From the NCBI RefSeq assembly GCF_900104475.1, contig NZ_FNJR01000009.1:1-64000 (forward strand): a DNA stretch of 64,000 nt, read 5' to 3'. Source of the stretch: Actinopolyspora xinjiangensis (GTDB lineage Bacteria > Actinomycetota > Actinomycetes > Mycobacteriales > Pseudonocardiaceae). The position numbers and the translations under genes were made by a program. Of this stretch, positions 1 through 64,000 are shown piece after piece (position 1 is the first letter of the stretch; every line of letters begins with the position of its first letter). The notes below the pieces were generated by a model. That model made no database searches, had not been told where the DNA came from, and saw only the letters and a program-made list of their open reading frames with translations.

Positions 1-224
1 CGCGTTGGCTGCCGTGTGAACCCGCCCTCCGGGTGATCACACCGGGCGGGCCGTCCCGTGCGTTCTGTGAGCCACTCACGAGCCCGTGAGAGCCGCTCCA
101 CAGCGGGCAGTGCCCGGCAGGCTGAAGCACTCGGGGAACGGGCACCACCCCCCGATGCTCCAGCCTCCCGAACAACCACCCACCGACCCGAAACACCGAC
201 CACCCAACCGAGTCCGAAGAGTTC
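1..224. repeat. left arm of ~224-bp inverted repeat
   Basis: This stretch is the reverse complement of 5834-6056. The first 95 bases match perfectly and the rest at roughly 80 percent. It contains short internal hairpins (CTCACGAGCCCGTGAG around 75-90) and one copy, in opposite orientation, of the 9-bp iteron core GAAGAGTTC at 216-224. The match reaches the window edge, so the true repeat may extend further left. No gene is supported in 1-276. Confidence 0.85.
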
Positions 225-276
225 AAAACACCTAAACCGTGCACGGTTTCGCTGTTAAAGCCTCCGTCCACCCTGA

Positions 277-744
277 TCAATTCATGGTTGGTTGTCCGTA
301 TTCGAGATAGACTGTTCGTCCTTGCTCGTGGGCTGTGTATGCCTGTTTGAGTCGACGGGCCAAACGTGGGATGAGGTAGTGGTCCAGTTCTTGAGGAGCG
401 ACCCATTCCCACCGGTCGAGTTCGTCGGAAGGTAGTTGAATCCGGTGTTCGTCGATGGTCAGGTCGCCACAATCGAAGATCCAGAGCAGCTTGTCGCCGT
501 CGTGGTCGGTGGGTGCCCAGTCGATCGCCAGCACTCCGACCGGCTGGCGATCGACTCCCAATTCTTCGGCAAGCTCACGAGTGCAGGCCTGTGCCGGTGA
601 TTCGCCGGTATCGACGTAGCCACCGGGGATGTCCCAGCGGTTGCCGTAGGTTTTGCGGACCAGCAACACCTTGCCATCGCCGTTGACGAACAGCGCCCCG
701 GCGGCCACGCGTGGCGTAGCGAACCTGTCAGCCTCCGAACTCAT
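277..744 (-). CDS. Nudix hydrolase of the integrated element (Pif-like context)
   Basis: The 155-residue protein has a complete Nudix box, G-x5-E-x7-REL-x-EE-x-G-V at roughly residues 41-63, the Mg2+/diphosphate-hydrolysing signature. It should cleave a nucleoside diphosphate linked to another moiety; the substrate cannot be read from sequence. It lies 23 bp downstream of the XRE regulator on the same strand, so the two are probably co-transcribed. In the Streptomyces element pSAM2 the immunity factor Pif carries a Nudix domain (established knowledge), so a similar role in excluding incoming copies is a reasonable inference, not a demonstrated one. A free-standing sanitation or signalling Nudix enzyme is the alternative. 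Confidence 0.85.
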   Translation of the reverse strand: MSSEADRFATPRVAAGALFVNGDGKVLLVRKTYGNRWDIPGGYVDTGESPAQACTRELAEELGVDRQPVGVLAIDWAPTDHDGDKLLWIFDCGDLTIDEHRIQLPSDELDRWEWVAPQELDHYLIPRLARRLKQAYTAHEQGRTVYLEYGQPTMN

Positions 745-767
745 GCTTCGACCCTAGCCCCGTGGGT

Positions 768-1982
768 TCACGAGAGCTTGAGACGACGCGCCAGGTCATC
801 GAGTGCGGGCGAGGGTTTGCCGCGCTGTTGCCGCATCCACGTCAGGACGAGTTGCCTGCTCAGGTAGTGATGTCGGACCTGTTCGGGTGCGCGTTGCTCG
901 GCATCGAGCACGATCGACAGGGCTTCGTCGGTACGGTTCCATGCGCTGAAAGCGCGTGCGGTTTCCAGGGCGTGCCGGACTTGCCGCTCGATGGGAAGCG
1001 CCGAGGTGTCCACGCTCGGGCCGACATCGATCGCGACTTGTACGTCTCCCAGCTCCATCGCGGTCGCGACCCTGTGAATGGCGACGTTGGTAGGACCGAA
1101 CGCGGTCCACAGATGGTTTCCATCACTGCCGAGGCGGTCTGCGGATTCCTGGGCCTCGCTGAGAAACGCGGCGGTGTTGGCCCGATCATCGCAGCGGGCA
1201 GCGGCCATCGATCCCGCCAGGAACAGCGAGCCGTATACCGACAACATCGCACCGGACGGTTGGCTGATCTGCGGTTGCAGCACATCAGCGGCCGTCCTGG
1301 TCAGCTCCACCGCTTCCGGGAATCGCCCGGTGGACAACAGCGCGTGCGTCACCGACCTGAACAGCGAGCCCAGAATCAGCGGGTTACCGATCTGCTGAGC
1401 GGCATTCAGTCCACGCTCGGCGGCGATCCACGCGAGATCAACCTCTCCAAGTTTGGTCAATACCGAGGTGGCTGCTTGGTAGCTGAGCGCGAGAAGTTCA
1501 CGCCCCTCCGAACCGTGCGCGTCGGCCGCCAAGACAGCGTCGGACAGCAGCAGCGGAGTTCGGCCGGTCACGAAGCCGTAGCGGGACTCCTGGTAAGCCT
1601 CGAAGACCTCACCCACGCCACGCTGAAGCGTCGCGAGGTCAGGCGGCTCGCTGTCGTTGGCGACCCCACCAAGTAGCGGCGTGAGCTGACGATAATCCAT
1701 CAGGGCCGACCGCAAGGCAGGAACCGTCTTGGTCCCGCTGTCCTTGTTCCAGTCCAGCAACGTCGGCTCTCCGATGAGATCACCGATCACCACGTCAAGC
1801 GCGTCGGCAACGGTGCGGATCACCGACAGCCGGTCGATGTCGATGCGGTTGTTCTCGACCTTGCTCAACCAATCGACCGTGCGACCGATGCGGCCTGCCA
1901 AGACTTCCTGGGGCATGCCCCGGCGTCGCCGGTACCACGCGACTCGTTCACCGATGGTCAGAGAGCTTGTCATTCCTCGCAT
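768..1982 (-). CDS. XRE-family regulator with long TPR-like C-terminal half
   Basis: A 404-residue protein with an N-terminal Cro/C1-type helix-turn-helix (IGERVAWYRRRRGMPQEVLA, then GRTVDWLSKVENNR) in about the first 70 residues. A long Ala/Leu-rich helical region follows that resembles TPR sensor domains of actinobacterial regulators. The ATG at 1982 is chosen because GGAG lies 9 nt upstream; an internal ATG at 1973 is possible but its GAGGA touches the start codon. A 25-bp palindrome (2012-2036) lies just upstream and is a candidate autoregulatory site. The Nudix gene follows after 23 bp. Such regulators are frequently paired with Nudix genes in actinomycetes. Target genes are unknown. Confidence 0.8.
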   Translation of the reverse strand: MRGMTSSLTIGERVAWYRRRRGMPQEVLAGRIGRTVDWLSKVENNRIDIDRLSVIRTVADALDVVIGDLIGEPTLLDWNKDSGTKTVPALRSALMDYRQLTPLLGGVANDSEPPDLATLQRGVGEVFEAYQESRYGFVTGRTPLLLSDAVLAADAHGSEGRELLALSYQAATSVLTKLGEVDLAWIAAERGLNAAQQIGNPLILGSLFRSVTHALLSTGRFPEAVELTRTAADVLQPQISQPSGAMLSVYGSLFLAGSMAAARCDDRANTAAFLSEAQESADRLGSDGNHLWTAFGPTNVAIHRVATAMELGDVQVAIDVGPSVDTSALPIERQVRHALETARAFSAWNRTDEALSIVLDAEQRAPEQVRHHYLSRQLVLTWMRQQRGKPSPALDDLARRLKLS

Positions 1983-2011
1983 GTCCCCAGGCTCCAACCG
2001 TCTCGCGGATA

Positions 2012-2036
2012 GACCCCGGAAAGTTTTTCCGGGGTC
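2012..2036. promoter_or_regulatory. 25-bp palindrome upstream of the XRE gene
   Basis: GACCCCGGAAA and TTTCCGGGGTC form perfect 11-bp arms around a 3-nt centre, 30 bp upstream of the 1982 start. Symmetry, position and A/T-rich centre fit an operator for the XRE protein or an overlapping promoter. It could alternatively fold as a hairpin in the leader transcript. Confidence 0.6.
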
Positions 2037-2182
2037 CGTCTCCCGTGCCGCTCGATGATGTGTGCGTCGCTGCAAACGCACTGATGTCAGGGGGATCAGC
2101 ATGGCGCGGACCCGATCAGTCACGGAGGAGTGCCGCTCGCTCAGCGAGAGGGCCGACGCACTACTGAGCCGCGTGGAACGGC

Positions 2183-2539
2183 TCAAGTCCGTTCGTCGCC
2201 GCCAGCTTGCCGCCGCTCGACAGCATCAAGGCGGGCGGTAATGGCGCTCAACGTCTCCTTGATCTGCTCCAACTCCTTCATGACCGGATCATCCTGGTCA
2301 GGATCACCCGGCTCCTTACCTTCGAGCACCTCAGACAAGTATCCGGACGGCCACCCGAGTGCCTGGGACACGGCCGCGAGGGTCCGTGCGTTGCGCTTAC
2401 GCGGCCGAAGGTTGTTCTGGAGTTCGCGGACGGTCATCGGAGCGACGCCAGCACGATGGGCAAGCTCTTGCTGGGTCATTTCCAGTTCGCTCAACCGTTG
2501 CTTGATCACCTCGGAGACCGCTGCCCAGTCCTTTGCCAT
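2183..2539 (-). CDS. small XRE-family repressor (element switch candidate)
   Basis: A 118-residue protein with a helix-turn-helix at about residues 8-60 (LSELEMTQQELAHRAGVAPM, then TVRELQNN). An acidic linker and a C-terminal predicted coiled-coil follow (VMKELEQIKETLSAITARLD region) that could dimerise it. ATG 2539 is preceded by GGGAGGGG at 5 nt, which fixes the start; the frame is open further upstream but has no better start. It is divergent from the gene at 2760, with repeated ATCGACAA operators between them. This is the usual layout of a repressor controlling both its own gene and the opposing operon. Its role as the element's maintenance repressor is inference. Confidence 0.8.
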   Translation of the reverse strand: MAKDWAAVSEVIKQRLSELEMTQQELAHRAGVAPMTVRELQNNLRPRKRNARTLAAVSQALGWPSGYLSEVLEGKEPGDPDQDDPVMKELEQIKETLSAITARLDAVERRQAGGDERT

Positions 2540-2660
2540 CGACACCCCTCCCGTTGCTGGTTTTATCGACAATACTAGCTCAACCAGCACTTTTGCAGGC
2601 GTCGCAGAGAGTTCGCACTGCCGCCTTGACATCGACAATGTTGTCGATATGATTATCGAT
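2538..2660. promoter_or_regulatory. divergent operator region with ATCGACAA sites
   Basis: A perfect 18-bp palindrome ATCGACAATGTTGTCGAT lies at 2631-2648. A half-site ATCGACAA lies at 2565-2572. Weaker related sequences are at 2538-2545 (ATCGACAC, over the repressor start codon) and 2653-2659 (TTATCGAT core). The stretch is markedly AT-rich for this genome and separates the 2183-2539 repressor from the 2760-4208 operon. A strong central site plus weaker flanking sites is what a bidirectional repressor switch looks like. The binding protein is inferred to be the adjacent XRE protein. Confidence 0.7.
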
Positions 2661-2706
2661 AGCTTTGGTTGCACACGATGCGGCGAAAGCACTGGACACA
2701 AGAAAA

Positions 2707-2737
2707 GCCCCGGTGGTGCTGCCACACCGACCGGGGC
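2707..2737 (+). promoter_or_regulatory. leader hairpin before the 2760 operon
   Basis: GCCCCGGT (2707-2714) pairs with ACCGGGGC (2730-2737), and the inner GGTG (2715-2718) pairs with CACC (2725-2728) around a 6-nt loop. It ends 22 nt before the start codon and just before the SD GGAG. There is no following T-tract, so a leader structure or attenuator is as likely as a terminator. Confidence 0.45.
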
Positions 2738-2759
2738 ACACATCAAGTCAGGAGCGTTG

Positions 2760-3041
2760 ATGCCTGAACAGGATACCCGGATGCTACGTGTGTCGGCAGT
2801 AGCCGCGCGTTACGACGTTTCGCGGTCCACCATCTACCGCGCGATTGAGTCCGGCGAGTTGACCGCGTTGAAGATCGGGGCGGGTAAGGGGACGCTGCGC
2901 GTTCCTGAGTCGGCTCTCGTGGACTACGAGCGGGCCTGTGAGCGGGCCGCGCACGAGGTGTACGTGACCGGCGACGCCTCGGCCGCTGTAGACGACGAGG
3001 GCGCCATCGACCACAGCGACGTGCGTGGGGAGGTGGCGTGA
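2760..3041 (+). CDS. small helix-turn-helix protein (excisionase/MerR-like fold)
   Basis: A 93-residue protein whose first ~55 residues match the HTH_17/excisionase pattern: RVSAVAARYDVSRSTIYRAI, then ESGELTALKIG, ending in LRVPESALVDY. The remaining C-terminus is acidic and not recognised. ATG 2760 has GGAG 5 nt upstream. It is the first gene of four that overlap stop to start (2760-4208) and is divergent from the small XRE repressor. It probably acts as a DNA-binding activator or accessory factor of the element. A second, more typical excisionase lies next to the integrase (6256-6462), so this one is less likely to be the Xis. Confidence 0.75.
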   Translation: MPEQDTRMLRVSAVAARYDVSRSTIYRAIESGELTALKIGAGKGTLRVPESALVDYERACERAAHEVYVTGDASAAVDDEGAIDHSDVRGEVA

Positions 3042-3460
3042 CCATGACCGCGATCCTGGAACCCATCCCGCAGGCATGGGACGTATCCGTGCGGGTGAGC
3101 CCGCGCGAGGGCGGTCGGAATTCGTTCTGGCTGGAAGTCTCCGCCCCCGTGAGCGGCCCGGTGGTCTTCTACAGCATCCCCGAAGCGGCCATAGCGCTGA
3201 ACTACTCCGGGACGCGTCTGCACCGGCACATGACCGCCCTCGAGATCGCCGCTGCCGTCGCCGACGGCGTCGAACAAGTGGGGATCGACCACATCCGCAT
3301 GGCTATCGACCACGTCAGCTCGATCTCGCTGCGCGAGGTGCGCGGCCAGGCGCGGACCTGTGATCAGCAGGCCCGCATTCGGGTCTGGACCGAGCGCCGC
3401 GAAGACCTGTGCACCGATCTCGCGTTTCGTCTCGTCCGCGCCACCGAACGGGGGTTGTGA
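3038..3460 (+). CDS. hypothetical protein, element operon
   Basis: A 140-residue protein of no recognised family. It begins with GTG overlapping the previous stop (GTGA) behind a GGGGAGG Shine-Dalgarno; an ATG two codons later is an alternative start. No signal peptide or membrane segment is visible. The C-terminal third is rich in Arg and charged residues. Overlap with genes on both sides shows translational coupling, so it should be made with them in fixed proportion. Function unknown; the context is plasmid-like maintenance or replication of the element. Confidence 0.7.
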   Translation: MTMTAILEPIPQAWDVSVRVSPREGGRNSFWLEVSAPVSGPVVFYSIPEAAIALNYSGTRLHRHMTALEIAAAVADGVEQVGIDHIRMAIDHVSSISLREVRGQARTCDQQARIRVWTERREDLCTDLAFRLVRATERGL

Positions 3461-3879
3461 TGATGCTCGTCACCAGCAAGGCAACCGGTCATGTCGGCAC
3501 GTCCGGCCCCATCGATTTCACCCCGGTTTTGCGCGAGGACGCCGAGACACCGGCAACGATGCAAATGGCCATGAACGTGGATATCAGCCTCGAAGACGCC
3601 GCGGCCGCACTGTGGATCGTCCTACGGGGAGGCATCGAGCTCTCCGCGCTGGACAACGACCGGTTCACCCACGAGATGGTGCTGGAAACCATCTTCGCCG
3701 AGGGGGGCAACGCCGTGGCCGCCGCCCGTGACGAGATGAACGACCAACCAGCGGGCAGTTTCGAAGCGCACACCGCGCACGCGCTGCGTTCCCGCGTAGC
3801 GGCCCTCTATGGCACCGGCCCCGCTGTGGCTGGTCAGGCTCGCCAGTGCCGCGCCGATCGGCGGGAGGTGGCCCGGTGA
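3460..3879 (+). CDS. hypothetical protein, element operon
   Basis: A 139-residue protein without a recognised domain. The ATG at 3460 shares one base with the previous stop (TGATG overlap). The central part (MNVDISLEDAAAALWIVLRG) is predicted helical and the protein is soluble and acidic. It overlaps the next gene by 4 nt. Related small proteins occur in actinomycete mobile elements in general, but I cannot assign a family from sequence alone. Confidence 0.68.
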   Translation: MMLVTSKATGHVGTSGPIDFTPVLREDAETPATMQMAMNVDISLEDAAAALWIVLRGGIELSALDNDRFTHEMVLETIFAEGGNAVAAARDEMNDQPAGSFEAHTAHALRSRVAALYGTGPAVAGQARQCRADRREVAR

Positions 3880-4208
3880 GCACACGCTACGCCATTACCG
3901 AACACACGATGGTCACCGTCCTGTACGCGGCCCCGGCGAATATGGCCGAGCTGCGGGACGCGCCGTTGGAAGAGCTGGCGAAGTTCGTCGGTCAGGTCGC
4001 GATGGACATGCCGGATCGGATGCTGGCTGACATGGAACGCGGCCTGGCCCGCGTGGCTCGCGAGGGCGGGCCGCTGTTCGACCCGCAGCGCTACACCCTC
4101 GTGCACGCACGGGTGACCGCGCTCGCCCCGCTGCTGGCTGCCCGTGTCGGCGGGCACGCCGGGCGGCACCCGATTCAGGACTGCCCGGACATCTGCTGGA
4201 GCAACTAG
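3876..4208 (+). CDS. hypothetical protein, end of element operon
   Basis: A 110-residue soluble protein, start GTG at 3876 inside the preceding stop (GTGA) with GGGAGG upstream. The body is helical (LEELAKFVGQVAMDMPDRML). The C-terminus carries the cluster HPIQDCPDICW, with two cysteines and a histidine that could bind metal but do not make a recognisable zinc finger. It is the last gene of the overlapping set. A 291-bp stretch without a gene follows before the ATPase gene; I see no clear site in it. Function unknown. Confidence 0.68.
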   Translation: MSTRYAITEHTMVTVLYAAPANMAELRDAPLEELAKFVGQVAMDMPDRMLADMERGLARVAREGGPLFDPQRYTLVHARVTALAPLLAARVGGHAGRHPIQDCPDICWSN

Positions 4209-4499
4209 CCCCTGCCCGGCCACGGTCACGGCTCGGCCTGGTGGTGTCCCGCCGCCCCGCTTGAAGGGGTTTGAACTGCCACCGGGCCGAGTCCCCTCCC
4301 GCTCGGCGCGGGGGTGTTGCCCGCATCAACCAGCACAAACACCCCCGCTCGATCCGGGCCGGACGGGGCACCGATCCCCCTCGATGCGGTCCACCTCGAT
4401 CGCGGGGTGACCGGCACGAATCGGACCCGATCGAGCCCGGCCGGACCGGGCACCAGTCAGCACGGACCAGCACCCGAGACCACCCGGAGCCACACCGCG

Positions 4500-5729
4500 A
4501 TGACAACCGCTGATCGCCCCGCACGCGAGCCCGACCAGACCGGCCCGCCGCTGCGTGTCGTCCCCGACCACGAACCCGGATTCACACCCACCCTGACCGG
4601 GCCGGACACCCCGCCCGAGCAGCATCGGGATAGGGCGGGAGACCCCCACCCGGATAGGCCCCCGACACCGGACGAGACCGAGGCAGTCCCGGCGCGTCGG
4701 CTGAGACTGACCAAAGCCTCCCAGGTCCAGATCCGGCCGACCTACTGGACGTGGGAAGGCCGTATCCCGCACGGCGCGATCACCCTCGGACCGGGGCGGG
4801 AAGGCATCGGCAAGTCCCTGTTCTGCTCCTGGCTCGCCGCCCAGGTCACCCTCGGCACCCTGGAGGGCCTCCACCACGGGCAGCCGAAAGGCGTGATCTA
4901 CGCGGCCACCGAGGACTCCTGGGAAGCCACCATCGCGCCCCGACTGATCGCGGCCGGAGCCGACACCGACCGGGTCTACCGCGTCGAAGTCACCTCACCG
5001 GCGGGCAACAGCCTGCCGCTGACCCTGCCCCGCGACTGCGCCGAACTCGCCACCGAAATCACCGAGGCCGACGTGTCCCTGCTGATCCTCGACCCACTGA
5101 TCTCGGCCGTGGACAGCCGCGTCAACGTCAACCAGGAAGAACTGCGCACCGCCCTGGAACCACTCTCGGCCCTGGCCGACTCGACCGGCTGCGCCGTGTT
5201 CGGACTGGCCCACTTCAACAAAGGCACCGGCACCGACGTGCTCTCCCGCGTGACCGGCTCCCGCGCCTTCTCCGCCGTCGCCCGCGCCGCGATGGCCTTC
5301 GCCCGCGACCCCGACGCCGAGGACGGCTCATGCGTCATGTCCCAGGTCAAAAACAACCTCGGCAGCCTCGCACTGCCCTCCCTGCGCTACACCATCGAAC
5401 CCGTCACCCTCGACACCCACGACGGCCCCGCCCAATGGGGACGGCTGCGGTTCCTCGGCGAAACCGACACCCACGTCGAAACCATCCTCGCCGAACCCAC
5501 CAGCAAAGACACCCCCAACGGGAGCGGGCGCACCCACGCCCTCGATACCTGGCTCGTGGACTACCTCACCGAACGCGGCGGCAGCGCCTCATCCACCGAA
5601 ATCACCACCGACGCCGAAAAGGCCGGATACAGCCAACCCCAACTCAAACGCGCCCGTACCCGCCTCACCAACCGCATAGACGTCGTCAAAGCCGGACTCG
5701 ACCACTGGGTCTGGACCCTGACCCGCTGA
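4500..5729 (+). CDS. RepA-like AAA ATPase (replicative helicase family)
   Basis: A 409-residue protein with a proline-rich, charged N-terminal tail of about 70 residues and then an AAA_25/RepA-type ATPase domain. Walker A is GREGIGKS near residues 99-106, Walker B is LLILDP near 195-199, and the sensor-like segment GLAHFNK is near 235-241. RepA of RSF1010 is the model for this fold: a hexameric DNA helicase that loads at an iteron origin. The C-terminus looks like a winged helix (EITTDAEKAGYSQPQLKRAR). ATG 4500 has GGAG 10 nt upstream; the frame is open further upstream but proline-rich and non-conserved in character. Iteron repeats begin 12 bp after its stop, which supports a replication role. 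Confidence 0.82.
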   Translation: MTTADRPAREPDQTGPPLRVVPDHEPGFTPTLTGPDTPPEQHRDRAGDPHPDRPPTPDETEAVPARRLRLTKASQVQIRPTYWTWEGRIPHGAITLGPGREGIGKSLFCSWLAAQVTLGTLEGLHHGQPKGVIYAATEDSWEATIAPRLIAAGADTDRVYRVEVTSPAGNSLPLTLPRDCAELATEITEADVSLLILDPLISAVDSRVNVNQEELRTALEPLSALADSTGCAVFGLAHFNKGTGTDVLSRVTGSRAFSAVARAAMAFARDPDAEDGSCVMSQVKNNLGSLALPSLRYTIEPVTLDTHDGPAQWGRLRFLGETDTHVETILAEPTSKDTPNGSGRTHALDTWLVDYLTERGGSASSTEITTDAEKAGYSQPQLKRARTRLTNRIDVVKAGLDHWVWTLTR

Positions 5730-5740
5730 GTTTGAAGGGA

Positions 5741-5842
5741 TCGGCTCGCGGGGACATGCCGAACTCTTCGAACTCTTCGAACCCTTCGCAGGTCACACGG
5801 GGTTCGGGTACCGATCCCTTCAGCGAACTCTTCGAACTCTTC
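5741..5842. repeat. iteron-bearing direct repeat, copy 1
   Basis: A 102-bp unit nearly identical to 6126-6227 (about four differences). Inside it the 9-bp unit CGAACTCTT (third copy CGAACCCTT) occurs three times in tandem, then, after a spacer with GGTACC, twice more. Tandem 9-mers directly downstream of a RepA-like ATPase are typical of an iteron origin. Origin function is inference. Confidence 0.85.
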
Positions 5843-6056
5843 GGGAGCGGCCGGGTGGTCGGTGTTCCGGTTCGGTGGGTGGTTGCTCGGGAGGCTGGAG
5901 CAGGGGGGTAGTGATGCCCACCCCGCACTGTTTCAGCCCCGGAGCACTACCCGCTGTGGAACGGCTCTCACGGGCTCGTGAGTGGCTCACAGAACGCACG
6001 GGACGGCCCGCCCGGTGTGATCACCCGGAGGGCGGGTTCACACGGCAGCCAACGCG
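5834..6056. repeat. right arm of ~224-bp inverted repeat
   Basis: Inverted copy of 1-224, perfect over its last 95 bases (about 5962-6056). It contains the hairpin CTCACGGGCTCGTGAG and the symmetric core CCGGTGTGATCACCCGG flanked by CCCGCC and GGGCGGG. The first bases overlap the last iteron of copy 1. The two arms enclose the regulatory arm, the small-gene operon and the ATPase gene. Confidence 0.85.
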
Positions 6057-6125
6057 TCCCGACCGAAACCGCTCACCGCCCCCGCTCCGGCGGCGCCCCC
6101 GCACAGTCCGACCGGGCCGAAGAGT

Positions 6126-6227
6126 TCGGCTCGCGGGGACATGCCGAACTCTTCGAACTCTTCGAACCCTTCGCAGGCCACACGGGGTTCGGGTACCGAA
6201 CTCTTCAGCGATCCCTTCGAACTCTTC
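6126..6227. repeat. iteron-bearing direct repeat, copy 2
   Basis: Second copy of the 102-bp unit, same orientation as 5741-5842. It again carries three tandem 9-mers, the GGTACC-containing spacer and a degenerate distal cluster. It ends 28 bp before the excisionase start, so it may also act as promoter-proximal control for xis-int. Confidence 0.85.
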
Positions 6228-6255
6228 AACACCCACACGGAAGGAGAGAACCGCC

Positions 6256-6462
6256 ATGAGCACCCCCACCACCAACCAGCCGCGCACCCTACTCACCGTC
6301 GAACAAGCCGCACACCGACTCGCCATCGGCCGCACCCACATGTTCCAGCTCCTCCGAACCGGCGAAGTCACCTCCGTGCGCATCGGACGCGCACGCCGCA
6401 TCCCCACCGAGGCTCTCGACGCCTACGTTGACCGACTCACCGCCGAACAGCACACCGCCTGA
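6256..6462 (+). CDS. xis: excisionase (Xis-like helix-turn-helix)
   Basis: A 68-residue protein built almost entirely of an HTH_17/excisionase domain: LTVEQAAHRLAIGRTHMFQL, then LRTGEVTSVRIGRARRIP, then ALDAYVDRL. AAGGAGA 8 nt upstream fixes ATG 6256. Excisionases of this class bend attachment-site DNA and direct the integrase toward excision (established for actinomycete elements). It sits directly before the integrase, the standard xis-int order, with a CTAG-rich inverted repeat between the two genes. The paralogous HTH protein at 2760 is shorter on typical Xis features. Confidence 0.85.
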   Translation: MSTPTTNQPRTLLTVEQAAHRLAIGRTHMFQLLRTGEVTSVRIGRARRIPTEALDAYVDRLTAEQHTA

Positions 6463-6490
6463 ACCGAAACCGAACATCACCCGCGACAAC

Positions 6491-6530
6491 GCCTCTAGGT
6501 CTAGAAACACCACCCTCTAGACCTAGAGGC
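6491..6530. repeat. CTAG-rich inverted repeat between xis and int
   Basis: GCCTCTAGGTCTAGA (6491-6505) and its exact complement (6516-6530) form 15-bp arms around a 10-nt loop. Additional CTAG words follow (ACTAGAG, CATCTAGCGCCTAGAA). CTAG is normally scarce in such genomes. Candidate roles are an integrase/Xis arm site or a hairpin limiting read-through into int. Confidence 0.7.
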
Positions 6531-6692
6531 CCCACTAGAGCCCCATACCAGCCCTGAGCAGGCATCTAGCGCCTAGAACCCACCTGCCAACCCCCACACA
6601 CAACCCAACACAGCGAACCCCCACACCGCTCGCGACCCCGCGAGAGGCCAGAGCAACACGTCCCAAACAACCACCCGCAGAAAGGAACCCGA

Positions 6693-8015
6693 ATGCCGCG
6701 CAAGCGGAACCAAGACACCGGCCGAGCCCCCAACGGCGCGGGCAGCGTCTACTACAGCGAGAGCGACGGCAAATGGCACGGCCGCATCACCGTCGGCACC
6801 CGCGACGACGGTAAACCCGACCGGCGCCACGTCATGTACAAGACAGAACGAGAAGTCATCTCAGCCCTGCAAAAGCTGGAGCAGTGGTACCGAGAGGGAA
6901 CCCTCCGCAAACCCGGCAAACCCTGGACCGTCGAAGGCTGGCTACGGCACTGGGTCGAAAACATCGCTCCGATGAACCTGCGGTACAAGGCACTCACCGG
7001 CTACCGCACCGCCGTGTACCGGCATCTCGTTCCCGGCATCGGGGCGCACCGCATCGACCGGATTCAACCGGAGCACTTCGAGAAGCTCTACACCAAGCTG
7101 ATTGAGTCGGGGCTCAAACCCGCGACGGTTCACCAGGTCCACCGCACGGCCCGCACAGCTCTCGGCGAGGCCGAACGGCGCGGCCACATCGGACGCAACC
7201 CGGTGTCCGTGGCCAAGGCTCCACGCGTCGAGGAAGAAGAGATCGAACCCATCGAGCCCGAGGACGTGCAACGCATCCTCAAAGCCGCCCTGCACCGGCG
7301 CAACGGCGTGCGGTTCGTGCTCGCCCTGGCACTGGGCTGCCGCCAGGGCGAAGCCCTGGGACTCCGTTGGGAGCACTTCAACGAGAAGAACCGCACCCTA
7401 CGCATCCGCAAGGCACTGCAACGCCAGAAGTGGCAACACGGTTGCAGCGACCCGCACACCTGCGGCGCGAAATACCACAAGACCAAGCCCTGCAAAGACG
7501 GCTGCAAACGCCACACACACCCGTGCCCGCCGCCCTGCCCGGACGACTGCACCGAACACGCCCGGCACTGCCCGCAACGCCACGGCGGCGGACTGGTCGA
7601 AGTCGACGTGAAATCGAAAGCCGGACGCCGCACCATCGGACTACCCGATCAGCTAGCCGACATGCTCCAACGACACCGCGAACGGCAGGAAGCCGAACGC
7701 CAGCACGCCGGCAGCGAATGGCACAACTCCGGACGGATCTTCACCCAACCCAACGGCAAGGCCCTCGACCCGCGACGCGACTACGCCGAATGGCAAGAAC
7801 TCCTGACCGAAGCAGGCGTGCCCGAGGCCCGGTTGCACGACGCCCGACACACCGCCGCCACCGTGCTGCTCATCCTCGGAATCCCCGACCGCGCCGTCAT
7901 GGAAATCATGGGATGGTCCACCGTCGCCATGAAACAGCGCTACATGCACGTCACCGACACGGTTCGACACGACGTCGCCGAACAGCTCAACCGGTACTTC
8001 TGGGACGGCAACTGA
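6693..8015 (+). CDS. int: tyrosine site-specific integrase with Cys/His-rich insert
   Basis: A 440-residue tyrosine recombinase. It has an AP2-like arm-binding N-terminus, a SAM-like core-binding domain at about 85-185 and a catalytic domain with R217 (GCRQGEALGLRW), K309, H382-x-x-R385 (HDARH), W408 in the usual His/Trp position, and Y417. Between about residues 248 and 300 it carries an insert with some ten cysteines and many histidines, likely a zinc-binding module; similar inserts occur in some actinomycete element integrases. AAGGA 7 nt before ATG 6693 supports the start. The gene ends 79 bp from the 3' end of tRNA-Phe, so it should catalyse recombination at that tRNA. pSE211 of Saccharopolyspora erythraea is a known precedent at tRNA-Phe. 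Confidence 0.93.
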   Translation: MPRKRNQDTGRAPNGAGSVYYSESDGKWHGRITVGTRDDGKPDRRHVMYKTEREVISALQKLEQWYREGTLRKPGKPWTVEGWLRHWVENIAPMNLRYKALTGYRTAVYRHLVPGIGAHRIDRIQPEHFEKLYTKLIESGLKPATVHQVHRTARTALGEAERRGHIGRNPVSVAKAPRVEEEEIEPIEPEDVQRILKAALHRRNGVRFVLALALGCRQGEALGLRWEHFNEKNRTLRIRKALQRQKWQHGCSDPHTCGAKYHKTKPCKDGCKRHTHPCPPPCPDDCTEHARHCPQRHGGGLVEVDVKSKAGRRTIGLPDQLADMLQRHRERQEAERQHAGSEWHNSGRIFTQPNGKALDPRRDYAEWQELLTEAGVPEARLHDARHTAATVLLILGIPDRAVMEIMGWSTVAMKQRYMHVTDTVRHDVAEQLNRYFWDGN

Positions 8016-8041
8016 GACTAGAACTGAGACTAACCGACCAA

Positions 8042-8079
8042 GAGAACGGCCCCCACCGTTTCCGGTGGGGGCCGTTCTC
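8042..8079. terminator. strong bidirectional hairpin between int and tRNA-Phe
   Basis: A perfect 17-bp stem (GAGAACGGCCCCCACCG and complement) closes a 4-nt loop. It lies between converging transcripts: the integrase from the left and the tRNA cluster from the right. It can therefore terminate both. Confidence 0.85.
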
Positions 8080-8094
8080 GCTGGTCGTTCCGCG

Positions 8095-8140
8095 TGGCCA
8101 GGGGCGGGGTCGAACCGCCGACCTTCCGCTTTTCAGGCGG
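8095..8140. other. probable attachment site (att) in the 3' part of tRNA-Phe
   Basis: The integrase gene ends next to the 3' end of an intact tRNA-Phe, the classic position of a tRNA-integrating element; the T-arm and acceptor region are the usual core. The matching second att copy was not found in the window and should lie to the left of position 1. The core length is a guess. Confidence 0.5.
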
Positions 8141-8168
8141 ACGCTCGTACCAACTGAGCTACCTGGCC
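8095..8168 (-). tRNA. tRNA-Phe (GAA)
   Basis: A 74-nt cloverleaf folds on the minus strand. The acceptor stem is GGCCAGG/CCTGGCC with discriminator A, the anticodon loop is CTGAAAA (anticodon GAA), and the T-loop is TTCGACC. CCA is not part of the folded unit, although the discriminator is preceded by CC. It is the last gene of a Glu-Asp-Phe cluster and the inferred integration target. Confidence 0.97.
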
Positions 8169-8199
8169 GTGCAACCCGGCTCGTGGCCGATCGCGCTGG

Positions 8200-8273
8200 C
8201 GACCCAGACGGGACTCGAACCCGCGACCTCCGCCGTGACAGGGCGGCGCGCTAACCAACTGCGCCACTGGGCC
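8200..8273 (-). tRNA. tRNA-Asp (GTC)
   Basis: A 74-nt cloverleaf: acceptor GGCCCAG/CTGGGTC with one G-U pair, anticodon stem CCGCC/GGCGG around CTGTCAC (anticodon GTC), T-loop TTCGAGT, discriminator G. It is the middle member of the cluster. Confidence 0.97.
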
Positions 8274-8306
8274 ATGTTCTGTTGTCACCGGACGCGTCCG
8301 GTGCCG

Positions 8307-8379
8307 TACCCCCAACGGGATTCGAACCCGCGTTACCGCCTTGAAAGGGCGGCGTCCTAGGCCTCTAGACGATGGGGGC
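8307..8379 (-). tRNA. tRNA-Glu (TTC)
   Basis: A 73-nt cloverleaf: acceptor GCCCCCA/TGGGGGT, anticodon loop CTTTCAA (anticodon TTC), T-loop TTCGAAT, discriminator A. It is first in transcription order of the three tRNAs. The 459 bp between it and the next gene (8380-8838) show no supported gene; the tRNA promoter should be there. Confidence 0.97.
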
Positions 8380-8838
8380 TTAGCCGTCCAGATCCCTGAT
8401 CCGGCCTTGCCTCCAACCGGCTTTCCGTTGTCGGATGCCCCGTTGGGAACGATTAAAAGCTTACGTCATGCCTCCGAGGCGTTGAAAACGGGGGGTCCCC
8501 CACGGATGCGCCCCCGCCCCACGCGGCCGTCAGCGCCCGGCCACACGACCCGGCGACACGCCGTTGAGCTGCTGATTCGATCGCGGCGGCAGCGACGACC
8601 ACCTGGCCACACTCGGCGCCCACCACCGCCGAACACCCCCGCGAGCCCCCGAACAACCCGCCCCGGCGGATTCTGTGACACCGATCTCACTGCAAGTCGA
8701 CACAACGGACTTTCCGGACACCGCGAGCGCCTGCCCTGCCCGCGACCGGACCGGTCGAGTACGACGAGCCCAACCGCAGCGGCGGCACACCCAGAACACC
8801 CCGGACTCGGCGACCACCGGGTCAGCGGGCTGAAGAGT

Positions 8839-9447
8839 TCAGCGCGACCTTCGGTTGCTCAACCACTCGGGGCTGGCGACCCCCTGCAGCGTGACCCGCC
8901 AGGTCTCCTCCATCCGAGTAGCCGTCCCCGGACCCCGCCGCGTCGAACCGATCACCCGCGCCCCCACCAGCGCCGCGTAGGCGACGCGGGCCACGGCCTC
9001 CGGATCCACCCCCGGCCGCAGCAACCCGCCCTCCGACGCCCTGCGGAGCAGGTCCAGCAGCAGGGACTCCCAGTCCGGTTCGGAGTCCGAGCACCCCGCC
9101 GTGGCTATCCGGTGCCGAGCCAGTCCGGTCCCGGCCCGGAGCACGACGTCCTGCTCGATCAGCCGCGCCGCCTCGTTGAGCATCCCCACCGCGATCGACA
9201 GCGGATCGAGCTCGCGCCGCAGCCAGTCGCCGCGCACCCTGGGCCAACGTCGCGCCTGCGACTCGACGAGCGACAGGGCCAACGCCTCCTTCGAGGCGAA
9301 GTGGAAGTAGAAGGCCCCCTTGGTAACTCCGCTGCGCCGAAGGATCGCGCTCAACGGTGTGGCGTCATAACCCGTTCTGTCGAACTCCTCGGCCGCCGCG
9401 ACGACGATCGATTGACGAGTCAGTCGGGCACGACGTTGCTGAGGCAT
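8839..9447 (-). CDS. TetR regulator of the gamma-butyrolactone receptor type
   Basis: A 202-residue TetR-family protein. The N-terminal HTH reads TRQSIVVAAAEEFDRTGYDA, then SGVTKGAFYFHFASKEALAL. Its pattern, together with the C-terminal VLRAGTGLA, ALVGARVIGS and METW motifs, closely follows ScbR/ArpA-like autoregulator receptors, which release DNA on binding a butyrolactone and control antibiotic production and development. ATG 9447 has GGAG 8 nt upstream. No butyrolactone synthase gene (afsA/scbA type) is in the window, so it may be an orphan or pseudo-receptor. Ligand and targets are unknown. Confidence 0.85.
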   Translation of the reverse strand: MPQQRRARLTRQSIVVAAAEEFDRTGYDATPLSAILRRSGVTKGAFYFHFASKEALALSLVESQARRWPRVRGDWLRRELDPLSIAVGMLNEAARLIEQDVVLRAGTGLARHRIATAGCSDSEPDWESLLLDLLRRASEGGLLRPGVDPEAVARVAYAALVGARVIGSTRRGPGTATRMEETWRVTLQGVASPEWLSNRRSR

Positions 9448-9664
9448 GCACGCGGCTCCAACGGGTGCCGGTGGACGAGCGACCCACACGCTCCGTAGCA
9501 GAACGAGCGGTCTCCACCCACGAACGGATGATCAACTTTCCGTCCCGAAATTACCGCGCGTGGATATAGCTCGCCCATCCGGCCAACCGTGGCCGCCCCG
9601 TCCCTGGCCGGGGAAATCAGCGGCGACCTGTTGAACAACCAAAAAAGACTCGCGGGTATGTTTT

Positions 9665-9736
9665 CCGTGTGGCCACACGGCGGCCCGCCGATGTCCCGCG
9701 AGACGTTCCACCGGGGGGTGTACGTCTCGCGGGACA
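9665..9736. promoter_or_regulatory. 16-bp palindrome followed by 15-bp-arm inverted repeat
   Basis: CCGTGTGGCCACACGG (9665-9680) is a perfect palindrome. TGTCCCGCGAGACGT (9692-9706) and its complement (9722-9736) form perfect 15-bp arms around 15 nt that contain CCACCGGGGGGTG. The pair sits between the TetR gene (starting 218 bp to the left) and the stop of the next gene. It may be a regulator-binding site or a terminator for 9930-10169. No gene is seen in 9448-9929. Confidence 0.55.
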
Positions 9737-9929
9737 CGGACCACGGACAGCGCCTCACACCGGCACGACGTGGGGCCGGCCACTCTCGGGCGAAACCACC
9801 GCGTGTGGCACCGAACAGGCCAACGACGCCTTGAGCGAACAGGGGATTCGGGAACCGTGCTCGAAGCGGAAACCGGCGACCAGCTCCGCCGACCGGGCAG
9901 CCCGGCGGCGAGAAGCGCGAGGAGTTCGA

Positions 9930-10169
9930 TCAGTTCTCCGGCGTGAACTCCCCGCCCTCCTCGTCGGCGAGGCCGAGCATCGCCAACAGCTTCCTGCAGT
10001 CCTCGCGGTCACGCGCTCCGCGGGCGACCGCGAGACGCGCGCGGTGCAGCTGCTCCGCGGTCAATCCGCCGGAGTCCCCGTCGCGCGGCGCGGGTACCGC
10101 CGCCGAGGACCTGGGGGAAGCTCTGTCCTGCAGCGCCAGGAACTTGCGTACGTCGAGTGACCCGTCCAT
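9930..10169 (-). CDS. small conserved-looking hypothetical protein
   Basis: A 79-residue soluble protein, start ATG 10169 behind GGGGAGGGG. A disordered N-terminal part rich in Ser, Pro and Asp precedes a basic helical C-terminus (LHRARLAVARGARDREDCRK) ending in acidic residues. No known domain or motif is visible. It stands alone between a TetR gene and a copper chaperone gene transcribed away from it. Codon use fits its neighbours, so it is probably real. Function unknown. Confidence 0.65.
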   Translation of the reverse strand: MDGSLDVRKFLALQDRASPRSSAAVPAPRDGDSGGLTAEQLHRARLAVARGARDREDCRKLLAMLGLADEEGGEFTPEN

Positions 10170-10391
10170 AACCCCTCCCCGACTAGGGTGTCGCCGCAGG
10201 TTATCCACCCATCGACTTCCAACATAGCCCCCCGGAGAGTGATTCGCGAACACGTAAAGTGTTCACTCCGGGAGGCGCGCATCCGTCCACGGACACGGCC
10301 GGATGCGCCCACCGGGTTCCCCACCGCGACCCGGGCCAATCCCGAGACGATCGAGCGCGGAGAACCGTGAGCCGGCTCATTCCCGACCGTT

Positions 10392-10406
10392 TACCCCCCT
10401 GGGGTA
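10392..10406. promoter_or_regulatory. CsoR-type copper operator before copZ
   Basis: TACCCCCCTGGGGTA is a G-tract palindrome of the TACCCC-n3-GGGGTA form recognised by copper-sensing CsoR repressors (family knowledge). It lies 42 bp upstream of a copper chaperone gene, with TTTTGGGG following. Copper induction of the chaperone is the inferred outcome. The csoR gene itself is not in the window. Confidence 0.75.
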
Positions 10407-10448
10407 TTTTGGGGTCGAGACAACGAGACCCGCCGCGAAGGAGTGACG

Positions 10449-10667
10449 ATGCCCGCGCAAACCTTCAAGGTCACCGGTATGACCTGCCAGCACTGCGTCG
10501 CCTCGGTCCAGGAGGAACTGGGAGAGCTGCCCGAGGTGACCAACGTCGAGGTATCCCTGGAAAGCGGGGACGTGACCGTCACCTCGGAGAACGGGATCAG
10601 CAAGGAAGCCGCCGACGCCGCCGTGCAGGAGGCCGGCTACACCGTGGCCGAGTGGCCGCAGGAATAA
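10449..10667 (+). CDS. copZ: copper chaperone CopZ-like heavy-metal-associated protein
   Basis: A 72-residue single HMA domain. The metal-binding motif MTCQHC sits in the first loop at about residues 12-17, followed by the beta-alpha-beta pattern and the final AGYTVAEWP. It would carry Cu(I) in the cytosol to an export P-type ATPase. ATG 10449 is preceded by GAAGGAG at 5 nt; a GTG two codons earlier is less likely. A CsoR-type operator lies upstream. A CopA ATPase normally accompanies this gene but is absent here, so the gene stands alone. Confidence 0.9.
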   Translation: MPAQTFKVTGMTCQHCVASVQEELGELPEVTNVEVSLESGDVTVTSENGISKEAADAAVQEAGYTVAEWPQE

Positions 10668-10869
10668 CGAACAAAAACGAAAAAACCTCGCGACACTCCC
10701 CAACGGGGGCCTCGCCGTGCCACAATCGATCCGCTGACACACCCCCGGTCAGCAGCTGTGGAGATCGGCATTGCGTCGGCCCCCGCGCTCTTCCCCCGAC
10801 GCGGGGGCCGGCTCTTGCGCAACCCACCTCACTCGCTCCGTGTGAGCACCCGGAATCCGCCACCGCGGG

Positions 10870-11487
10870 GTGACCACCCCCACATCCACCGCCACGGCGG
10901 CACGGAACCGTTATCGTGTCCGGGTGGTGCTAGGACGGGCGAAGATCGGGCGTCGGCAACGGGCGGACGCCGAGGAGCAGCAACCTGCCGAATCGGACCG
11001 GGAACTGGATTCCTACCTGGCGGCGCTCTCCCCGGAGGCGGATCCGGAGACGACGGGGACCGGACGCAGCTTCGGCGGTTCCGAGGTCCACCAGCTACGG
11101 CTGCCGCTGATGGCCAACGAACGGCTCAAGGAGCTGGCCGCCGCGCAGGGAACCTCGCCGAGCGCGCTGGCGCGGGACTGGGTGCTGCAACACCTGCAGG
11201 AGATCCCGGAGGAGCCGCCACAGCCGGAGTGGCCGCGCGAGGAGGACCGGAGCGCGCACGCGCGTCCCGAGGAGGAGACCGGCGACGTGCGGGACCCGGG
11301 GCTCTACGGGGACGAGCTGTACGGTGACGAGGGCTTTCCCACCGAGTTCCAGGACGGCCCGCCCACCCCGGACGAGTACCCCACCACGGCCTTCTCCGAA
11401 AGCCCGAAGCACGGTGGCGGGGACGGCGACACCTCGGAAACCGAGACCGAGATCACCATCCCGCACGGGCAGTACCGCTACTACTGA
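10870..11487 (+). CDS. hypothetical acidic protein with ribbon-helix-helix-like segment
   Basis: About 205 residues. The middle (LRLPLMANERLKELAAAQGT, then SPSALARDWVLQHL) resembles the Arc/CopG ribbon-helix-helix pattern of antitoxins and small DNA-binding proteins. The C-terminal half is strongly acidic, rich in Asp, Glu, Pro and Gly, and ends in tyrosines. The start is uncertain: GTG 10870 has a weak site, and GTG codons near 10924 would give a protein about 18 residues shorter. A hairpin follows the stop. No toxin partner is visible next to it. Function unknown. Confidence 0.65.
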   Translation: MTTPTSTATAARNRYRVRVVLGRAKIGRRQRADAEEQQPAESDRELDSYLAALSPEADPETTGTGRSFGGSEVHQLRLPLMANERLKELAAAQGTSPSALARDWVLQHLQEIPEEPPQPEWPREEDRSAHARPEEETGDVRDPGLYGDELYGDEGFPTEFQDGPPTPDEYPTTAFSESPKHGGGDGDTSETETEITIPHGQYRYY

Positions 11488-11492
11488 GTTCC

Positions 11493-11523
11493 GGGCGGCA
11501 ACCTCCGACAGCCGTTGCCGCCC
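11493..11523 (+). terminator. hairpin after 10870-11487
   Basis: GGGCGGCAAC (11493-11502) pairs perfectly with GTTGCCGCCC (11514-11523), starting 5 nt after the stop codon. There is no T-tract, as is usual in high-GC actinobacteria. Confidence 0.6.
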
Positions 11524-11657
11524 CCGGACGCGAGCCGCCGTCCGATCCCGCCTGTGCGCCCTCGCCCCGCCCGTGGGGTTCCGGACCGGACCGAGAGCCG
11601 CTTCCGGCGGCTTTCCCTGCCAGGGGGATCCGGCATCGCCTGCCCCGGGGAGGCCCC

Positions 11658-12121
11658 ATGGAGGCGATCTTCGCCGACTACCCGGACATCATCCCGGCAC
11701 CGGTACGCACCGCCCTGAACACGCATCCCGAGAACAAGGTGTTCGATACCGTCGTCGAAGGCCGCGGCTCCTACGAGGTCGGGCTGCGAGCCAATGCCTA
11801 TCCACACCTGCGGCACTACGTGTTCTCCCGCACCATCACCCAAACTCCCGACCCGAGCGTGGAGATCGTCTCGACCGATCCGGTCGAGACGGTTCGCGAA
11901 CTCAAACGTGAGGACGGGAAGAAGATCTGGCTGTGCGGTGGAGGGCGACTCACCCCACCCTGCGTCCGGAAATCGACGAACTGATCGTGAAGCTCCACCC
12001 CGTTGCAGCAGGGGCGGGGATCCCCCTGTTCGACGGTGAGTTCTCCCCGCAACGATTCACGCTGTCGGAAACGCGACGCTACGACAGCGGCGTGCTGCAC
12101 CTGACGTCTCGGAAACGATAG
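11658..12121 (+). pseudogene. decayed dihydrofolate-reductase family (RibD C-terminal) gene
   Basis: Two frames together give a recognisable DHFR/RibD_C-family protein. The first (to about 11955) has FDTVVEGRGSYEVGLRANAY, PHLRHYVFSRTI and KKIWLCGGGRL. The second, in a different frame, has PEIDELIVKLHPVAAGAGIP, then LFDGEF and the SGVLHL end. Continuous homologues run straight from the CGGG motif into the PEIDELI motif, so a frameshift around 11950-11970 breaks the gene. The usual first ~45 residues with the substrate-binding start are also missing upstream of the ATG at 11658. A sequencing error could explain the frameshift but not the missing N-terminus. Confidence 0.75.
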
Positions 12122-12320
12122 GCCAACCGGCTGTTCTGTCTCGTGAGGTCGGGACGAACCGCTCGGTGAGTTCGGCGACATCGACCCACCGAGCGCTCGC
12201 GGAAGCCCAGCACTTCGTGGATCTCCGCACGGTGGCACGCCATGACGCGCCCGGGCGCGAGAGGCGGTCGCTCCTCGACAGTCACTTACCCGCGTGGGTG
12301 GTCAGGGCGTCGCTACCTGT

Positions 12321-13349
12321 TCAGCGGGTGTGGCGAAGTGGCGCGCCGACTGCGTGCAGGTGGCGCAGGACCTCGGCGTAGGAGCGCAGCAGGCCGCACT
12401 GGCTGTAGGAGATGCCTCGTCGGGTACAGAACTCGCGGATGAGCGGCTGAGCGCGGCGCAGGTTGGGACGCGGCATACCGGGGAACAGGTGGTGTTCGAT
12501 CTGGTAATTCAGCCCCCCGAGCAGGAAGTCCACCCCGCGACCTCCGATCACGTTGCGTGAGGTGAGTACCTGTTTGCGCAGGTAGTCCAGTTTTTCGCCT
12601 TCGGCCAGGACGGGCATGCCCTTGTGATTGGGAGCGAAGGAACATCCCAGGTACACACCCATCAACCCCTGGTGCACGACGATGAACACCACCGCTTTGG
12701 CCGGGGAGAGCACGAGGAACACCGCGACCAGGTATCCGAGGATGTGGGCGGTGAGCAGCCCCGCTTCCAGCTTGACGGACTCGATCTCGCGTCGCAGCAC
12801 GGCCTGGACGCTGCGGGCACGCAGCATCACCGCCTCGGCCAGCAGCATCGGGAAGAACAGGAACGCCTGGTACTTGGCCACCCACCGGAGCAGTCCGCGC
12901 TTGGTGCGGGACTGCTCGTGGCTGAACGCGAGCGCGGCGATCTCGATGTCGGGGTCCTCCTCCTCGTGGTTGGGGTTGGCGTGGTGCCGGTTGTGCTTGC
13001 CGACCCACCACTCGTAGCTGATCCCGGTGATGGCGCTGTGTAACTGTCCGACGAGATTGTTGCCACGCCGGCTGTTGAGGATCTGCCGGTGTCCCGCGTC
13101 GTGACCGATGAACGCGAACTGGGTGAACATCACGGCGAAGAACACGGCGGTGAACAGCTGCCACCAGGAGTCGCCGAGGAGCACGAACGCAACGGCTCCC
13201 GCGGCGAGCAGCAGGAAGTTGATCGCGATACGCACCGCGTAGTAGGTGTAACGCCGTTGGAGCAGCCCGGCACGTTTGGCCGACCGGGCCAGCTTGGCGA
13301 AGTCGCTGCCGAGTTTGTCGTCCGAAGGGTGTACTGGGGATGCGGTCAT
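12321..13349 (-). CDS. membrane fatty acid (acyl-CoA) desaturase
   Basis: A 342-residue di-iron desaturase. The three histidine boxes are HDAGH (about residue 84), HNRHH (about 119) and QIEHH (about 285); the last, with Q in place of the first His, is typical of front-end and linoleoyl-CoA type enzymes. Four hydrophobic segments lie around residues 40-85 and 200-240. It introduces a double bond into a membrane acyl chain using O2 and an electron donor. No reductase or ferredoxin gene is adjacent. The start has only a weak ribosome site. The 200 bp after its stop (12122-12320) show nothing else. Confidence 0.9.
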   Translation of the reverse strand: MTASPVHPSDDKLGSDFAKLARSAKRAGLLQRRYTYYAVRIAINFLLLAAGAVAFVLLGDSWWQLFTAVFFAVMFTQFAFIGHDAGHRQILNSRRGNNLVGQLHSAITGISYEWWVGKHNRHHANPNHEEEDPDIEIAALAFSHEQSRTKRGLLRWVAKYQAFLFFPMLLAEAVMLRARSVQAVLRREIESVKLEAGLLTAHILGYLVAVFLVLSPAKAVVFIVVHQGLMGVYLGCSFAPNHKGMPVLAEGEKLDYLRKQVLTSRNVIGGRGVDFLLGGLNYQIEHHLFPGMPRPNLRRAQPLIREFCTRRGISYSQCGLLRSYAEVLRHLHAVGAPLRHTR

Positions 13350-14136
13350 GGTGAGAGAAGCTCTTTCGTGATAGCGGGCCCTCGGGCCCGGCGGCCGGTG
13401 TCACTCCGGTGCGGCTACACCGCTGCTGGGCGAGCCAGCCGATGAGGTCGCCGCACCGCTGTCGCACAGGCCTGAACGGGCCCGGGACGACCAATTGGGC
13501 ACGCCCGAACATCGAGGTGAACGCCATCGCGCCGCTGATAACGGCCCGAGTCACAGTGGTCGGCGCGCTCGTGTCAGGACGACACGCCGCGGGCGCTGGG
13601 GGACTTGTTGTGGTCTCTTCGCTCGTGTGGCCGACGTCGTCGGCGCCGTGAGGCTGAGCACGATGGCAGCTTCCCTCTCCCCTCTCACATCACACGGGTG
13701 GCCGGGTCGGCGCTGGAACGTCCGAACTCGCGTCCGGCGACAGGGTCGTTTCGGGGTGTGTGCTTCGTGCGCTGCCGTCGAAGCCGAGAGACGAAGCGGG
13801 TCCTGGCATCACGCACCCGGTACGCTCCGGCGGTACCCACTCGCGGCGGAATTCACACATCGAGTCCCACGTCCGACCGCTGGACGTCCCCGAATCGGTG
13901 CGCCACTACCGAGTGGCGCACGACCCGCTGGTCGTACTCAGCGGCGGCTCCTGGTAGTGGTGGCCCCGAACCCGCTGCTTTCGGGAGGTGCTCACTCCGG
14001 CCACCGGACAGCGAAAATCCCCCGAGTGCGCTTCCGTGGAGAGGCGTGGTGATGTAACGAGACCATCCCGGCAGATCGGGGCTGCGCGCTACCGGGGATC
14101 CTGTTCCGCTACTTCGGCTCTCGCGGCGTCCCGGGC
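13350..14136. other. 787-bp stretch without a supported gene
   Basis: Several open frames cross this stretch on both strands, but their compositions look like GC-rich chance frames. One short segment near 13858-13957 reads VRPLDVPESVRHYRVAHDPL with natural-looking composition and may be the remnant of a gene. No repeats or strong hairpins were noticed. The desaturase promoter should lie at its left edge. Confidence 0.5.
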
Positions 14137-15297
14137 TCACCGTGCGGGCAGCCCGAGCTCCCGGGCGATGAGCATCCGCTGCACCTCGCTGGTTCCCTCA
14201 CCGATCTCCAGGATCTTGGCGTCCCGGTAGAACCGGCCGACCGGGGTCTCGTTCATGAACCCGTACCCGCCGAAGACCTGCGTGGCGTCCCTGGCGTTGT
14301 CCATGGCCGCGTCGGAGGAGGCGAGCTTCGCGATGGCCGCCTGCTTCTGGTACGGCTCGCCGCGCAGCATTCGATCGGCGGCGTCGTAGTAGGCGAGCCT
14401 GGCGGTGTGGGCGCGCAGCTCCATGTCGGCGAGCTTGAACTGGATCGCCTGATTCTCGCCGATCTTGCGCCCGAAGGCGCTGCGCTCGTCCACGTAGCGC
14501 AGGCACTCGTCCACGCAACCCTGCGCCAGCCCCACGCCGAGCGCGGCGATGGCGACGCGTCCCTCGGTGAGTGTGGCCAGGAACTGCGCGTAGCCGCGTC
14601 CGCGCTCGCCCAGCAGGTTCTCGGCGGGAACCCGGCAGTCGTCGAACGCCAGTTCGTGGGTGTCGGAGGCGTTCCAGCCCACCTTGGAGTACTTGGGTGC
14701 CACGGTGAGGCCGGGGGTGCCCGCCGGCACGATGATGGTGGAGATCTCGTTGCCACCGTCGGGCTTGGTGCCGGTGACGGCGGTGACGGTGATGAGCCCG
14801 GTCATGTCCGTGCCCGAGTTGGTGATGAACGCCTTGGAGCCGTTGATCACCCATTCCGAACCCCGCAGCTCGGCGGTGGTGCGGGTGGCTCCGGCGTCGG
14901 AACCGCCGCCGGGTTCGGTGAGGCCGAACGCGCCGAGCATCTCGCCGGAGGCGAGCCCGGGCAGCCACCGCTCGCGCTGCCGCTGGTCGCCGAACCGGTA
15001 GATCGGCATCACACCGAGCGAGACCCCGGCCTCCAGGGTCACCGCCACCGAGGAGTCCACCCGGGCCAGTTCCTCCAGCGCGACGCACAGCGCGAGGTAG
15101 TCGCCGCCCATGCCGCCGTACTCCTCGGCGACCGGCAGCCCGAACAGCCCCATCCGCGCCATGCCCGACACCAGCGGGTACGGGAACTCCTCGCGTTCGT
15201 AGTAGTCACCGATGACCGGCGCCACCTCCTTCGTCGCGAAGGAGCGCACCGACAGCCGCAACTGCTCGTGCTCGTCGTTGAGCCGATAATCCACCAT
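14137..15297 (-). CDS. acyl-CoA dehydrogenase (isovaleryl/short-branched type context)
   Basis: 386 residues, full length for the family. Typical features are the FAD/substrate motifs LTEPGGGSDAG and WVINGSKAFITNSG, CVDECLRYVDERSAFGRKIG, and the C-terminal DATQVFGGYGFMNETPVGR, ending with IGEGTSEVQRMLIARELG, whose Glu occupies the catalytic-base position of the MCAD class. It oxidises an acyl-CoA to the enoyl-CoA, passing electrons to ETF. It follows a biotin-dependent carboxylase pair by 63 bp, so it is the third gene of an operon resembling the leucine/isovalerate pathway, where isovaleryl-CoA dehydrogenase feeds methylcrotonyl-CoA carboxylase. Isovaleryl-CoA specificity is inferred from context. 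Confidence 0.88.
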   Translation of the reverse strand: MVDYRLNDEHEQLRLSVRSFATKEVAPVIGDYYEREEFPYPLVSGMARMGLFGLPVAEEYGGMGGDYLALCVALEELARVDSSVAVTLEAGVSLGVMPIYRFGDQRQRERWLPGLASGEMLGAFGLTEPGGGSDAGATRTTAELRGSEWVINGSKAFITNSGTDMTGLITVTAVTGTKPDGGNEISTIIVPAGTPGLTVAPKYSKVGWNASDTHELAFDDCRVPAENLLGERGRGYAQFLATLTEGRVAIAALGVGLAQGCVDECLRYVDERSAFGRKIGENQAIQFKLADMELRAHTARLAYYDAADRMLRGEPYQKQAAIAKLASSDAAMDNARDATQVFGGYGFMNETPVGRFYRDAKILEIGEGTSEVQRMLIARELGLPAR

Positions 15298-15360
15298 GCC
15301 GACCTCCTGGGGTGGGGCACGGCGGATCGGCGCCGTGCCGGTTCGACTCGCCGGGGAGGG

Positions 15361-17466
15361 TCACTCCCCGCGCGAGGTGTCCTCGTCCGCGGCCACGACC
15401 GCGAGCGACTGTTCCGGATCGACGGTCTGACCCGTCGTGACGTGGACTTCCGTGACGATGCCGTCCACCGGGGAGACGACGGTGTGCTCCATCTTCATCG
15501 CCTCGACCACGAACAGCGGCTGCCCGCTCTTCACGCGCTGTTCCGGTTCGACGTTGCTGACCAGCACCGTTCCGGGCATGGGGCTGACGACCTCGCCGTC
15601 GGTGGCACCGCTCCGGCGGGCGGCGTCGGCCAGCAGCGTGTGCTCGGTCAGCGCCCAGTGGGCGCCGCCTTCGGCCAGGTGGACGGTGCCGTCGCGCACC
15701 ACGTGGTCGTAGCGGTGGGTGCGGTCGTCCAGCGTGACCGAGAGAACCCGCCCGGCGCGGTCAGCGCGCAGCCGGTGCGGCCGAGCGCTCTCCTGCTCAC
15801 CGGAGTGCTCGACCACCACCTCGGCCGCCGTGGAGCGCCCCCGCACCCACACCGTGGTGCGTCCCCCGGCCACCGCGAACCGCCAGTTCATCCAGCCCTG
15901 GCCACCGAGCCGCCAGCCGGTCAGGACGTCCCAGGGATCGCCGGAGGCACCGGTGGCCTCCCGGTCGAGCAGCATCGCGGCGGCGGCCGCGATCAGCACG
16001 TGCTCGGGCGGGCGGTCGTGCGAGTCCTCGACGCCGAGCAGGTTCTCCAGTTCGCGGTCCACCAGCCCGGTGTCCAGTTCGCCCGCCCGCACCTCGGGCT
16101 GGTTCAACAGCGCCCGCAGGAAGACGAGGTTGGTGCCCAGCCCCAGCAGCGAGGTGCCGGCCAGCGCGCCGTCCAGCCTGCGCAGGGCTTCGGAGCGGTC
16201 CCGGCCACTGGCTATCACCTTGGCCAGCATCGGGTCGTAGTCGGTGCCGACGACGCTTCCCGTGCGCACTCCGGAGTCCACCCGGACGCCGCTGCCACGC
16301 GGTTCGCGCGCGTGCAGGACCTCGCCCCCGGTCGGCAGGAAACCGCGCCCGGGGTCCTCGGCGTAGACGCGGGCCTCGACGGCGTGCCCGGCCATGCCGA
16401 GCTCGTGCTGGGCGAAGGGGAACGGCTCGCCCTCGGCGATGCGGACCTGCCACTCGACCAGGTCGATCCCGGCCCCGCCCAACCGGGAGGGGTCCGTCCC
16501 GGACCGCTCCGGCAGCACGGTGACCAGCTCGGTCACGGGGTGCTCTACCTGCAGCCGGGTGTTCATCTCCATGAAGAAGAACTCGTCCGGCCGGTCGGCG
16601 GAGACGATGAACTCCACCGTCCCCGCGCCCACGTAACCGACCGCCCTGGCCGCTTCGACGGCGGCCGAGCCGATCCGCGCCCTGGTGTCGGCGTCGAGCA
16701 GCGGGGAGGGGGCCTCCTCCACGATCTTCTGGTGCCTGCGCTGCAGGCTGCACTCCCGCTCGCCGAGGTGCACCACGTGACCGTGGGAGTCGCCCAGGAC
16801 CTGCACCTCGATGTGACGGGGCCGCGCCACGAACCGCTCCACGAACATGGTGTCGTCGCCGAAGGCGGCGCGGGACTCGCGGCGGGCGGCGGCGATGGCC
16901 TCGTCCAGCTCGTGCTCGTGGTGGACCAGCCGCATCCCCTTGCCGCCACCGCCCGCGGAGGGCTTGAACAGCACCGGAAGCCCGGCTTCCAGCGCCGCGC
17001 GCCGGAGTTCCCCGTCCGAGGCCCCCTCGGCCCCGCTGCCGGGTACCAGTGGCACGCCCGCCTCGGAGACGGTGCGCTTGGCACGGATCTTGTCGCCCAT
17101 GGACTCGATCGCGCTCGCCGACGGGCCGATGAACACCAGCCCCGCCTCCGCGCAGGCCGAGGCGAAGGCCGCGCTCTCGGACAGGAATCCGTAGCCGGGG
17201 TGCACGGCCTGCGCGCCCCGCTCCAGGGCCGCCTCGATCATCCGGTCGACACGCAGGTAGCTCTCGGTCGCCGCGCGCGGGCCGATGCGCACCGCCTCGT
17301 CGGCCTCCGCCACGTGCCGGGCGTCGGCGTCGGCGTCGCTGTGAACCGCTACCGCGCGAACGCCCAGTTCGCGGAGCGTGCGGATGACGCGCACCGCGAT
17401 CTCGCCACGGTTGGCGACCAGCACCGTGTCGAAGCGTCGCACTCGTGATGGCTGGGTTGGGGCCAT
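15361..17466 (-). CDS. acyl-CoA carboxylase alpha subunit (methylcrotonyl-CoA type): biotin carboxylase + BCCP
   Basis: 701 residues. The N-terminal biotin carboxylase has ANRGEIAVRVIRTLRELGVR, HPGYGFLSE, the ATP-grasp loop KPSAGGGGKGMR, and EMNTRLQVEHPVTE. A linker and a C-terminal biotinyl domain with the biotin site EAMKMEH follow. It uses ATP and bicarbonate to charge biotin for the beta subunit encoded 86 bp upstream. ATG 17466 is preceded by a GGAGGGAAGGA stretch. Order beta, alpha, dehydrogenase matches actinobacterial methylcrotonyl-CoA (leucine) clusters; propionyl/acetyl specificity cannot be excluded. HMG-CoA lyase and enoyl-CoA hydratase genes of the pathway are absent here. Confidence 0.9.
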   Translation of the reverse strand: MAPTQPSRVRRFDTVLVANRGEIAVRVIRTLRELGVRAVAVHSDADADARHVAEADEAVRIGPRAATESYLRVDRMIEAALERGAQAVHPGYGFLSESAAFASACAEAGLVFIGPSASAIESMGDKIRAKRTVSEAGVPLVPGSGAEGASDGELRRAALEAGLPVLFKPSAGGGGKGMRLVHHEHELDEAIAAARRESRAAFGDDTMFVERFVARPRHIEVQVLGDSHGHVVHLGERECSLQRRHQKIVEEAPSPLLDADTRARIGSAAVEAARAVGYVGAGTVEFIVSADRPDEFFFMEMNTRLQVEHPVTELVTVLPERSGTDPSRLGGAGIDLVEWQVRIAEGEPFPFAQHELGMAGHAVEARVYAEDPGRGFLPTGGEVLHAREPRGSGVRVDSGVRTGSVVGTDYDPMLAKVIASGRDRSEALRRLDGALAGTSLLGLGTNLVFLRALLNQPEVRAGELDTGLVDRELENLLGVEDSHDRPPEHVLIAAAAAMLLDREATGASGDPWDVLTGWRLGGQGWMNWRFAVAGGRTTVWVRGRSTAAEVVVEHSGEQESARPHRLRADRAGRVLSVTLDDRTHRYDHVVRDGTVHLAEGGAHWALTEHTLLADAARRSGATDGEVVSPMPGTVLVSNVEPEQRVKSGQPLFVVEAMKMEHTVVSPVDGIVTEVHVTTGQTVDPEQSLAVVAADEDTSRGE

Positions 17467-17552
17467 GTCCTTCCCTCCGGGCGGGCCACCCGATCGGGGT
17501 GGCGGGAATCCGTGTGGGCGGGGTCTCCGCCGGTGAACACGCCTGCCTGGGC

Positions 17553-19166
17553 TCACATGCGGAACACGCCGTTGTTCACCTCTTCCAGCGGGGCGTTGCC
17601 CGCGACCGACAGCGACAGCCCGAGCACGTCCCTGGTCTGCTTCGGGTCGATGACTCCGTCGTCCCACAGCCTCGCGGTGGAGTAGTAGGGGTGTCCCTGG
17701 TGCTCGTACTGCTGCCGCACCGGCTCCTTGAACTCCTCCTCGTCGGCCTCCGACCAGTGCTCGCCGCGTTGTTCGAACTGGTCGCGGCGAACCGTGGCCA
17801 GCACCGAGGCGGCCTGCTCGCCGCCCATCACCGAGATGCGGGCGTTCGGCCACATCCACAGGAAGCGGGGCGAGTAGGCGCGGCCGCACATGGAGTAGTT
17901 GCCCGCGCCGAACGAGCCGCCGATGACCACCGTCAGTTTCGGGACGCGGGCGCAGGCCACGGCGGTGACCATCTTGGCGCCGTTCTTGGCGATGCCCCCG
18001 GCCTCGTACTCCTTGCCCACCATGAACCCCGAGATGTTCTGCAGGAACACCAGCGGGATCCGCCGCCGGTCGCAGAGCTGCACGAAGTGGGCGCCCTTGA
18101 GGGCCGACTCGCTGAACAGGATGCCGTTGTTGGCCACGATCCCCACGGGGTGGCCGTGGATCCGGGCGAAGCCCGTCACCAGCGTCTGGCCGTACTCGGC
18201 CTTGAACTCCGAGAACCGGCTGCCGTCGACCACGCGGGCGATGACCTCGCGTACGTCGTACGGGGTGCGGCTGTCGGTGGGCACCACGCCGTAGAGCTGT
18301 TCGGGGTCGGCCGCCGGTGGTTCCACCTCGCTGACGCGCCACGGCCGCTCCGGGGCGGGCGGCAGGGTGCTGACGATGGAGCGCACGATGCGCAGCGCGT
18401 CGGCGTCGTCGGCGGCGAGGTGGTCGGTCACACCCGAGGTGTGCGCGTGCAGCTGCCCACCGCCGAGTTCCTCGGCGGTGACCTCGGCACCGGTCGCGGC
18501 CTTCACCAGCGGGGGGCCGCCCAGGAAGATCGTCCCCTGGTCGCGAACGATCACGGCCTCGTCGCTCATGGCGGGGACGTAGGCACCGCCCGCCGTGCAG
18601 GAGCCGAGCACCGCGGCGATCTGCGGGATGCCGCGCGCGGACATGGTCGCCTGGTTGTAGAAGATCCGGCCGAAGTGCTCGCGGTCGGGGAACACCTCGT
18701 CCTGCATGGGCAGGAAGGCACCGCCGGAGTCGACCAGGTAGACGCAGGGCAGGTTGTTGTGCAGCGCCACTTCCTGGGCGCGCAGGTGCTTCTTGACGGT
18801 GATCGGGTAGTAGGTGCCGCCCTTGACGGTCGCGTCGTTGGCGACCACCACGCACTCCCGGCCGGAGATCCTTCCGACACCGGTGATGATCCCCGCCGAG
18901 GGCGCCTCGTCGTCGTAGAGGCCGTGGGCGGCCATCGGGGACAGTTCGAGCAGCGGGGAGCCGCGGTCCAGCAGGGTCTCCACCCGTTCGCGGGGCAGCA
19001 GCTTGCCGCGTTCGACGTGGCGGCGTCTGGTCTTCTCGGGCCCACCGGCCCGGACCCGTTCGAGACGGGTGTTCAGATCCGCCACGAGCGCGGCGTGTTC
19101 GGCCGTGTAACGCTCGTAGGACTCGGCCGCCGGGTCCACGGCGGTGGACAGCACCGGAGCATCCAT
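17553..19166 (-). CDS. acyl-CoA carboxylase beta subunit (methylcrotonyl-CoA type carboxyltransferase)
   Basis: 537 residues with the two crotonase-like carboxyltransferase halves. Key segments are [20 protein letters not shown], the oxyanion-hole region [40 protein letters not shown], and [20 protein letters not shown]. The [13 protein letters not shown] signature and [19 protein letters not shown] favour the methylcrotonyl-CoA/geranyl-CoA subgroup. It transfers CO2 from biotin to the acyl-CoA. The gene is first in a leftward operon and faces a TetR gene across a palindromic operator. The start at 19166 has a weak ribosome site and is the least certain point. Confidence 0.9.
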
Positions 19167-19239
19167 CTCGCTACCCGCACCTTCCGTTCGGGCGCGGCCG
19201 CGCGGGCGACGCCGATCGGCGGTCACCGCGACGACCAGT

Positions 19240-19283
19240 GTGTTAATGATCGTTAACATCCTGATGTTAACGCTGACTAACAC
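19240..19283. promoter_or_regulatory. 44-bp imperfect palindromic TetR operator
   Basis: The arms 19240-19260 and 19263-19283 are complementary at 18 of 21 positions around a 2-nt centre. The inner part GTTAACATC-CT-GATGTTAAC is perfect. It is strongly AT-rich and lies between the carboxylase operon (start 19166) and the divergent TetR gene (start 19306). It probably binds a TetR dimer or pair of dimers controlling both directions. Confidence 0.85.
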
Positions 19284-19305
19284 AGTTCGTCTAGTATCGG
19301 ATCCG

Positions 19306-19923
19306 ATGACCACCAACAACCCCGGCGGAACCGGGCGCGGCAGCAACGCCCCGTCGAGACGCGAACAGATCCTGAGCGCCGCGGCCGAGCTGTTCGCCCG
19401 CTACGGGTTCCACGGGGTGGGGATCGACGACATCGGAGCGGCCGTCGGGATCTCCGGTCCCGCGCTGTACCGGCACTTCCGCAGCAAGGACGCGATGCTG
19501 GGCGAGATGCTCACCGGCATCAGCGAACGGCTGCTCCACGGCGGCAGGGCCCGGACGGTGAACGCGGGTGACCCGCTCACCGCGCTGGAAGCCCTGGTCG
19601 CCTGGCACGTGGAGTTCGCGCTGACCAACTCGGCACTGATCACCGTGCACCTGCGCGACCTGGACAGCCTCACCGAGCCCGATCGCCACCGGGTGCGGGA
19701 GTTACAGCGCGGCTACGTGGAGGTCTGGGTGGACACCCTGCGGCGGTGCCGCCCCGGCACGGCCGAGCACACCGCCCGCGCCTCGGCCCACGCGGTGCTC
19801 GGGCTGATCAACTCGACGCCCCACAGCGCGCTGCTCGACACGGCGAGGATGTCGGAACTGCTGCACCGGATGGCGATGAACGCCCTGCTTGCCGACCACG
19901 AGGACGGGCACGGCACGAGGTGA
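19306..19923 (+). CDS. TetR regulator of the acyl-CoA carboxylase operon
   Basis: 205 residues. The N-terminal HTH is [20 protein letters not shown], then [20 protein letters not shown] and SKDAMLGEM, the form common in actinobacterial lipid-metabolism regulators; the C-terminal ligand domain is all-helical. A -10-like TAGTAT lies 8-13 nt before ATG 19306 and no Shine-Dalgarno is present, so the mRNA may be leaderless. Divergent position across a large palindrome implies control of the 19166-14137 operon and itself. The effector is likely an acyl-CoA intermediate (inference). Confidence 0.88.
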
Positions 19924-20033
19924 GTCGCGCACCGCGCGACCAACATCAACCCATCGGGTTAAGAGCACGTTTTGCGAGGTGACCAGACCGGCGCAAGACT
20001 GGACGGGCCGGCCGCCGAGCCGAGGGAGGCAGG

Positions 20034-21764
20034 ATGGCTACGCCCGAGACACAGCCCACACCGGTCCCGACACGCGCGTCCGGCCGACAACGGGCCAGGA
20101 AGGGTTCGGTACTCGTCGCGCTGACCCACACCACCGACCCCAAGCGGATCGGGATCCTCTACCTCACCACGGCCTTCGTGTTCTTCCTCATCGGCGGGCT
20201 GATGGCCATGTTCATCCGGGCCGAGCTCGCCGCGCCCGGAGTCCAGGTGATCTCGCAGGAGCAGTACAACCAGCTGTTCACCATGCACGGCACGATCATG
20301 CTGCTGCTGTTCGCCACCCCGATCCTGTTCGGCTTCGCCAACGTGGTGCTGCCGCTGCAGATCGGCGCTCCCGACGTGGCGTTCCCCCGGCTCAACGCGC
20401 TGTCCTACTGGCTGTTCCTGTTCGGCGGGATAATCGTGATCAGCGGTTTCGTCGCGCCGGGCGGAGCCGCCGACTTCGGCTGGACCGCCTACCCACCGCT
20501 GTCGGAGTTCAACACCGGGATCGGGGGCAACCTGTGGATCACGGGGCTGATCGTCTCCGGGCTGGGCACGATCCTCGGCGCCGTCAACATGATCACTTCG
20601 GTGGTCTGCATGCGCGCGCCCGGCATGACCATGTGGCGGATGCCGATCTTCACCTGGAACATCCTGGTCACCAGCCTGCTGATCCTGATGGCCTTCCCCA
20701 TCCTGACGGCGGCGCTGTTCGGGCTGCTGGCCGACCGGCACCTCGGCGCGCACGTGTTCGACCCCGCCAACGGCGGGGCGATCCTCTGGCAGCACCTGTT
20801 CTGGTTCTTCGGCCACCCCGAGGTCTACATCGTGGCGCTGCCGTTCTTCGGCATCATCACCGAGATCCTGCCGGTGTTCTCCCGTAAGCCGCTGTTCGGC
20901 TACACCGGACTGGTGTACGCCACCTGGACCATCGGCTTCCTGTCCGTTGTGGTCTGGGCCCACCACATGTTCGTCACGGGGGCGGTGCTGCTGCCCTTCT
21001 TCTCCTTCACGACCTTCCTGATCGCGGTGCCCACGGGGATCAAGTTCTTCAACTGGATCGGCACCATGTGGCGCGGACAGCTGACCTTCGAGTCCCCGAT
21101 GCTGTTCAGCGTCGGATTCCTGATCACCTTCCTGTTCGGCGGGCTGACCGGCGTGCTGCTGGCCTCACCGCCGCTGGACTTCCACGTCTCGGACACCTAC
21201 TTCGTGGTCGCGCACTTCCACTACGTGCTGTTCGGCACGATCGTGTTCGCGGTGTTCGCCGGGGTCTACTTCTGGTTCCCCAAGATGACCGGCCGAATGA
21301 TGGACGAACGGCTGGCGAAGGCGCACTTCTGGCTGACCTTCATCGGCTTCCACACCACGTTCCTGGTGCAGCACTGGCTGGGCAACGAGGGCATGCCCCG
21401 GCGCTACGCCGACTACCTGCCCGGCGACGGGTTCACCACGCTCAACGTGATCTCCAGCGCCGGGGCGTTCCTGCTGGGCGCGTCGATGCTGCCGTTCCTG
21501 TACAACGTGTTCAAAAGCTACCGCTACGGCACACGGGTGCACGTGGACGACCCGTGGGGCCACGGCAACTCGCTGGAGTGGGCCACTTCCTGCCCGCCGC
21601 CCAGGCACAACTTCTACGAACTGCCCCGCATCCGTTCCACCCGGCCCGCCTTCGAGCTGCACTACCCGCACATGAGCGAGCGGATGGAGCTGGAGGCCCA
21701 CGTGACCGGGCCGAAGTCCGAACGACGGCGGGACAACGGCGAGGAGGACCACGACGAGCGGTGA
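20034..21764 (+). CDS. ctaD: cytochrome c oxidase subunit I
   Basis: 576 residues with about 12 membrane helices. The haem and CuB ligands are visible: MHGTIM (low-spin haem His), FGHPEVYI with the His-Tyr pair, WAHHMF (CuB histidines), and [10 protein letters not shown] (haem a3 and haem a). It is the catalytic subunit of the aa3 oxidase, reducing O2 at the plasma membrane while pumping protons. ATG 20034 is preceded by GGGAGG. The C-terminal tail is hydrophilic and charged. In actinobacteria ctaD often stands apart from ctaC/ctaE/ctaF, as it does here. Confidence 0.97.
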
Positions 21765-21797
21765 AGGCGACAACGGCCTCCTCCACCGCCCGGCACG

Positions 21798-22412
21798 TCA
21801 GCCCCGGTTCGGAACCGAGTCCTCGGAGTCGTGCTCGTCGTCGTCCCGTTCGGAGGAGTTCGGCGGCGGCATCTCCACCCCCGCCGCTTCGAACCGGGAA
21901 GGGTGGGACCTGTTGTTGGACAACGGCTGAACCCGGTTACCGGTGCTGGAGACGCACCCCCTGCCCGGCAACGCCCGACACACCGGGCACTTGACCTGCA
22001 GCACCTGGCGCCGGGCCTTGATGTCCCGGATCGCCTTCTCCGGATCCTGGCCCTTGGCCTCCAGCAGCGCCGCCGTGGCCCGCTCCCAGCCGCGCAGCGA
22101 CTCGGACGCGGAGGGGCGGGGCTTGGACCTGATCTCCGCGCTCTCGGCCTTCTGTATCTGCTGGTTGCGGTACTCCACCCACTCCCGGTGGATCACACTG
22201 GTGGAGACCGAGACCGAGTTCCTGCGGTAGTGCTCGACCACGACGGACTTGGCGAAGTCGGCGGGGATCTCCCCCAGCGCCGCCGCCCACGACTCGGCCG
22301 TCAGATCCGCCTTGCCCTGCTGCTGTTCGGTCTTGGGGTAGGCGAACGGTTCGAAGGACCTGTCGTAGCTGGCGGCGAGTTGGAACAGCTCGGGGAGCTC
22401 GTAGGTTTCCAT
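21798..22412 (-). CDS. hypothetical protein with C-terminal zinc-finger motif
   Basis: 204 residues. The N-terminal ~110 residues are helical. A segment near residues 140-175 reads VKCPVCRALPGRGCVSSTGN and then HPSRFEAAG. This C-x2-C...C...H pattern resembles the short zinc finger (CP-x-C-x-A-x-PG-x-x-C ... HPSR) found in actinobacterial and phage proteins of unknown role. The C-terminus is acidic and disordered. Its start (ATG 22412) overlaps the stop of the upstream gene (TGATG), so the two are translationally coupled and likely act together. Replication or phage-derived roles are possible. Confidence 0.75.
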   Translation of the reverse strand: METYELPELFQLAASYDRSFEPFAYPKTEQQQGKADLTAESWAAALGEIPADFAKSVVVEHYRRNSVSVSTSVIHREWVEYRNQQIQKAESAEIRSKPRPSASESLRGWERATAALLEAKGQDPEKAIRDIKARRQVLQVKCPVCRALPGRGCVSSTGNRVQPLSNNRSHPSRFEAAGVEMPPPNSSERDDDEHDSEDSVPNRG

Positions 22413-23401
22413 CAGACTTCCTCCTCGTCCGACGGGCCGTCGATGTCGACCACGGAGACGTCCTCGGACCGCTCGTGCTCGACCCTCTCACGCATCCTGC
22501 GCTTGTTCTGGGCCGCTACGTAGTGCGCCTGCCTGGGAAGGTCGAAGGCCCGCCGCCCGAAGGAGGGCTCCGGCAGGCAGTCGGGACACTTCCGCACCCG
22601 TCCGTCGTCCTGCTCGATGTAGCCGTTGTCGCACCCGGCGTTACCACAGTGGCCCGGCAGCGGACGGGTGGACGCGCCGGTGGCCTTCTCCTTGGACTCC
22701 GGCAGCGAGAGGTGCCGCGGCCGGGGGCTCCTGGCCGGGGACTCCTTGGCCACCGCCGGGCTCGACGAGGAACCGTCGTAGACGTCCCGGGCCGAGCGCT
22801 GCAGCGCCTCGCCGTAGCACTCGGAGAACCTGCTCGGTGAGGTCTTCTTGCCCAGCCAGATGTTCAGCGCCGCCACGAGGTCCCCGGTGTTGGCGAGCGG
22901 GGACATCTCGCGCTTGGCCCTGATCTCCTCGGCCAGCTGCTTCAGAATCCGGTCGGGGATGGGGTTTTTCTGCTGCTCCGCCCACTGCCGGACCAGGCTC
23001 TCCGAACTCATCGTGTTACCGGAACCGGCCCTGGAACCGGAAGCGCGTTCGGCTTCCCGCGGGGCCTCGGCCTCCCGAGAAGCCGGGGATCTGCCCACCG
23101 GGGCGGTCGCCTCTCGGGCCAGCGCGGTGCGTTCGGCGGGCGCGACGGCGCGGGCGTGCAGGGTCCACTGCACGCCGGTCTCCACCGAGGAACCGGTCAG
23201 CCAGCCGTAACGCTCCAGCTCCGCCACCAGCTCGATGGGATCAGCGGCCCCGGCCGAGGCCAGGTCGCTCAGCCGCAGCCGCCCCTTGGTCTGAATGAGC
23301 GTGAAGGCCGCCCTGGCCTGCAGACTCATGGAGTTGTCCTGAGCCAGCTCGGCCGGAACCGCTACCCAGCCGTCCCAGCCGGCAGACAGCGCACCATCCA
23401 T
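22412..23401 (-). CDS. hypothetical winged-helix / zinc-ribbon protein, replisome-organizer-like
   Basis: 329 residues. The N-terminus (GWVAVPAELAQDNSMSLQAR, then AAFTLIQTKGRLRLSDLA) looks like a winged-helix domain of the kind found in phage and plasmid replication proteins. A long disordered region rich in Ala, Glu, Arg and Ser follows. Near residues 248-276 it has a four-cysteine ribbon: CGNAGCDNGY, then VRKCPDCLPE. ATG 23401 is preceded by a GGAGGA-like site. It is coupled to the next gene by stop-start overlap. It may be a domesticated phage replication module or an uncharacterised chromosomal pair; no other phage genes are nearby. The 374 bp upstream (23402-23775) contain no gene. Confidence 0.7.
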   Translation of the reverse strand: MDGALSAGWDGWVAVPAELAQDNSMSLQARAAFTLIQTKGRLRLSDLASAGAADPIELVAELERYGWLTGSSVETGVQWTLHARAVAPAERTALAREATAPVGRSPASREAEAPREAERASGSRAGSGNTMSSESLVRQWAEQQKNPIPDRILKQLAEEIRAKREMSPLANTGDLVAALNIWLGKKTSPSRFSECYGEALQRSARDVYDGSSSSPAVAKESPARSPRPRHLSLPESKEKATGASTRPLPGHCGNAGCDNGYIEQDDGRVRKCPDCLPEPSFGRRAFDLPRQAHYVAAQNKRRMRERVEHERSEDVSVVDIDGPSDEEEV

Positions 23402-23775
23402 CGGACGACTCCTCCATCGGTGTCACACGCCGTGCCCGGACAAGGCTATACCGAGCGACAGGACACTCGAACAGCGTCACGGCACCCGTCGAACGCTGAC
23501 CCTCCCCGCACGCGGGCAGCACCACCCTGCTCCTTTCGAGTGGGACGACGGCCCCTGGAAGTGGCGCCCTTCATAATCGATGCAGGAACAGGCAGTGCGC
23601 ACTGTAGCGTTGTGCGGGACGGGTCGTGCGACGAGGCGCCACCCGTCCGGGCGTCGAGCCCACGCATCAGTCGACCGCTACCCGATCTCTTGACGGCCCG
23701 CGAAGCCGACAGCACCCGGCTCGCGGCGACCGCAACCCGTCCGGCGTGTCCGCGCTACACCGCAAGGAGAGAGCG

Positions 23776-25026
23776 TTGCCTGTTGCCCTGTTGGCACTCG
23801 CCATCGCGGCATTCGGAATCGGCACCACGGAATTCGTGATGATGGGGCTGCTGCCCGAAGTGGCCACCGACATGAACGTGTCGATCTCGGCCGCGGGCGG
23901 CTACATCTCGCTGTACGCACTCGGAGTCGTCGTCGGCGCACCGCTGCTGACCATAGCCGGGATGCGCGTGCGCAGAAAGACCATGCTGCTGAGCATGCTG
24001 GGGCTGTTCATCGTGGGCAACCTGCTGTCCGCGATCGCCCCGACGCACCTGTCGCTGCTCGCGGCGAGATTCGTGGCCGGACTGCCGCACGGGACGTTCT
24101 TCGGCATCGGCGCGGTGGTGGCCGCGAGCCTGGTCAGCCGCGACAAACGCGGGCGGGCCATCTCGATGATGTTCGTGGGGCTGACCGTGGCCAACATCGT
24201 CGGGGTGCCGGTCGGCACGCTGCTCGGGCAGGCCATCGACTGGCGCTGGACCTTCGGGCTGGTCGCGCTGATCGGCGCGGCCGCGCTGGCGGCGGTCAGC
24301 GTGCTGGTGCCGCGCCAGGCCAAGCCGACCGAGGTGAGCCTGCGCGGCGAGCTGTCGGCGTTCAGGCGTCCGCAGGTGTGGCTGGCCTTCGCCGTCGTGG
24401 TGTTCGGCTTCGCCGCGACCTTCTCGTTCTACAGCTACATCAAGCCGCTGCTGATCCAGGTCAGCGGTTACACACCGCTGGCGGCCACCGTGCTGCTCGC
24501 GCTGTTCGGCACCGGCATGACCCTGGGCACCGTGATCGGCGGGAGGCTGGCGGACCGCTCGCCGATGCGCACGCTGTACACCTTCCTGACGGCGCTGGCG
24601 ATCGTGCTGACGATGTTCACCTTCACCGCGCACAACACCGTGCTGGTGGCGGTCAACGTGTTCCTGGTGGGAGTCACCGGTTTCGCCGCCATCCCCAGCA
24701 TCCAGGCCAGAATCCTGGACCAGGCCAGGGAGGCCCCCTCGCTGGGTTCCGCCAGCATCCAGTCCACGTTCAACATCGCCAACTCGCTGGGCGCCTACCT
24801 CGGTGGGCTGGTGATCGCGGCCGGATTCGGGCTGATCTCGCCGAGCTGGGTCGGCGCGGTGCTGGCCCTGGTGGGACTGGGCTTCGCGGTGCTCTCCGGC
24901 AGGCTCGACCAGCGGTGGAACGGCGGCCGGGGCCGGTCCGGGACTCCCGGAACCGACTCGGAATCTCCCGCCTCCGGCTCGGCCGAGGGTTCCCCGGACT
25001 CGCTCGGAGCCGCCCCCGCCCGTTGA
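23776..25026 (+). CDS. MFS drug-efflux transporter (DHA1/AraJ-Cmr type)
   Basis: 416 residues with 12 predicted membrane helices. It starts at TTG 23776 because AAGGAGA lies 6 nt upstream and the protein then begins directly with helix 1 (ALLALAIAAFGIGTTEFVMM). GTTEFVMMGLLPEVA and the loop-2 region are hallmarks of the AraJ/chloramphenicol-resistance branch of proton-driven exporters. The last ~35 residues are a Ser/Gly-rich tail. A second, clearly related transporter is encoded at 56830-58038. The substrate is unknown. Confidence 0.9.
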   Translation: MPVALLALAIAAFGIGTTEFVMMGLLPEVATDMNVSISAAGGYISLYALGVVVGAPLLTIAGMRVRRKTMLLSMLGLFIVGNLLSAIAPTHLSLLAARFVAGLPHGTFFGIGAVVAASLVSRDKRGRAISMMFVGLTVANIVGVPVGTLLGQAIDWRWTFGLVALIGAAALAAVSVLVPRQAKPTEVSLRGELSAFRRPQVWLAFAVVVFGFAATFSFYSYIKPLLIQVSGYTPLAATVLLALFGTGMTLGTVIGGRLADRSPMRTLYTFLTALAIVLTMFTFTAHNTVLVAVNVFLVGVTGFAAIPSIQARILDQAREAPSLGSASIQSTFNIANSLGAYLGGLVIAAGFGLISPSWVGAVLALVGLGFAVLSGRLDQRWNGGRGRSGTPGTDSESPASGSAEGSPDSLGAAPAR

Positions 25027-25199
25027 GTCCGGGCACGCCGGGCGAACCCTCGGCGGCCGTGATGCAATCGCTCCCACCGGGAATGCTTGATCGATTCCAC
25101 TGGTTGATCGGGAGGGCGTGTGTCCCCCGAACGGGCGTAGCCACCGCCCACCAATCGGTGGCCGTGTTACGAGTCGACATTCGTGAAAGGGAACACCAG

Positions 25200-26030
25200 A
25201 TGACTCAGGTTCCGAACATCACGCTCAACACCGGCGCGAAGATGCCCCAGCTGGGCTTCGGCGTCTTCCAGATCCCCTCCGAGGAGGTCGTCGAGCCGGT
25301 CAGGACCGCCCTGGAGGCGGGCTACCGCAGCATCGACACCGCGGCCGTGTACGGCAACGAGGAAGGCGTCGGCAAGGCCATCGCCGAGTCGGGGATCCCG
25401 CGCGAGGAACTGTTCGTCACCACCAAGCTGTGGAACGACAGGCAGGGCTACGACGAGACGTTCCGTGCCTTCGACGAGAGCCTCAACAAGCTGGGGCTGG
25501 ACTACGTGGATCTCTACCTGATCCACTGGCCGATGCCCGGCCAGGACACCTACGTGCAGACCTGGCAGGCGTTCGAGAAGCTCCACGCCGAGGGTCGTGC
25601 CAAGTCCATCGGCGTGTCGAACTTCCACACCTCGCATCTGCGCAGGCTGTTCGCCGAGACCAGCGTGGTCCCCGCCGTGAACCAGATCGAGCTGCATCCC
25701 AACCTGCCCCAGGCCGAGCTGCGGGCCTTCCACTCCGAGCACGGCATCGCCACCGAGGCGTGGAGTCCGATCGGGCAGGGCAAGGGTCTGCTGGAGGACT
25801 CCCGACTGCGGGGGCTGGCCGAGAAGTACGGCAAGTCCGCCGCCCAGGTGGTGCTGCGCTGGCACATCCAGCTGGGCAACGTGACCATCCCGAAGTCCGC
25901 CACTCCGGCGCGCGTGCGGGAGAACCTCGATGTGTTCGACTTCGAGCTCAGCGAGGACGACATGAAGGCCATCGGCGAGCTGGACAACGACGGCCGGGTC
26001 GGCCCCAACCCGGACGTCTTCGGCGCGTGA
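25200..26030 (+). CDS. aldo/keto reductase
   Basis: 276 residues, the full single-domain TIM-barrel length. The catalytic tetrad is visible: Asp and Tyr in DTAAVYGNEEGVG, Lys in TTKLWN, His in LIHWP. The NADPH-binding end IPKSATPARVRENLDVFDFE is typical of the AKR5-like group (2,5-diketo-gluconate/methylglyoxal reductases). It reduces small aldehydes or ketones with NADPH in the cytosol. ATG 25200 is preceded by AAAGGGA. A hairpin after the stop probably ends the transcript. Confidence 0.93.
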   Translation: MTQVPNITLNTGAKMPQLGFGVFQIPSEEVVEPVRTALEAGYRSIDTAAVYGNEEGVGKAIAESGIPREELFVTTKLWNDRQGYDETFRAFDESLNKLGLDYVDLYLIHWPMPGQDTYVQTWQAFEKLHAEGRAKSIGVSNFHTSHLRRLFAETSVVPAVNQIELHPNLPQAELRAFHSEHGIATEAWSPIGQGKGLLEDSRLRGLAEKYGKSAAQVVLRWHIQLGNVTIPKSATPARVRENLDVFDFELSEDDMKAIGELDNDGRVGPNPDVFGA

Positions 26031-26069
26031 ACGAACGGTGAGCCGCCGCCACGCCCGGACCGGGTGCTG

Positions 26070-26112
26070 GTGCGCAGGGTGGGAGGTACCGGGTGTGCCT
26101 CCCACGCCGCAC
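26070..26112 (+). terminator. hairpin after the aldo/keto reductase
   Basis: GTGGGAGG (26079-26086) pairs with CCTCCCAC (26098-26105), extended outward by GGTGCG/CGCACC with small bulges. It lies 40 nt after the stop. The rest of 26031-26308 holds no gene; a 19-bp word at 26152-26170 (CCCACGAAATCGCCGCGCC) recurs at about 46502-46520. Confidence 0.6.
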
Positions 26113-26308
26113 CGGGTGCCGCCCCGGACGGCGTCGATTCCCCGAACACACCCACGAAATCGCCGCGCCGGGGCGTCGTCGAGAAGCGAGCGTGAGAAGC
26201 GCGGCGCACGTGCCGGCTGACCGAGCACCGCGCCAGCGCGACCGGTACGTCAACGCCGCGCGAGGTTCCGCCGGGTAACCACCCAGCGCCCCACGCTGCC
26301 GACAGCGG

Positions 26309-27466
26309 TTACGCCACGCCGACGGACACCGAGGGCGGAGTGAGCCCCCTGAGGATGTTGCTGCCCGAGCGCAGCGTGATCACCTGGCTGCGAGTGGCGA
26401 TCCAGCGGGGGAACTTGCCGATCCGCTGCAGCGGGGTCCGACGCTGCGCGGAGGTCAGCGCCGCGGTGCGCGAGACCTTCGCCACGCGGGGCCTGCGCTG
26501 CTGCTCGTACTCCCGCAGCATCGGTTCCGGGTCGGTCCCGTCGGTGTCGGCCAACGCGCAGGACAGCAGCCAGGCGTCCTCCATCGTCTGGTTGGCGGCC
26601 TGGGCCACGGCGGGTGGCATGGCGTGCGCGGCGTCGCCGATCAGGGTGGTTCGCGGGCCGCCCCAGACCTTGGGGACCTGGTGGCGGATGTGGGGGAAGA
26701 AGCCCAGGTCCTCGTCCGAGATCGATCCCAGCAGCTCCTCGACCGGCTCCGGCCACCCGGTGAACGCGGCCCGCAGGTCCGCCACCGTCAGCTCCGCCTG
26801 GTCCTCACGCCACGGCATGTCGAACCACCAGTGCAGCAGCCCCTCCCCCGCCGGGATGAGTCCACAGTGACCGTCGCGTCCCGCGATGTTGAGCGTCTGG
26901 TAGCCGTAGGCGATCGGCAGGTCGCTGCGGGTCAGTCCCTGCCAGCTGGCCCAACCGGTCAGCCTGGCCGGCTCACCCCCCAGCACCGTGCGGCGGACCA
27001 TCGACCGCTGCCCGTCGGCTCCGACGATGACGTCCCCGGCCTCGGAGGTGCCGTCGGCGAACTCCGCGACGGCGTGGTCGGCGAACTCCCGGACACCGAC
27101 GCACCGCTTGCCGAACCGGAAGACCTCGCTCGGCAGCGCCTCGGCCATCCGGTACAGCAGTTCCCGCCGGGGAACCTCGACCGTGGGAGAACCGAGGCGC
27201 TCGGTGACCTCGTCCAGGTCCGCCTCCCAGAGCATCCTGCCGGTCGCCGTCATCGCACGCAGGCTGTGCAACTGACGCCCGACACCGTGCAGCGGAATCC
27301 CCAGCCCGCGCAGCGCGGCGGTTCCGTTGCTCCAGACAGTGACCCCGGCACCGCCGTCACGGAGCTTCTCGGCGTGCTCGTAGATCCTTACCCGGTGACC
27401 GTTGTCGAGCAGGCCCTTGGCCACGGCGAGTCCACCCAAACCTCCCCCGATGACCAGAACCCGCAT
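26309..27466 (-). CDS. FAD-dependent monooxygenase
   Basis: 385 residues. The N-terminal FAD site is VLVIGGGLGGLAVAKGL (GxGxxG). The DG motif is IVGADGQRSMVRRTV near residue 160, and the GD motif is LIGDAAHAMPPAVAQAANQT near residue 285, where aromatic hydroxylases usually have P-x-x-GQG. It belongs to the class A flavoprotein hydroxylases acting on aromatic or polyketide-like substrates with NAD(P)H. It is a single gene flanked by gene-free spacers; no pathway partner identifies its substrate. Confidence 0.88.
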   Translation of the reverse strand: MRVLVIGGGLGGLAVAKGLLDNGHRVRIYEHAEKLRDGGAGVTVWSNGTAALRGLGIPLHGVGRQLHSLRAMTATGRMLWEADLDEVTERLGSPTVEVPRRELLYRMAEALPSEVFRFGKRCVGVREFADHAVAEFADGTSEAGDVIVGADGQRSMVRRTVLGGEPARLTGWASWQGLTRSDLPIAYGYQTLNIAGRDGHCGLIPAGEGLLHWWFDMPWREDQAELTVADLRAAFTGWPEPVEELLGSISDEDLGFFPHIRHQVPKVWGGPRTTLIGDAAHAMPPAVAQAANQTMEDAWLLSCALADTDGTDPEPMLREYEQQRRPRVAKVSRTAALTSAQRRTPLQRIGKFPRWIATRSQVITLRSGSNILRGLTPPSVSVGVA

Positions 27467-27668
27467 CGTCTCCGTCCGTTCGTCACCGGCACCCCTGCCG
27501 TGGGGATGCGCTCAGCGGAACCGTCCTCATGACAGCACTACACCTCGGACGCATTTTATCCGGAACTCCCCCACAACGGGATTTACGATTACTCACATCC
27601 GGATCACCCGCTGACCAGTACAACCATCCGCGTCTCGCGCGGAACGCGCGGACCGACCGCGAGAGCGG

Positions 27669-27869
27669 TCAGGCCGCGCGTTCGAGAAAGCGCCCGGCCA
27701 CCAGGCCGGGTTCCTCGTCCCCGTCGAACCGGACCCACAGCACCGGACCGTCGAAGACGTCCGGCAGACCGGTCGCGGCCTCGACCACGGTGCCGGTCTG
27801 ATCCTGAAAACGACCGAAGGAAGCACGCACCCGCGTGCCTGGTTCCAACGGACTCGATGACTGCTCCAT
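27669..27869 (-). CDS. small SH3/KOW-like hypothetical protein
   Basis: About 66 residues. GTRVRASFGRFQDQTGTVVE has the beta-strand pattern of a KOW/SH3-like barrel, and LWVRFDGDEEPGLVAG a further strand. The start is uncertain: ATG 27869 gives the compact domain, while GTG 27902 adds 11 residues; neither has a good ribosome site. It may be a small binding protein, but the role cannot be assigned. The flanks 27470-27668 and 27870-28186 show nothing else. Confidence 0.5.
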   Translation of the reverse strand: MEQSSSPLEPGTRVRASFGRFQDQTGTVVEAATGLPDVFDGPVLWVRFDGDEEPGLVAGRFLERAA

Positions 27870-28186
27870 GAGAGTGGACGGTACGTGCCCGGCGGGCGTC
27901 ACGGAAAATCACTCCCACCGGTTCCGGACACGAACAACGTGTGCAGGTGCTATCGACGCCGGTTACCGGGCGTGCCCGAGATCACATACGTTCGAGGGTG
28001 AGCGTTGTCACGCCGGTTTCCGGGGGTGAGCTCGCCGCTGGGTTTTCGTCTCCCACTTCCGGAGCTCGGCCCGCGCCCCGGTGAGACGCCCCGGACACCT
28101 CGCCGGCACGACCACGGCGAAAGCCGTGGGACTCCCACTGCGCGGGGCGCCGGGTCCGTGCCTTCCACCTCCGGTAGGAAGTAGGT

Positions 28187-28807
28187 ATGCGCACGATCAG
28201 ACAGGCGGGTTCGGCGGAACTCGTGGAGAAGAAGTCCCGTTTTCTGTGCGCGCTGGAACGCGTCGAGTCCGAGGAGCAGGCGCGCGAGTTCGTGGCGCGG
28301 TGCCGACGGGAGCACCCCGACGCCCGGCACCACTGCTACGCCTACCTCGTGGGCGACGACGCCGAGATCCAGAAGTCCAACGACGACGGAGAACCCGCCG
28401 GAACGGCCGGGATGCCGATCCTGCGGGTGCTGCGCCACAACGAGCTGACCAACACCGTGGCAGTGGTCGTGCGCTACTTCGGTGGGGTGCTGCTGGGTTC
28501 CGGTGGACTGATCCGCGCCTACGGCTCGGCCGTCAGCGAGGCGCTGGAGCGGGTCGGACTCGCCCGCCGGGACCCCGCCAGGCTCGTCTCGATCCGTGTG
28601 GACCACTCCACGGCGGGCAGGTTGGACAACGAGCTGCGTTCGGCCGGTCGCGAGCCCACCGACACGCGGTACGGGCAGTCGGTCGAGTTCGACGTGCCCG
28701 TGCCGGAGCCGGAGACCGGCGCCTTCGAGCGTTGGATCACCGAGACGGCCGGGGGGAACGCGAGCGTGACCCTCGGAGAGCGGATCTTCGTCGAAGTGGC
28801 GGAGTGA
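28187..28807 (+). CDS. YigZ/IMPACT family protein (UPF0029)
   Basis: 206 residues with the full family layout. The N-terminal UPF0029 domain has the signature segments ARHHCYAYLVGDDAEIQKSN, DDGEPAGTAGMPILRVL and VVVRYFGGVLLGSGGLIRAY. A C-terminal ferredoxin-like domain (DUF1949 type) follows. The eukaryotic homologue IMPACT affects Gcn2 signalling; the bacterial function is not settled, though nucleic-acid binding has been proposed. ATG 28187 has GGAAG 8 nt upstream. It is monocistronic. The 369 bp after it (28808-29176) contain no supported gene. Confidence 0.93.
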   Translation: MRTIRQAGSAELVEKKSRFLCALERVESEEQAREFVARCRREHPDARHHCYAYLVGDDAEIQKSNDDGEPAGTAGMPILRVLRHNELTNTVAVVVRYFGGVLLGSGGLIRAYGSAVSEALERVGLARRDPARLVSIRVDHSTAGRLDNELRSAGREPTDTRYGQSVEFDVPVPEPETGAFERWITETAGGNASVTLGERIFVEVAE

Positions 28808-29176
28808 GACCGCGAACGAGCCGCTCGGGCCCGGCCGGGAACGCTCCCGTCGCGCCAACGGCTCCCGGACGACGAGGCGGCCGACCTCGTCGCGGGCACG
28901 TGGCGCGAAGCCCCGGCACCACGTGCCGCCCTACGAAGCCGGTCGTCCACCTGGGGACACGTTCGTCCCACCCTCCGGAGGGCGCGGGCCGCGCGGGGCG
29001 AGCACTCCGGTCGGCACGACCTTCCGAACTTCTCCGGCGGGGGAACCGAAATCCCCTTATCGGACGAAAACGGCAGTGAGATGATCAACATTTTCGTGTT
29101 CGAACGACTCCGATGCGTGATACCCACGGGTCGAGGGGAGTTGGCACTGGCAATCCCACACGCCGAAAGGAATCGA

Positions 29177-29383
29177 ATGATCGACATCGCGGACAAGCTC
29201 GACAAGGCGTACGAGGGCAAGCCGCTCAGCGAGCTTCCCGACGCGCCGGTGGCGGCGCTGCAGGGCGTCAGCGAGAGTGACGCCGAGCAGCTCGAGAAGG
29301 CGTTCGGCATCCGGACCATCCGGGACCTCGGCAACAACAAGTACTTCCGCTGGGCGCGGGCCATCAACGAGCTCGCCGAGTGA
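29177..29383 (+). CDS. small helix-hairpin-helix-like protein
   Basis: 68 residues, start ATG 29177 behind GAAAGGA. The core PVAALQGVSESDAEQLEKAF and GIRTIRDLGNNKYFRWARAI looks like paired helix-hairpin-helix motifs, as in DUF4332-type proteins and the ends of DNA-repair enzymes. It may bind DNA non-specifically, but no partner is nearby. Small size and a good ribosome site make it likely real. Confidence 0.75.
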   Translation: MIDIADKLDKAYEGKPLSELPDAPVAALQGVSESDAEQLEKAFGIRTIRDLGNNKYFRWARAINELAE

Positions 29384-29594
29384 GCCCCGACCGCTCGGCG
29401 CGACGACCGCGGAGGCCTTCGAGCTTCCGAAGAACGTGGGGCGGCTCCGCCGCGCCTGCCTCCGGGACGGAGGTGGTCGTCCCGACCGAGCGAGCGGACT
29501 GACCACCGTGGGCGCACCCTCGCTCCGGTCGCACCGGGGCTCCAGGTCGGAACCGGGAGTCCCGGTCCCCGGTCCGAAGTGGTCGAGGAGCACC

Positions 29595-30236
29595 TCAGCC
29601 CTCTCGGACCACGTCCTCGATCACGGACATCACGTCCCTTCCCACCACTGAACCGAGGAAGACGGCGGCCACCCTGTGATCGCGGTCCAGCACGAGCGTT
29701 ATGGGAAGAGTGGACAGTGGGAGACCGCGCAGCGCGAGGGTCACGCGACCGTCGGGGTCGTAGAGGGACGGATAGCCGACGTCCAGGTTGTGCGCGAAGT
29801 CCCGCGCGGAGTCGCGGTCGTCACGAACGTTGACGCCGAGGAACCGCACGTTCTCCTCGGAGGTCCGCTCCGCCAGCCGTTCGAGTTCGTCGGCCTCCGC
29901 CCGGCAGGGGCCGCACCAGGAAGCCCACAGGTTCAGCAGCACCGCTTCGCCCTCGTGATCGGACAGCGATATCCGGGTATCGGGCTCCCTGACCGAACCA
30001 CCGGCGAGATCACCGACCTCCTGGCGCTCACCGGGCGGATACACGATCCTCGTCTTCCCGCCGGGCGAGACGAAGTTGAACTCGCCCTCACCGGCGGTCA
30101 GACCTACACCACCCGCTCCGCCGCAGCCGGAAACGGACATCACCGCCGCGAGCGCCACCGCCGGTACCCAGTGCCGCCTTCGGCGCTTTCCCCTCACCCG
30201 TCCGAGCGGAAGACGGCCGCGCACGACTCGGAACAC
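29595..30236 (-). CDS. TlpA-family thioredoxin lipoprotein
   Basis: 213 residues. The N-terminus is strongly basic (GKRRRRHW), then has a hydrophobic stretch and the lipobox SVSGC near residue 38, so it should be exported and lipid-anchored outside the membrane. The thioredoxin-like domain carries the redox motif WASWCGPCRAEADEL and a cis-Pro segment (STLPITLVLD). It would reduce or isomerise disulfides, for example in cytochrome c maturation, as related ResA/TlpA proteins do. No ccs/res genes are adjacent. Confidence 0.9.
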   Translation of the reverse strand: MFRVVRGRLPLGRVRGKRRRRHWVPAVALAAVMSVSGCGGAGGVGLTAGEGEFNFVSPGGKTRIVYPPGERQEVGDLAGGSVREPDTRISLSDHEGEAVLLNLWASWCGPCRAEADELERLAERTSEENVRFLGVNVRDDRDSARDFAHNLDVGYPSLYDPDGRVTLALRGLPLSTLPITLVLDRDHRVAAVFLGSVVGRDVMSVIEDVVREG

Positions 30237-30529
30237 GAACGCATGCTACAGGCGCACCGCGCGTTCTGATCAGAGCGCGTCTCGCCACCGCCGCCGGAAA
30301 CCCGGCCCCGCGAGGCCCGCTGCCCGGCAGCGACGACGCGAACGACCACGGGCGGCCGCCCCTCGGGGCGAACCCCGCGCCGGTACTCACGATGCGGTAA
30401 CGATCGGAACGGACAAGGCGGACACGGAAACCGAGACGAGGGCGACTTCGTCCCACCCACGAAGAGCGCGTGACACGGGCCGGAACGACCGGCGACCACG
30501 AGAACGGCGAACGACGGAAGGACTCAGCG

Positions 30530-31474
30530 GTGTTCAAACGCATGCTGCAAGCGGTGGGTATCGGCGGCCCCTCGGTGGACACGGTGCTGCACGAGGGCGC
30601 CTGCCAGCCGGGTGGCGAGGTCACCGGCGAGGTCCGCATCGGCGGTGCCAGCGGGCCGGCCGACATCCAGCGGATCGACCTGATCCTGGTAGCCGAGGTC
30701 GAGACCTCCGACGACCAGAAGGGGGCGCTGGAGTTCCAGCGCACGACGGTGGCCGAGAGCTTCCAGCTCGAAGCCGAGCAGTACAGCACGATCCCGTTCA
30801 GGCTGGCGCTGCCGTGGGAAACGCCGATCACGGCGCTGCGCGGCCAGCCGCTGCACGGGATGCGGCTCGGGGTTCGCACCGAGGTGGCGGTGGCCAAGGC
30901 GGTGGACACCGGCGACATGGACCCGCTCCACGTCGAACCGCTGCCCTCCCAGCAACCGGTGATCGAGGCGCTGCTGAACATGGGCGCGCCCCTGAAGAGC
31001 GCCGACGTGGAGCACGGGGTGCTGCAGGGCGTGGCACAGCAGTTCCCCTTCTACCAGGAGATCGAGTTCTTCGCCCCGCCTCGGTTCGCGGGAGGCGTCA
31101 ACGAGGTCGAGCTGACCTTCGTGGCGCGGCCCGACAGCCTCGACGTGGTGTTGGAGGCCGACAAGCGCGGTGGTTTGTTCACCCCGGGCGGTGACGTGCT
31201 GGGGCGCATCCACCGCGGCCACGAGGAGGCGCTGCACACCGACTGGAACGCCGAGATCCAGAACTGGCTGGAGGCGGTCTCGCAGTCCTCGGGCGGGTTC
31301 TTCGGCGGCGGACACGGCCACCACGGTCACGGCTCGGGGCACTCCGGTTCGGGGCTGGGCGGCGCCGTCGCCGGAGGCGTCGCGGGCGCGGCGGCCGGGG
31401 TGCTCGGCGGCATGATGCTCGGCGAGGTGCTGGAGGGCGACGAAGGCGAGGAGGACGAGGGCGACGAGGGCTGA
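30530..31474 (+). CDS. Spo0M-like (SpoOM) sporulation-control family protein
   Basis: 314 residues. The first ~240 match the SpoOM family, an arrestin-like beta-sandwich (MLQAVGIGGPSVDTVLHEGA; GGEVTGEVRIGG; PFRLALPWETPI). A Gly/His-rich linker (FFGGGHGHHGHGSGHSGSG) then leads to a hydrophobic GxxxG-rich segment (GAVAGGVAGAAAGVLGGMML) that could insert in a membrane, and an acidic tail. GTG 30530 is chosen for GGAAGGA 7 nt upstream. In Bacillus Spo0M influences sporulation and cell division; the role here is unknown. The membrane-like C-terminal segment is the unusual part. Confidence 0.88.
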   Translation: MFKRMLQAVGIGGPSVDTVLHEGACQPGGEVTGEVRIGGASGPADIQRIDLILVAEVETSDDQKGALEFQRTTVAESFQLEAEQYSTIPFRLALPWETPITALRGQPLHGMRLGVRTEVAVAKAVDTGDMDPLHVEPLPSQQPVIEALLNMGAPLKSADVEHGVLQGVAQQFPFYQEIEFFAPPRFAGGVNEVELTFVARPDSLDVVLEADKRGGLFTPGGDVLGRIHRGHEEALHTDWNAEIQNWLEAVSQSSGGFFGGGHGHHGHGSGHSGSGLGGAVAGGVAGAAAGVLGGMMLGEVLEGDEGEEDEGDEG

Positions 31475-31489
31475 AGGCCCCACCTCAAC

Positions 31490-31517
31490 GGACGCGGGGC
31501 GGGCCCGCCCCGCGTCC
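31490..31517. terminator. 28-bp perfect palindrome after the Spo0M-like gene
   Basis: GGACGCGGGGCGGG and its complement form a perfect 14-bp inverted repeat with no spacer, 16 nt after the stop codon. It is the strongest hairpin in this spacer and can also serve the leftward paa operon only if that extends this far. Confidence 0.75.
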
Positions 31518-31667
31518 GGGTGCTCCCGGCACCACCATCGGTGGGCCTCGCACACCTCGCGAGAGATCGCCCCTCGAAGCGTCGTCGCCCGGGCGGAGCG
31601 ATGACTTCGCGGGAATCGCCGGGCCGTCCGGAAACCCGCGAGGTCGAGAGCCCCCCGGAACAGCGCC

Positions 31668-32765
31668 TCAAGCGTCGTAGTCCACGACCACTTCCTCGGA
31701 GACCGGTATCGCCTGGCAGGTGAGTACGAACCCGGACTCCACCTCGGAGTCCTCCAGGGCGAAGTTGCGCCGCATCCGCACCCGCCCCTCGGTGACCCTG
31801 GCGCGGCAGGTGCCGCACACCCCGCCCTTGCAGGCGAACGGCAGATCGGAGCGGACCCGCTGCGCGGCGTCGAGCACCGGCGTGTCGGTGGGCAGCGCGA
31901 CCTCGGTGGTGCGGCCGTCCAACGTCACGCGTCCCCGGCTCACTTCGCCCTCGTAGTCGCCCTCCTCGTGACGCACCGGCTCCGGGGGGACGTCGTCGAC
32001 GTAGAACAGCTCCCGGTGCACCCGATCCTCCGGGACTCCGAGTTCGGCCAGCACCTCCCCGGCCGCCTCCACCATCCCGTAGGGGCCGCACAGCCACCAC
32101 TGCTCCGAGCCGTCCAGCGGCACCAGGGTTCCCAGCAGGCCCCGCAGCCGCTCGGCGTCCAGCCGCCCGCTGACGAGTTCGGACTCGCGAGGCTCCCTGG
32201 ACAGCACGTGCACCAGCTCGAAACGGCTGGGACAGCGGTCCTTGAGATCGGCCAGCTCGTCGGTGAACATCACGGTGTCACTGCGGCGGTTGCCGTAGAT
32301 CACCGTGACCTCGGAACCGGTCTCGGCGAGCAACGAGGCCGCGACGGACAGCACCGGCGTGATCCCGGAACCGGCCGCGACCAGCACGTGCCTGCCCGCG
32401 ACGGACAGATCCGGCGTGAACCGTCCGGTGGGCGGCATGACCTCGATCTCGTCGCCGACCTCGACCTCGCCGGTCAGCCACCCGGAGAACAATCCCTCGG
32501 GAACGAGGCGGACCCCGATGCGGGGCCGGGAGCCCCGGGCCGAGCAGATCGAGTAGGAGCGCCGGTGCTCGCCGTCGGCCTCCCGCCGCCGCAGAGTCAA
32601 CGACTGACCGGGCAGGAAGTCGAATTCGGCGGCCAGCTCGGGCGGGACGTCGAAGGTCACCGCGACCGCGTCGTCGCACAACCGCTCGACCTCGGCCACC
32701 CGGAGGGTGTGGAACGCCCGGTCGGCGCGACCCCGCACCGGCGCGGGAGCTGTCGGGGTGGACAC
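31668..32765 (-). CDS. paaE: phenylacetyl-CoA epoxidase reductase subunit PaaE
   Basis: 365 residues. An FAD-binding ferredoxin-reductase domain (RRSYSICSARGS; NAD site VLVAAGSGITPVLSVAASLL) is followed by a C-terminal plant-type 2Fe-2S domain with cysteines in CKGGVCGTCRARV and a later Cys in LTCQAIP. It transfers electrons from NADPH to the PaaA di-iron centre for epoxidation of phenylacetyl-CoA. It begins with GTG one base after the paaD stop and is the last gene of paaZABCDE. Confidence 0.95.
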   Translation of the reverse strand: MSTPTAPAPVRGRADRAFHTLRVAEVERLCDDAVAVTFDVPPELAAEFDFLPGQSLTLRRREADGEHRRSYSICSARGSRPRIGVRLVPEGLFSGWLTGEVEVGDEIEVMPPTGRFTPDLSVAGRHVLVAAGSGITPVLSVAASLLAETGSEVTVIYGNRRSDTVMFTDELADLKDRCPSRFELVHVLSREPRESELVSGRLDAERLRGLLGTLVPLDGSEQWWLCGPYGMVEAAGEVLAELGVPEDRVHRELFYVDDVPPEPVRHEEGDYEGEVSRGRVTLDGRTTEVALPTDTPVLDAAQRVRSDLPFACKGGVCGTCRARVTEGRVRMRRNFALEDSEVESGFVLTCQAIPVSEEVVVDYDA

Positions 32766-32766
32766 G

Positions 32767-33294
32767 TCAGATCTCCTTGAAGTACTCGAAGGGTTCCCGG
32801 CAGTCCAGGCAGCGGTACAGCGCCTTGCACGCGGTGGCGCTGAACTCGGAGGTCCGTTCGGTGGCCGCGGAGTCGCACCTCGGACAGTGGACCGTCCGGC
32901 GCGGCGGCCCCAACGTCAGCGGTACCGGACCGCCGGAGGCGGTCGGCGGCCCAGCCCGGTCGTCCGGGGGATGGATGCCGTGCTCGGCGAGCTTGCGCCT
33001 TCCCCGTTCGGTGATCCACGAACTGCTCCACGGTGGGGAGAGCTCGGTGCGGATCCGCACGTCGTCGTACCCGGCCCGGGTGAGCCTGTGGTGCAGCTCG
33101 GCACGCATCTCGGCCAGCGCGGGGCAGCCGGAGTAGGTGGGCGTGATCGTGACCACCACCGCGCCCACTCCGGTGACGACCACCTCGCGCAGCACGCCCA
33201 GGTCGGCCAGGGTGAGCATGGGAAGTTCCGGGTCGGTCACCGAGGCCGCCACCTCGGCGGCCACGGTCCGGTCGGATTCTGTGCGGGTCACCAC
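32767..33294 (-). CDS. paaD: phenylacetyl-CoA epoxidase accessory subunit PaaD
   Basis: 175 residues. An N-terminal MIP18/DUF59-like domain (DPELPMLTLADLGVLREVVV; PTYSGCPAL) is followed by a C-terminal zinc ribbon with CPRC and CLDC pairs, as in actinobacterial PaaD. The protein is required for an active epoxidase, probably in iron-sulfur or di-iron centre assembly (family knowledge). It overlaps paaC by 7 nt and abuts paaE. Confidence 0.95.
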   Translation of the reverse strand: MVTRTESDRTVAAEVAASVTDPELPMLTLADLGVLREVVVTGVGAVVVTITPTYSGCPALAEMRAELHHRLTRAGYDDVRIRTELSPPWSSSWITERGRRKLAEHGIHPPDDRAGPPTASGGPVPLTLGPPRRTVHCPRCDSAATERTSEFSATACKALYRCLDCREPFEYFKEI

Positions 33295-34178
33295 GTCGCC
33301 TCCGGATCACTGCGCGCCAGGGACTGCATCTCGGCCAGCAGGTAGCCGAGGTGTTCGGTGTGGACGCCGTCGCGGCCCGCCAGGCCGCCCACGGTGCCCG
33401 TCCGGTCAACCTCGGGCAGCCGCAGCGTCGCCAGTTCGCACACCTGCCCGAGCACCTGTTCGAACTCCTCCCGCAGCTCGGTGCTGTCCACGGCCACCCC
33501 GGAGGCGGCCAGGCGCCGCTCCACGGCATGCCCCGCGAACAGCTCGTCGACCAGCGGCAGCACGTCGGCGAAACCGGCGCGCAGCCGTTCGGCCGAGTAC
33601 TCGGTGCCGTCGCCGAGCCGGACGGCCCAGCGAGCCGCGTACTCCCGGTGGTAGGTGACCTCCTTGACCGCCTTCGCGGCGATCGCGGCGAGCACCGGGT
33701 CGGCCGAACCGACCAGGCGATTGAGCAGCGCCAGCCGCCAGGTGGAGAACACCAGCAGCGAGGCCGTGGTCCTGCCGAAGTCGCCCATGGGGAGCTCGGC
33801 CAGCCGCACGTTGCGGAACTCCGCTTCGGAGCGGAAGTAGGCCAGCGCGTCCTCGTCCCGGCCCGCCCCCTCGACCGAACCCGCGCGGGAGAGCAGCATC
33901 CGCGCCTGCCCCAGCAGGTCCAGGGCGATGTTGGCCAGCGCCATCTCGTCCTCCAGCTCGTGGGCACGCGTCACCCACTCGGTGAGCCGCTGCGAGAGGA
34001 GCAGCGCGTCGTCGCCGAGCATCAGGCAGTAGGCCGCGAGGTCGGCGGTGTCCACCCCCTCGGGCACCGTGGTGTCCACTCCGGACAACGGATCGTCGAA
34101 GCCGGTGCCGAAGGCCCACCGCGCGTCCCCCTCGGGATGCGTCTCGGCGATGGCCTCGTAGGCGTTGTCGAACGACAT
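33288..34178 (-). CDS. paaC: phenylacetyl-CoA epoxidase structural subunit PaaC
   Basis: 296 residues of ferritin-like helical fold. It has DDALLLSQRLTEWVTRAHEL, ANIALDLLGQARMLL and KAVKEVTYHREYAARW. PaaC pairs with PaaA in the epoxidase core and has a degenerate metal site. It overlaps paaD by 7 nt, but its start is 445 bp from the paaB stop, an unusually large gap for this operon that is filled by two palindromic repeats. Confidence 0.95.
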   Translation of the reverse strand: MSFDNAYEAIAETHPEGDARWAFGTGFDDPLSGVDTTVPEGVDTADLAAYCLMLGDDALLLSQRLTEWVTRAHELEDEMALANIALDLLGQARMLLSRAGSVEGAGRDEDALAYFRSEAEFRNVRLAELPMGDFGRTTASLLVFSTWRLALLNRLVGSADPVLAAIAAKAVKEVTYHREYAARWAVRLGDGTEYSAERLRAGFADVLPLVDELFAGHAVERRLAASGVAVDSTELREEFEQVLGQVCELATLRLPEVDRTGTVGGLAGRDGVHTEHLGYLLAEMQSLARSDPEATW

Positions 34179-34280
34179 CGGGAATCACCTCACCGGTTGA
34201 GGACGTGACCGCCGAACCACGGCGCCACGAGTTGTCGAGCGCGGGACCGCGGCGAGAGCCGGGCCGAACCCCACCGCTCC

Positions 34281-34400
34281 CACAGTCGGCACCGCCGCGG
34301 GTTCTCCGGTGCGGCTCTCGCGAGGAAGGCCCGACGCTGTGTAGTACCTACCCGAGGTCGGGCCTCCCGGAGCGAGAGCGGTGCGAGAGGTTCCGCCACC
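34281..34400. repeat. palindromic repeat, family A copy 1 (inside paa operon)
   Basis: The ~115-bp element runs from GCGGGTTCTC to GAGAGGTTCCGC. Inside are GCTCTCGC/GCGAGAGC and AGGCCCGAC/GTCGGGCCT stems around an apical GTAGTACCTAC. Related copies are at 40888-41000 (inverted), 46576-46694 and 51316-51412 (inverted). Confidence 0.85.
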
Positions 34401-34485
34401 GGACCACCGCGGCAGCTGAACGGTTCGGGCCATCCCCGCAGTCCTGTCATTGACCCGGGTGCCCAGCCTGACCAACCCGAGGTGC

Positions 34486-34587
34486 TCCGGTGCGTGAGTC
34501 GGGTGCGTCGCGAGGCAGCGGGGCACGTGGCGTAGGCCGCTACTCGAGGTGCCCCGCAACGCGGCGAGGCGCCGACTCACGTGCCGG
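34486..34587. repeat. palindromic repeat, family B copy 1 (inside paa operon)
   Basis: Outer arms GTGAGTCGG/CCGACTCAC, an inner perfect stem GCGGGGCAC/GTGCCCCGC, and an apical GTAGGCCGCTACTC. It is related to 47594-47703. It lies between family A copy 1 and paaB, so both hairpins would be in the paaB-paaC part of the operon transcript. Confidence 0.85.
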
Positions 34588-34623
34588 TAACCAACCACTC
34601 GGAAAGCCGTGCTGTGCGGAATT

Positions 34624-34968
34624 CTAGATATGGGGGACATCGTCGGGAATCTCGTAGAAGGTGGGATGCCGGTAGACCTTGTCCCCGTTCGGCGCGAAGA
34701 AGGGGTCCTTCTCGTCCGGACTGGAGGCGGTGATGTCGGCGGCGCGCACCACCCAGATGCTCACGCCCTCGTTACGGCGGGTGTAGAGGTTGCGCGCGTT
34801 GTGCAGCGCCATCTCCTCGTCGGCGGCGTGCAACGAGCCCACGTGCACGTGGTTGAGCCCCCGCTTGCCCCGGACGAACACCTCGAACAGCGGCCAGGCA
34901 GCGCTGGGGCGCTCCACCCCGGCGGCTTCCCGGCCACCCGCGTCCCCGGTTCCCGGTGGTGTGGTCAT
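34624..34968 (-). CDS. paaB: phenylacetyl-CoA epoxidase subunit PaaB
   Basis: 114 residues. After an N-terminal extension the family core is [20 protein letters not shown], then [20 protein letters not shown] and a C-terminal end [18 protein letters not shown]. PaaB bridges epoxidase heterodimers and is needed for assembly. ATG 34968 overlaps the paaA stop (ATGA), so the two are translationally coupled. Confidence 0.95.
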
Positions 34969-35933
34969 ACCGCGGCCCTCCCGCGTTCCGCCTGCTTCGC
35001 CGCGTGCGCCGCCGCGGCCTCGCGTACCCAGGCGCCGTCCTCGTGTGCCGCGCGGCGCCGCTCGACGCGCTGGGTGTTGCACGGTCCTTCGCCGGCCAGC
35101 ACCCGGTGGAACTCGTCCCAGTCGGGTTCGGAGAAGTCGTAGTGCCCCCGCTCCGGGTTGTAAACCAGCCCTGAGTCGGGGAGCTCGACCCCCAGCGCCT
35201 CGGCCTGGGGCACGGTCATGTCCACGAACTTCTGCCGCAGCTGGTCGTTGGTGTGCCGCTTGATGCCCCAGGCCATCGACTGCTGGGTGTTGGGCGAGTC
35301 CCCGTCCGGCGGGCCGAACATCATCAGCGAGGGCCACCACCAGCGGTCGACGGCGTCCCGCACGTCCCGCCGCTGCCGTTCGGAGCCGTTCATCATGGTC
35401 AGCAGCAGCTCGTAGCCCTGCCGCTGGTGGAAGGACTCCTCCTTGCAGATGCGGATCATGGCCCGCGCGTAGGGGCCGTAGGAGCACCGGCACAGCGGCA
35501 CCTGGTTCACGATGGCCGCGCCGTCGACCAGCCAGCCGATCACGCCGATGTCGGCGAACGTCAGCGTCGGGTAGTTGAAGATGGACGAGTACTTCTGCCG
35601 CCGCTCGACGAGCTTCTCGGTGAGTTCCGAGCGGTCGACGCCGAGGGTCTCGGCCGCGGAGTACAGGTAGAGCCCGTGACCGGCCTCGTCCTGCACCTTG
35701 GCGAGCAGGATCGCCTTGCGGCGCAGGCTGGGGGCCCGGGTCAGCCAGTTCCCCTCCGGCTGCATTCCGATGATCTCGGAATGCGCGTGCTGGGCGATCT
35801 GGCGGACCAGGGTCTTGCGGTAGCCCTCGGGCATCCAGTCGCGCGGTTCGACGCGCTGGTCGTGCTCGACGGTGGTCTCGAAGCGTTCCCGTAACCGCTC
35901 CTCGGTGGTGATCGTGGCCTCCTCGGTGCTCAC
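34965..35933 (-). CDS. paaA: phenylacetyl-CoA epoxidase catalytic subunit PaaA
   Basis: 322 residues with di-iron ligands visible in two E-x-x-H-type motifs: [13 protein letters not shown] and [13 protein letters not shown]. It adds one oxygen atom of O2 across the ring of phenylacetyl-CoA to give the 1,2-epoxide. GTG 35933 is preferred because AAGGAGG lies 6 nt upstream; a GTG three codons earlier overlaps that site. It follows paaZ by 100 bp in the same direction. Confidence 0.95.
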
Positions 35934-35996
35934 ACCACCCACCTCCTTCGTGAAGTCCTCGCTGCCCGGTCCTCCGGCCGGTCGAGCTGGTCGATC

Positions 35997-36022
35997 GGCG
36001 GAACCCCTCGCGGTCTCCCGCT
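35997..36022. repeat. fragment of palindromic repeat family A
   Basis: GCGGAACCCCTCGCGGTCTC matches the terminal 24 bp of the family A elements in inverted orientation, with few differences. Only one end is present. It lies in the paaZ-paaA spacer. Confidence 0.5.
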
Positions 36023-36033
36023 TCCGGCCCGGC

Positions 36034-38079
36034 TCATCCCTCCTCCTGGTGCTCCTTCGCCACGAGCGTGAGCACGTCGTACTTGGCGACGGACTCGCCG
36101 TCCTGGTTGGTCACGTCCGCGTCCCAGCGCACCTCGCCGTAGTCGGCGTTGTGGCGCGGCGTGATCCGTTTGGCGGTGAGCGTGACCGTGATCTCGTCTC
36201 CCGGGTAGGTCGGGGTGAGGAACCGCAGGTTCTCCAGGCCGTAGTTGGCCAGCACCGGGCCGGGTTCGGGCGAGACGAACAGCCCGGCCGCGAACGAGAC
36301 CACGAGGTAGCCGTGGGCCACCAGCCCCTCGAAGAACGGGTTCTCAGCGGCCGCCCGCTCGTCGGTGTGGGCGTAGAACTCGTCGCCGGTGAACTCGGCG
36401 AAGCGCCGCACGTCCTCCCGGGTGATGGTGCGCGGCCCGCCGACCACGCTGTCGCCGACACGCAGCTGCTCCAGGTACTTGCGGAACGGGTGGACCGCCG
36501 TGGTGTTCCGGGCGCTGCCCGGCATCCACTGCCGGGTCAGGGCGGTGAGGGTGTCCGGGTCGGCCTGCACGGCGGTGCGCTGCATGTGGTGCAGCACGCC
36601 GCGTATCCCGGCCATCTCCTCGCCGCCGCCCGCGCGGCCCGGACCACCGTGCACCAGCTGCGGCAGGGGCGAGCCGTGGCCGGTGGACTCGGCCGAGTCG
36701 TGCCGGTTGAGCACGAGCATCCTGCCGTGCTGCGAGGCGGCGCCGGTCACGACGGTGCGCACGAACTCGGGGTCGGCCGAGACGACCGAACCGACCAGGC
36801 TTCCGCTGCCCCGGCGCGCCAGCTCCACGGCGTGCTCGGCGTCGCGGTAGGGCATGACGGTGGTCACCGGGCCGAACGCCTCCACCTCGTGCGGCTGGGG
36901 CAGTTCCGGGTCGTCGCAGCGCAGCAGCATCGGGGGCACGAAGGCGCCCTGTTCGTAGTCGGCGTCGACGAGTTCGAACGGGGTGTTCGGATCACCGTGC
37001 ACCAGGCGGCACGACTCCAGCAGGCTCTTCAGCGAGCGGCGGACCTCCTCGCGCTGTTCGAGGTCGGCCAGCGCTCCCATGTCCACCTCGGGTGAGGCCG
37101 GGTTGCCGACCCTGATCCCGGCCAGCCGCCGCCGCACCGCCTCGGTCACCTCGTCGGCGAGCTCGGCGGGCACGAACGCCCGGCGCACGGCGGTGCACTT
37201 CTGCCCGGCCTTGACCGTCGTCTCGGTGACCAGCTGACGCACGAACAGTTCGAACTCCTCGCTGTCCGGGGTGGCGTCCGGGCCGAGGATCGAGCAGTTC
37301 AGCGAGTCGGCCTCGGCGTTGAACCGCACGCAGCTGCGCACCACGTTGTCGTGGGAGCGCAGCCGCCGCGCGGTGGCGGCCGAACCGGTGAACGACAGTG
37401 TGTCCTGCTCGGTCAGGTGGTCGAGCAGGTCACCGGGGTCACCGCAGAGCAGCTGGACGGAGCCCTGCGGCAGGATTCCGGACTCGACGATCAGCTCCAC
37501 CAGCCGGTGGGTGAGGTAGGCGGTCTGCGGCGCGGGTTTGATCAGGGTGGGCATCCCGGCGACGAACGCGGGCGCCAGTTTCTCCAGCGGTCCCCAGACG
37601 GGGAAGTTGAACGCGTTGATCTGGACGGCCACGCCCCGAAGCGGGGTGGCGACGTGCTGCCCCAGGAAGGTCCCCTGCTTGCCCAGCGGTTCCGTACCGC
37701 CGTCCACGTGCACGGTGTCGTCGGGGAGCTCGCGCCTGCCCTTGCTGGAGTAGCTGAACAGCACCCCGATACCGCCGTCGACGTCGAACTTGGAGTCGCC
37801 CTTGGTGGCCCCGGTGCGGGCGGAGAGGGCGTAGAGCTCCTGGCGGTGCTCGCGCAGGTGGGAGGCCAACGCCTTCAGCAGCGCGGCCCGCTGGTGGAAG
37901 GTGAGCTCGCGCAGCTCCGGACCGGCGGTCTCCCTGCCGTGGGTGAGCGCTGCGGCGGGGTCCAGTCCCGCCGTGGAGATCCGCGCGACCTCCTGCCCGG
38001 TCGCGGCGTCGTGCAGCGGTGTCCCCGGCCCCTCGGGCCGCTGCCACCGTCCCGCGAGGTAGCTGCGCAATGGCTCCAT
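36034..38079 (-). CDS. paaZ: bifunctional PaaZ: oxepin-CoA hydrolase / semialdehyde dehydrogenase
   Basis: 681 residues in two parts. Residues ~1-530 are an aldehyde dehydrogenase with FNAEADSLN and the catalytic Cys in [11 protein letters not shown]. Residues ~545-681 are a MaoC-like hot-dog hydratase with [12 protein letters not shown] and [20 protein letters not shown]. The hydratase half opens the oxepin-CoA ring and the dehydrogenase half oxidises the resulting aldehyde to 3-oxo-5,6-dehydrosuberyl-CoA. It is the first gene of the leftward paa operon, facing paaI across PaaR-type operators. Confidence 0.96.
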
Positions 38080-38208
38080 CGTCGCGATCTCCCTGGGTTG
38101 TCCGCCTGTTGTCCGAACGCCCGGTGCTCCTCGTCCGGGGCTCGCCGGTCGTCCGCCGAGCCGCCTCCGCCGGTCCCGCCGGGCGTGCCACGAACTCGAG
38201 TCCGCTTA

Positions 38209-38230
38209 TTACTGACCAATCGGTCGGTAA
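38209..38230. promoter_or_regulatory. PaaR-type operator 1 in paaZ/paaI divergent promoter
   Basis: TTACTGACCAATCGGTCGGTAA is a 22-bp inverted repeat (TTACyGACC arms, one mismatch). It lies 130 bp upstream of paaZ in a region with no gene. TetR-family PaaR proteins of actinobacteria bind ACTGACC/GGTCGGT-type palindromes, and paaR is the last gene of the rightward unit. Confidence 0.8.
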
Positions 38231-38344
38231 ATCATTGTGACGCAGAACAAGCTCGTGCACAATCACCTGACCGGCAGTTGCCCACGAAAAACCGTTGAAG
38301 ACCGACAGGGCGTCCCCGGAAGGGGCTCGGCCATCCCGAGCGGA

Positions 38345-38365
38345 CAACCGACTGTTCGGTCAGTA
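38345..38365. promoter_or_regulatory. PaaR-type operator 2, before paaI
   Basis: Read on the minus strand this is TACTGACCGAACAGTCGGTTG, the same layout as operator 1 with a different 4-nt centre. It ends 18 bp before the TTG chosen as the paaI start. The two sites would allow one repressor to control both directions. Confidence 0.72.
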
Positions 38366-38383
38366 TTTCGAGGTGGTGACCCC

Positions 38384-38803
38384 TTGGAGGCCGAACCCCC
38401 ACCGATAGCCGCCCCCGCGGCGGCGATGTTCGACGACGACCACGCCTCGAGGTCGCTCGGCATCGAGCTGCTCGAAGCGGCCGACGGCCGTTCGCTGGTG
38501 CGGATGCGAGTGACACCGGAGATGGTCAACGGGCACGCCATAGCCCACGGCGGCTACGTGTTCCTGCTGGCCGACACGGCCTTCGCCTGTGCCTGCAACA
38601 GCCGCGATCCGGTCACCGTCGCCGCGAGCGCGCAGATCACGTTCCTCACCCCGGCCCACCAGGGCGACGTGCTCTACGCCCGGGCCGTCGAGCGCCAAAC
38701 CAGGGGCCGAAACGGCATCTACGACACCACGGTCCTCCGCGACGACGCCTCGGGGGAGACCGTGGCCGAGTTCCGCGGGCACAGCCGCGCCATCAGGAGT
38801 TGA
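38384..38803 (+). CDS. paaI: phenylacetyl-CoA-pathway thioesterase PaaI
   Basis: 139 residues of hot-dog thioesterase. The active-site region is MVNGHAIAHGGYVFLLADTA followed by FACACNSRDPVTVAAS. TTG 38384 gives 14 residues before MFDDDHASRSLG, matching the length of E. coli PaaI; ATG 38426 is the alternative. PaaI removes CoA from hydroxylated or dead-end phenylacetyl-CoA products, protecting the free CoA pool. The next gene, paaK, begins 14 bp later. Confidence 0.92.
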   Translation: MEAEPPPIAAPAAAMFDDDHASRSLGIELLEAADGRSLVRMRVTPEMVNGHAIAHGGYVFLLADTAFACACNSRDPVTVAASAQITFLTPAHQGDVLYARAVERQTRGRNGIYDTTVLRDDASGETVAEFRGHSRAIRS

Positions 38804-38817
38804 AGGGATCAGCCACC

Positions 38818-40149
38818 ATGACCGAGCTCGCCGCCCACACCACCCCTCCCTCCGCCGCACCGGCCACCGAAGCGGACCCCGCCGAGCGCGCGAGCCGCGC
38901 CGAGCTGGCCGAGCTGCAGCTGCGACGTCTCCGCGAAACGCTGCGGCACGCCTACGAGAACGTGCCCTGCTACCGGCGGAAGTTCGACGCCGCCGGGGTC
39001 CGTCCCGAGGACTGCCGCGGTCTGGCCGACCTGGCGAAATTCCCGACGACCACCAAGAACGACCTGCGGGAGAACTACCCGTTCGGCATGTTCGCGGTCG
39101 ACCAGGACCGGCTGCGGCGGGTGCACGCCTCCAGCGGCACCACCGGAACCCCCACCGTGGTCGGCTACACCCAGCGGGATCTGGACACCTGGGCCGAGGT
39201 CGTGGCGCGCTCCATCAGGGCGGCGGGCGGCGAACCCGGCCAGAAGGTGCACGTCGCCTACGGCTACGGGCTGTTCACCGGCGGGCTGGGCGCGCACTAC
39301 GGCGCCGAGCGGCTCGGCTGCACCGTGATACCGGCCTCCGGCGGGATGACCGAACGCCAGGTGCGGCTCATCCACGACCTCGAACCCGAGATCATCATGA
39401 TCACCCCCTCCTACATGCTCACGCTGCTCGACGAATTCCGCAGGCAGGGGCTCGACCCCAGGCGGAGCTCGCTGCGCATCGGCATCTTCGGCGCCGAACC
39501 GTGGACGGCCGCGATGCGCGGCGAGATCGAGGAGGCCGCCGGGATCGACGCGGTCGACATCTACGGACTGTCCGAAGTCATGGGTCCCGGCGTGGCGAAC
39601 GAGTGCGTGAGCACCAAGGACGGCCCGCACATCTGGGAGGACCACTTCTACCCCGAGATCATCGACCCGGTCACCGAGGAACCGCTTCCCGACGGTGAGC
39701 ACGGCGAGCTGGTGTTCACCTCGCTGACCAAGGAGGCGATGCCGGTGATCCGCTACCGCACCAGGGACCTGACCAGGCTGCTGCCCGGCACCGCCCGCCC
39801 GGGGATGCGCCGGATGGAGAAGATCACCGGGCGCAGCGACGACATGATCATCCTGCGCGGGGTCAACGTCTTCCCCAGCCAGATCGAGGAACTGGTGCTG
39901 CGGCAGCCGGGGCTCTCACCGCACTTCCAGCTCCGGCTCACCCGCGAGGGACGACTCGACGAGATGCGCGTGCTGGTCGAGGCCGACGAGACCACCACCG
40001 CGGCGCGACGCGCGGAGGCCCCCGAGGCGCTGGCCACCGCCATCAAGGACGCGGTCGGGGTGAGCGCCGGGGTGGAGATCGTGGAGCCCGACACCCTGCC
40101 GCGCTCGGTCGGCAAGCTGCGGCGGACGGTCGATCTGCGCGAGGACTGA
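38818..40149 (+). CDS. paaK: phenylacetate-CoA ligase PaaK
   Basis: 443 residues. The adenylate-forming motif is SSGTTGTPTVVGYT. Other family marks are YGYGLFTGGLGAHYGAERLG, IYGLSEVMGPGVANEC and the C-terminal GRSDDMIILRGVNVFPSQIE. It converts phenylacetate, ATP and CoA to phenylacetyl-CoA, the first committed step. GAAGGGA lies 10 nt upstream of ATG 38818. It is in an operon with paaI and probably paaR. Confidence 0.96.
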   Translation: MTELAAHTTPPSAAPATEADPAERASRAELAELQLRRLRETLRHAYENVPCYRRKFDAAGVRPEDCRGLADLAKFPTTTKNDLRENYPFGMFAVDQDRLRRVHASSGTTGTPTVVGYTQRDLDTWAEVVARSIRAAGGEPGQKVHVAYGYGLFTGGLGAHYGAERLGCTVIPASGGMTERQVRLIHDLEPEIIMITPSYMLTLLDEFRRQGLDPRRSSLRIGIFGAEPWTAAMRGEIEEAAGIDAVDIYGLSEVMGPGVANECVSTKDGPHIWEDHFYPEIIDPVTEEPLPDGEHGELVFTSLTKEAMPVIRYRTRDLTRLLPGTARPGMRRMEKITGRSDDMIILRGVNVFPSQIEELVLRQPGLSPHFQLRLTREGRLDEMRVLVEADETTTAARRAEAPEALATAIKDAVGVSAGVEIVEPDTLPRSVGKLRRTVDLRED

Positions 40150-40234
40150 CCGCCGAGCGCCACGGCCCCGAACGTCGCCGGGGTCGGCGGGCCGGCGCCC
40201 GCGCACCCCGGCGACTGCTGCGAGACTGGAGGCC

Positions 40235-40846
40235 ATGGCGGGTGCGGCTACGAACAACGGCGCGGGGCGGGGCAGACCGGGCTACGACCTCGACTCACTG
40301 CTGCGCACCGCCGTGAAGGTCTTCCACGAGCGCGGCTACGACGGCACGAGCATGGAGGACCTCGCGAAACGGCTCGGAATCACCAAGTCGGCCATCTACT
40401 ACCACGTCTCCAGCAAGCAGGAACTGCTGCGGATGAGCGTCGACCGGGCACTGGACGCGCTGTTCGCGGTGCTGGACGAACCCGAGTCGCTGGAGGGACC
40501 CGCCATCGACCGGCTGCACCACGTGGTACGGCGCAGCGTCGAGGTGCTGGTCGACGAGCTGCCGTTCGTGACCCTGCTGCTGCGGGTGCGCGGCAACAGC
40601 AAGGTGGAGCGGCAGGCCCTGGCCCGGCGCAGGGAGTTCGACCACCTCGTGGGGGAGCTCGTCGCCGAGGCGGAGCGCTCGGGCAGTCTGCGGCTGGACC
40701 TGGACCCGGCGCTGACCAGCAGGCTGCTGTTCGGGATGGTGAACTCGGTGATCGAGTGGTACCGCCCCCGGCAGGGGCTCACCAAGGAGGAGATCGCCGG
40801 GACCGTTACCACGATCGCGTTCGAGGGGTTGAAACGACGCGAATGA
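40235..40846 (+). CDS. paaR: TetR repressor of phenylacetate genes (PaaR)
   Basis: 203 residues. The HTH is LLRTAVKVFHERGYDGTSME, then DLAKRLGITKSAIYYHVSSK, and the C-terminal ligand domain is helical. The N-terminal 15 residues are Gly/Ala/Asn-rich. ATG 40235 is preceded by GGAGG. It lies 85 bp after paaK in the same direction, and two operator-like palindromes lie in the divergent paa promoter. Actinobacterial PaaR is released by phenylacetyl-CoA (family knowledge). Confidence 0.88.
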   Translation: MAGAATNNGAGRGRPGYDLDSLLRTAVKVFHERGYDGTSMEDLAKRLGITKSAIYYHVSSKQELLRMSVDRALDALFAVLDEPESLEGPAIDRLHHVVRRSVEVLVDELPFVTLLLRVRGNSKVERQALARRREFDHLVGELVAEAERSGSLRLDLDPALTSRLLFGMVNSVIEWYRPRQGLTKEEIAGTVTTIAFEGLKRRE

Positions 40847-40887
40847 GCTCTACCGTGCACGGCACGGGTTGCCGGAGTGGTCGCTCG

Positions 40888-41000
40888 GCGGAACCTCTCG
40901 CGGGCTCTCGCTGCGGCGCCGGAGACATCGAGTAGGTACTACGCCACGTCTCCGGCGTCCTCGCGAGAGCACCCCGAGAGAACCCGCGGCGGTACGAGTC
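40888..41000. repeat. palindromic repeat, family A copy 2 (inverted)
   Basis: Reverse-complement orientation of the 34281 element. The inner stem is GCCGGAGAC/GTCTCCGGC, the apex GAGTAGGTACTAC, and the ends GCGGAACCTCTC and GAGAGAACCCGC. Stem sequence differs from copy 1 but pairing is kept. It lies in the 420-bp spacer between paaR and the first permease; nothing else is identified there. Confidence 0.85.
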
Positions 41001-41266
41001 GCGAGGGCGGCTGTAAGCGGCTGGCGCCGCTTGACCGTCGTTTTCCCGGTTGGACTCGGGTGGTAGGTGCGGTGAGGCTGTGGATCCGAAGTGCCGCGCG
41101 GGCTCGGCCGGGCACGGTCGCTGCCCCGCGTCGCCGGGCCCGATCCGGACGGCGGTGTGAGCCGTGGTCGCGCCACGGGCGTGTCCGTGTTGCCGAATTC
41201 CCGTGTCTGCCCGACAGTGCTATGGGAACACCCAAGTGATTCCTATCACGCGAATGGGGCGGACAT

Positions 41267-42943
41267 ATGGGCACACCGGCCGCTTCACCGACCCGCGCGA
41301 CAGTGCAGCTCGATCACGGGGTGCGCAGGGACGTCAACAAGATCAGCCTGCTGTTCACCGGGGTCGGGGCGATCATCGGATCCGGATGGCTGTTCGGCGC
41401 CCTCTACGCCTCCCAGATCGCCGGACCGGCGGCGATCCTGTCCTGGGTGGTGGGCGCGGTCATGGTGCTGTTCATCGGGTTCGCCTACGCCGAGCTGTCG
41501 GTGATGTTCCCGGTCGTCGGCGGGATCATCCGTTTCCCCCACTACTCCTTCGGCTCCTTCGCCAGCTACAGCGCGGGGTGGATCAGCTGGCTGGCCGCCG
41601 CCGCGGTCACCCCCATCGAAGTGCTGGCCACCATGCAGTACGCCTACCCCTACGCGGGCTGGCTGATGACACCCGTGGAGGGAGAGTACCTGGTCAGCGG
41701 CTACGGTTGGTTGATCGCGATCGCGCTGATGGCCCTCTACAGCACGATCAACGCGCTGGGCGTGGGAGTCTTCGCCAGGCTGAACAACATCCTGGTGTGG
41801 TGGAAGCTCGCGGTGATCGTGCTGGTCATCGTGGTCTTCTTCGCCGTGTCGTTCAATCCCGGCAACCTCACCGACTTCGGCGGCTTCACCCCGGAGGGTG
41901 CGGGAACCATCTTCACCGCGATCCCGGCCGCGGGTGTGGCGTTTTCCTACCTGGGCTTCCGCAACGGCGTCGAGTTCGCGGGCGAGACCAACAACCCGCA
42001 GCGCAACGTGCCTTTCGCACTGATCGGCTCGGTGGTGATCACCGCGATCATCTACGTGCTGCTGCAGATCGCCTTCGTCACCGGGCTGCCGCAGCGGCTG
42101 CTCGGCGACGGGTGGGGTGAACTGACCTTCGCCGAGAGCGCGGGCCCGCTGGCCGGGCTGGCGCTACTGCTCGGCGTGGTCTGGATGGCCTGGCTGCTGC
42201 GCGTCGACGCGATCGTATCGCCCGCCGACACCGGGCTGATCTACGCGGGCGTGACCACCCGGCTGTCCTACGCCAACGCCCGCAACGACAACGCACCGCA
42301 GGCACTGACCCGGTTGAACCGGCGCGGGGTCCCCTGGGTCTCGGTGCTGCTGATGTTCGTGGTCGGGTGCCTGTTCTTCCTGCCCTTCCCCGCCTGGTCG
42401 AAGTTCATCGGCTTCATCACCTCGGCCTTCGCCGTCTCCTTCGCCCCCGGCTGTCTGGTGGTCGGAGCGATGCGACGCCAGCTGCCCGACCAGGAGCGCC
42501 CCTTCCGGCTACCCGGCGGCGACACGATTCCACTGCTGGCGTTCTTCTCGTCCAACCTGCTGGTGTTCTGGTCCACCTGGCCGATCAACGAGAAGATGCT
42601 CATCGGGTTGTTGGCCGGCTACGTGGTGTTCGTGATCTACCACGTGACCACCAAGCACGACACTCCGCCGGTGGATTTCAAGTCCGGCTCCTGGTTCCCG
42701 GTGTGGCTGGCCGGACTGATGGTGCTGAGCTACTTCGGCGAGGTCACGCCGAACCAGCCCGTCGACGAGGCGCTGCTGCTGCCGGGTGGTGACGGCCCGA
42801 TAGGGGTCGGACCGGGCGCGCTGATCATCGCGGGTTGGAGCGTGCTGATCTACTACTACGCGATGGCCGTACGGTTGCCGTCCCGACGTGCGGCGGCCTA
42901 CGTGGAGAAGACCCCGACCGACGCCCCCACCACGGCGGGCTGA
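41267..42943 (+). CDS. APC-family amino acid permease, tandem copy 1
   Basis: 558 residues with about 12-14 membrane helices. The first helix has the APC signature LLFTGVGAIIGSGWLFGALY, the glycine-rich substrate segment. Other landmarks are IIRFPHYSFGSFASYSAGWI and FSYLGFRNGVEFAGETNNPQ. It should import an amino acid by proton or cation symport; the pattern resembles the YveA-like aspartate/proton symporter branch. A second copy at 43392-45065 has long identical stretches and the same C-terminal end (EKTPTDAPTTAG). The two differ mainly in N-terminus and a periplasmic loop near residues 125-145. Confidence 0.92.
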   Translation: MGTPAASPTRATVQLDHGVRRDVNKISLLFTGVGAIIGSGWLFGALYASQIAGPAAILSWVVGAVMVLFIGFAYAELSVMFPVVGGIIRFPHYSFGSFASYSAGWISWLAAAAVTPIEVLATMQYAYPYAGWLMTPVEGEYLVSGYGWLIAIALMALYSTINALGVGVFARLNNILVWWKLAVIVLVIVVFFAVSFNPGNLTDFGGFTPEGAGTIFTAIPAAGVAFSYLGFRNGVEFAGETNNPQRNVPFALIGSVVITAIIYVLLQIAFVTGLPQRLLGDGWGELTFAESAGPLAGLALLLGVVWMAWLLRVDAIVSPADTGLIYAGVTTRLSYANARNDNAPQALTRLNRRGVPWVSVLLMFVVGCLFFLPFPAWSKFIGFITSAFAVSFAPGCLVVGAMRRQLPDQERPFRLPGGDTIPLLAFFSSNLLVFWSTWPINEKMLIGLLAGYVVFVIYHVTTKHDTPPVDFKSGSWFPVWLAGLMVLSYFGEVTPNQPVDEALLLPGGDGPIGVGPGALIIAGWSVLIYYYAMAVRLPSRRAAAYVEKTPTDAPTTAG

Positions 42944-43391
42944 CCCGCCCGCTTCAGGCGCGCACCGGTGCCGCCGACAGGCTCTCCCGTCCTCGCTCGC
43001 CCCGATGCCGTTCGCTCTCCTCGCGCCGAGGGAGCGTAGCGAGGTGTTCGCCGCGTTCCGGCGCGGCGGTGGTCTCGTCACCGGTTTTCCCGTTCCGGAT
43101 CGCGGACTCGACGACGTTCGACACGCGCACACGACTCGACCCGAGTTTCCCAGAATCCGGGACGAAGCCGGTCAGCGTCGGCGCCCGAATCCCGCGATCC
43201 TGATCACAGGGGACGGCGCGAATCGTCCGAGATGCCGCGCGATCGCATGGTCTGCGCACAGTGTCGTACACAAAATGTTACTTATTTGCGCGACAGGTTA
43301 ACCGTTTCGTGTTGACGACGCCGCCCGAATCCTAGAGAGTCCACGCTCACGGTAGTAATCGACCTCACAAAGGTATGGAAAGGGCGAATAG
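42944..43391. other. spacer between tandem permeases, promoter of copy 2
   Basis: 448 bp without a supported gene. The right part is AT-rich for this genome (43261-43345) and contains TTGACG followed about 16 nt later by TAGAGA. This is a plausible promoter for the second permease, which would then be expressed separately from the first. Confidence 0.5.
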
Positions 43392-45065
43392 ATGGCGACA
43401 CCAACTGCGCCACCGACGCAGGCCAAGGTGCAGCTCGATCACGGGGTGCGCAGGGATGTGAATCGGATCAGCCTGCTGTTCACCGGGGTCGGGGCGATCA
43501 TCGGATCCGGATGGCTGTTCGGCGCCCTCTACGCCTCCCAGATCGCCGGACCGGCAGCGATCCTGTCGTGGATCATCGGTGCGATCATGATCATGCTGAT
43601 CGGTTTCGTCTACGCCGAGCTGTCGGTGATGTTCCCGGTGGTCGGTGGCATCATCCGCTTCCCCCACTACTCCTTCGGCTCCTTCGCCAGTTTCAGCTCC
43701 GGCTGGATCAGCTGGCTGGCCGCCGCCGCGGTCACCCCCATCGAAGTCCTGGCCACCATGCAGTACGCCTACCCGTACGCGAGCTGGCTGATGGTGGAGT
43801 CCGACGGCGAATACCTGGTCCACGGGGCGGGCTGGTTCGTGGCCATCGGACTCATGGCGCTGTACAGCGGGATCAACGTACTCGGTGTCCGACTGTTCGC
43901 CTACCTGAACAACATACTGGTGTGGTGGAAGCTCGCGGTGATCGTGCTGGTCATCGTGGTGCTGTTCGCCGCCGAGTTCAACCCGGGCAACCTCACCGAC
44001 TTCGGCGGCTTCATGCCCAGCGGTGCTGGGGCCATCTTCACCGCCATACCGGCCGCCGGTATCGCGTTCTCCTACCTGGGCTTCCGCAACGGCGTCGAGT
44101 TCGCGGGCGAGACCAACAACCCGCAGCGCAACGTGCCCTTCGCACTGATCGGCTCCGTGGTGATCACGGCGATCATCTACGTGCTGCTGCAGATCTCCTT
44201 CATCACCGGACTGCCGGAACGGCTGCTGGGCAACGGTTGGGAGAACCTCGAGTTCGCCGAGAACGCGGGTCCGCTGGCCGGACTGGCGCTGACGCTGGGC
44301 GTGGCGTGGATGGCGTTCCTGCTGCGCGTCGACGCCGTGATCTCCCCCGCCGACACCGGGCTGATCTACGCGGGTGTGACCACCCGGCTGTCCTACGCCA
44401 ACGCCCGCAACGACAACGCACCGCAGGCGCTGACCAAGCTCAACAGCAAGGGCGTGCCGTGGGTGTCCATCCTGCTGATGTTCGTGGTCGGGTGCTTCTT
44501 CTTCCTGCCCTTCCCCGCCTGGTCGAAGTTCATCGGCTTCATCAGCTCCGCCTTCGCCGTCTCCTTCGCACCGGGCTGCCTCGTCGTGGGCGCGCTGCGC
44601 AGGCAACTGCCCGACCAGGAGCGCCCCTTCCGGTTGCCCGCCGGTGACCTCATCCCGGTACTGGCGTTCATCGCCTCCGGTCTGCTGGTGTACTGGTCGG
44701 GCTGGTCGATCAACGAGAAGATGCTCATCGGCCTGCTGGTGGGCTACGTGGTGTTCGTGATCTACCACGTGACCACCAAGCACGACACACCGCCGGTGGA
44801 CTTCAAGTCCGGCTCCTGGTTCCCGATCTGGCTCGCCGGGCTGATGGTCATGAGCTACTTCGGTGACATGGACGCCAGCGCCGAGGCGGCCGCCAGCCTC
44901 CTCAACGGGGGTGACGGGGTGCTCGGCATCGGCACGGGCTCGCTCGTGGTCGCGGTGTGGAGCGTGGCGATGTACTTCTACGCGATAGCGGTACGACTGC
45001 CCGCCCGCCGGGCCGCCGCCTACATCGAGAAGACCCCGACCGACGCCCCCACCACCGCGGGCTGA
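43392..45065 (+). CDS. APC-family amino acid permease, tandem copy 2
   Basis: 557 residues, closely similar to the permease at 41267-42943 along its whole length, including LLFTGVGAIIGSGWLFGALY and the shared end EKTPTDAPTTAG. Local differences include AYPYASWLMVESDGEYLVHG and a loop near residue 480 (MDASAEAAASLLNG). It is preceded by its own AT-rich putative promoter and followed by two strong hairpins. The pair is a recent tandem duplication, and the two copies could recombine. Whether they differ in substrate or only in regulation is unknown. Confidence 0.92.
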   Translation: MATPTAPPTQAKVQLDHGVRRDVNRISLLFTGVGAIIGSGWLFGALYASQIAGPAAILSWIIGAIMIMLIGFVYAELSVMFPVVGGIIRFPHYSFGSFASFSSGWISWLAAAAVTPIEVLATMQYAYPYASWLMVESDGEYLVHGAGWFVAIGLMALYSGINVLGVRLFAYLNNILVWWKLAVIVLVIVVLFAAEFNPGNLTDFGGFMPSGAGAIFTAIPAAGIAFSYLGFRNGVEFAGETNNPQRNVPFALIGSVVITAIIYVLLQISFITGLPERLLGNGWENLEFAENAGPLAGLALTLGVAWMAFLLRVDAVISPADTGLIYAGVTTRLSYANARNDNAPQALTKLNSKGVPWVSILLMFVVGCFFFLPFPAWSKFIGFISSAFAVSFAPGCLVVGALRRQLPDQERPFRLPAGDLIPVLAFIASGLLVYWSGWSINEKMLIGLLVGYVVFVIYHVTTKHDTPPVDFKSGSWFPIWLAGLMVMSYFGDMDASAEAAASLLNGGDGVLGIGTGSLVVAVWSVAMYFYAIAVRLPARRAAAYIEKTPTDAPTTAG

Positions 45066-45084
45066 GACCTCGGGAGACCACTTC

Positions 45085-45144
45085 GGGCCCGTTCCGGAAC
45101 GGGCCCCACCCGGACGGGGCGGGACCGCACGGTCCCGCCCCGTC
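45085..45144 (+). terminator. double hairpin after the second permease
   Basis: GGGCCCGTTCCGGAACGGGCCC (45085-45106, a perfect 22-bp palindrome) is followed by a second stem, GACGGGGCGGGACCG with its complement (45113-45127 and 45130-45144). Two tandem strong hairpins 20 nt after a stop are very likely a terminator. Confidence 0.85.
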
Positions 45145-45248
45145 TCGTGTCGCCCCCTGTCGAGTAGCGCACACCACACACCGGGGAGCCGACACGACGC
45201 CCCGCATACACTTCGGGGAGCAGGCACAGCAGGCAGACGGGAGTGGTG

Positions 45249-46172
45249 GTGTCCACCAACGGCGGAGCGAACCGGGTGGCGGTCGTGGTCAACACGCTGT
45301 CCCGGACAGGCGGCATCGCCTACACCCAGGCCGTACGGACCCTGGGCGAACTGGGCGTCCCCCTCGGAACCACCTACCCGCTCAGGGACCCGGCACGGCT
45401 GGTGGAGACGGTGCGCACGGCCGTCGACGAGGGGCACGACCTCGTGATCATCGGCGGTGGCGACGGCACCATCAGCTCGGTGGTGGACGTGCTGGCCCAC
45501 ACCGGCGTTCCGATGGGGCTGCTTCCGCTGGGAACGGCCAACGACTTCGCCCGCACCCTGGAGATCCCCACCGAGATCGAGAAGGCCTGCGAGACGATCG
45601 CCCGAGGCAAGGTGGTCGACATCGATCTCGGGCTGTGTGGCAACAACTACTACGCCAACCGGGCCTCGGTCGGCATCGGAGCGAATGTCGCCAACGCCAT
45701 GTCCCCCGGGCTGAAGAAGGTCGTCGGTTCGCTGGCCTACCCGGTAGCCTCGGCGAAGGGATTCCTGCGGCACCGACCGTTCCCGGCACGGCTGACCTTC
45801 CCCGACGGGGACCACCCCACCAGGGAGTTCAACAGCCTGCTGCAGGTCTCCGTCGCCAACGGCCGTTACTTCGGCGGCGGCCAGCTCGCCGTGTCCGACT
45901 CCGGCATCGACGACAGTACGCTGGACGTGACGGTGATCAAGCACGGCAACATCCGCGAACTGGCCACTGTGGTGCGCAACTTCAAGAGCACGAAGCTGCT
46001 GGAGACCGACCAGGCCGAGCACATCCGTACCAGGCGGGTCCGGCTGGAGACCACTCCGAACATGCCGATCAACATCGACGGCGAGCTGGTGGCCGGAACC
46101 CCGGGTGACTTCTCGGTGGCTCGGAACGCACTGCACGTGGTCGTGCCGCGGGACTGGGTGGACGGTGGCTGA
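45249..46172 (+). CDS. diacylglycerol kinase / YegS-like lipid kinase family protein
   Basis: 307 residues. The kinase motif VIIGGGDGTISSVVDVL and LPLGTANDFARTLEIP define the DAGK catalytic domain; a beta-rich C-terminal domain with VSVANGRYFGGGQ follows and ends in the NIDGEL segment typical of YegS. It phosphorylates a lipid hydroxyl (diacylglycerol, ceramide-like or other) with ATP at the membrane face. GTG 45249 has GGGAG 5 nt upstream; two further GTG codons precede it. It lies behind the double terminator, so it has its own promoter. Confidence 0.9.
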   Translation: MSTNGGANRVAVVVNTLSRTGGIAYTQAVRTLGELGVPLGTTYPLRDPARLVETVRTAVDEGHDLVIIGGGDGTISSVVDVLAHTGVPMGLLPLGTANDFARTLEIPTEIEKACETIARGKVVDIDLGLCGNNYYANRASVGIGANVANAMSPGLKKVVGSLAYPVASAKGFLRHRPFPARLTFPDGDHPTREFNSLLQVSVANGRYFGGGQLAVSDSGIDDSTLDVTVIKHGNIRELATVVRNFKSTKLLETDQAEHIRTRRVRLETTPNMPINIDGELVAGTPGDFSVARNALHVVVPRDWVDGG

Positions 46173-46268
46173 GGGAACGCGAGCCGAGCGGCCACGCGCC
46201 GTGCGCCCGCTCCCGAGGCAGACCCTGGCGAACAACGACGCTTCCGGACCGGTGAGGAACGACCACCG

Positions 46269-46466
46269 TTGACGATGTGGAACTACAGCAACGCACCGAG
46301 ATGCACGGTGTGCGCGCACCGCGCGATCATCACCAAACAGCAGGCCCAGACCCTGGTGAACTCCTCGGAAGGCAGACTGGTCGCCTATCAGTGCCCGATC
46401 GAGCTCTCCAGCTGGCACGTGTGGGCGCCGGAGTTCGAACGGGCCGACCGCGGCGAATCCGAATAG
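46269..46466 (+). CDS. small Cys-motif protein, hypothetical
   Basis: 65 residues. A C-x2-C pair near the N-terminus (RCTVCAH) and a later YQCP with a nearby His (SSWHVW) suggest a small zinc-binding fold; the middle is TKQQAQTLVNSSEGRLVAYQ. TTG 46269 is at a good distance (10 nt) from GAGGA; ATG 46275 is the alternative. Unknown function, probably real because composition and motif look conserved. Confidence 0.6.
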   Translation: MTMWNYSNAPRCTVCAHRAIITKQQAQTLVNSSEGRLVAYQCPIELSSWHVWAPEFERADRGESE

Positions 46467-46575
46467 GACGATCCGGATTTCGCCCTGGCAGCGTCGTCTT
46501 CCCACGAAATCGCCGCGCCGCTTCGACGCGGTGCCGAGTGCCCACGACTCCCGCAGGCCGAGCTCCGACCACCCT

Positions 46576-46694
46576 CACAGTCGGCACCGCCGCGGGTTCT
46601 CTCGTGGTGCTCTCGCGAGGACGCCCCCGACGTGGCGTAGTACCTGCTCGATGTCTCCGGCGCCGCGGCGAGAGCCCGCGAGAGGTTCCGCCAC
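46576..46694. repeat. palindromic repeat, family A copy 3
   Basis: Same orientation as 34281-34400 and sharing ACAGTCGGCACCGCCGCGGG at its left end and GCGAGAGGTTCCGCCACC at its right. The outer stem GCTCTCGC/GCGAGAGC is intact and the apical segment GTAGTACCTGCTCGATGT is nearly kept. The inner stem is partly mismatched. Confidence 0.85.
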
Positions 46695-46726
46695 CCGCAC
46701 CGCCCCGCAAACCGCGCCAACAACCC

Positions 46727-47458
46727 TCAACTGACGAGTTCGAAGGTGACGGCGTGTTCGACGCCGAAGGCGGCCCCCGCTTCGGCGGTCGTGCGGTGCA
46801 GGAAGTCGCGCGCCATGTCCTCGGGTGCCTGTTCGGTGAGCGCCGACAGGTAGGTGGCGTGCGCGGCCAGCGACTCCACCGCCCGGCCGAGGGTAGGGCC
46901 GACGTCGACCGCGTGCGTGGGATGCGGGGACCCGGCCACGGCGATCCGGCGTACCCCGTTCCAGGGCGGCAGGTTCTCCTCGGTGACCAGTTCGGGAAAG
47001 ATCCAGCGGTTTCCCGCGTCGCCCACGGCGTCCAGCGCGGCCCTGCCCACGGCGCGGTGATCCGGGCTGTTCCAGCCGCCGAACCCCCAGCGGTCGTAGT
47101 GGTTGAACGTGACGACCAGTTCGGGACGGACTTCCCGGATACCGCGCGCCAGGTCGCGCCGCAGCGCGGTGCCCTCCTCGATGACGCCGTCCCGGTGGTC
47201 GAGGAAGCGAACATCCTCCACCCCGACCAGGGCGGCGCTCGCCCGCTGTTCCCGCTCGCGCAGCGGACCGGCCTGCTCGGGAGCGAGCCCGTCGATACCG
47301 GCCTCGCCGCGCGAGGCCAGCAGGTAGGAGACCCCGTGTCCTTCCTCGGTCCAGCGCGCCACCGCGGCACAGGCGGCGAACTCCACGTCGTCCGGATGCG
47401 CCACGATCACCAGCGCGTGCCGCCAGTCGGTCGGCATGGGTTCGAGTGACTCGGTCAT
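46727..47458 (-). CDS. PIG-L/LmbE family deacetylase
   Basis: 243 residues. The zinc motif VIVAHPDDVEF near the N-terminus and the later NSPDHRAVGRA are the two metal/catalytic segments of the family, which removes N-acetyl groups from sugars (mycothiol MshB and Mca, GlcNAc-PI). ATG 47458 is preceded by GGGGG at 4 nt; an upstream TTG would add seven residues. Composition does not settle whether the substrate is mycothiol-related. It is flanked by two palindromic repeats and has no operon partner. Confidence 0.88.
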   Translation of the reverse strand: MTESLEPMPTDWRHALVIVAHPDDVEFAACAAVARWTEEGHGVSYLLASRGEAGIDGLAPEQAGPLREREQRASAALVGVEDVRFLDHRDGVIEEGTALRRDLARGIREVRPELVVTFNHYDRWGFGGWNSPDHRAVGRAALDAVGDAGNRWIFPELVTEENLPPWNGVRRIAVAGSPHPTHAVDVGPTLGRAVESLAAHATYLSALTEQAPEDMARDFLHRTTAEAGAAFGVEHAVTFELVS

Positions 47459-47593
47459 GAAACCCCCGTCTTCGGCCAAGGATCGGTCACAGAAGTTACC
47501 GGTTCACCGGGTTCCGGGCACAGAAGTCACCGATCTCGCCCGGAAATCGCCGTGTCGCCCGTCGAGACGGGACCACGCGGAACGCGGCGCACG

Positions 47594-47703
47594 GAGCACC
47601 GGCACGTGAGTCGGACGCATTGCGAGGCCGGGCCGCTCGCCGCGTAGGTGGCTACTCACCAGCCGGCCCAACGCAGCGAGGCGCCGACTCACGTGCCGGC
47701 TAC
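47594..47703. repeat. palindromic repeat, family B copy 2
   Basis: Perfect 16-bp outer arms CCGGCACGTGAGTCGG (47599-47614) and complement (47684-47699) enclose inner partly paired GC-rich arms and the apical GTAGGTGGCTACTC. It aligns along its length with 34486-34587. Confidence 0.88.
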
Positions 47704-47739
47704 GCAACCAGCGCAGTGAAGTGCTGTGCGACCTCGCGG

Positions 47740-49398
47740 CTAACCAAGATCGCGGGCGATCGCCCGCCCCGCGTTACGCCCCGAGAACACGCAACCACCG
47801 AGGAAGGTCCCTTCCAGCGCGTTGTAACCGTGCACCCCGCCGCCGCCGAATCCCGCGACCTCACCGGCCGCGTAGAGCCCGTCGAAGGCCGAACCGTCGG
47901 GGCGCATCACCTGCGAGTCCAAATTGGTCTCAAGACCGCCCAGGGTCTTGCGGGTGAGCGGTCGGAGCCGTACCGCGACCAGCGGCCCGTTGCCACTGTC
48001 GAGCAGCCCGTGCGGTGTGGCTACCCGGATCGCCCTGTCGCTGATGAAGCGGCGCGCCGTGCGGATCGCCGAGGCCTGCATGTCCTTGCCGTAGGGACGG
48101 CTCATCTCGGCGTCCCGCGCCGCCACCCGATCCCGCACGGCCCCGAAGTCCAGCAGCGACTCGCCGGTGAGCTCGTTCATGCCGTCGACCAGGTCCCGCA
48201 GGTTGTCCCGCACCACGAAGTCGACGCCGTGGCGCTTGAACGCCTCGACCGGGCCGGGAGCCCCCTTGCGCACCCTGGACAGCAGCTTGCGTGGGCTCTT
48301 GTCCGTCAGGTCCGGGTTCTGCTCCGAGCCCGACAGCGCGAACTCCTTGGCCAGGATGCTTTGGTCCAGCAGGAACCAGCTGTAGTCGTGACCGGTGCCG
48401 AGGATGTGGCGCAGCGTCCCCATGTTGTCGAATCCCGGGAAGTACGGCGCGGGCAACCGCTCACCCGTGGCGTCCAACCACATCGAGGAGGGCCCCGGAA
48501 GAATGCGGATACCGTGCCCCGGCCAGACCGGATCCCAGTTGGTGATGCCCTCGGTGTAGTGCCACATCCGGTCCCGATTGACCACGCTGGCACCCGCGCG
48601 CTCACCGATGTCGAGCATCCTGCCGTCCACGTGCGCGGGAACCCCGGTGAGCATGTGCTCCGGCGCCCGGCCCAGCCAGGAGGGCCAGTTCCGGCGGACC
48701 AGCTCGTGGTCGCCACCGATGCCGCCGGAGGTGACCACCACGGCCTGCGCGTGGTACTCGAACTCCCCCACCACGTTCCGCGAGGAGGCCACCCCTCGTC
48801 GTTCGGCGGAGGGCTCCAGCACACCGCCGCGCACGCCGTACGCGGCACCGTCGGAGACGAGCAGCTCGTCCACCCGGTGGCGGTACCGGATCCGCACCAG
48901 GCCCGCGCGCTCGGCGCGCAGCACCCGCTCGGCGAACACCCGTACGATCTCGGGTCCGGTTCCCCAACCGAAGTGGAACCGGGGCACCGAGTTGCCGTGG
49001 GACGTGGCGGTGCCGCCGCCTCGCTCGGCCCACCCCACGAAGGGCATGAACCGCATCCCGAGCCCGCGCAGGTAGGAGCGCTTCTCCCCGGCCGCGAACT
49101 CGACGTAGGCCCGGGCCCAGCGGCGCGGCCAGTAGTCGGCCTCCGGCCGGTCGAAGGCGGCGCTGTTGTTCCAGTCCCGCAGCGCCAGCTCGTAGCTGTC
49201 CCGCACGCCGAGCCTGCGCTGTTCCGGACTGTCCACGAGGAACAGCCCGCCGAGGGACCAGTGGGCCTGCCCGCCGAGGTTGTCGGCGTTCTCCTGCTCG
49301 ACCAGCAGCACGGATCTGCCCGCGCGGGTCAGCTCGTAGGTGGCCACCAGTCCGGCCAGGCCCGCCCCGACCACGATGACGTCCGCGTCCGATGCCAC
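47740..49398 (-). CDS. FAD-binding dehydrogenase, KstD/fumarate-reductase family
   Basis: 552 residues. The N-terminal dinucleotide site is VIVVGAGLAGLVATYELTRA and the C-terminal FAD segment is LYAAGEVAGFGGGGVHGYNA then LEGTFLGGCVFSGRNAG. This organisation is shared by 3-ketosteroid delta1-dehydrogenases and related flavoproteins that oxidise or reduce C-C bonds. No steroid genes are nearby, so the substrate is open. GTG start at 49398 is preceded by GGGAGG. It is monocistronic. Confidence 0.85.
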   Translation of the reverse strand: MASDADVIVVGAGLAGLVATYELTRAGRSVLLVEQENADNLGGQAHWSLGGLFLVDSPEQRRLGVRDSYELALRDWNNSAAFDRPEADYWPRRWARAYVEFAAGEKRSYLRGLGMRFMPFVGWAERGGGTATSHGNSVPRFHFGWGTGPEIVRVFAERVLRAERAGLVRIRYRHRVDELLVSDGAAYGVRGGVLEPSAERRGVASSRNVVGEFEYHAQAVVVTSGGIGGDHELVRRNWPSWLGRAPEHMLTGVPAHVDGRMLDIGERAGASVVNRDRMWHYTEGITNWDPVWPGHGIRILPGPSSMWLDATGERLPAPYFPGFDNMGTLRHILGTGHDYSWFLLDQSILAKEFALSGSEQNPDLTDKSPRKLLSRVRKGAPGPVEAFKRHGVDFVVRDNLRDLVDGMNELTGESLLDFGAVRDRVAARDAEMSRPYGKDMQASAIRTARRFISDRAIRVATPHGLLDSGNGPLVAVRLRPLTRKTLGGLETNLDSQVMRPDGSAFDGLYAAGEVAGFGGGGVHGYNALEGTFLGGCVFSGRNAGRAIARDLG

Positions 49399-49606
49399 GA
49401 CCGCACCTCCCGTTCGTCTCGGGTTCGCAGCTCAGCCGTCGCGGGTCCCACCACGGTGGTGGGAACGACGGTCGGTCACCGGCCGCGGCCGGGTTCCGTG
49501 CATCCATCCCACCGTCCGATCGGCCTCGCGCGAGGCGTGAGTCACGAAACACTATCCGATACTCACCGGGACCGGAACAGTCCTTTCGGAAACCGTCGAC
49601 GACACG

Positions 49607-51274
49607 TCAGCGCGAGGCGACCTCGCCGGGTGCCTCCCCTGTCTCCTCCGGACGAGCCCTGTCGGGCGCCCCGGTGGCGTGGTAATCGGCCTCGACCGTG
49701 GTGTCGGTGCCCTCCGCTGCGCCGAACCGTCGCACCAGCGGGGTCAGCACCACCGCCACCAGCAGGTTGAGCAGCAGTGCCACCGCTCCCACGTAGATCT
49801 GGGTCTCGATGCCGGAGAGCGGCTGCCAGCCGAAGAGACCGAAGTCCGACAGCGGCATCGCGGAACCACCGAAGTGCCCCTCGCCGGTGGCCGGGTCCTT
49901 GGGTATCAGGTACAGCCGCCAGAGCCCCCAGGCCATGCCGACCGCCCAACCGGCGACCAGCGCCCAGCGATGCAGCCACCTGGTGTAGAGCGCGATCGCC
50001 ACGGCGGGCAGGGTCTGCAGCACGATCACCCCACCGATGAGCTGCATGTCGATGGAGAACTGCGGGTCGATGAACACGATGCTCAGTACCGCGCCGAACT
50101 TGACCACCAGCGAGGCGAGCTTGGCCTGCTTGGCCTCCTGGGCGGGGGTGGCGCCGGGGCGCAGGTGCTCCTTGTAGATGTTGCGTGTCCACAGGTTGGC
50201 CGCCGCGATGGACATGATCGCGGCCGGGACCAGGGCCCCGATGCCGATGGCCGCGTAGGCCAGGCCCGCGAACCAGTCGGAGAACATCCGGTCGAACAAC
50301 ACCGGCACGATCGTGTTGGAGTCCGGTTCGCCGGTGGCACCGTTGACGATGGGCTCGACCCCGGCGGCCAGCGCGGCGTAGCCCAGCAGCGCCAGCATGC
50401 CGAGCAGGAACGAGTATGCGGGCAGCGCGACCATGTTGCGCCGGATGACCCCGCGTCCGGAGGAGGCCAGGATGCCGGTCAGTGAGTGCGGGTACAGGAA
50501 GAGCGAGAGCGCCGAGCCCAACGCGAGTGTGGCGTACTGCAGTTGGTTGTGCTCGCCGAGCAGGATCGATCCGGATCCACCCGAGTCCGGATCGGACAGT
50601 TCGGCGGCGGACTCGTCGATGATCGATCCCCAGCCGCCGAGCTGGGTGGGCAGGTAGAACACCGCGACGATGATGACCGCGTAGATCAGCAGGTCCTTGA
50701 CGAAGGCGATCAGCGCGGGCGCGCGCAACCCGGACTGGTAGGTGTACAGCGCCAGCACCACGAAGGCGACGAACAGCGGGGCGTGCCCGGCCAGGCCGCC
50801 CGCGTTGAGCCCCATCGTGCGCAGCACCGCCTCCAGACCGGCCAGCTGCAGCGCGATGTAGGGCATCGTGGCGACGATGCCGGTGACGGCGATCAGCGTG
50901 GCCAGCAGCGACGACCCGTAGCGGCCGCGCACGTAGTCGGCGGGGGTGACGTAGCCGTGCACTCTGGACACCGACCACATGCGCAGCAGTGGCAGCAGCA
51001 CCAGCGGGTAGAGCACCACGGTGTAGGGCAGCGCGAAGAAACCCATCGCACCGGCCCCGAAGACCAGGGCCGGAACCGCGACGAAGGTGTAGGCGGTGTA
51101 GAGGTCTCCGCCCACCAGGAACCAGGTGATCCAGGAGCCGAACTTGCGGCCCCCGAGCCCCCACTCGTCCAGGTGTTGCATGGACTCGGCCCGGCGCCAG
51201 CGCGTGGCGGCGAATCCCAGGACCGAGACGAACAGGAAGAGCCCGGCGAAGACGCCGAATTCGGTCCACTGCAT
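49607..51274 (-). CDS. sodium:solute symporter (MctP-like monocarboxylate/SSS family)
   Basis: 555 residues with about 13 membrane helices. It starts with FGVFAGLFLFVSVLGFAATR. GGRKFGSWITWFLVGGDLYT is the first helix pair of the SSS family, and YVTPADYVRGRYGS and SLSLFLYPHSLTGILAS are further landmarks. The tail is acidic. With the small DUF3311 protein encoded upstream in the same direction it makes the usual actinobacterial pair importing acetate, pyruvate, lactate or related acids. The start at 51274 lacks a clear ribosome site. Confidence 0.9.
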   Translation of the reverse strand: MQWTEFGVFAGLFLFVSVLGFAATRWRRAESMQHLDEWGLGGRKFGSWITWFLVGGDLYTAYTFVAVPALVFGAGAMGFFALPYTVVLYPLVLLPLLRMWSVSRVHGYVTPADYVRGRYGSSLLATLIAVTGIVATMPYIALQLAGLEAVLRTMGLNAGGLAGHAPLFVAFVVLALYTYQSGLRAPALIAFVKDLLIYAVIIVAVFYLPTQLGGWGSIIDESAAELSDPDSGGSGSILLGEHNQLQYATLALGSALSLFLYPHSLTGILASSGRGVIRRNMVALPAYSFLLGMLALLGYAALAAGVEPIVNGATGEPDSNTIVPVLFDRMFSDWFAGLAYAAIGIGALVPAAIMSIAAANLWTRNIYKEHLRPGATPAQEAKQAKLASLVVKFGAVLSIVFIDPQFSIDMQLIGGVIVLQTLPAVAIALYTRWLHRWALVAGWAVGMAWGLWRLYLIPKDPATGEGHFGGSAMPLSDFGLFGWQPLSGIETQIYVGAVALLLNLLVAVVLTPLVRRFGAAEGTDTTVEADYHATGAPDRARPEETGEAPGEVASR

Positions 51275-51315
51275 TCTATTGAGGTCTTCCGTTCGAGTTT
51301 CCGGGGTGTTCGAGT

Positions 51316-51412
51316 CGCGGAACCTCCCGCCTGCTCTCGCTCCGGGGGACCGACATCGGCTGGGGACCGCACGACGTCGGGCCTTCTCCGCGAGAGCCGA
51401 AGCGGGAGTCCC
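51316..51412. repeat. palindromic repeat, family A copy 4 (inverted)
   Basis: Inverted orientation, most diverged copy. GCGGAACCTCCCGCCTGCTC at the left and GCGAGAGCCGAAGCGGGAGT at the right keep the outer arms. The inner stem ACCGACATCGG...CGACGTCGGG resembles copy 1. The apex has lost the GTAGTAC motif. It lies in the spacer between the symporter and DUF3311 genes. Confidence 0.75.
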
Positions 51413-51500
51413 CGTGGCGATGCGGGTCGCCGGGGTGGCGGTTCGGCGCCCGCGCGCCGAAAGCATCGTCAGTGTGCGTAATACGTCGGGAAGACACGGG

Positions 51501-51773
51501 TCAGCGCTTCCCCTCGCCGCCGTCGGTGGTGGGCTCGGTCACCGCGCGCTCCCTCCGATTCGCGGCACGGACCACCAGGCCGACGCACACCACGCCGAGC
51601 GGCACGAACAGGAACTGTGCCCAGTAGAACATCGGCAACCCGAACAGCCTCGGCTCATCGTGGTTCCACAGTGGAGTCACGAGCATGAGCAGCGGAACGA
51701 GCAGCAGCAGGTTCCAGGGCGAGCGGTCGGTTCCCGGACGAGCTCCGGCGGCGGAGCCGCGCTGCTGGCTCAT
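51501..51773 (-). CDS. DUF3311 small membrane protein, symporter partner
   Basis: 90 residues with two membrane helices (NLLLLVPLLMLVTPLWN and WAQFLFVPLGVVCVGLVVRA), separated by a short loop with the conserved EPRLFGLPMFYW segment. DUF3311 proteins almost always sit next to an SSS-family symporter, here encoded downstream but separated by 226 bp holding a palindromic repeat. Start ATG 51773 with GGAGG 7 nt upstream. It likely helps assembly or stability of the transporter. Confidence 0.88.
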   Translation of the reverse strand: MSQQRGSAAGARPGTDRSPWNLLLLVPLLMLVTPLWNHDEPRLFGLPMFYWAQFLFVPLGVVCVGLVVRAANRRERAVTEPTTDGGEGKR

Positions 51774-52101
51774 GTACGGCCTCCCCAGGCTGTGCCGGTA
51801 CGAATCACCCGATCGGGCAGCAGCATGCTAGTCGGAGTCGGCCTCGCCGGGAAGGGTCGTCCGACCACGTGGGACGCCGACTCGCTGCGTGACGCGGAAT
51901 TCCGCTGCGTGCACGGTGTTCCGCGCACCGCGTCCGGCGCCGAGCGGGCGGAAGGCTCCGAAAAGGCGCCGAGCGGCGGTCCGGCACACTGTGGCACCGG
52001 AGCGCACTCCACGGCGCCCCGCCGACGAGGCGCCCCACCGGGCGGTCATCCGGCGGGGAGTCCGGGCATCGAGCGACAACCCCGGCGACGAAGGCGGACC
52101 A

Positions 52102-53316
52102 ATGACCGAGACCACCGATTCGGAATCGCGGCGACTCGCCGCACGGCTGCTGGCCGAGCACCCGGTGTTCGACGGCCACAACGACCTGCCCTGGGCGCTC
52201 CGCGAGTCGGTGGGCTACGACCTGGACCGCGCCGACATCGCCTCGGACCAGTCGGCGGCGCTGCACACCGACCTGGCCCGGCTGCGCTCCGGCGGTGTGG
52301 GGGCGCAGTTCTGGTCGGTCTACGTACGCACGGACCTGACCGGGGACGCGGCGGTGTCGGCGACGCTGGAGCAGATCGACTGCGTGCGCGCGCTGACCGA
52401 GCGGTACTCCGACCGGCTGGTTCCCGCCTACTCGTCCGCCGACGTGGCGCGCTGCCGCGAGTCGGGCGGAGTCGCCTCGCTGATGGGGGCCGAGGGCGGC
52501 CACTCGATCAACTGTTCCATGGGCGCGCTGCGCGCGCTGTACGAGCTGGGCGTGCGCTACATGACGCTCACGCACAACGACAACGTCGCCTGGGCGGACT
52601 CCGCGACCGACGAACCGGTGGCCGGGGGCCTGACCCGTTTCGGCGAGGCGGTGGTGCGGGAGATGAACCGGTTGGGCATGCTCGTCGACCTCTCGCACAC
52701 CTCGGCCGGGACCATGCGGGACGCGCTGCGGGTCAGCCGCGCCCCGGTGATCTTCTCCCACTCCAGCGCGCGGGCGATCTGCGACCACCCGCGCAACGTG
52801 CCCGACGACGTGCTGCGCTCCCTGGCCGACAACGGCGGAGTCGCGATGGCGACCTTCGTGCCGAAGTTCGTGCTGCCCGAGGCGGCCGAGTGGGACCGGG
52901 CCACCGACGCGCACCTGACGGGGATGGGCCTGCACCCGCTGGACGGCACCGAGCGCGGCCGTCGGGCGCGCTCGGAGTTCGAGCGGGAAAACCCGCGTCC
53001 CGTGGCGACCGTGTCGAAGGTCGCCGACCACCTGGACCACATGCGCGAGGTGGCCGGAATCGACCACATCGGACTCGGCGGTGACTTCGACGGCACCCCG
53101 TTCACCACGGCCGGGCTCGACGACGTCTCCGGTTACCCCAACCTGCTCGCCGAACTGCTGGACCGGAGCTGGTCCGAGGCTGAGCTGGCCAAGCTCACCT
53201 GGCACAACCCGCTGCGCGCGCTGCGCGAGGCGGAGGCCGTCTCCGAACGGCTCCGGCGCACCGAGTCCCCGTCGATCGCCACCGTCGACCAGCTCGACGG
53301 AAAGCGCACGACCTGA
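52102..53316 (+). CDS. membrane dipeptidase (peptidase M19) family zinc hydrolase
   Basis: 404 residues. Zinc-binding and catalytic landmarks are FDGHNDLPW (H-x-D), the GAEGGHSI segment with the bridging Glu, [25 protein letters not shown] and GGDFDG. It hydrolyses dipeptides or related amides such as beta-lactam or D-amino acid dipeptides. No signal peptide is visible, so it is probably cytosolic. ATG 52102 has an AAGGCGG site upstream. A GNAT acetyltransferase gene follows 84 bp later in the same direction. Confidence 0.93.
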
Positions 53317-53400
53317 CCACCGAGCCGTTCCGCGGGCTCACCGAAAACCGGTTGCGCCCACCAGTAGAAACGATCGTGGAACCGTTCGGGAGGAGTCACC

Positions 53401-53952
53401 GTGTTCGCTCATCCGTTGGGATCCGACGCCGAGCTACGCCCGCTGGAGCCCTGGCAGGCGGCGGAGTTCGCCGAGTTCACCGAAGCCAACCGAGAACACC
53501 TGGCGCCCTGGCTTCCCTGGGCGGACCTCGTCGTCGACGAGGAGTCGGCCCGGCGGTTCCTGGGCAACTACGCGAACAAGCAGGCCGAGGACACCGGTCG
53601 GATCATGGGGATTCACTCGCGCGGTGAGCTCGTCGGCGGCGCGCTGTTCCGGGGCTTCGACACCAGCAACGGTTGCTGCGAAATCGGAGTCTGGCTCTCC
53701 GAGTCCGCGCAGGGGAACGGGCTGGTCACCCGCACCTGCGAACACCTGATCGACTGGGCCGTCCGGATTCGCGGCATGGCGCGGGTGGAGTACCGGGTCT
53801 CGACCGAGAACCACCGCAGCATCGCGGTGGCGAAACGGCTGGGCATGACCCACGAGGGCACGCTGCGCGGCTACTTTCCCGTGCGAGGCCGACGGCACGA
53901 CATGCAGATCTGGGCCCTGCTGGCCGAGGAGTGGCACGGCGGGACCTCCTGA
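53401..53952 (+). CDS. GNAT-family N-acetyltransferase (RimJ/RimL-like)
   Basis: 183 residues with the GNAT core. GIGVW-type strand (CCEIGVWLSESAQGNGLVTR) holds the acetyl-CoA loop Q-x-x-G, and VEYRVSTENHRSIAVAKRLG with MTHEGTLRGYF is the classic RimJ/RimL ending. It acetylates a protein N-terminus or small amine with acetyl-CoA. GTG 53401 is preceded by GGGAGGAG. It may be co-transcribed with the dipeptidase; any functional link is unknown. Confidence 0.92.
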   Translation: MFAHPLGSDAELRPLEPWQAAEFAEFTEANREHLAPWLPWADLVVDEESARRFLGNYANKQAEDTGRIMGIHSRGELVGGALFRGFDTSNGCCEIGVWLSESAQGNGLVTRTCEHLIDWAVRIRGMARVEYRVSTENHRSIAVAKRLGMTHEGTLRGYFPVRGRRHDMQIWALLAEEWHGGTS

Positions 53953-54120
53953 CCCCACCGGCCGTGGCGGCCCGGCGCCGGTCGTTCCCGTGCGGCACCT
54001 ACGAACTCCTCGGAAGCGCGGGTCCGACGCCGAACTCCGGGCCGAGGTGGATGACACGCGCCCCCGGACAGGTGACGTGGGTCGGGGTGACGTAGACGCC
54101 CGCAACGAACGCATCCGGAC

Positions 54121-54234
54121 TCAGATCTCCTCCCGCGGGTGCGTCGGAGCGGTCCGGTCGAGTTGGCCGTGCGGTATCGGCCCCCTGCTGAGCGGTTCCG
54201 GCCCGGGGCGTTCGGGCAAGTTGAGCTCGGACAT
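54121..54234 (-). CDS. 37-residue peptide gene divergent from marR
   Basis: A short open frame, MSELNLPERPGPEPLSRGPI and then PHGQLDRTAPTHPREEI. It is proline-rich and hydrophilic, without Cys or hydrophobic core. A clear GGAGGA site lies 3 nt before ATG 54234 and the AT-rich marR promoter region lies just upstream. It could be a small regulated peptide or a chance frame. Its MSEL start and size do not match a known precursor family. Confidence 0.4.
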   Translation of the reverse strand: MSELNLPERPGPEPLSRGPIPHGQLDRTAPTHPREEI

Positions 54235-54264
54235 GATTCCTCCGGATAGTGCACTCTCGGCAGT

Positions 54265-54278
54265 TGAGTATTTACTCA
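54265..54278. promoter_or_regulatory. palindrome TGAGTATTTACTCA before marR
   Basis: A perfect 6-bp inverted repeat with a 2-nt centre lies in a strongly AT-rich stretch (54255-54300), 46 bp upstream of the MarR start. Size and symmetry match MarR operators. A related GAGTACT lies at 54308-54314. Confidence 0.65.
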
Positions 54279-54323
54279 TAGTTATTTTTCCATCGAAATG
54301 TGTCATGGAGTACTATCGCTGGC

Positions 54324-54842
54324 ATGACTGTCGCGGCGAACATGCCAGCGGACGGCGTCGAAGCGACCGTCCAGCGGTGGGGGGCTCAACGGCCCGACCT
54401 CGACGTTTCCCCGATGTCCGTGATCGGGTGGCTGACCACCGCGTCCCGACAGATCGAACGACGCCTGTCGACCGTACTGACCGATTACGGATTGCAGAGC
54501 TGGGAATTCGACGTCCTGGCCACGCTACGCACCGACGGCGAACCCTACGAGATGTGTCCCGGCACGATCGGGGGACACCTGCGGGTCTCCAACAGCGCGA
54601 TGACCAACCGGATCAACCGCCTGGAGGAGGCCGGGCTCGTCGAACGGCACTTCAGCCAGCAAAACCGCCGAATCATCATCATCCGGCTCAGCGAACGAGG
54701 GATCGAGCTGACCGACCGGGCGATGGAGTGCTACCTGAACGAGGGCAAAAACGCGCTGCAGGCGCTCACCTCACAGGAGGTCGATCAGCTGTGCGGACTG
54801 CTGCGCAAGCTCAGCGCCGAAACCGGCACCGGCTCGGAGTGA
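54324..54842 (+). CDS. MarR-family transcriptional regulator
   Basis: 172 residues. The winged helix is visible as WEFDVLATLRTDGEPYEMCP, then GTIGGHLRVSNSAMTNRINR and LEEAGLVERHFSQQNRRIII. A -10-like TACTAT lies 7 nt before ATG 54324 and there is no Shine-Dalgarno, so a leaderless mRNA is likely. It probably represses itself and perhaps the divergent small gene or the MFS gene 2 kb to the right. Ligand unknown. Confidence 0.9.
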   Translation: MTVAANMPADGVEATVQRWGAQRPDLDVSPMSVIGWLTTASRQIERRLSTVLTDYGLQSWEFDVLATLRTDGEPYEMCPGTIGGHLRVSNSAMTNRINRLEEAGLVERHFSQQNRRIIIIRLSERGIELTDRAMECYLNEGKNALQALTSQEVDQLCGLLRKLSAETGTGSE

Positions 54843-56361
54843 CCACGACGGCGAATCCTCGCCATTCACGCTCCGCTCCCAGGACCGGGGAGAGACAAGG
54901 GTTCGCCCCTGCGAAACCCGCCGCGACGTCGCCCCGGAATGCCTGACACAGGCGATGATGCCGCTCCCCCGCGCCTCTTCCCGAACATCGCGTCACCGGC
55001 CAGCTCGCTTCGTGCGGTCGCTCGAATCCGGTGACGGCGGAAAGCGTGCCCACCACGTCGAGGGCCGTGTCGGGGCGTGTCCCCGGTTCGTCGGGACTTG
55101 CCGGTACAGCACATCCTGCCCGTGAGAACCGTAAGAGCTCTCCGACGACCCCGCCGCGGGAATACCTTGACCGGCTGTGCATACACAGTCCGCTCTGGAG
55201 GTCCACGCTCGGGGACCGTGGGGAGGAACTCACGGAGGAAGCACTTCCGGCCGACCGGCAAGCACCCCGGCAAGCCGAGAAATCGGACTTTTCGGTTGTC
55301 GTCGCGGAAAAATTCAGCAGAGCACCGGACCCGGCCGTGAAAAACGAAGATTCACTCACGCTCCTCCACGGGAACGACTTCGAACGACGTTTCCATGAGG
55401 CTCCGCAGCATGTTCTCGTCCGGATGGACCGCACTCACGACGCGGATATCCGAATCATCGTGACGAGAAGCCGGAGACACACCGAATGTCCGATTTCTCC
55501 GATGTGTTCCCCCTTGTCTTCCTTCGCCTCCTGGCGGTGTGCGAGGAAGAGGACGGCGGTTGACGCCAGGCGGTGATCACGTCCCGGAAATTCCGGTGTG
55601 TGCTCGCGTCAAACGGGACACGTTGGGTCACAGTGTTGACGAGCACGCACCCTGTCCGGGAACCACCAGCGTACCGGTCAACAGCTCCCGCAGCGCCGCA
55701 CGGAGGAGTGTTCCCGGGGGCAGCCGGGAACGTATGCCTCAGCCACCCGCTCGACGTATCACAGTGGAGCTCTGGCGTACGGGTTCTCCTTGCCGTGGAA
55801 AACCGCACAACGCGCCCTTCCCGGATCCGATGGCTTCGGCCAGATCCTGAACAGAGGTCGTCTCTTACCTCTTCTCTCAGAACACCTCCATCACCTGTAG
55901 CGGCACACGGTCGACGTCGAACTGTCGTACACGCCCATCGTGGCACTGGTCCTTCTGCTACGAAGCGTCGACAAAGTCGTCGCTCTCTCCGTTTATTTCG
56001 GACTCACCCCGCCTTCCTACCGACGAGCGACATCGCCACTTCCTTCGTCACCACCACAGGAGCTCCAGAAAACCACTGGTCAACCAATCGAGAAAGACAT
56101 GCCGCACCGGCGGCACCGCACGCGCGGGCTCGCACCCTTGTCGACCGGTACCACCAAAAATCCCACGGAATCACGGCATCGCATTGCCCCACGAAGTACT
56201 GTACGATAACGTACTGTCCGACATCGAAATATACGCTGTTGAAGAGTTCGGGGCGTCCCAGCCGGTGCGCTCGTGACGTACGGGCAACGGCTTCCACGAA
56301 GAACTCAACTCACGCGCCTGACCGGCGAGAACAGCCGTGAGGAAACGAGGGGAACAAGGTA
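54843..56361. other. 1.5-kb gene-poor stretch
   Basis: Open frames cross it on both strands, but all have frame-random composition (runs of Arg, Ser, Thr, Pro) and none shows a domain. Base composition falls noticeably in parts. A small inverted repeat GTACG-ATAA-CGTAC lies at 56201-56214, flanked by AGTAC/GTACT. I see no tRNA, repeat family or terminator. It may contain decayed genes, a regulatory RNA or the promoter for the right-hand genes. Confidence 0.5.
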
Positions 56362-56600
56362 GTGCGGTGTTCCGGCATCAGTGACGAACTCGCGGGGCGG
56401 ATCGTCCGAGCCGCCGAACGGGGCGAACAGCGCTTCGTCGTGGCCGTGGTCGACGAGTCCGACCAGCTGAGGATCTTCCCGCTCCAGGACGGAGCCGAGC
56501 TCAACGCCGTGCAGGCACCCCAGGACTCGGAGTGTCCGGAGCACACTGGACCGACGACGTCGAGATCACCGAGACCGGGATGCGGCCCCTCGACCGAAGG
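56362..56600 (+). pseudogene. possible gene remnant before the MFS gene
   Basis: From GTG 56362 the frame reads CSGISDELAGRIVRAAERGE, then QRFVVAVVDESDQLRIFPLQ, which looks like real protein sequence. About 50 residues later the natural-looking sequence appears to continue in another frame (SGAHWTDDVEITETGMRP around 56535-56590). This would be a frameshifted or truncated gene. No family is recognised and the two frames may be unrelated. Confidence 0.35.
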
Positions 56601-56829
56601 TCACACCCCGTGGGAACGGTTCCTCGCGGGCCATTCCCACGGCAGGGAACCTCGACGATGCCTCTCGCCCCCGTCGACACCGCTCCGGCGGCACCGACGC
56701 GGACGTCGGCCGCTACCGGTGGCAGCTGGCAGGCCCCCTCCGCGACACCGTCGGAAAACCGCCCCGAGCACCGATTCACCGACCACCCGCGCGGGACGCG
56801 TCGTGGAAACGCCACTCCCTGGAGAATCC

Positions 56830-58038
56830 ATGCCCATCGCGCTGTTCGTACTGGGGCTGACGGTGTTCAGCCTGGGAACCACCGAATTCATGATCGCCGG
56901 ACTACTTCCCGAACTCGCCGCGGGTTTCGGGGTCTCAGTGCCCGACGCGGGACTGCTGATATCGCTGTTCGCCGTGGGCGTCGTCATCGGAGCACCGGCG
57001 ATGACCATGCTGACCGCGCGCGTCCCCAAGAAGGCCACGTTGGTCACCCTGCTCGTGGTGTTCGTGCTTGGGGAGAGCCTGGCCGCGGCGGCACCGAGCT
57101 ACGGCGTGCTCATGGCCGCCCGCGTGCTCACCGCGATCTCGCACGGCGCGTTCTTCGGCATCGGCGCCGTGGTGGCGGCCAACCTGGTACCCGAGGGGAA
57201 GAAGGCCCGAGCGATCGCGACCATGTTCGGCGGCCTGACCATCGCCACCATCGCGGGGGTTCCGCTGGGCACCTTCATCGGTCAGCACTTCGGCTGGCGA
57301 ACCACCTTCTGGGCCGTGGCCGTGCTCGGCCTGATCAGTTTGGTCGGCGTGAGCACACTCGTCCCCCACCAGCCGAGGGGGGAACAGCCCGGCATCCGCA
57401 ACGAGCTGTCCGCCTTCGCCAACCCCAAGGTCTGGCTGGCGCTGGCCACCACGATGCTCAGCCAGGCGGGACTGTACGCCGCCTACACCTACATCGCCCC
57501 GCTGCTGATCAACGTCACCGAATTCCCGAGGACCGCCGTGGCGCCCCTGCTGATGCTGTTCGGCGTGGGGAGCTTCCTGGGGACCGTCCTCGGCGGCAGA
57601 TTCGCCGACCGGGGACCGATGACCACCCTGACCGTGGGGCTGGTGCTGCTGAGCGGCATCCTCCTGCTGTTCAGCGTCACCGCGCACAACGGTGTCACCA
57701 TGATCGCCACTCTGGCGCTGTTCGGGGTGGCCGGCTTCCTGATCAACCCGGCCCTGCAGACCAGGGTGATGAACGAGTCCGCCGGAGCCCCGACGCTGAC
57801 CAGTGCCAGCAACATCTCGGCGTTCAACATCGGCAACGCCCTCGGCCCCTGGCTGGCCGGCCTGGGGATCAGCTCCGGCCTCGGCTATCTCGCACCGAGC
57901 TGGATCGGAGCGGCACTGGCCGGTGCGGCATCGCTGACCGCGTTGGTGGGGGTGGCCGCCGATCAGCGACAACACCGGACGGCGGCGACCTCCGCAGCTG
58001 CCGGGGCCAGGTCGGAACCCGCCGTCTCGTCGAGCTGA
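56830..58038 (+). CDS. MFS drug-efflux transporter (DHA1/AraJ-Cmr type), second paralogue
   Basis: 402 residues, 12 predicted membrane helices. It begins directly with IALFVLGLTVFSLGTTEFMI, the same GTTEF motif as the transporter at 23776-25026, and shares landmarks such as HGAFFGIGAVVAANLVPEGK with it. It is a proton-driven exporter of the AraJ/chloramphenicol-resistance group. ATG 56830 has GGAG 5 nt upstream. Neighbouring genes encode a DsbA-like oxidoreductase and an aromatic hydroxylase, so it may export a related metabolite or toxin. Substrate unknown. Confidence 0.9.
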   Translation: MPIALFVLGLTVFSLGTTEFMIAGLLPELAAGFGVSVPDAGLLISLFAVGVVIGAPAMTMLTARVPKKATLVTLLVVFVLGESLAAAAPSYGVLMAARVLTAISHGAFFGIGAVVAANLVPEGKKARAIATMFGGLTIATIAGVPLGTFIGQHFGWRTTFWAVAVLGLISLVGVSTLVPHQPRGEQPGIRNELSAFANPKVWLALATTMLSQAGLYAAYTYIAPLLINVTEFPRTAVAPLLMLFGVGSFLGTVLGGRFADRGPMTTLTVGLVLLSGILLLFSVTAHNGVTMIATLALFGVAGFLINPALQTRVMNESAGAPTLTSASNISAFNIGNALGPWLAGLGISSGLGYLAPSWIGAALAGAASLTALVGVAADQRQHRTAATSAAAGARSEPAVSSS

Positions 58039-58054
58039 ACCACCTCGTGGCGGC

Positions 58055-58075
58055 CCGATGAACAACAATCATCGG
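58055..58075 (+). terminator. hairpin after the second MFS gene
   Basis: CCGATGA (58055-58061) pairs with TCATCGG (58069-58075), 17 nt after the stop, extendable by GGC/GCC with one bulge. Confidence 0.5.
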
Positions 58076-58231
58076 CCGATCTCCACGACGAGCGGCACAA
58101 CCGCTCGGGCAAACGGTGACACGATCTCCGATACGAGGGACAACTGGCCCGGTCGTGGTGTGCCAAGGCGCGCCGCGATCCGTCCGAGGTGTTCCGACGC
58201 CCCCGATCGGTACGACTTCCCGGAGACACCG

Positions 58232-58942
58232 ATGAACGCTGAAACCGACACGCCCGCCGCACCGGGCGGGCCCTCCCCCCTGACCGTGACGGTGTGGTCC
58301 GATTTGGGCTGCCCGTGGGCGACCCTGGCGCTGGAGACCCTGCGCCGCCGGGCGGGAGAGCGAGTGACGATCGAGCACCGCGCTTTCCCGCTGGAGCTGT
58401 TCAACTCCAGGCCCACCCCGCGCGGGATCGTCGACGAGGAGATCGCCGCCATCTCGGAGTTCCTGCCGGGGCTCGGATGGCAGCGCTGGCACGGAGCGGA
58501 CTCCGCCTATCCCGTCTCGACGCTGCCCGCGATGGAGGCGGTGCGCGCCGTCGCCTCGTCGCAGGGCCCTGCGGCGGCCGACGAACTGGACGCCGCGCTG
58601 CGCGACGCGTTCTACCGCCGCAGCGAGTGCGTCACGATCACCCCGGTGATCCTGGAGATCGCACGTCGATGCTCCACCGTGGACGCCGAATCGCTCGCCG
58701 ACGAGCTGCGCGACGGCACCCACCGGAAGGCTGTTCACCAGGACTGGGAGACGGCACGATCCGAGACCGTGCGCGGCAGCCCCCACCTGTTCACCGCGGA
58801 CGGGAGATCGGTGCACAACCCCGGCGTGCGCTGGGAACCGCGCGGCACTTCGGGACAGCCGCCGGTGCTGCGCGACTACGACGAGACCTGGGTCGAGAAG
58901 TTCCTCTTCCCCGCTCCGCGCACCGAACCGACGACTACCTGA
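58232..58942 (+). CDS. DsbA/FrnE-family thioredoxin-fold protein
   Basis: 236 residues of the DsbA family (FrnE-like): WSDLGCPWATLALETLRRR is the active-site helix. Here the usual C-x-x-C is C-P-W-A, so only the first cysteine remains. The C-terminal GSPHLFTADGRSVHNPGVRW is the cis-Pro/lid region. It may act as a thiol-dependent isomerase (FrnE acts on polyketide intermediates) rather than a dithiol oxidase. ATG 58232 is preceded by GGAG. It lies between the MFS pump and a flavin hydroxylase in the same direction, a setting found in aromatic-metabolite clusters. Confidence 0.85.
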   Translation: MNAETDTPAAPGGPSPLTVTVWSDLGCPWATLALETLRRRAGERVTIEHRAFPLELFNSRPTPRGIVDEEIAAISEFLPGLGWQRWHGADSAYPVSTLPAMEAVRAVASSQGPAAADELDAALRDAFYRRSECVTITPVILEIARRCSTVDAESLADELRDGTHRKAVHQDWETARSETVRGSPHLFTADGRSVHNPGVRWEPRGTSGQPPVLRDYDETWVEKFLFPAPRTEPTTT

Positions 58943-59105
58943 TCAAGTCTTCGGCGTTCCCTTGTCGGAGCGACCGCCCCGGTGGAACCTCCACCCCGGG
59001 CCCGCTCCGCGCGGAGGCGCCCGGGCGAGCGCTCACCACAACCGTCCGACCACACGTCAGCACAACACCCGCTGGGCCACACCAGGTCCCGAAAGGCAGG
59101 CGAAA

Positions 59106-60614
59106 TTGAACGCGACGGAACACACCGACGTCCTCGTCGTCGGGGGCGGACCGGTGGGACTGCTGCTGGCCAACGAGCTCGGCGCTCGGGGGGTCTCGGT
59201 CATCGTGGCCGAGGCGGCGGAAAGCATCAGACAGGAGCCGCGCGCGGGCACGTTGCACGCCCGCACCGTGCAGTCGCTGACCAGACGTGGCTACCTGCGC
59301 GCCCCTGACACTCACTCCGCCAGCGCCAGCGCGGCACCGTTCCACTTCGCCGGAATGCCCGGCCTGGCGATCCACGCGCCGGCCACCGAGGGGCCACCGC
59401 TGATGAACGTGCCCCAGAGCGAGCTGGAACGGGCCCTGGCCGAACTCGCCGGGGAACTCGGTGTCGACGTCCGGCGCGGCGCGCGCGCCACCGAACTGCG
59501 CCGGGAGGAGCACGCGGTCGAGGTGACGGTCCGGACCGCGAAGGGCGAGCACCGCGTCAGGGCCGCCTACGTCGTCGGGGCCGACGGTGCCCGAAGCACC
59601 GTGCGTGAGCGGGCTGGGATCGGCGCGGCCACCCACCCGCCCAACTTCGCCGCGGTGCTGGGACTGGTACGCCTGGACCGACCGGGCACCATCCCCGGCG
59701 GATGGGCGCACGGCCCGCACGGGTGGACCCTGGTCAACCCGAACCCCTCCGGCCACAGCCGCGTGATCGTGCACGACTTCCGCGAACCGCTGCCCGACCA
59801 CCGCTCCCCCGTGGACCTGGACGAGCTTCGCGAGCGAACCTCGAGCGTGCTCGGTTTCGAGGTCGGCATGAGCGACCCGGCGTTCCTGACCAGGTTCAGC
59901 GACTTCTGCCGACTGGTCGACTCCTTCCGGGACGGTCGGGTGCTGCTGGCGGGCGACGCGGCCCACCTGCACCCGCCGCTCGGCGGGCAGGGACTCAACC
60001 TCGGCCTGCAGGACGCGCTCAACCTGGGTTGGAAACTCGCGCTGGTGGTCTCCGGGTCGGCTCCCGATTCGCTGCTGGACACCTACCACGCGGAACGTCA
60101 CCCGGCCGCGCGGCGGGTCGTCGACAACACCCGGGCCCAGTCCGCGCTGATGCATCCTGGCGAGGAGTTCGACCCGCTGCGCGACCTCTTCGGCGAGCTG
60201 CTGAACCTGCGACAGGCCAACGACCACGTGCAGGGACTGGTCAGCGGCCAGGGAGTGACCTACGAAGCGCTGGACAGCGCCGACGCGCGGCACGAGGGGA
60301 GGTTCCTGACCAATGTCGGAGTGCGCACCGAGCAGGCGCACACCAGTGTGGCGGAACTGCTCACCTCCGGATCGGGGCTGTTGCTGCTGACCCCGGCCGC
60401 CGGAGCGGAACTGGCCGACACCGCCCGCCAGTGGAAGGACCGGGTGGACGTCCGGACGGTGGAGCTCGACGAGGAGCGGGAGTGGAGCGCCGCTCTCGTA
60501 CGCCCCGACGGCTATCTGGCTTGGACGAACGTGGCGGGCGGAACCTCGGCTGAGTCGCTGCGCGAGCACCTCGTCCACTTCTTCGGTCCGGCGGAGGGCC
60601 GGGAGAACCGCTGA
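59106..60614 (+). CDS. FAD-dependent aromatic hydroxylase (PheA/TfdB family)
   Basis: 502 residues. FAD site DVLVVGGGPVGLLLANELGA, DG motif YVVGADGARSTVRERAGI, and GD motif VLLAGDAAHLHPPLGGQGLN, followed by a thioredoxin-like C-terminal domain. This is the layout of phenol and polyketide hydroxylases and of rifampicin monooxygenase. It hydroxylates an aromatic compound with NAD(P)H and O2. TTG 59106 is preceded by AAAGGCAGG. It is followed by a short spacer and then genes on the other strand. Confidence 0.9.
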   Translation: MNATEHTDVLVVGGGPVGLLLANELGARGVSVIVAEAAESIRQEPRAGTLHARTVQSLTRRGYLRAPDTHSASASAAPFHFAGMPGLAIHAPATEGPPLMNVPQSELERALAELAGELGVDVRRGARATELRREEHAVEVTVRTAKGEHRVRAAYVVGADGARSTVRERAGIGAATHPPNFAAVLGLVRLDRPGTIPGGWAHGPHGWTLVNPNPSGHSRVIVHDFREPLPDHRSPVDLDELRERTSSVLGFEVGMSDPAFLTRFSDFCRLVDSFRDGRVLLAGDAAHLHPPLGGQGLNLGLQDALNLGWKLALVVSGSAPDSLLDTYHAERHPAARRVVDNTRAQSALMHPGEEFDPLRDLFGELLNLRQANDHVQGLVSGQGVTYEALDSADARHEGRFLTNVGVRTEQAHTSVAELLTSGSGLLLLTPAAGAELADTARQWKDRVDVRTVELDEEREWSAALVRPDGYLAWTNVAGGTSAESLREHLVHFFGPAEGRENR

Positions 60615-60650
60615 CGCGGCGGGCGCGGCACCGGTACCGGGCCTCCCGCT

Positions 60651-60854
60651 TCACCTCCCCGGACGATCACGCCGCCAGGAGCGGGATGGCACCAGCTCGG
60701 TGGAAAGCCCTCGGTGCCAACCGGCCCCGGCTCCCCGCCGAGCCCCCTCACCGGGGGAATCGGGCCGTTCCGCCGCCAGGCTCGACAGCACGGCAGTGAG
60801 CGCGGCGAGCTCGTGCTCGTCCGGATCACCGCGGATCACTCGCAACTCGGACAT
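60651..60854 (-). CDS. accE: acyl-CoA carboxylase epsilon subunit
   Basis: 67 residues. SELRVIRGDPDEHELAALTA followed by VLSSLAAERP is the conserved first half of the AccE/PccE family; the second half is diverged and ends with RSWRRDRPGR. The epsilon subunit is specific to actinobacteria, binds the beta subunit and raises carboxylase activity (established for Streptomyces). ATG 60854 has GGAGGAACC upstream. It lies 201 bp downstream of accD on the same strand. Confidence 0.82.
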   Translation of the reverse strand: MSELRVIRGDPDEHELAALTAVLSSLAAERPDSPGEGARRGAGAGWHRGLSTELVPSRSWRRDRPGR

Positions 60855-61055
60855 GTGGTTCCTCCTCCCGGGGTCTCCCGGATCGCGTCGACGCGCCTCC
60901 CGGCTTGGTGGGCGTAGAAACCACCCGCCGCGCGGTCGTAGCGCTCGCGGGATCTCCCGCGTCGTGCTCCCGCGCGGAACGGCCCGACGCGGGGTGGGGC
61001 TCCGAGGCCGGGCCACGGAACGGAGCCGGGGCCCGCCCACCGAGCGAGCCCTCGA

Positions 61056-62720
61056 TCAGTTGGGCGGGTTGCCGTGCTTGCGGGAGGGCAGGTCGGCGTC
61101 CTTGGCGCGCAGCATCCGCAGCGATTCGGCCAGTACGGCACGGGTCGCCCCCGGCGGGATGACGTCGTCGACCAGACCGCGCTCCGCGGCGTGGTAGGGG
61201 TGCATCAGTTCGCTCTCGTACTCCCGGACCCGGCGTTCCCGTACCGCCTCGGGGTCCTCGGCCTCCGCGATCTCCCGCCGGAAGATCACGTTGGCCGCGC
61301 CCTGCGCCCCCATGACCGCGATCTCGTTGGTCGGCCAGGCATAAGAGAGGTCGCATCCGATGGAACGCGAGTCCATGACGATGTAGGCACCGCCGTAGGC
61401 CTTGCGTACCACGAGCTGGATGCGGGGCACCGTGGCATTGCAATAGGCGTAGAGCAGTTTCGCGCCGTGCCGGATGATCCCGCCGTGCTCCTGGTCCACC
61501 CCGGGCAGGAACCCCGGGACGTCGAGCAGCGTGACGAGGGGGATGTTGAACGCGTCGCACGTCTGGACGAACCGAGCCGCCTTCTCCGAGGCGGAGACGT
61601 CGAGCACCCCCGCGAGGTGGTTGGGCTGGTTCGCGACCACGCCGACCACCTCGCCCGCGATGCGGGCGAACACGCAGAGCACGTTGGGCGCCCACCGCTC
61701 GTGCACTTCGAGATAGTCACCGTGGTCGACGACCTCCTCGATCACCTCGCGCATGTCGTAGGGCTTGTTGCCGTCCACCGGGACCTTCTCCTCCAGTCCC
61801 CCGCAGGGGCGGTCCGGTGGGTCCTCGACGGTCACGGTCGGGGGAAGCTCCCGATTGTTCGAGGGCAGCAGCGAGAGCAGGTAGCGGACCTCCTCCAGAC
61901 AGCTCTCCTCGTCGTCGTAGGCGAAGTGGCACACGCCCGAATCGACGGAGTGCACGTCCACACCACCGAGCTCCTCGTGCGAGACCTCCCTGCCGGTGAC
62001 CGCAGTGACGACGTCGGGACCGGTGATGAACATCCGCGCCGTGTCGCGGACCATGAACACGAAGTCGGTCAGCGCGGGCGCGTAGGAGGCGCCACCGGCG
62101 CAGGGGCCGAGCATCACGCTGATCTGCGGAATGACGCCCGAGGCCCGGCTGCTGCGCCGGAAGATGCCGCCGTAACCGGCCAGGGCCGACACCCCTTCCT
62201 GAATCCTCGCCCCTCCCCCGTCGTTGAGGCTGACCAGGGGCGCACCCGCCGCGACGGCCATGTCCATGATCTTGTGTATCTTCTGCGCGTAGGCCTCGCC
62301 CAGCGCACCGCCGAACACGCGGAAGTCCGCGGCGTAGACGAAGACGGTACTTCCGAGGACGGTCCCCCACCCCGTGACCACCCCGTCGGTGTAAGGGCTG
62401 TTGTTCTCGAGGCCGAAGCCGGTGGCCCGGTGCCTGCGCAACGCCTCGACCTCGTTGAACGAGCCCTCGTCCAGCAACAGGTCGATGCGTTCCCGCGCGG
62501 TCAGCTTGCCCCTACCGTGCTGCCGGCTCGTCGCGTCCGGATCAGGTCCGGCTACGGCGGCCTCCTTGACGAGCTCCAGCTCGGCCAACCGCACGGAGAC
62601 CGAGTCCCGCGAGGGTGATCGCGGTGCGGATCCGGTCGACGTGGCTCCGCTCACCGTGGGGTCGTCGCGCTCTTCCGGAGCCGCGGCTCCCTGTTGAAGC
62701 GTGTGCGTCAATGTGATCAC
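61056..62720 (-). CDS. accD: acyl-CoA carboxylase beta subunit (propionyl/acetyl-CoA type)
   Basis: 554 residues. The two carboxyltransferase halves are clear: RGKLTARERIDLLLDEGSFN, SLNDGGGARIQEGVSALAGY, LGPCAGGASYAPALTDFVFM, then LDVPGFLPGVDQEHGGIIRH and AYGGAYIVMDSRSIGCDLSY. The Asp in LLDVPGFLPGVDQEHGG is the position linked to acetyl/propionyl selectivity. It forms malonyl- or methylmalonyl-CoA with a biotin-carboxylase partner that is not encoded here. The downstream accE supports a PccB/AccD5 type. The GTG start at 62720 is uncertain; a ~40-residue N-terminal extension is longer than usual. Confidence 0.92.
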   Translation of the reverse strand: MITLTHTLQQGAAAPEERDDPTVSGATSTGSAPRSPSRDSVSVRLAELELVKEAAVAGPDPDATSRQHGRGKLTARERIDLLLDEGSFNEVEALRRHRATGFGLENNSPYTDGVVTGWGTVLGSTVFVYAADFRVFGGALGEAYAQKIHKIMDMAVAAGAPLVSLNDGGGARIQEGVSALAGYGGIFRRSSRASGVIPQISVMLGPCAGGASYAPALTDFVFMVRDTARMFITGPDVVTAVTGREVSHEELGGVDVHSVDSGVCHFAYDDEESCLEEVRYLLSLLPSNNRELPPTVTVEDPPDRPCGGLEEKVPVDGNKPYDMREVIEEVVDHGDYLEVHERWAPNVLCVFARIAGEVVGVVANQPNHLAGVLDVSASEKAARFVQTCDAFNIPLVTLLDVPGFLPGVDQEHGGIIRHGAKLLYAYCNATVPRIQLVVRKAYGGAYIVMDSRSIGCDLSYAWPTNEIAVMGAQGAANVIFRREIAEAEDPEAVRERRVREYESELMHPYHAAERGLVDDVIPPGATRAVLAESLRMLRAKDADLPSRKHGNPPN

Positions 62721-62785
62721 TACTCCACTGCCGTGGGACGAATCTGTTCTCCCCGCCCCCCCTCCGGGGATCGCGGACGGGCGTT

Positions 62786-63736
62786 TCAGAAGACCACCAG
62801 CTGACGCCCGCGGAGCCCGCCCGCCGCGAGCTTGTGGTGGGCCTCGACGGCGTCCTCGGGTTTGATCATCTCCGCCACGCGCGGCGTCAGGACCCGATCG
62901 GCCGCCAGTTGGGTCAGCTCGGCCAGCGTGGTCCGTTTGTCCGGGTGGTTCATGACCATGATGTGGTGCACGACGATGCCGCGCTCCTCGGCGATGTCCA
63001 CCGGCCTGCACTCGACCAGCTGGCCACCGTCCCGGACCAGTGGGAGCACCTCCTCGCCCAGGACCGCGCCGTCCACGACCGCGTCGACTCCAGCCGGGAA
63101 GCTCGCGGTGTAGTTACGCGCCGTCTCCCGCGGCGTGGCACCCCGTTCCACGATCTCGTCGGCCCCGAGCTCCAGCAGGAGCTCGTGGTCCTCGGCGTTC
63201 TTGGCGTCGGCCACCACGTACAACCCCTGGTACTTGGCGAGCTGGATGGTGAAGCCGCCCAGCGCTCCCGGGCCCCCCGTCACCGCGAGGGTGGCGCCGT
63301 GGGGCAGGTCGAGCAGCCGCAGCGCCATGTCGGCGGTGAGGCCGTTCATCGGCAGCCCCGCGCTCTCCACTGTGGGCAGTGAACTGGGAAGCGGGGCCAC
63401 CTGCTCGCGTGGGACCACCACCCGCTCGGCCTGGGCTCCGCCGGTCTCGGTGAACGGGTTGACGAAGGCGACGACCCGTTGTCCCACCGAGAGGTCGGTG
63501 ACGTCCTCGGCGACCTCCTCCACCGTCCCCGAGGCGTCCATTCCCGGCACGTAGGGCGGTTCCACCTCGCTGAGGTAGGCGGCGACCGCGCCCGACCTGA
63601 GCATGAGATCGGTGGGGTTGATCGCGGCGGCCGCCACCTTGACGCGTACGCATCCCGGCCGCAGTCGGGGAACGGGTTTCTCGACGACCTCGAGCACCTC
63701 CGGGTCTCCGAAGGAGCTGATGGCGATGGCGTGCAT
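62786..63736 (-). CDS. NADP-dependent quinone/zinc-less alcohol oxidoreductase (MDR family)
   Basis: 316 residues. The N-terminal GroES-like domain has INPTDLMLRSG and VPGMDASGTVEEV; the Rossmann part has GATLAVTGGPGALGGFTIQL (GxGxxG-like loop). Zinc-ligand cysteines are absent, as in quinone oxidoreductases. It reduces quinones or enones with NADPH. Start ATG 63736. It lies 65 bp before accD on the same strand, so the two may form one transcript. Confidence 0.9.
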   Translation of the reverse strand: MHAIAISSFGDPEVLEVVEKPVPRLRPGCVRVKVAAAAINPTDLMLRSGAVAAYLSEVEPPYVPGMDASGTVEEVAEDVTDLSVGQRVVAFVNPFTETGGAQAERVVVPREQVAPLPSSLPTVESAGLPMNGLTADMALRLLDLPHGATLAVTGGPGALGGFTIQLAKYQGLYVVADAKNAEDHELLLELGADEIVERGATPRETARNYTASFPAGVDAVVDGAVLGEEVLPLVRDGGQLVECRPVDIAEERGIVVHHIMVMNHPDKRTTLAELTQLAADRVLTPRVAEMIKPEDAVEAHHKLAAGGLRGRQLVVF

Positions 63737-63814
63737 GACTGGCCTTTCTCGGTAGTTGTTCGAGTGGTGGATTTCGTGCGTGGCGGGCCCTTCCGGCGGG
63801 AAGCGACCGCCGCG

Positions 63815-64000
63815 TCACCGCGACGTTTCCGCCGGGGACGCGGCTCCGCCACGGCGATACGGGGCGGGGAGCGAACCGGGCGGGGCCGAGGGGAGCACGG
63901 ACCACCCCCTGTCACGGGCGTGAGCGGTGATGCCCGGATCGCGGTCGACCACGACCGCTTCCCCGGTGAGCTCCAGCAGCGGGAGATCGGACACGTGGTC
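63815..64000 (-). CDS. C-terminal end of a HAD-family phosphatase (cut by window edge)
   Basis: 61 residues ending at the stop 63815-63817 and open at the window edge. The beginning DHVSDLPLLELTGEAVVVDR and then DPGITAHARDRGWSVL match the end of HAD-IB phosphatases of the phosphoserine-phosphatase type: the D-x-x-SD motif IV binds Mg2+. Substrate cannot be read from the fragment. The N-terminal part with motifs I-III lies to the right of the window. Confidence 0.85.
   Translation of the reverse strand, partial: DHVSDLPLLELTGEAVVVDRDPGITAHARDRGWSVLPSAPPGSLPAPYRRGGAASPAETSR

Follow-up and report, generated by a model that had tools for sequence, protein, structure and literature searches.

A dispersed family of structured intergenic hairpins at gene ends in an actinobacterial family, probably a non-autonomous mobile repeat

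Intergenic palindromes of bacteria often lie downstream of genes; what is new in the hairpins described here is their narrow, oriented spacing from stop codons. The work on ribosome stalling at REP elements is reportedly that of Deutscher's group, and the work on ERIC elements is said to be that of De Gregorio. REPs are high-copy, palindromic elements of 20-40 bp that are mostly located downstream of coding regions (PMC3733652), and E. coli REPs within 15 nt of stop codons stall ribosomes (PMC12306157). ERIC, also named IRU or RU-1, is reviewed as a 127-bp enterobacterial intergenic repeat with terminal inverted repeats, TA termini and target-site duplications, which forms a long stem-loop, is co-transcribed with neighbouring genes and has no proven mobiliser (PMC2229807). 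The same review gives YPAL (RU-2) of Yersinia as a 168-bp repeat that is not A+T-rich, has no TA ends and contains internal inverted repeats, with known empty and filled sites, target duplications of 3-26 bp and a preference for areas of dyad symmetry (PMC2229807).

The window, i.e., the whole 64-kb stretch of DNA that was analyzed, comprises positions 1-64000 of a 5.04-Mb genome in 33 contigs (G000) and carries two hairpin families, A and B. Both share with ERIC the size class, the long stem-loop, the intergenic location and the lack of a proven mobiliser, whereas the terminal inverted repeats, TA termini and duplications of ERIC were not seen in them, the comparison being one of descriptions only. 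The excerpted description of ERIC also gives no fixed stop-codon spacing (PMC2229807), whereas A has one. Like YPAL, A/B are not A+T-rich, carry internal inverted repeats and show empty and filled sites, but YPAL duplicates its target and seeks dyad symmetry, whereas A/B show no duplication signal and have a gene end as address. With REP, BIME and REPIN elements A/B share the high copy number, the palindromic sequence and the predominant location downstream of ORFs. The REP palindrome has an unpaired GTAG or CGTC at one end, whereas the GTAG of A is paired in the apex; A furthermore has a hairpin of ~100 nt, is located 28-50 nt from a stop in a fixed antisense orientation, and three element-rich genomes (G000, G002, and G022) contain no PF01797 match. 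A/B work like an ERIC/REP-type non-autonomous palindromic repeat but fail tested defining features of both. In a sequence-only reading of the window, they had been said to look like a REP-type mobile or RNA-level element: the dispersed, covarying, mobile-like hairpin family is borne out by 122 places in the window genome, by occurrence in 15 of 46 genera and by presence or absence, loss and exchange at orthologous sites, while hairpin length, paired GTAG and missing PF01797 speak against REP in the strict sense.

Four A and two B copies are present in the window where that reading had placed them. A was detected with a covariance model built from 33 A copies (R1) and B with a second model (R2). 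In the A unit, a ~36-bp head is followed by an imperfect hairpin of ~100 bp and then by a ~28-bp tail. The first A element (34275..34400, + strand, hairpin plus 22-nt 5′ flank; R1 131.6 bits) is flanked by the called ORF 33288-34178(-) and paaB. It is 227 nt away from the paaB stop because a B element intervenes (34483..34606, + strand; R2 126.1 bits), which itself is located 36 nt from this stop (distance for L031). The second A element (40884..41009, - strand; R1 109.9 bits) is antisense to a TetR gene, with its 3′ end ~40 nt past the TetR stop, and the third (46570..46695, + strand; R1 105.1 bits), which has a hybrid inner stem, ends 34-35 nt from the stop of a PIG-L gene (-). The second B element (47595..47719, + strand; R2 132.8 bits) ends 40 nt from the stop of a FAD-binding (PF00890) gene (-) (distance for L056). 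The fourth A element (51313..51437, - strand; R1 87.8 bits) belongs to a start-facing class and is located 43 nt from the start of the called ORF 49607-51274(-). The stop spacing described below is seen at 40884, 46570, 34483, and 47595, with 34275 lying behind a B and 51313 facing a start. Alignment to an intact orthologous B in G003 additionally revealed a B remnant on the + strand (26190..26230, approximate) whose hairpin is gone between two CACGTG copies. A fragment at 35997..36025 (- strand), ~56 nt from the paaA start, had also been counted as a family member; GGCGGAACC...CTCGCGG... and other short A-like strings are visible on reading, R1 gives no match at E <= 0.01, and the fragment may be an A remnant.

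At gathering score, Rfam matched three tRNAs alone in the window and neither A nor B, and for one A copy the matches stayed below threshold, five being to models of miRNA precursors out of six in all. Together with searches of the open-licence literature, in which no report of such repeats in this bacterial group was found, this agrees with the earlier judgement that the family is not obviously described.

In the window genome, scoring of 150 candidates with R1 yielded 137 matches at E<=0.1, which after merging of matches to the same place correspond to 122 distinct A places; the genome scan proposed along with the first reading, for which a lack of further copies had been named as the adverse outcome, hence found many. 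DNA queries gave at least 44 A and at least 42 B matches, with the best 40 of 177 and of 108 first-look candidates scored, and among the B matches listed 37 of 42 places are clear of A overlap. A and B are homologous and form two branches of one family; the A model matches the B at 34465-34591 with 46 bits.

The folding energy of an A copy (L002) is -83.3 kcal/mol compared to -42.9 +/- 3.5 for its shuffles (z -11.5), and -69.2 kcal/mol for its complement. The corresponding values of the window B copy at 34483 are -76.3 kcal/mol and, for its complement, -61.1. For the analysis of covariation, 98 distinct A rows from the window genus and other genera were used. In the stems, 96.6% of the cells are paired and 23 of 38 pairs show two-sided changes; the covariation score is 0.189 vs. 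0.068 in shuffles, two-sided cells number 172 vs. 34.5, and none of 500 shuffles reached any of five measures, all of which lean towards structure because the rows were fitted to the model and are related, some being orthologues. When the alignment is slid by 1-3 columns, the score drops to 0.025-0.042. The stems of A are thus supported by the covariation check named in advance, beyond both shuffles and slides, and the exchange of GGCCCGAC/GCCGGAGAC in the inner stem noticed at the outset is real, being seen even at a single orthologous site (window 40884). The apical GTAG pairs with CTAC in the stem (alignment columns 77-81 with 90-94). That the elements are chance palindromes or an artefact of the alignment has a negligible probability: this reading is contradicted by the folding and covariation shuffles, by the slides and by a 30-base A pattern that, with up to 3 mismatches, has 3 matches in the window vs. 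0 in 100 dinucleotide shuffles, and no evidence supporting it was found.

The two strands of the element are not equivalent. The A strand is more stable than its complement in 92 of the 95 copies of the window genus and in 36 of 42 copies elsewhere. Five ancestral wobble pairs of the window genus are G.U in 344 of 375 cells. Outside these five pairs, 31 G.U and 35 A.C cells were counted in the genus, i.e., without strand bias, so that strand-specific selection is not visible in its individual copies. Two wobble pairs are shared by all 42 copies from six other genera; beyond these two, 62 G.U cells stand against 23 A.C, some at genus-specific positions. The pattern suggests that the A strand is under selection in active lineages and that copies then decay neutrally. 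Since the ancestral wobbles are G.U on this strand in all seven genera examined, the form selected for spreading would be the folded A strand, either as single-stranded DNA or as RNA.

For each copy, the position relative to gene ends was taken from the gene boundary met first beyond the 3′ end of the hairpin. Genes were called by an in-house codon-usage caller that is error-prone, as exemplified by a long antisense call at 43365-46505, and an improved version was used for the spacing. The earlier statement that the copies lie only between genes is largely right, with 7 of 49 copies overlapping an ORF of this crude gene calling by more than 15 bases. In the window genus, 69 of 95 A copies have an opposite-strand stop 28-50 nt from the hairpin 3′ end (median 38, SD 3.8) and 13 have a same-strand start at 40-65 nt; the 95 copies are not all independent, since some are orthologues of one another. 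Among the remaining 13, at least four adjoin a B (window 34275, L004, L030, and L194:18552). In six other genera, the stop is found at 28-50 nt in 28 of 42 A copies and the start at 40-65 nt in three, while in the window genome alone 26 of 35 A copies are stop-facing and four start-facing. B fits this spacing less well than A (17 of 35 copies stop-facing, two start-facing). Among 2820 placements with position and orientation drawn at random within spacers of 140 bp or more, 113 were stop-facing and 173 start-facing. The same peak appears in a count of the motif GCGGAACCTC that does not depend on the covariance model: of its occurrences within 400 nt after 867 stops, 34 fall at 20-60 nt and 10 elsewhere.

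The 3′ flank is conserved above background for ~28 nt beyond the hairpin, which places the end of the unit ~10 nt before the stop. This gap is approximate, since a recent B pair (L043/L046), near-identical over ~150 nt and diverging outside, points to a nearer 3′ boundary, ~10 nt after the hairpin. The tail motif as a pre-existing insertion target was considered and rejected: at 563 A/B-free stops the first two 10-nt bins hold 12 and 9 hits vs. ~5 expected, an enrichment of only about two-fold, so the tail seems to belong to the element itself. The data show homologous copies that are structured and dispersed, that differ in presence and type among orthologous sites, and whose tail points towards a gene boundary. 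That the spacing stems from targeted insertion at gene ends is a tentative idea, possible rather than probable; the spacing could also reflect selection after insertion.

Placement just downstream of stops is also what would be seen if A/B were dispersed terminators or mRNA 3′-end protectors, spread by gene conversion and held near stops by selection. In line with this, the 41 copies whose spacer context could be classified, among 49, are located in 24 tandem, 14 convergent and only 3 divergent spacers, and excess structure is likewise seen at A/B-free 3′ ends, over roughly 75 nt past the stop (folding of up to 70 sequences per class). The strand that enters the host mRNA, however, is the weaker folder in the 92 of 95 copies mentioned and shows A.C at the positions that are ancestrally G.U on the other strand. 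Read on this strand, the head consensus has no T-run after the hairpin, which leaves room for terminators without a U-tract. Terminators are expected to vary more than ~4 nt in their distance from the stop, and the spread of ~4 nt found for A is narrower than that. The 13 start-facing copies do not fit a terminator either. Further evidence on both sides comes from the comparison of orthologous sites, for which five relatives (G001, G003, G004, G005, and G006) were aligned over the window.

At site 34275, an A is present in G003, the hairpin was lost between CCGCG repeats in G004, a hairpin-less A remnant is found in G001 and nothing in G006. In G005 this site carries an A remnant and a second A where the window genome has the B at 34483; the latter is absent from G003. 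Site 40884 is filled in G003, G004, and G005, with inner stem types that differ among these orthologues, and a short spacer without an element is located there in G001 and G006. Site 46570 has orthologous A copies in G003, G004, and G005. Site 51313 is filled in the same three genomes, and the genes abut without a spacer in G001 and G006. For site 26200, six genomes show a B, a B remnant, an A/B chimera, two times an A, and nothing. The chimera, in G004, combines the 5′ half of an A with the 3′ half of a B in a single spacer, the junction being the apical loop that both families share. Of four genomes compared at site 49590, only G003 contains an insertion, the A of which is degraded; this is the clearest one-genome case. 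A clean, recent insertion for which a donor could be matched was not seen in the orthologous comparisons. Sequence exchange between copies would suit a terminator, and the A remnant by the same gene at 34275 in G001, which belongs to the other clade of the genus, weakens one of the arguments against it. On the other hand, neither G001 nor G006 has an element at 40884 or 51313. Altogether, the reading of A/B as dispersed terminators or protectors is considered rather unlikely, and A/B are likely to be a non-autonomous mobile palindromic repeat.

The type of mobile repeat was considered in view of the element ends. The imperfect inverted ends of A, GCGGGTTCTC/GAGGTTCCGC, its size and its copy number would be compatible with an origin as MITEs from an insertion sequence that has terminal inverted repeats. 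A target-site duplication signal was not found, the identity of the flanks within a copy being 0.586 vs. 0.591 between copies (39 copies), and no TA was seen at the inferred, approximate element boundaries. That A/B are MITEs is regarded as highly improbable.

A second possibility is that A/B are REP or REPIN elements mobilised by a RAYT (Y1 HUH) transposase that was since lost from the window genome. High copy number, palindromic sequence and location downstream of ORFs are as described for REPs (PMC3733652), GTAG is present in the apical stem, and PF01797 was found in eight of the nine other genomes of the genus. The sequence-only reading had suggested a search for a linked RAYT/TnpA gene; it gave no PF01797 match in the window genome even at E<=10, with a control matching in 10 of 14 genomes, and none at E<=1 in the element-rich G002 and G022, while the other 10 of 12 relatives tested are positive at E<=1. 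An A copy is located inside the ~3-kb locus at one of eight PF01797 loci examined in relatives, which is about what the element density predicts by estimate. A RAYT/Y1 partner was rejected on these two grounds. A reverse transcriptase was likewise rejected as mobiliser, RVT_1 being absent from the window genome and from 14 of 16 carriers tested; it was detected in two of the 16 carriers vs. eight of 16 genomes without R1 matches.

Orientation relative to replication was analyzed with the terminus taken as the point opposite dnaA, which is located near base 1,000 in G003, G021, G022, and G023 and at 3.59 Mb in G009. Among the matches listed, one fork-relative orientation accounts for 71 of 86 in G022, 30 of 30 in G021 and six of seven in G023. 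In the window genus the polarity is weak, with 21 of 34 in G009 and 15 of 19 in G003 (best matches among those listed). Sampled genes are on the leading strand in 179 of 336 cases in G022 and 170 of 297 in G003 (first 400 kb), the gene-strand baseline coming from these two genomes only. Synteny between the initial 400 kb of G009 and those of G003, assumed at first, was rejected, as their comparison gave one 1.4-kb match only. A replication-tied orientation, as in G021 and G022, is expected for single-stranded DNA transposition and would speak for REP/RAYT; loss of copies with the stabler strand on the lagging template would also yield such a bias. A resembles IS200/IS605 in this orientation in two genera and in the folded single strand as probable substrate, and differs from it in the missing PF01797 of the window genome and in the single relative locus with an A nearby. 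Since hairpin length and GTAG position also differ from REPs, mobilisation by a lost RAYT is judged improbable.

The best overall explanation, which we regard as slightly better than an even bet, is a non-autonomous mobile hairpin family whose folded strand is selected and which enters beside gene ends. A trans-acting factor would insert a new unit just past the stop codon and displace older units, which would lead to A and then B stacked head to tail. Within 300 bp of 23 of the 37 B places an A is found vs. 0.7 expected from the genome-wide density, an expectation that leaves aside that both families are intergenic. Eight of these pairs are arranged A 3′-B 5′, ten head to head, five A 5′-B 3′ and none tail to tail; in six of the eight A 3′-B 5′ pairs the match-to-match gap is 68-73 nt, about an A tail plus a B head. 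Copies would later drift and be exchanged or fused by recombination, and hairpins may be lost by slippage between short direct repeats. In host mRNA the element would form a strong 3′-UTR hairpin, so that effects on transcript ends are likely but secondary.

A more specific version, speculative and on balance unlikely, invokes an undescribed mobiliser, neither HUH Y1 nor a canonical reverse transcriptase, for which the end of translation or transcription would serve as the address. The folded single strand would be joined ~10 nt past the stop, roughly at the 3′ edge of the terminating ribosome or the site of RNA polymerase termination, and new units would push older ones away, with 3′ UTRs growing outwards from the gene. 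The footprint of a terminating ribosome has its 3′ edge at roughly this distance past the stop codon. The match to this edge depends on the point at which tail conservation drops, and the recent B pair implies a nearer boundary. If the mobile reading is true, part of the 3′-UTR sequence of the bacterial family is derived from mobile elements. The narrow, oriented stop spacing, found in several genera and common to two exchangeable families, is a specific clue to how repeats choose their sites, and A/B offer a testable system for the movement of orphan REP/ERIC-like repeats.

Distribution was determined for A only, B having been scanned in the window genome and in selected stretches of relatives. 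A was detected in 79 of 390 genomes of the family, in 15 of its 46 genera, and in two of 394 genomes of a class-wide sample, namely the window genome and G291 of the same family; both searches used strict filters, with 8 or 9 candidates scored per genome. A set of 61 genomes contained 16 positives, with none among its 24 members from outside the family. Within the window genus, G007 has three matches, and nine other genomes, including the window genome, have at least 57 each. Among the genomes searched, A occurs in one actinobacterial family only, probably the Pseudonocardiaceae. Spread by phages or plasmids was rejected, as one A copy remained unmatched in 50,697 phage and 72,556 plasmid records. 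One pattern match in a viral contig looks like chance in low-GC DNA. A in named actinobacterial paa loci was rejected as well: R1, applied to 32 of 80, gave one weak match in Mycobacterium (E 0.017) that was taken as chance. In a poorly resolved PaaA tree, the nearest named rows belong to Saccharopolyspora.

The two related families of dispersed intergenic hairpin repeats, A and B, occur together within the phenylacetate (paa) gene run of the window (34178-34626), where the spacer that holds them measures about 450 bp, compared to about 100 bp in the relative G006. Upstream of A, tandem copies of a degenerate 24-nt unit (GCCGAACTCCNACCACTCNCGCAG) are found, e.g., at 46540-46590 of the window and in the fetched stretches L008, L009 and L011. 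A tail resembling this unit follows A, B and also a GGCGCC palindrome. The tandem units and similar tails are possibly remnants of former units whose hairpin has been lost.

In the A hairpin, the internal loop adjoining the apical stem (columns 72 and 85 of the A alignment) carries a U.C mismatch, which is replaced by C.U in several copies, usually accompanied by a G at column 70. This change is a paired mismatch swap. Furthermore, an A/B chimera with its junction at the apical loop is located in G004 (contig C14, around 302.9 kb; L223:7852-7993). Its arms are mismatched with each other due to the fusion of A and B at this loop.

Using R1, the search model built from A copies, no A element was detected at E<=0.01 in 380 kb of the relative G009 (C1:20001-400000; L172-L190), whereas the first 400 kb of G003 contain many. 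The coding density of the first 400 kb is higher in G009 (0.852) than in G003 (0.787). The first 400 kb of G009 may be acquired DNA.

In the window, two neighboring paralogous ORFs (41267-42943 and 43392-45065) share stretches of 79-87% identity, and the first matches amino-acid permease families. The short palindrome TTTC.CGCGAAA, perhaps a further terminator-like family, is mildly enriched 20-60 nt past stop codons (six hits at 867 stops of the window and the fetched stretches). In G012, a compared genome without R1 matches, contig C1 carries four RVT_1 hits with identical score and E-value, perhaps representing an active group II intron or a similar element.
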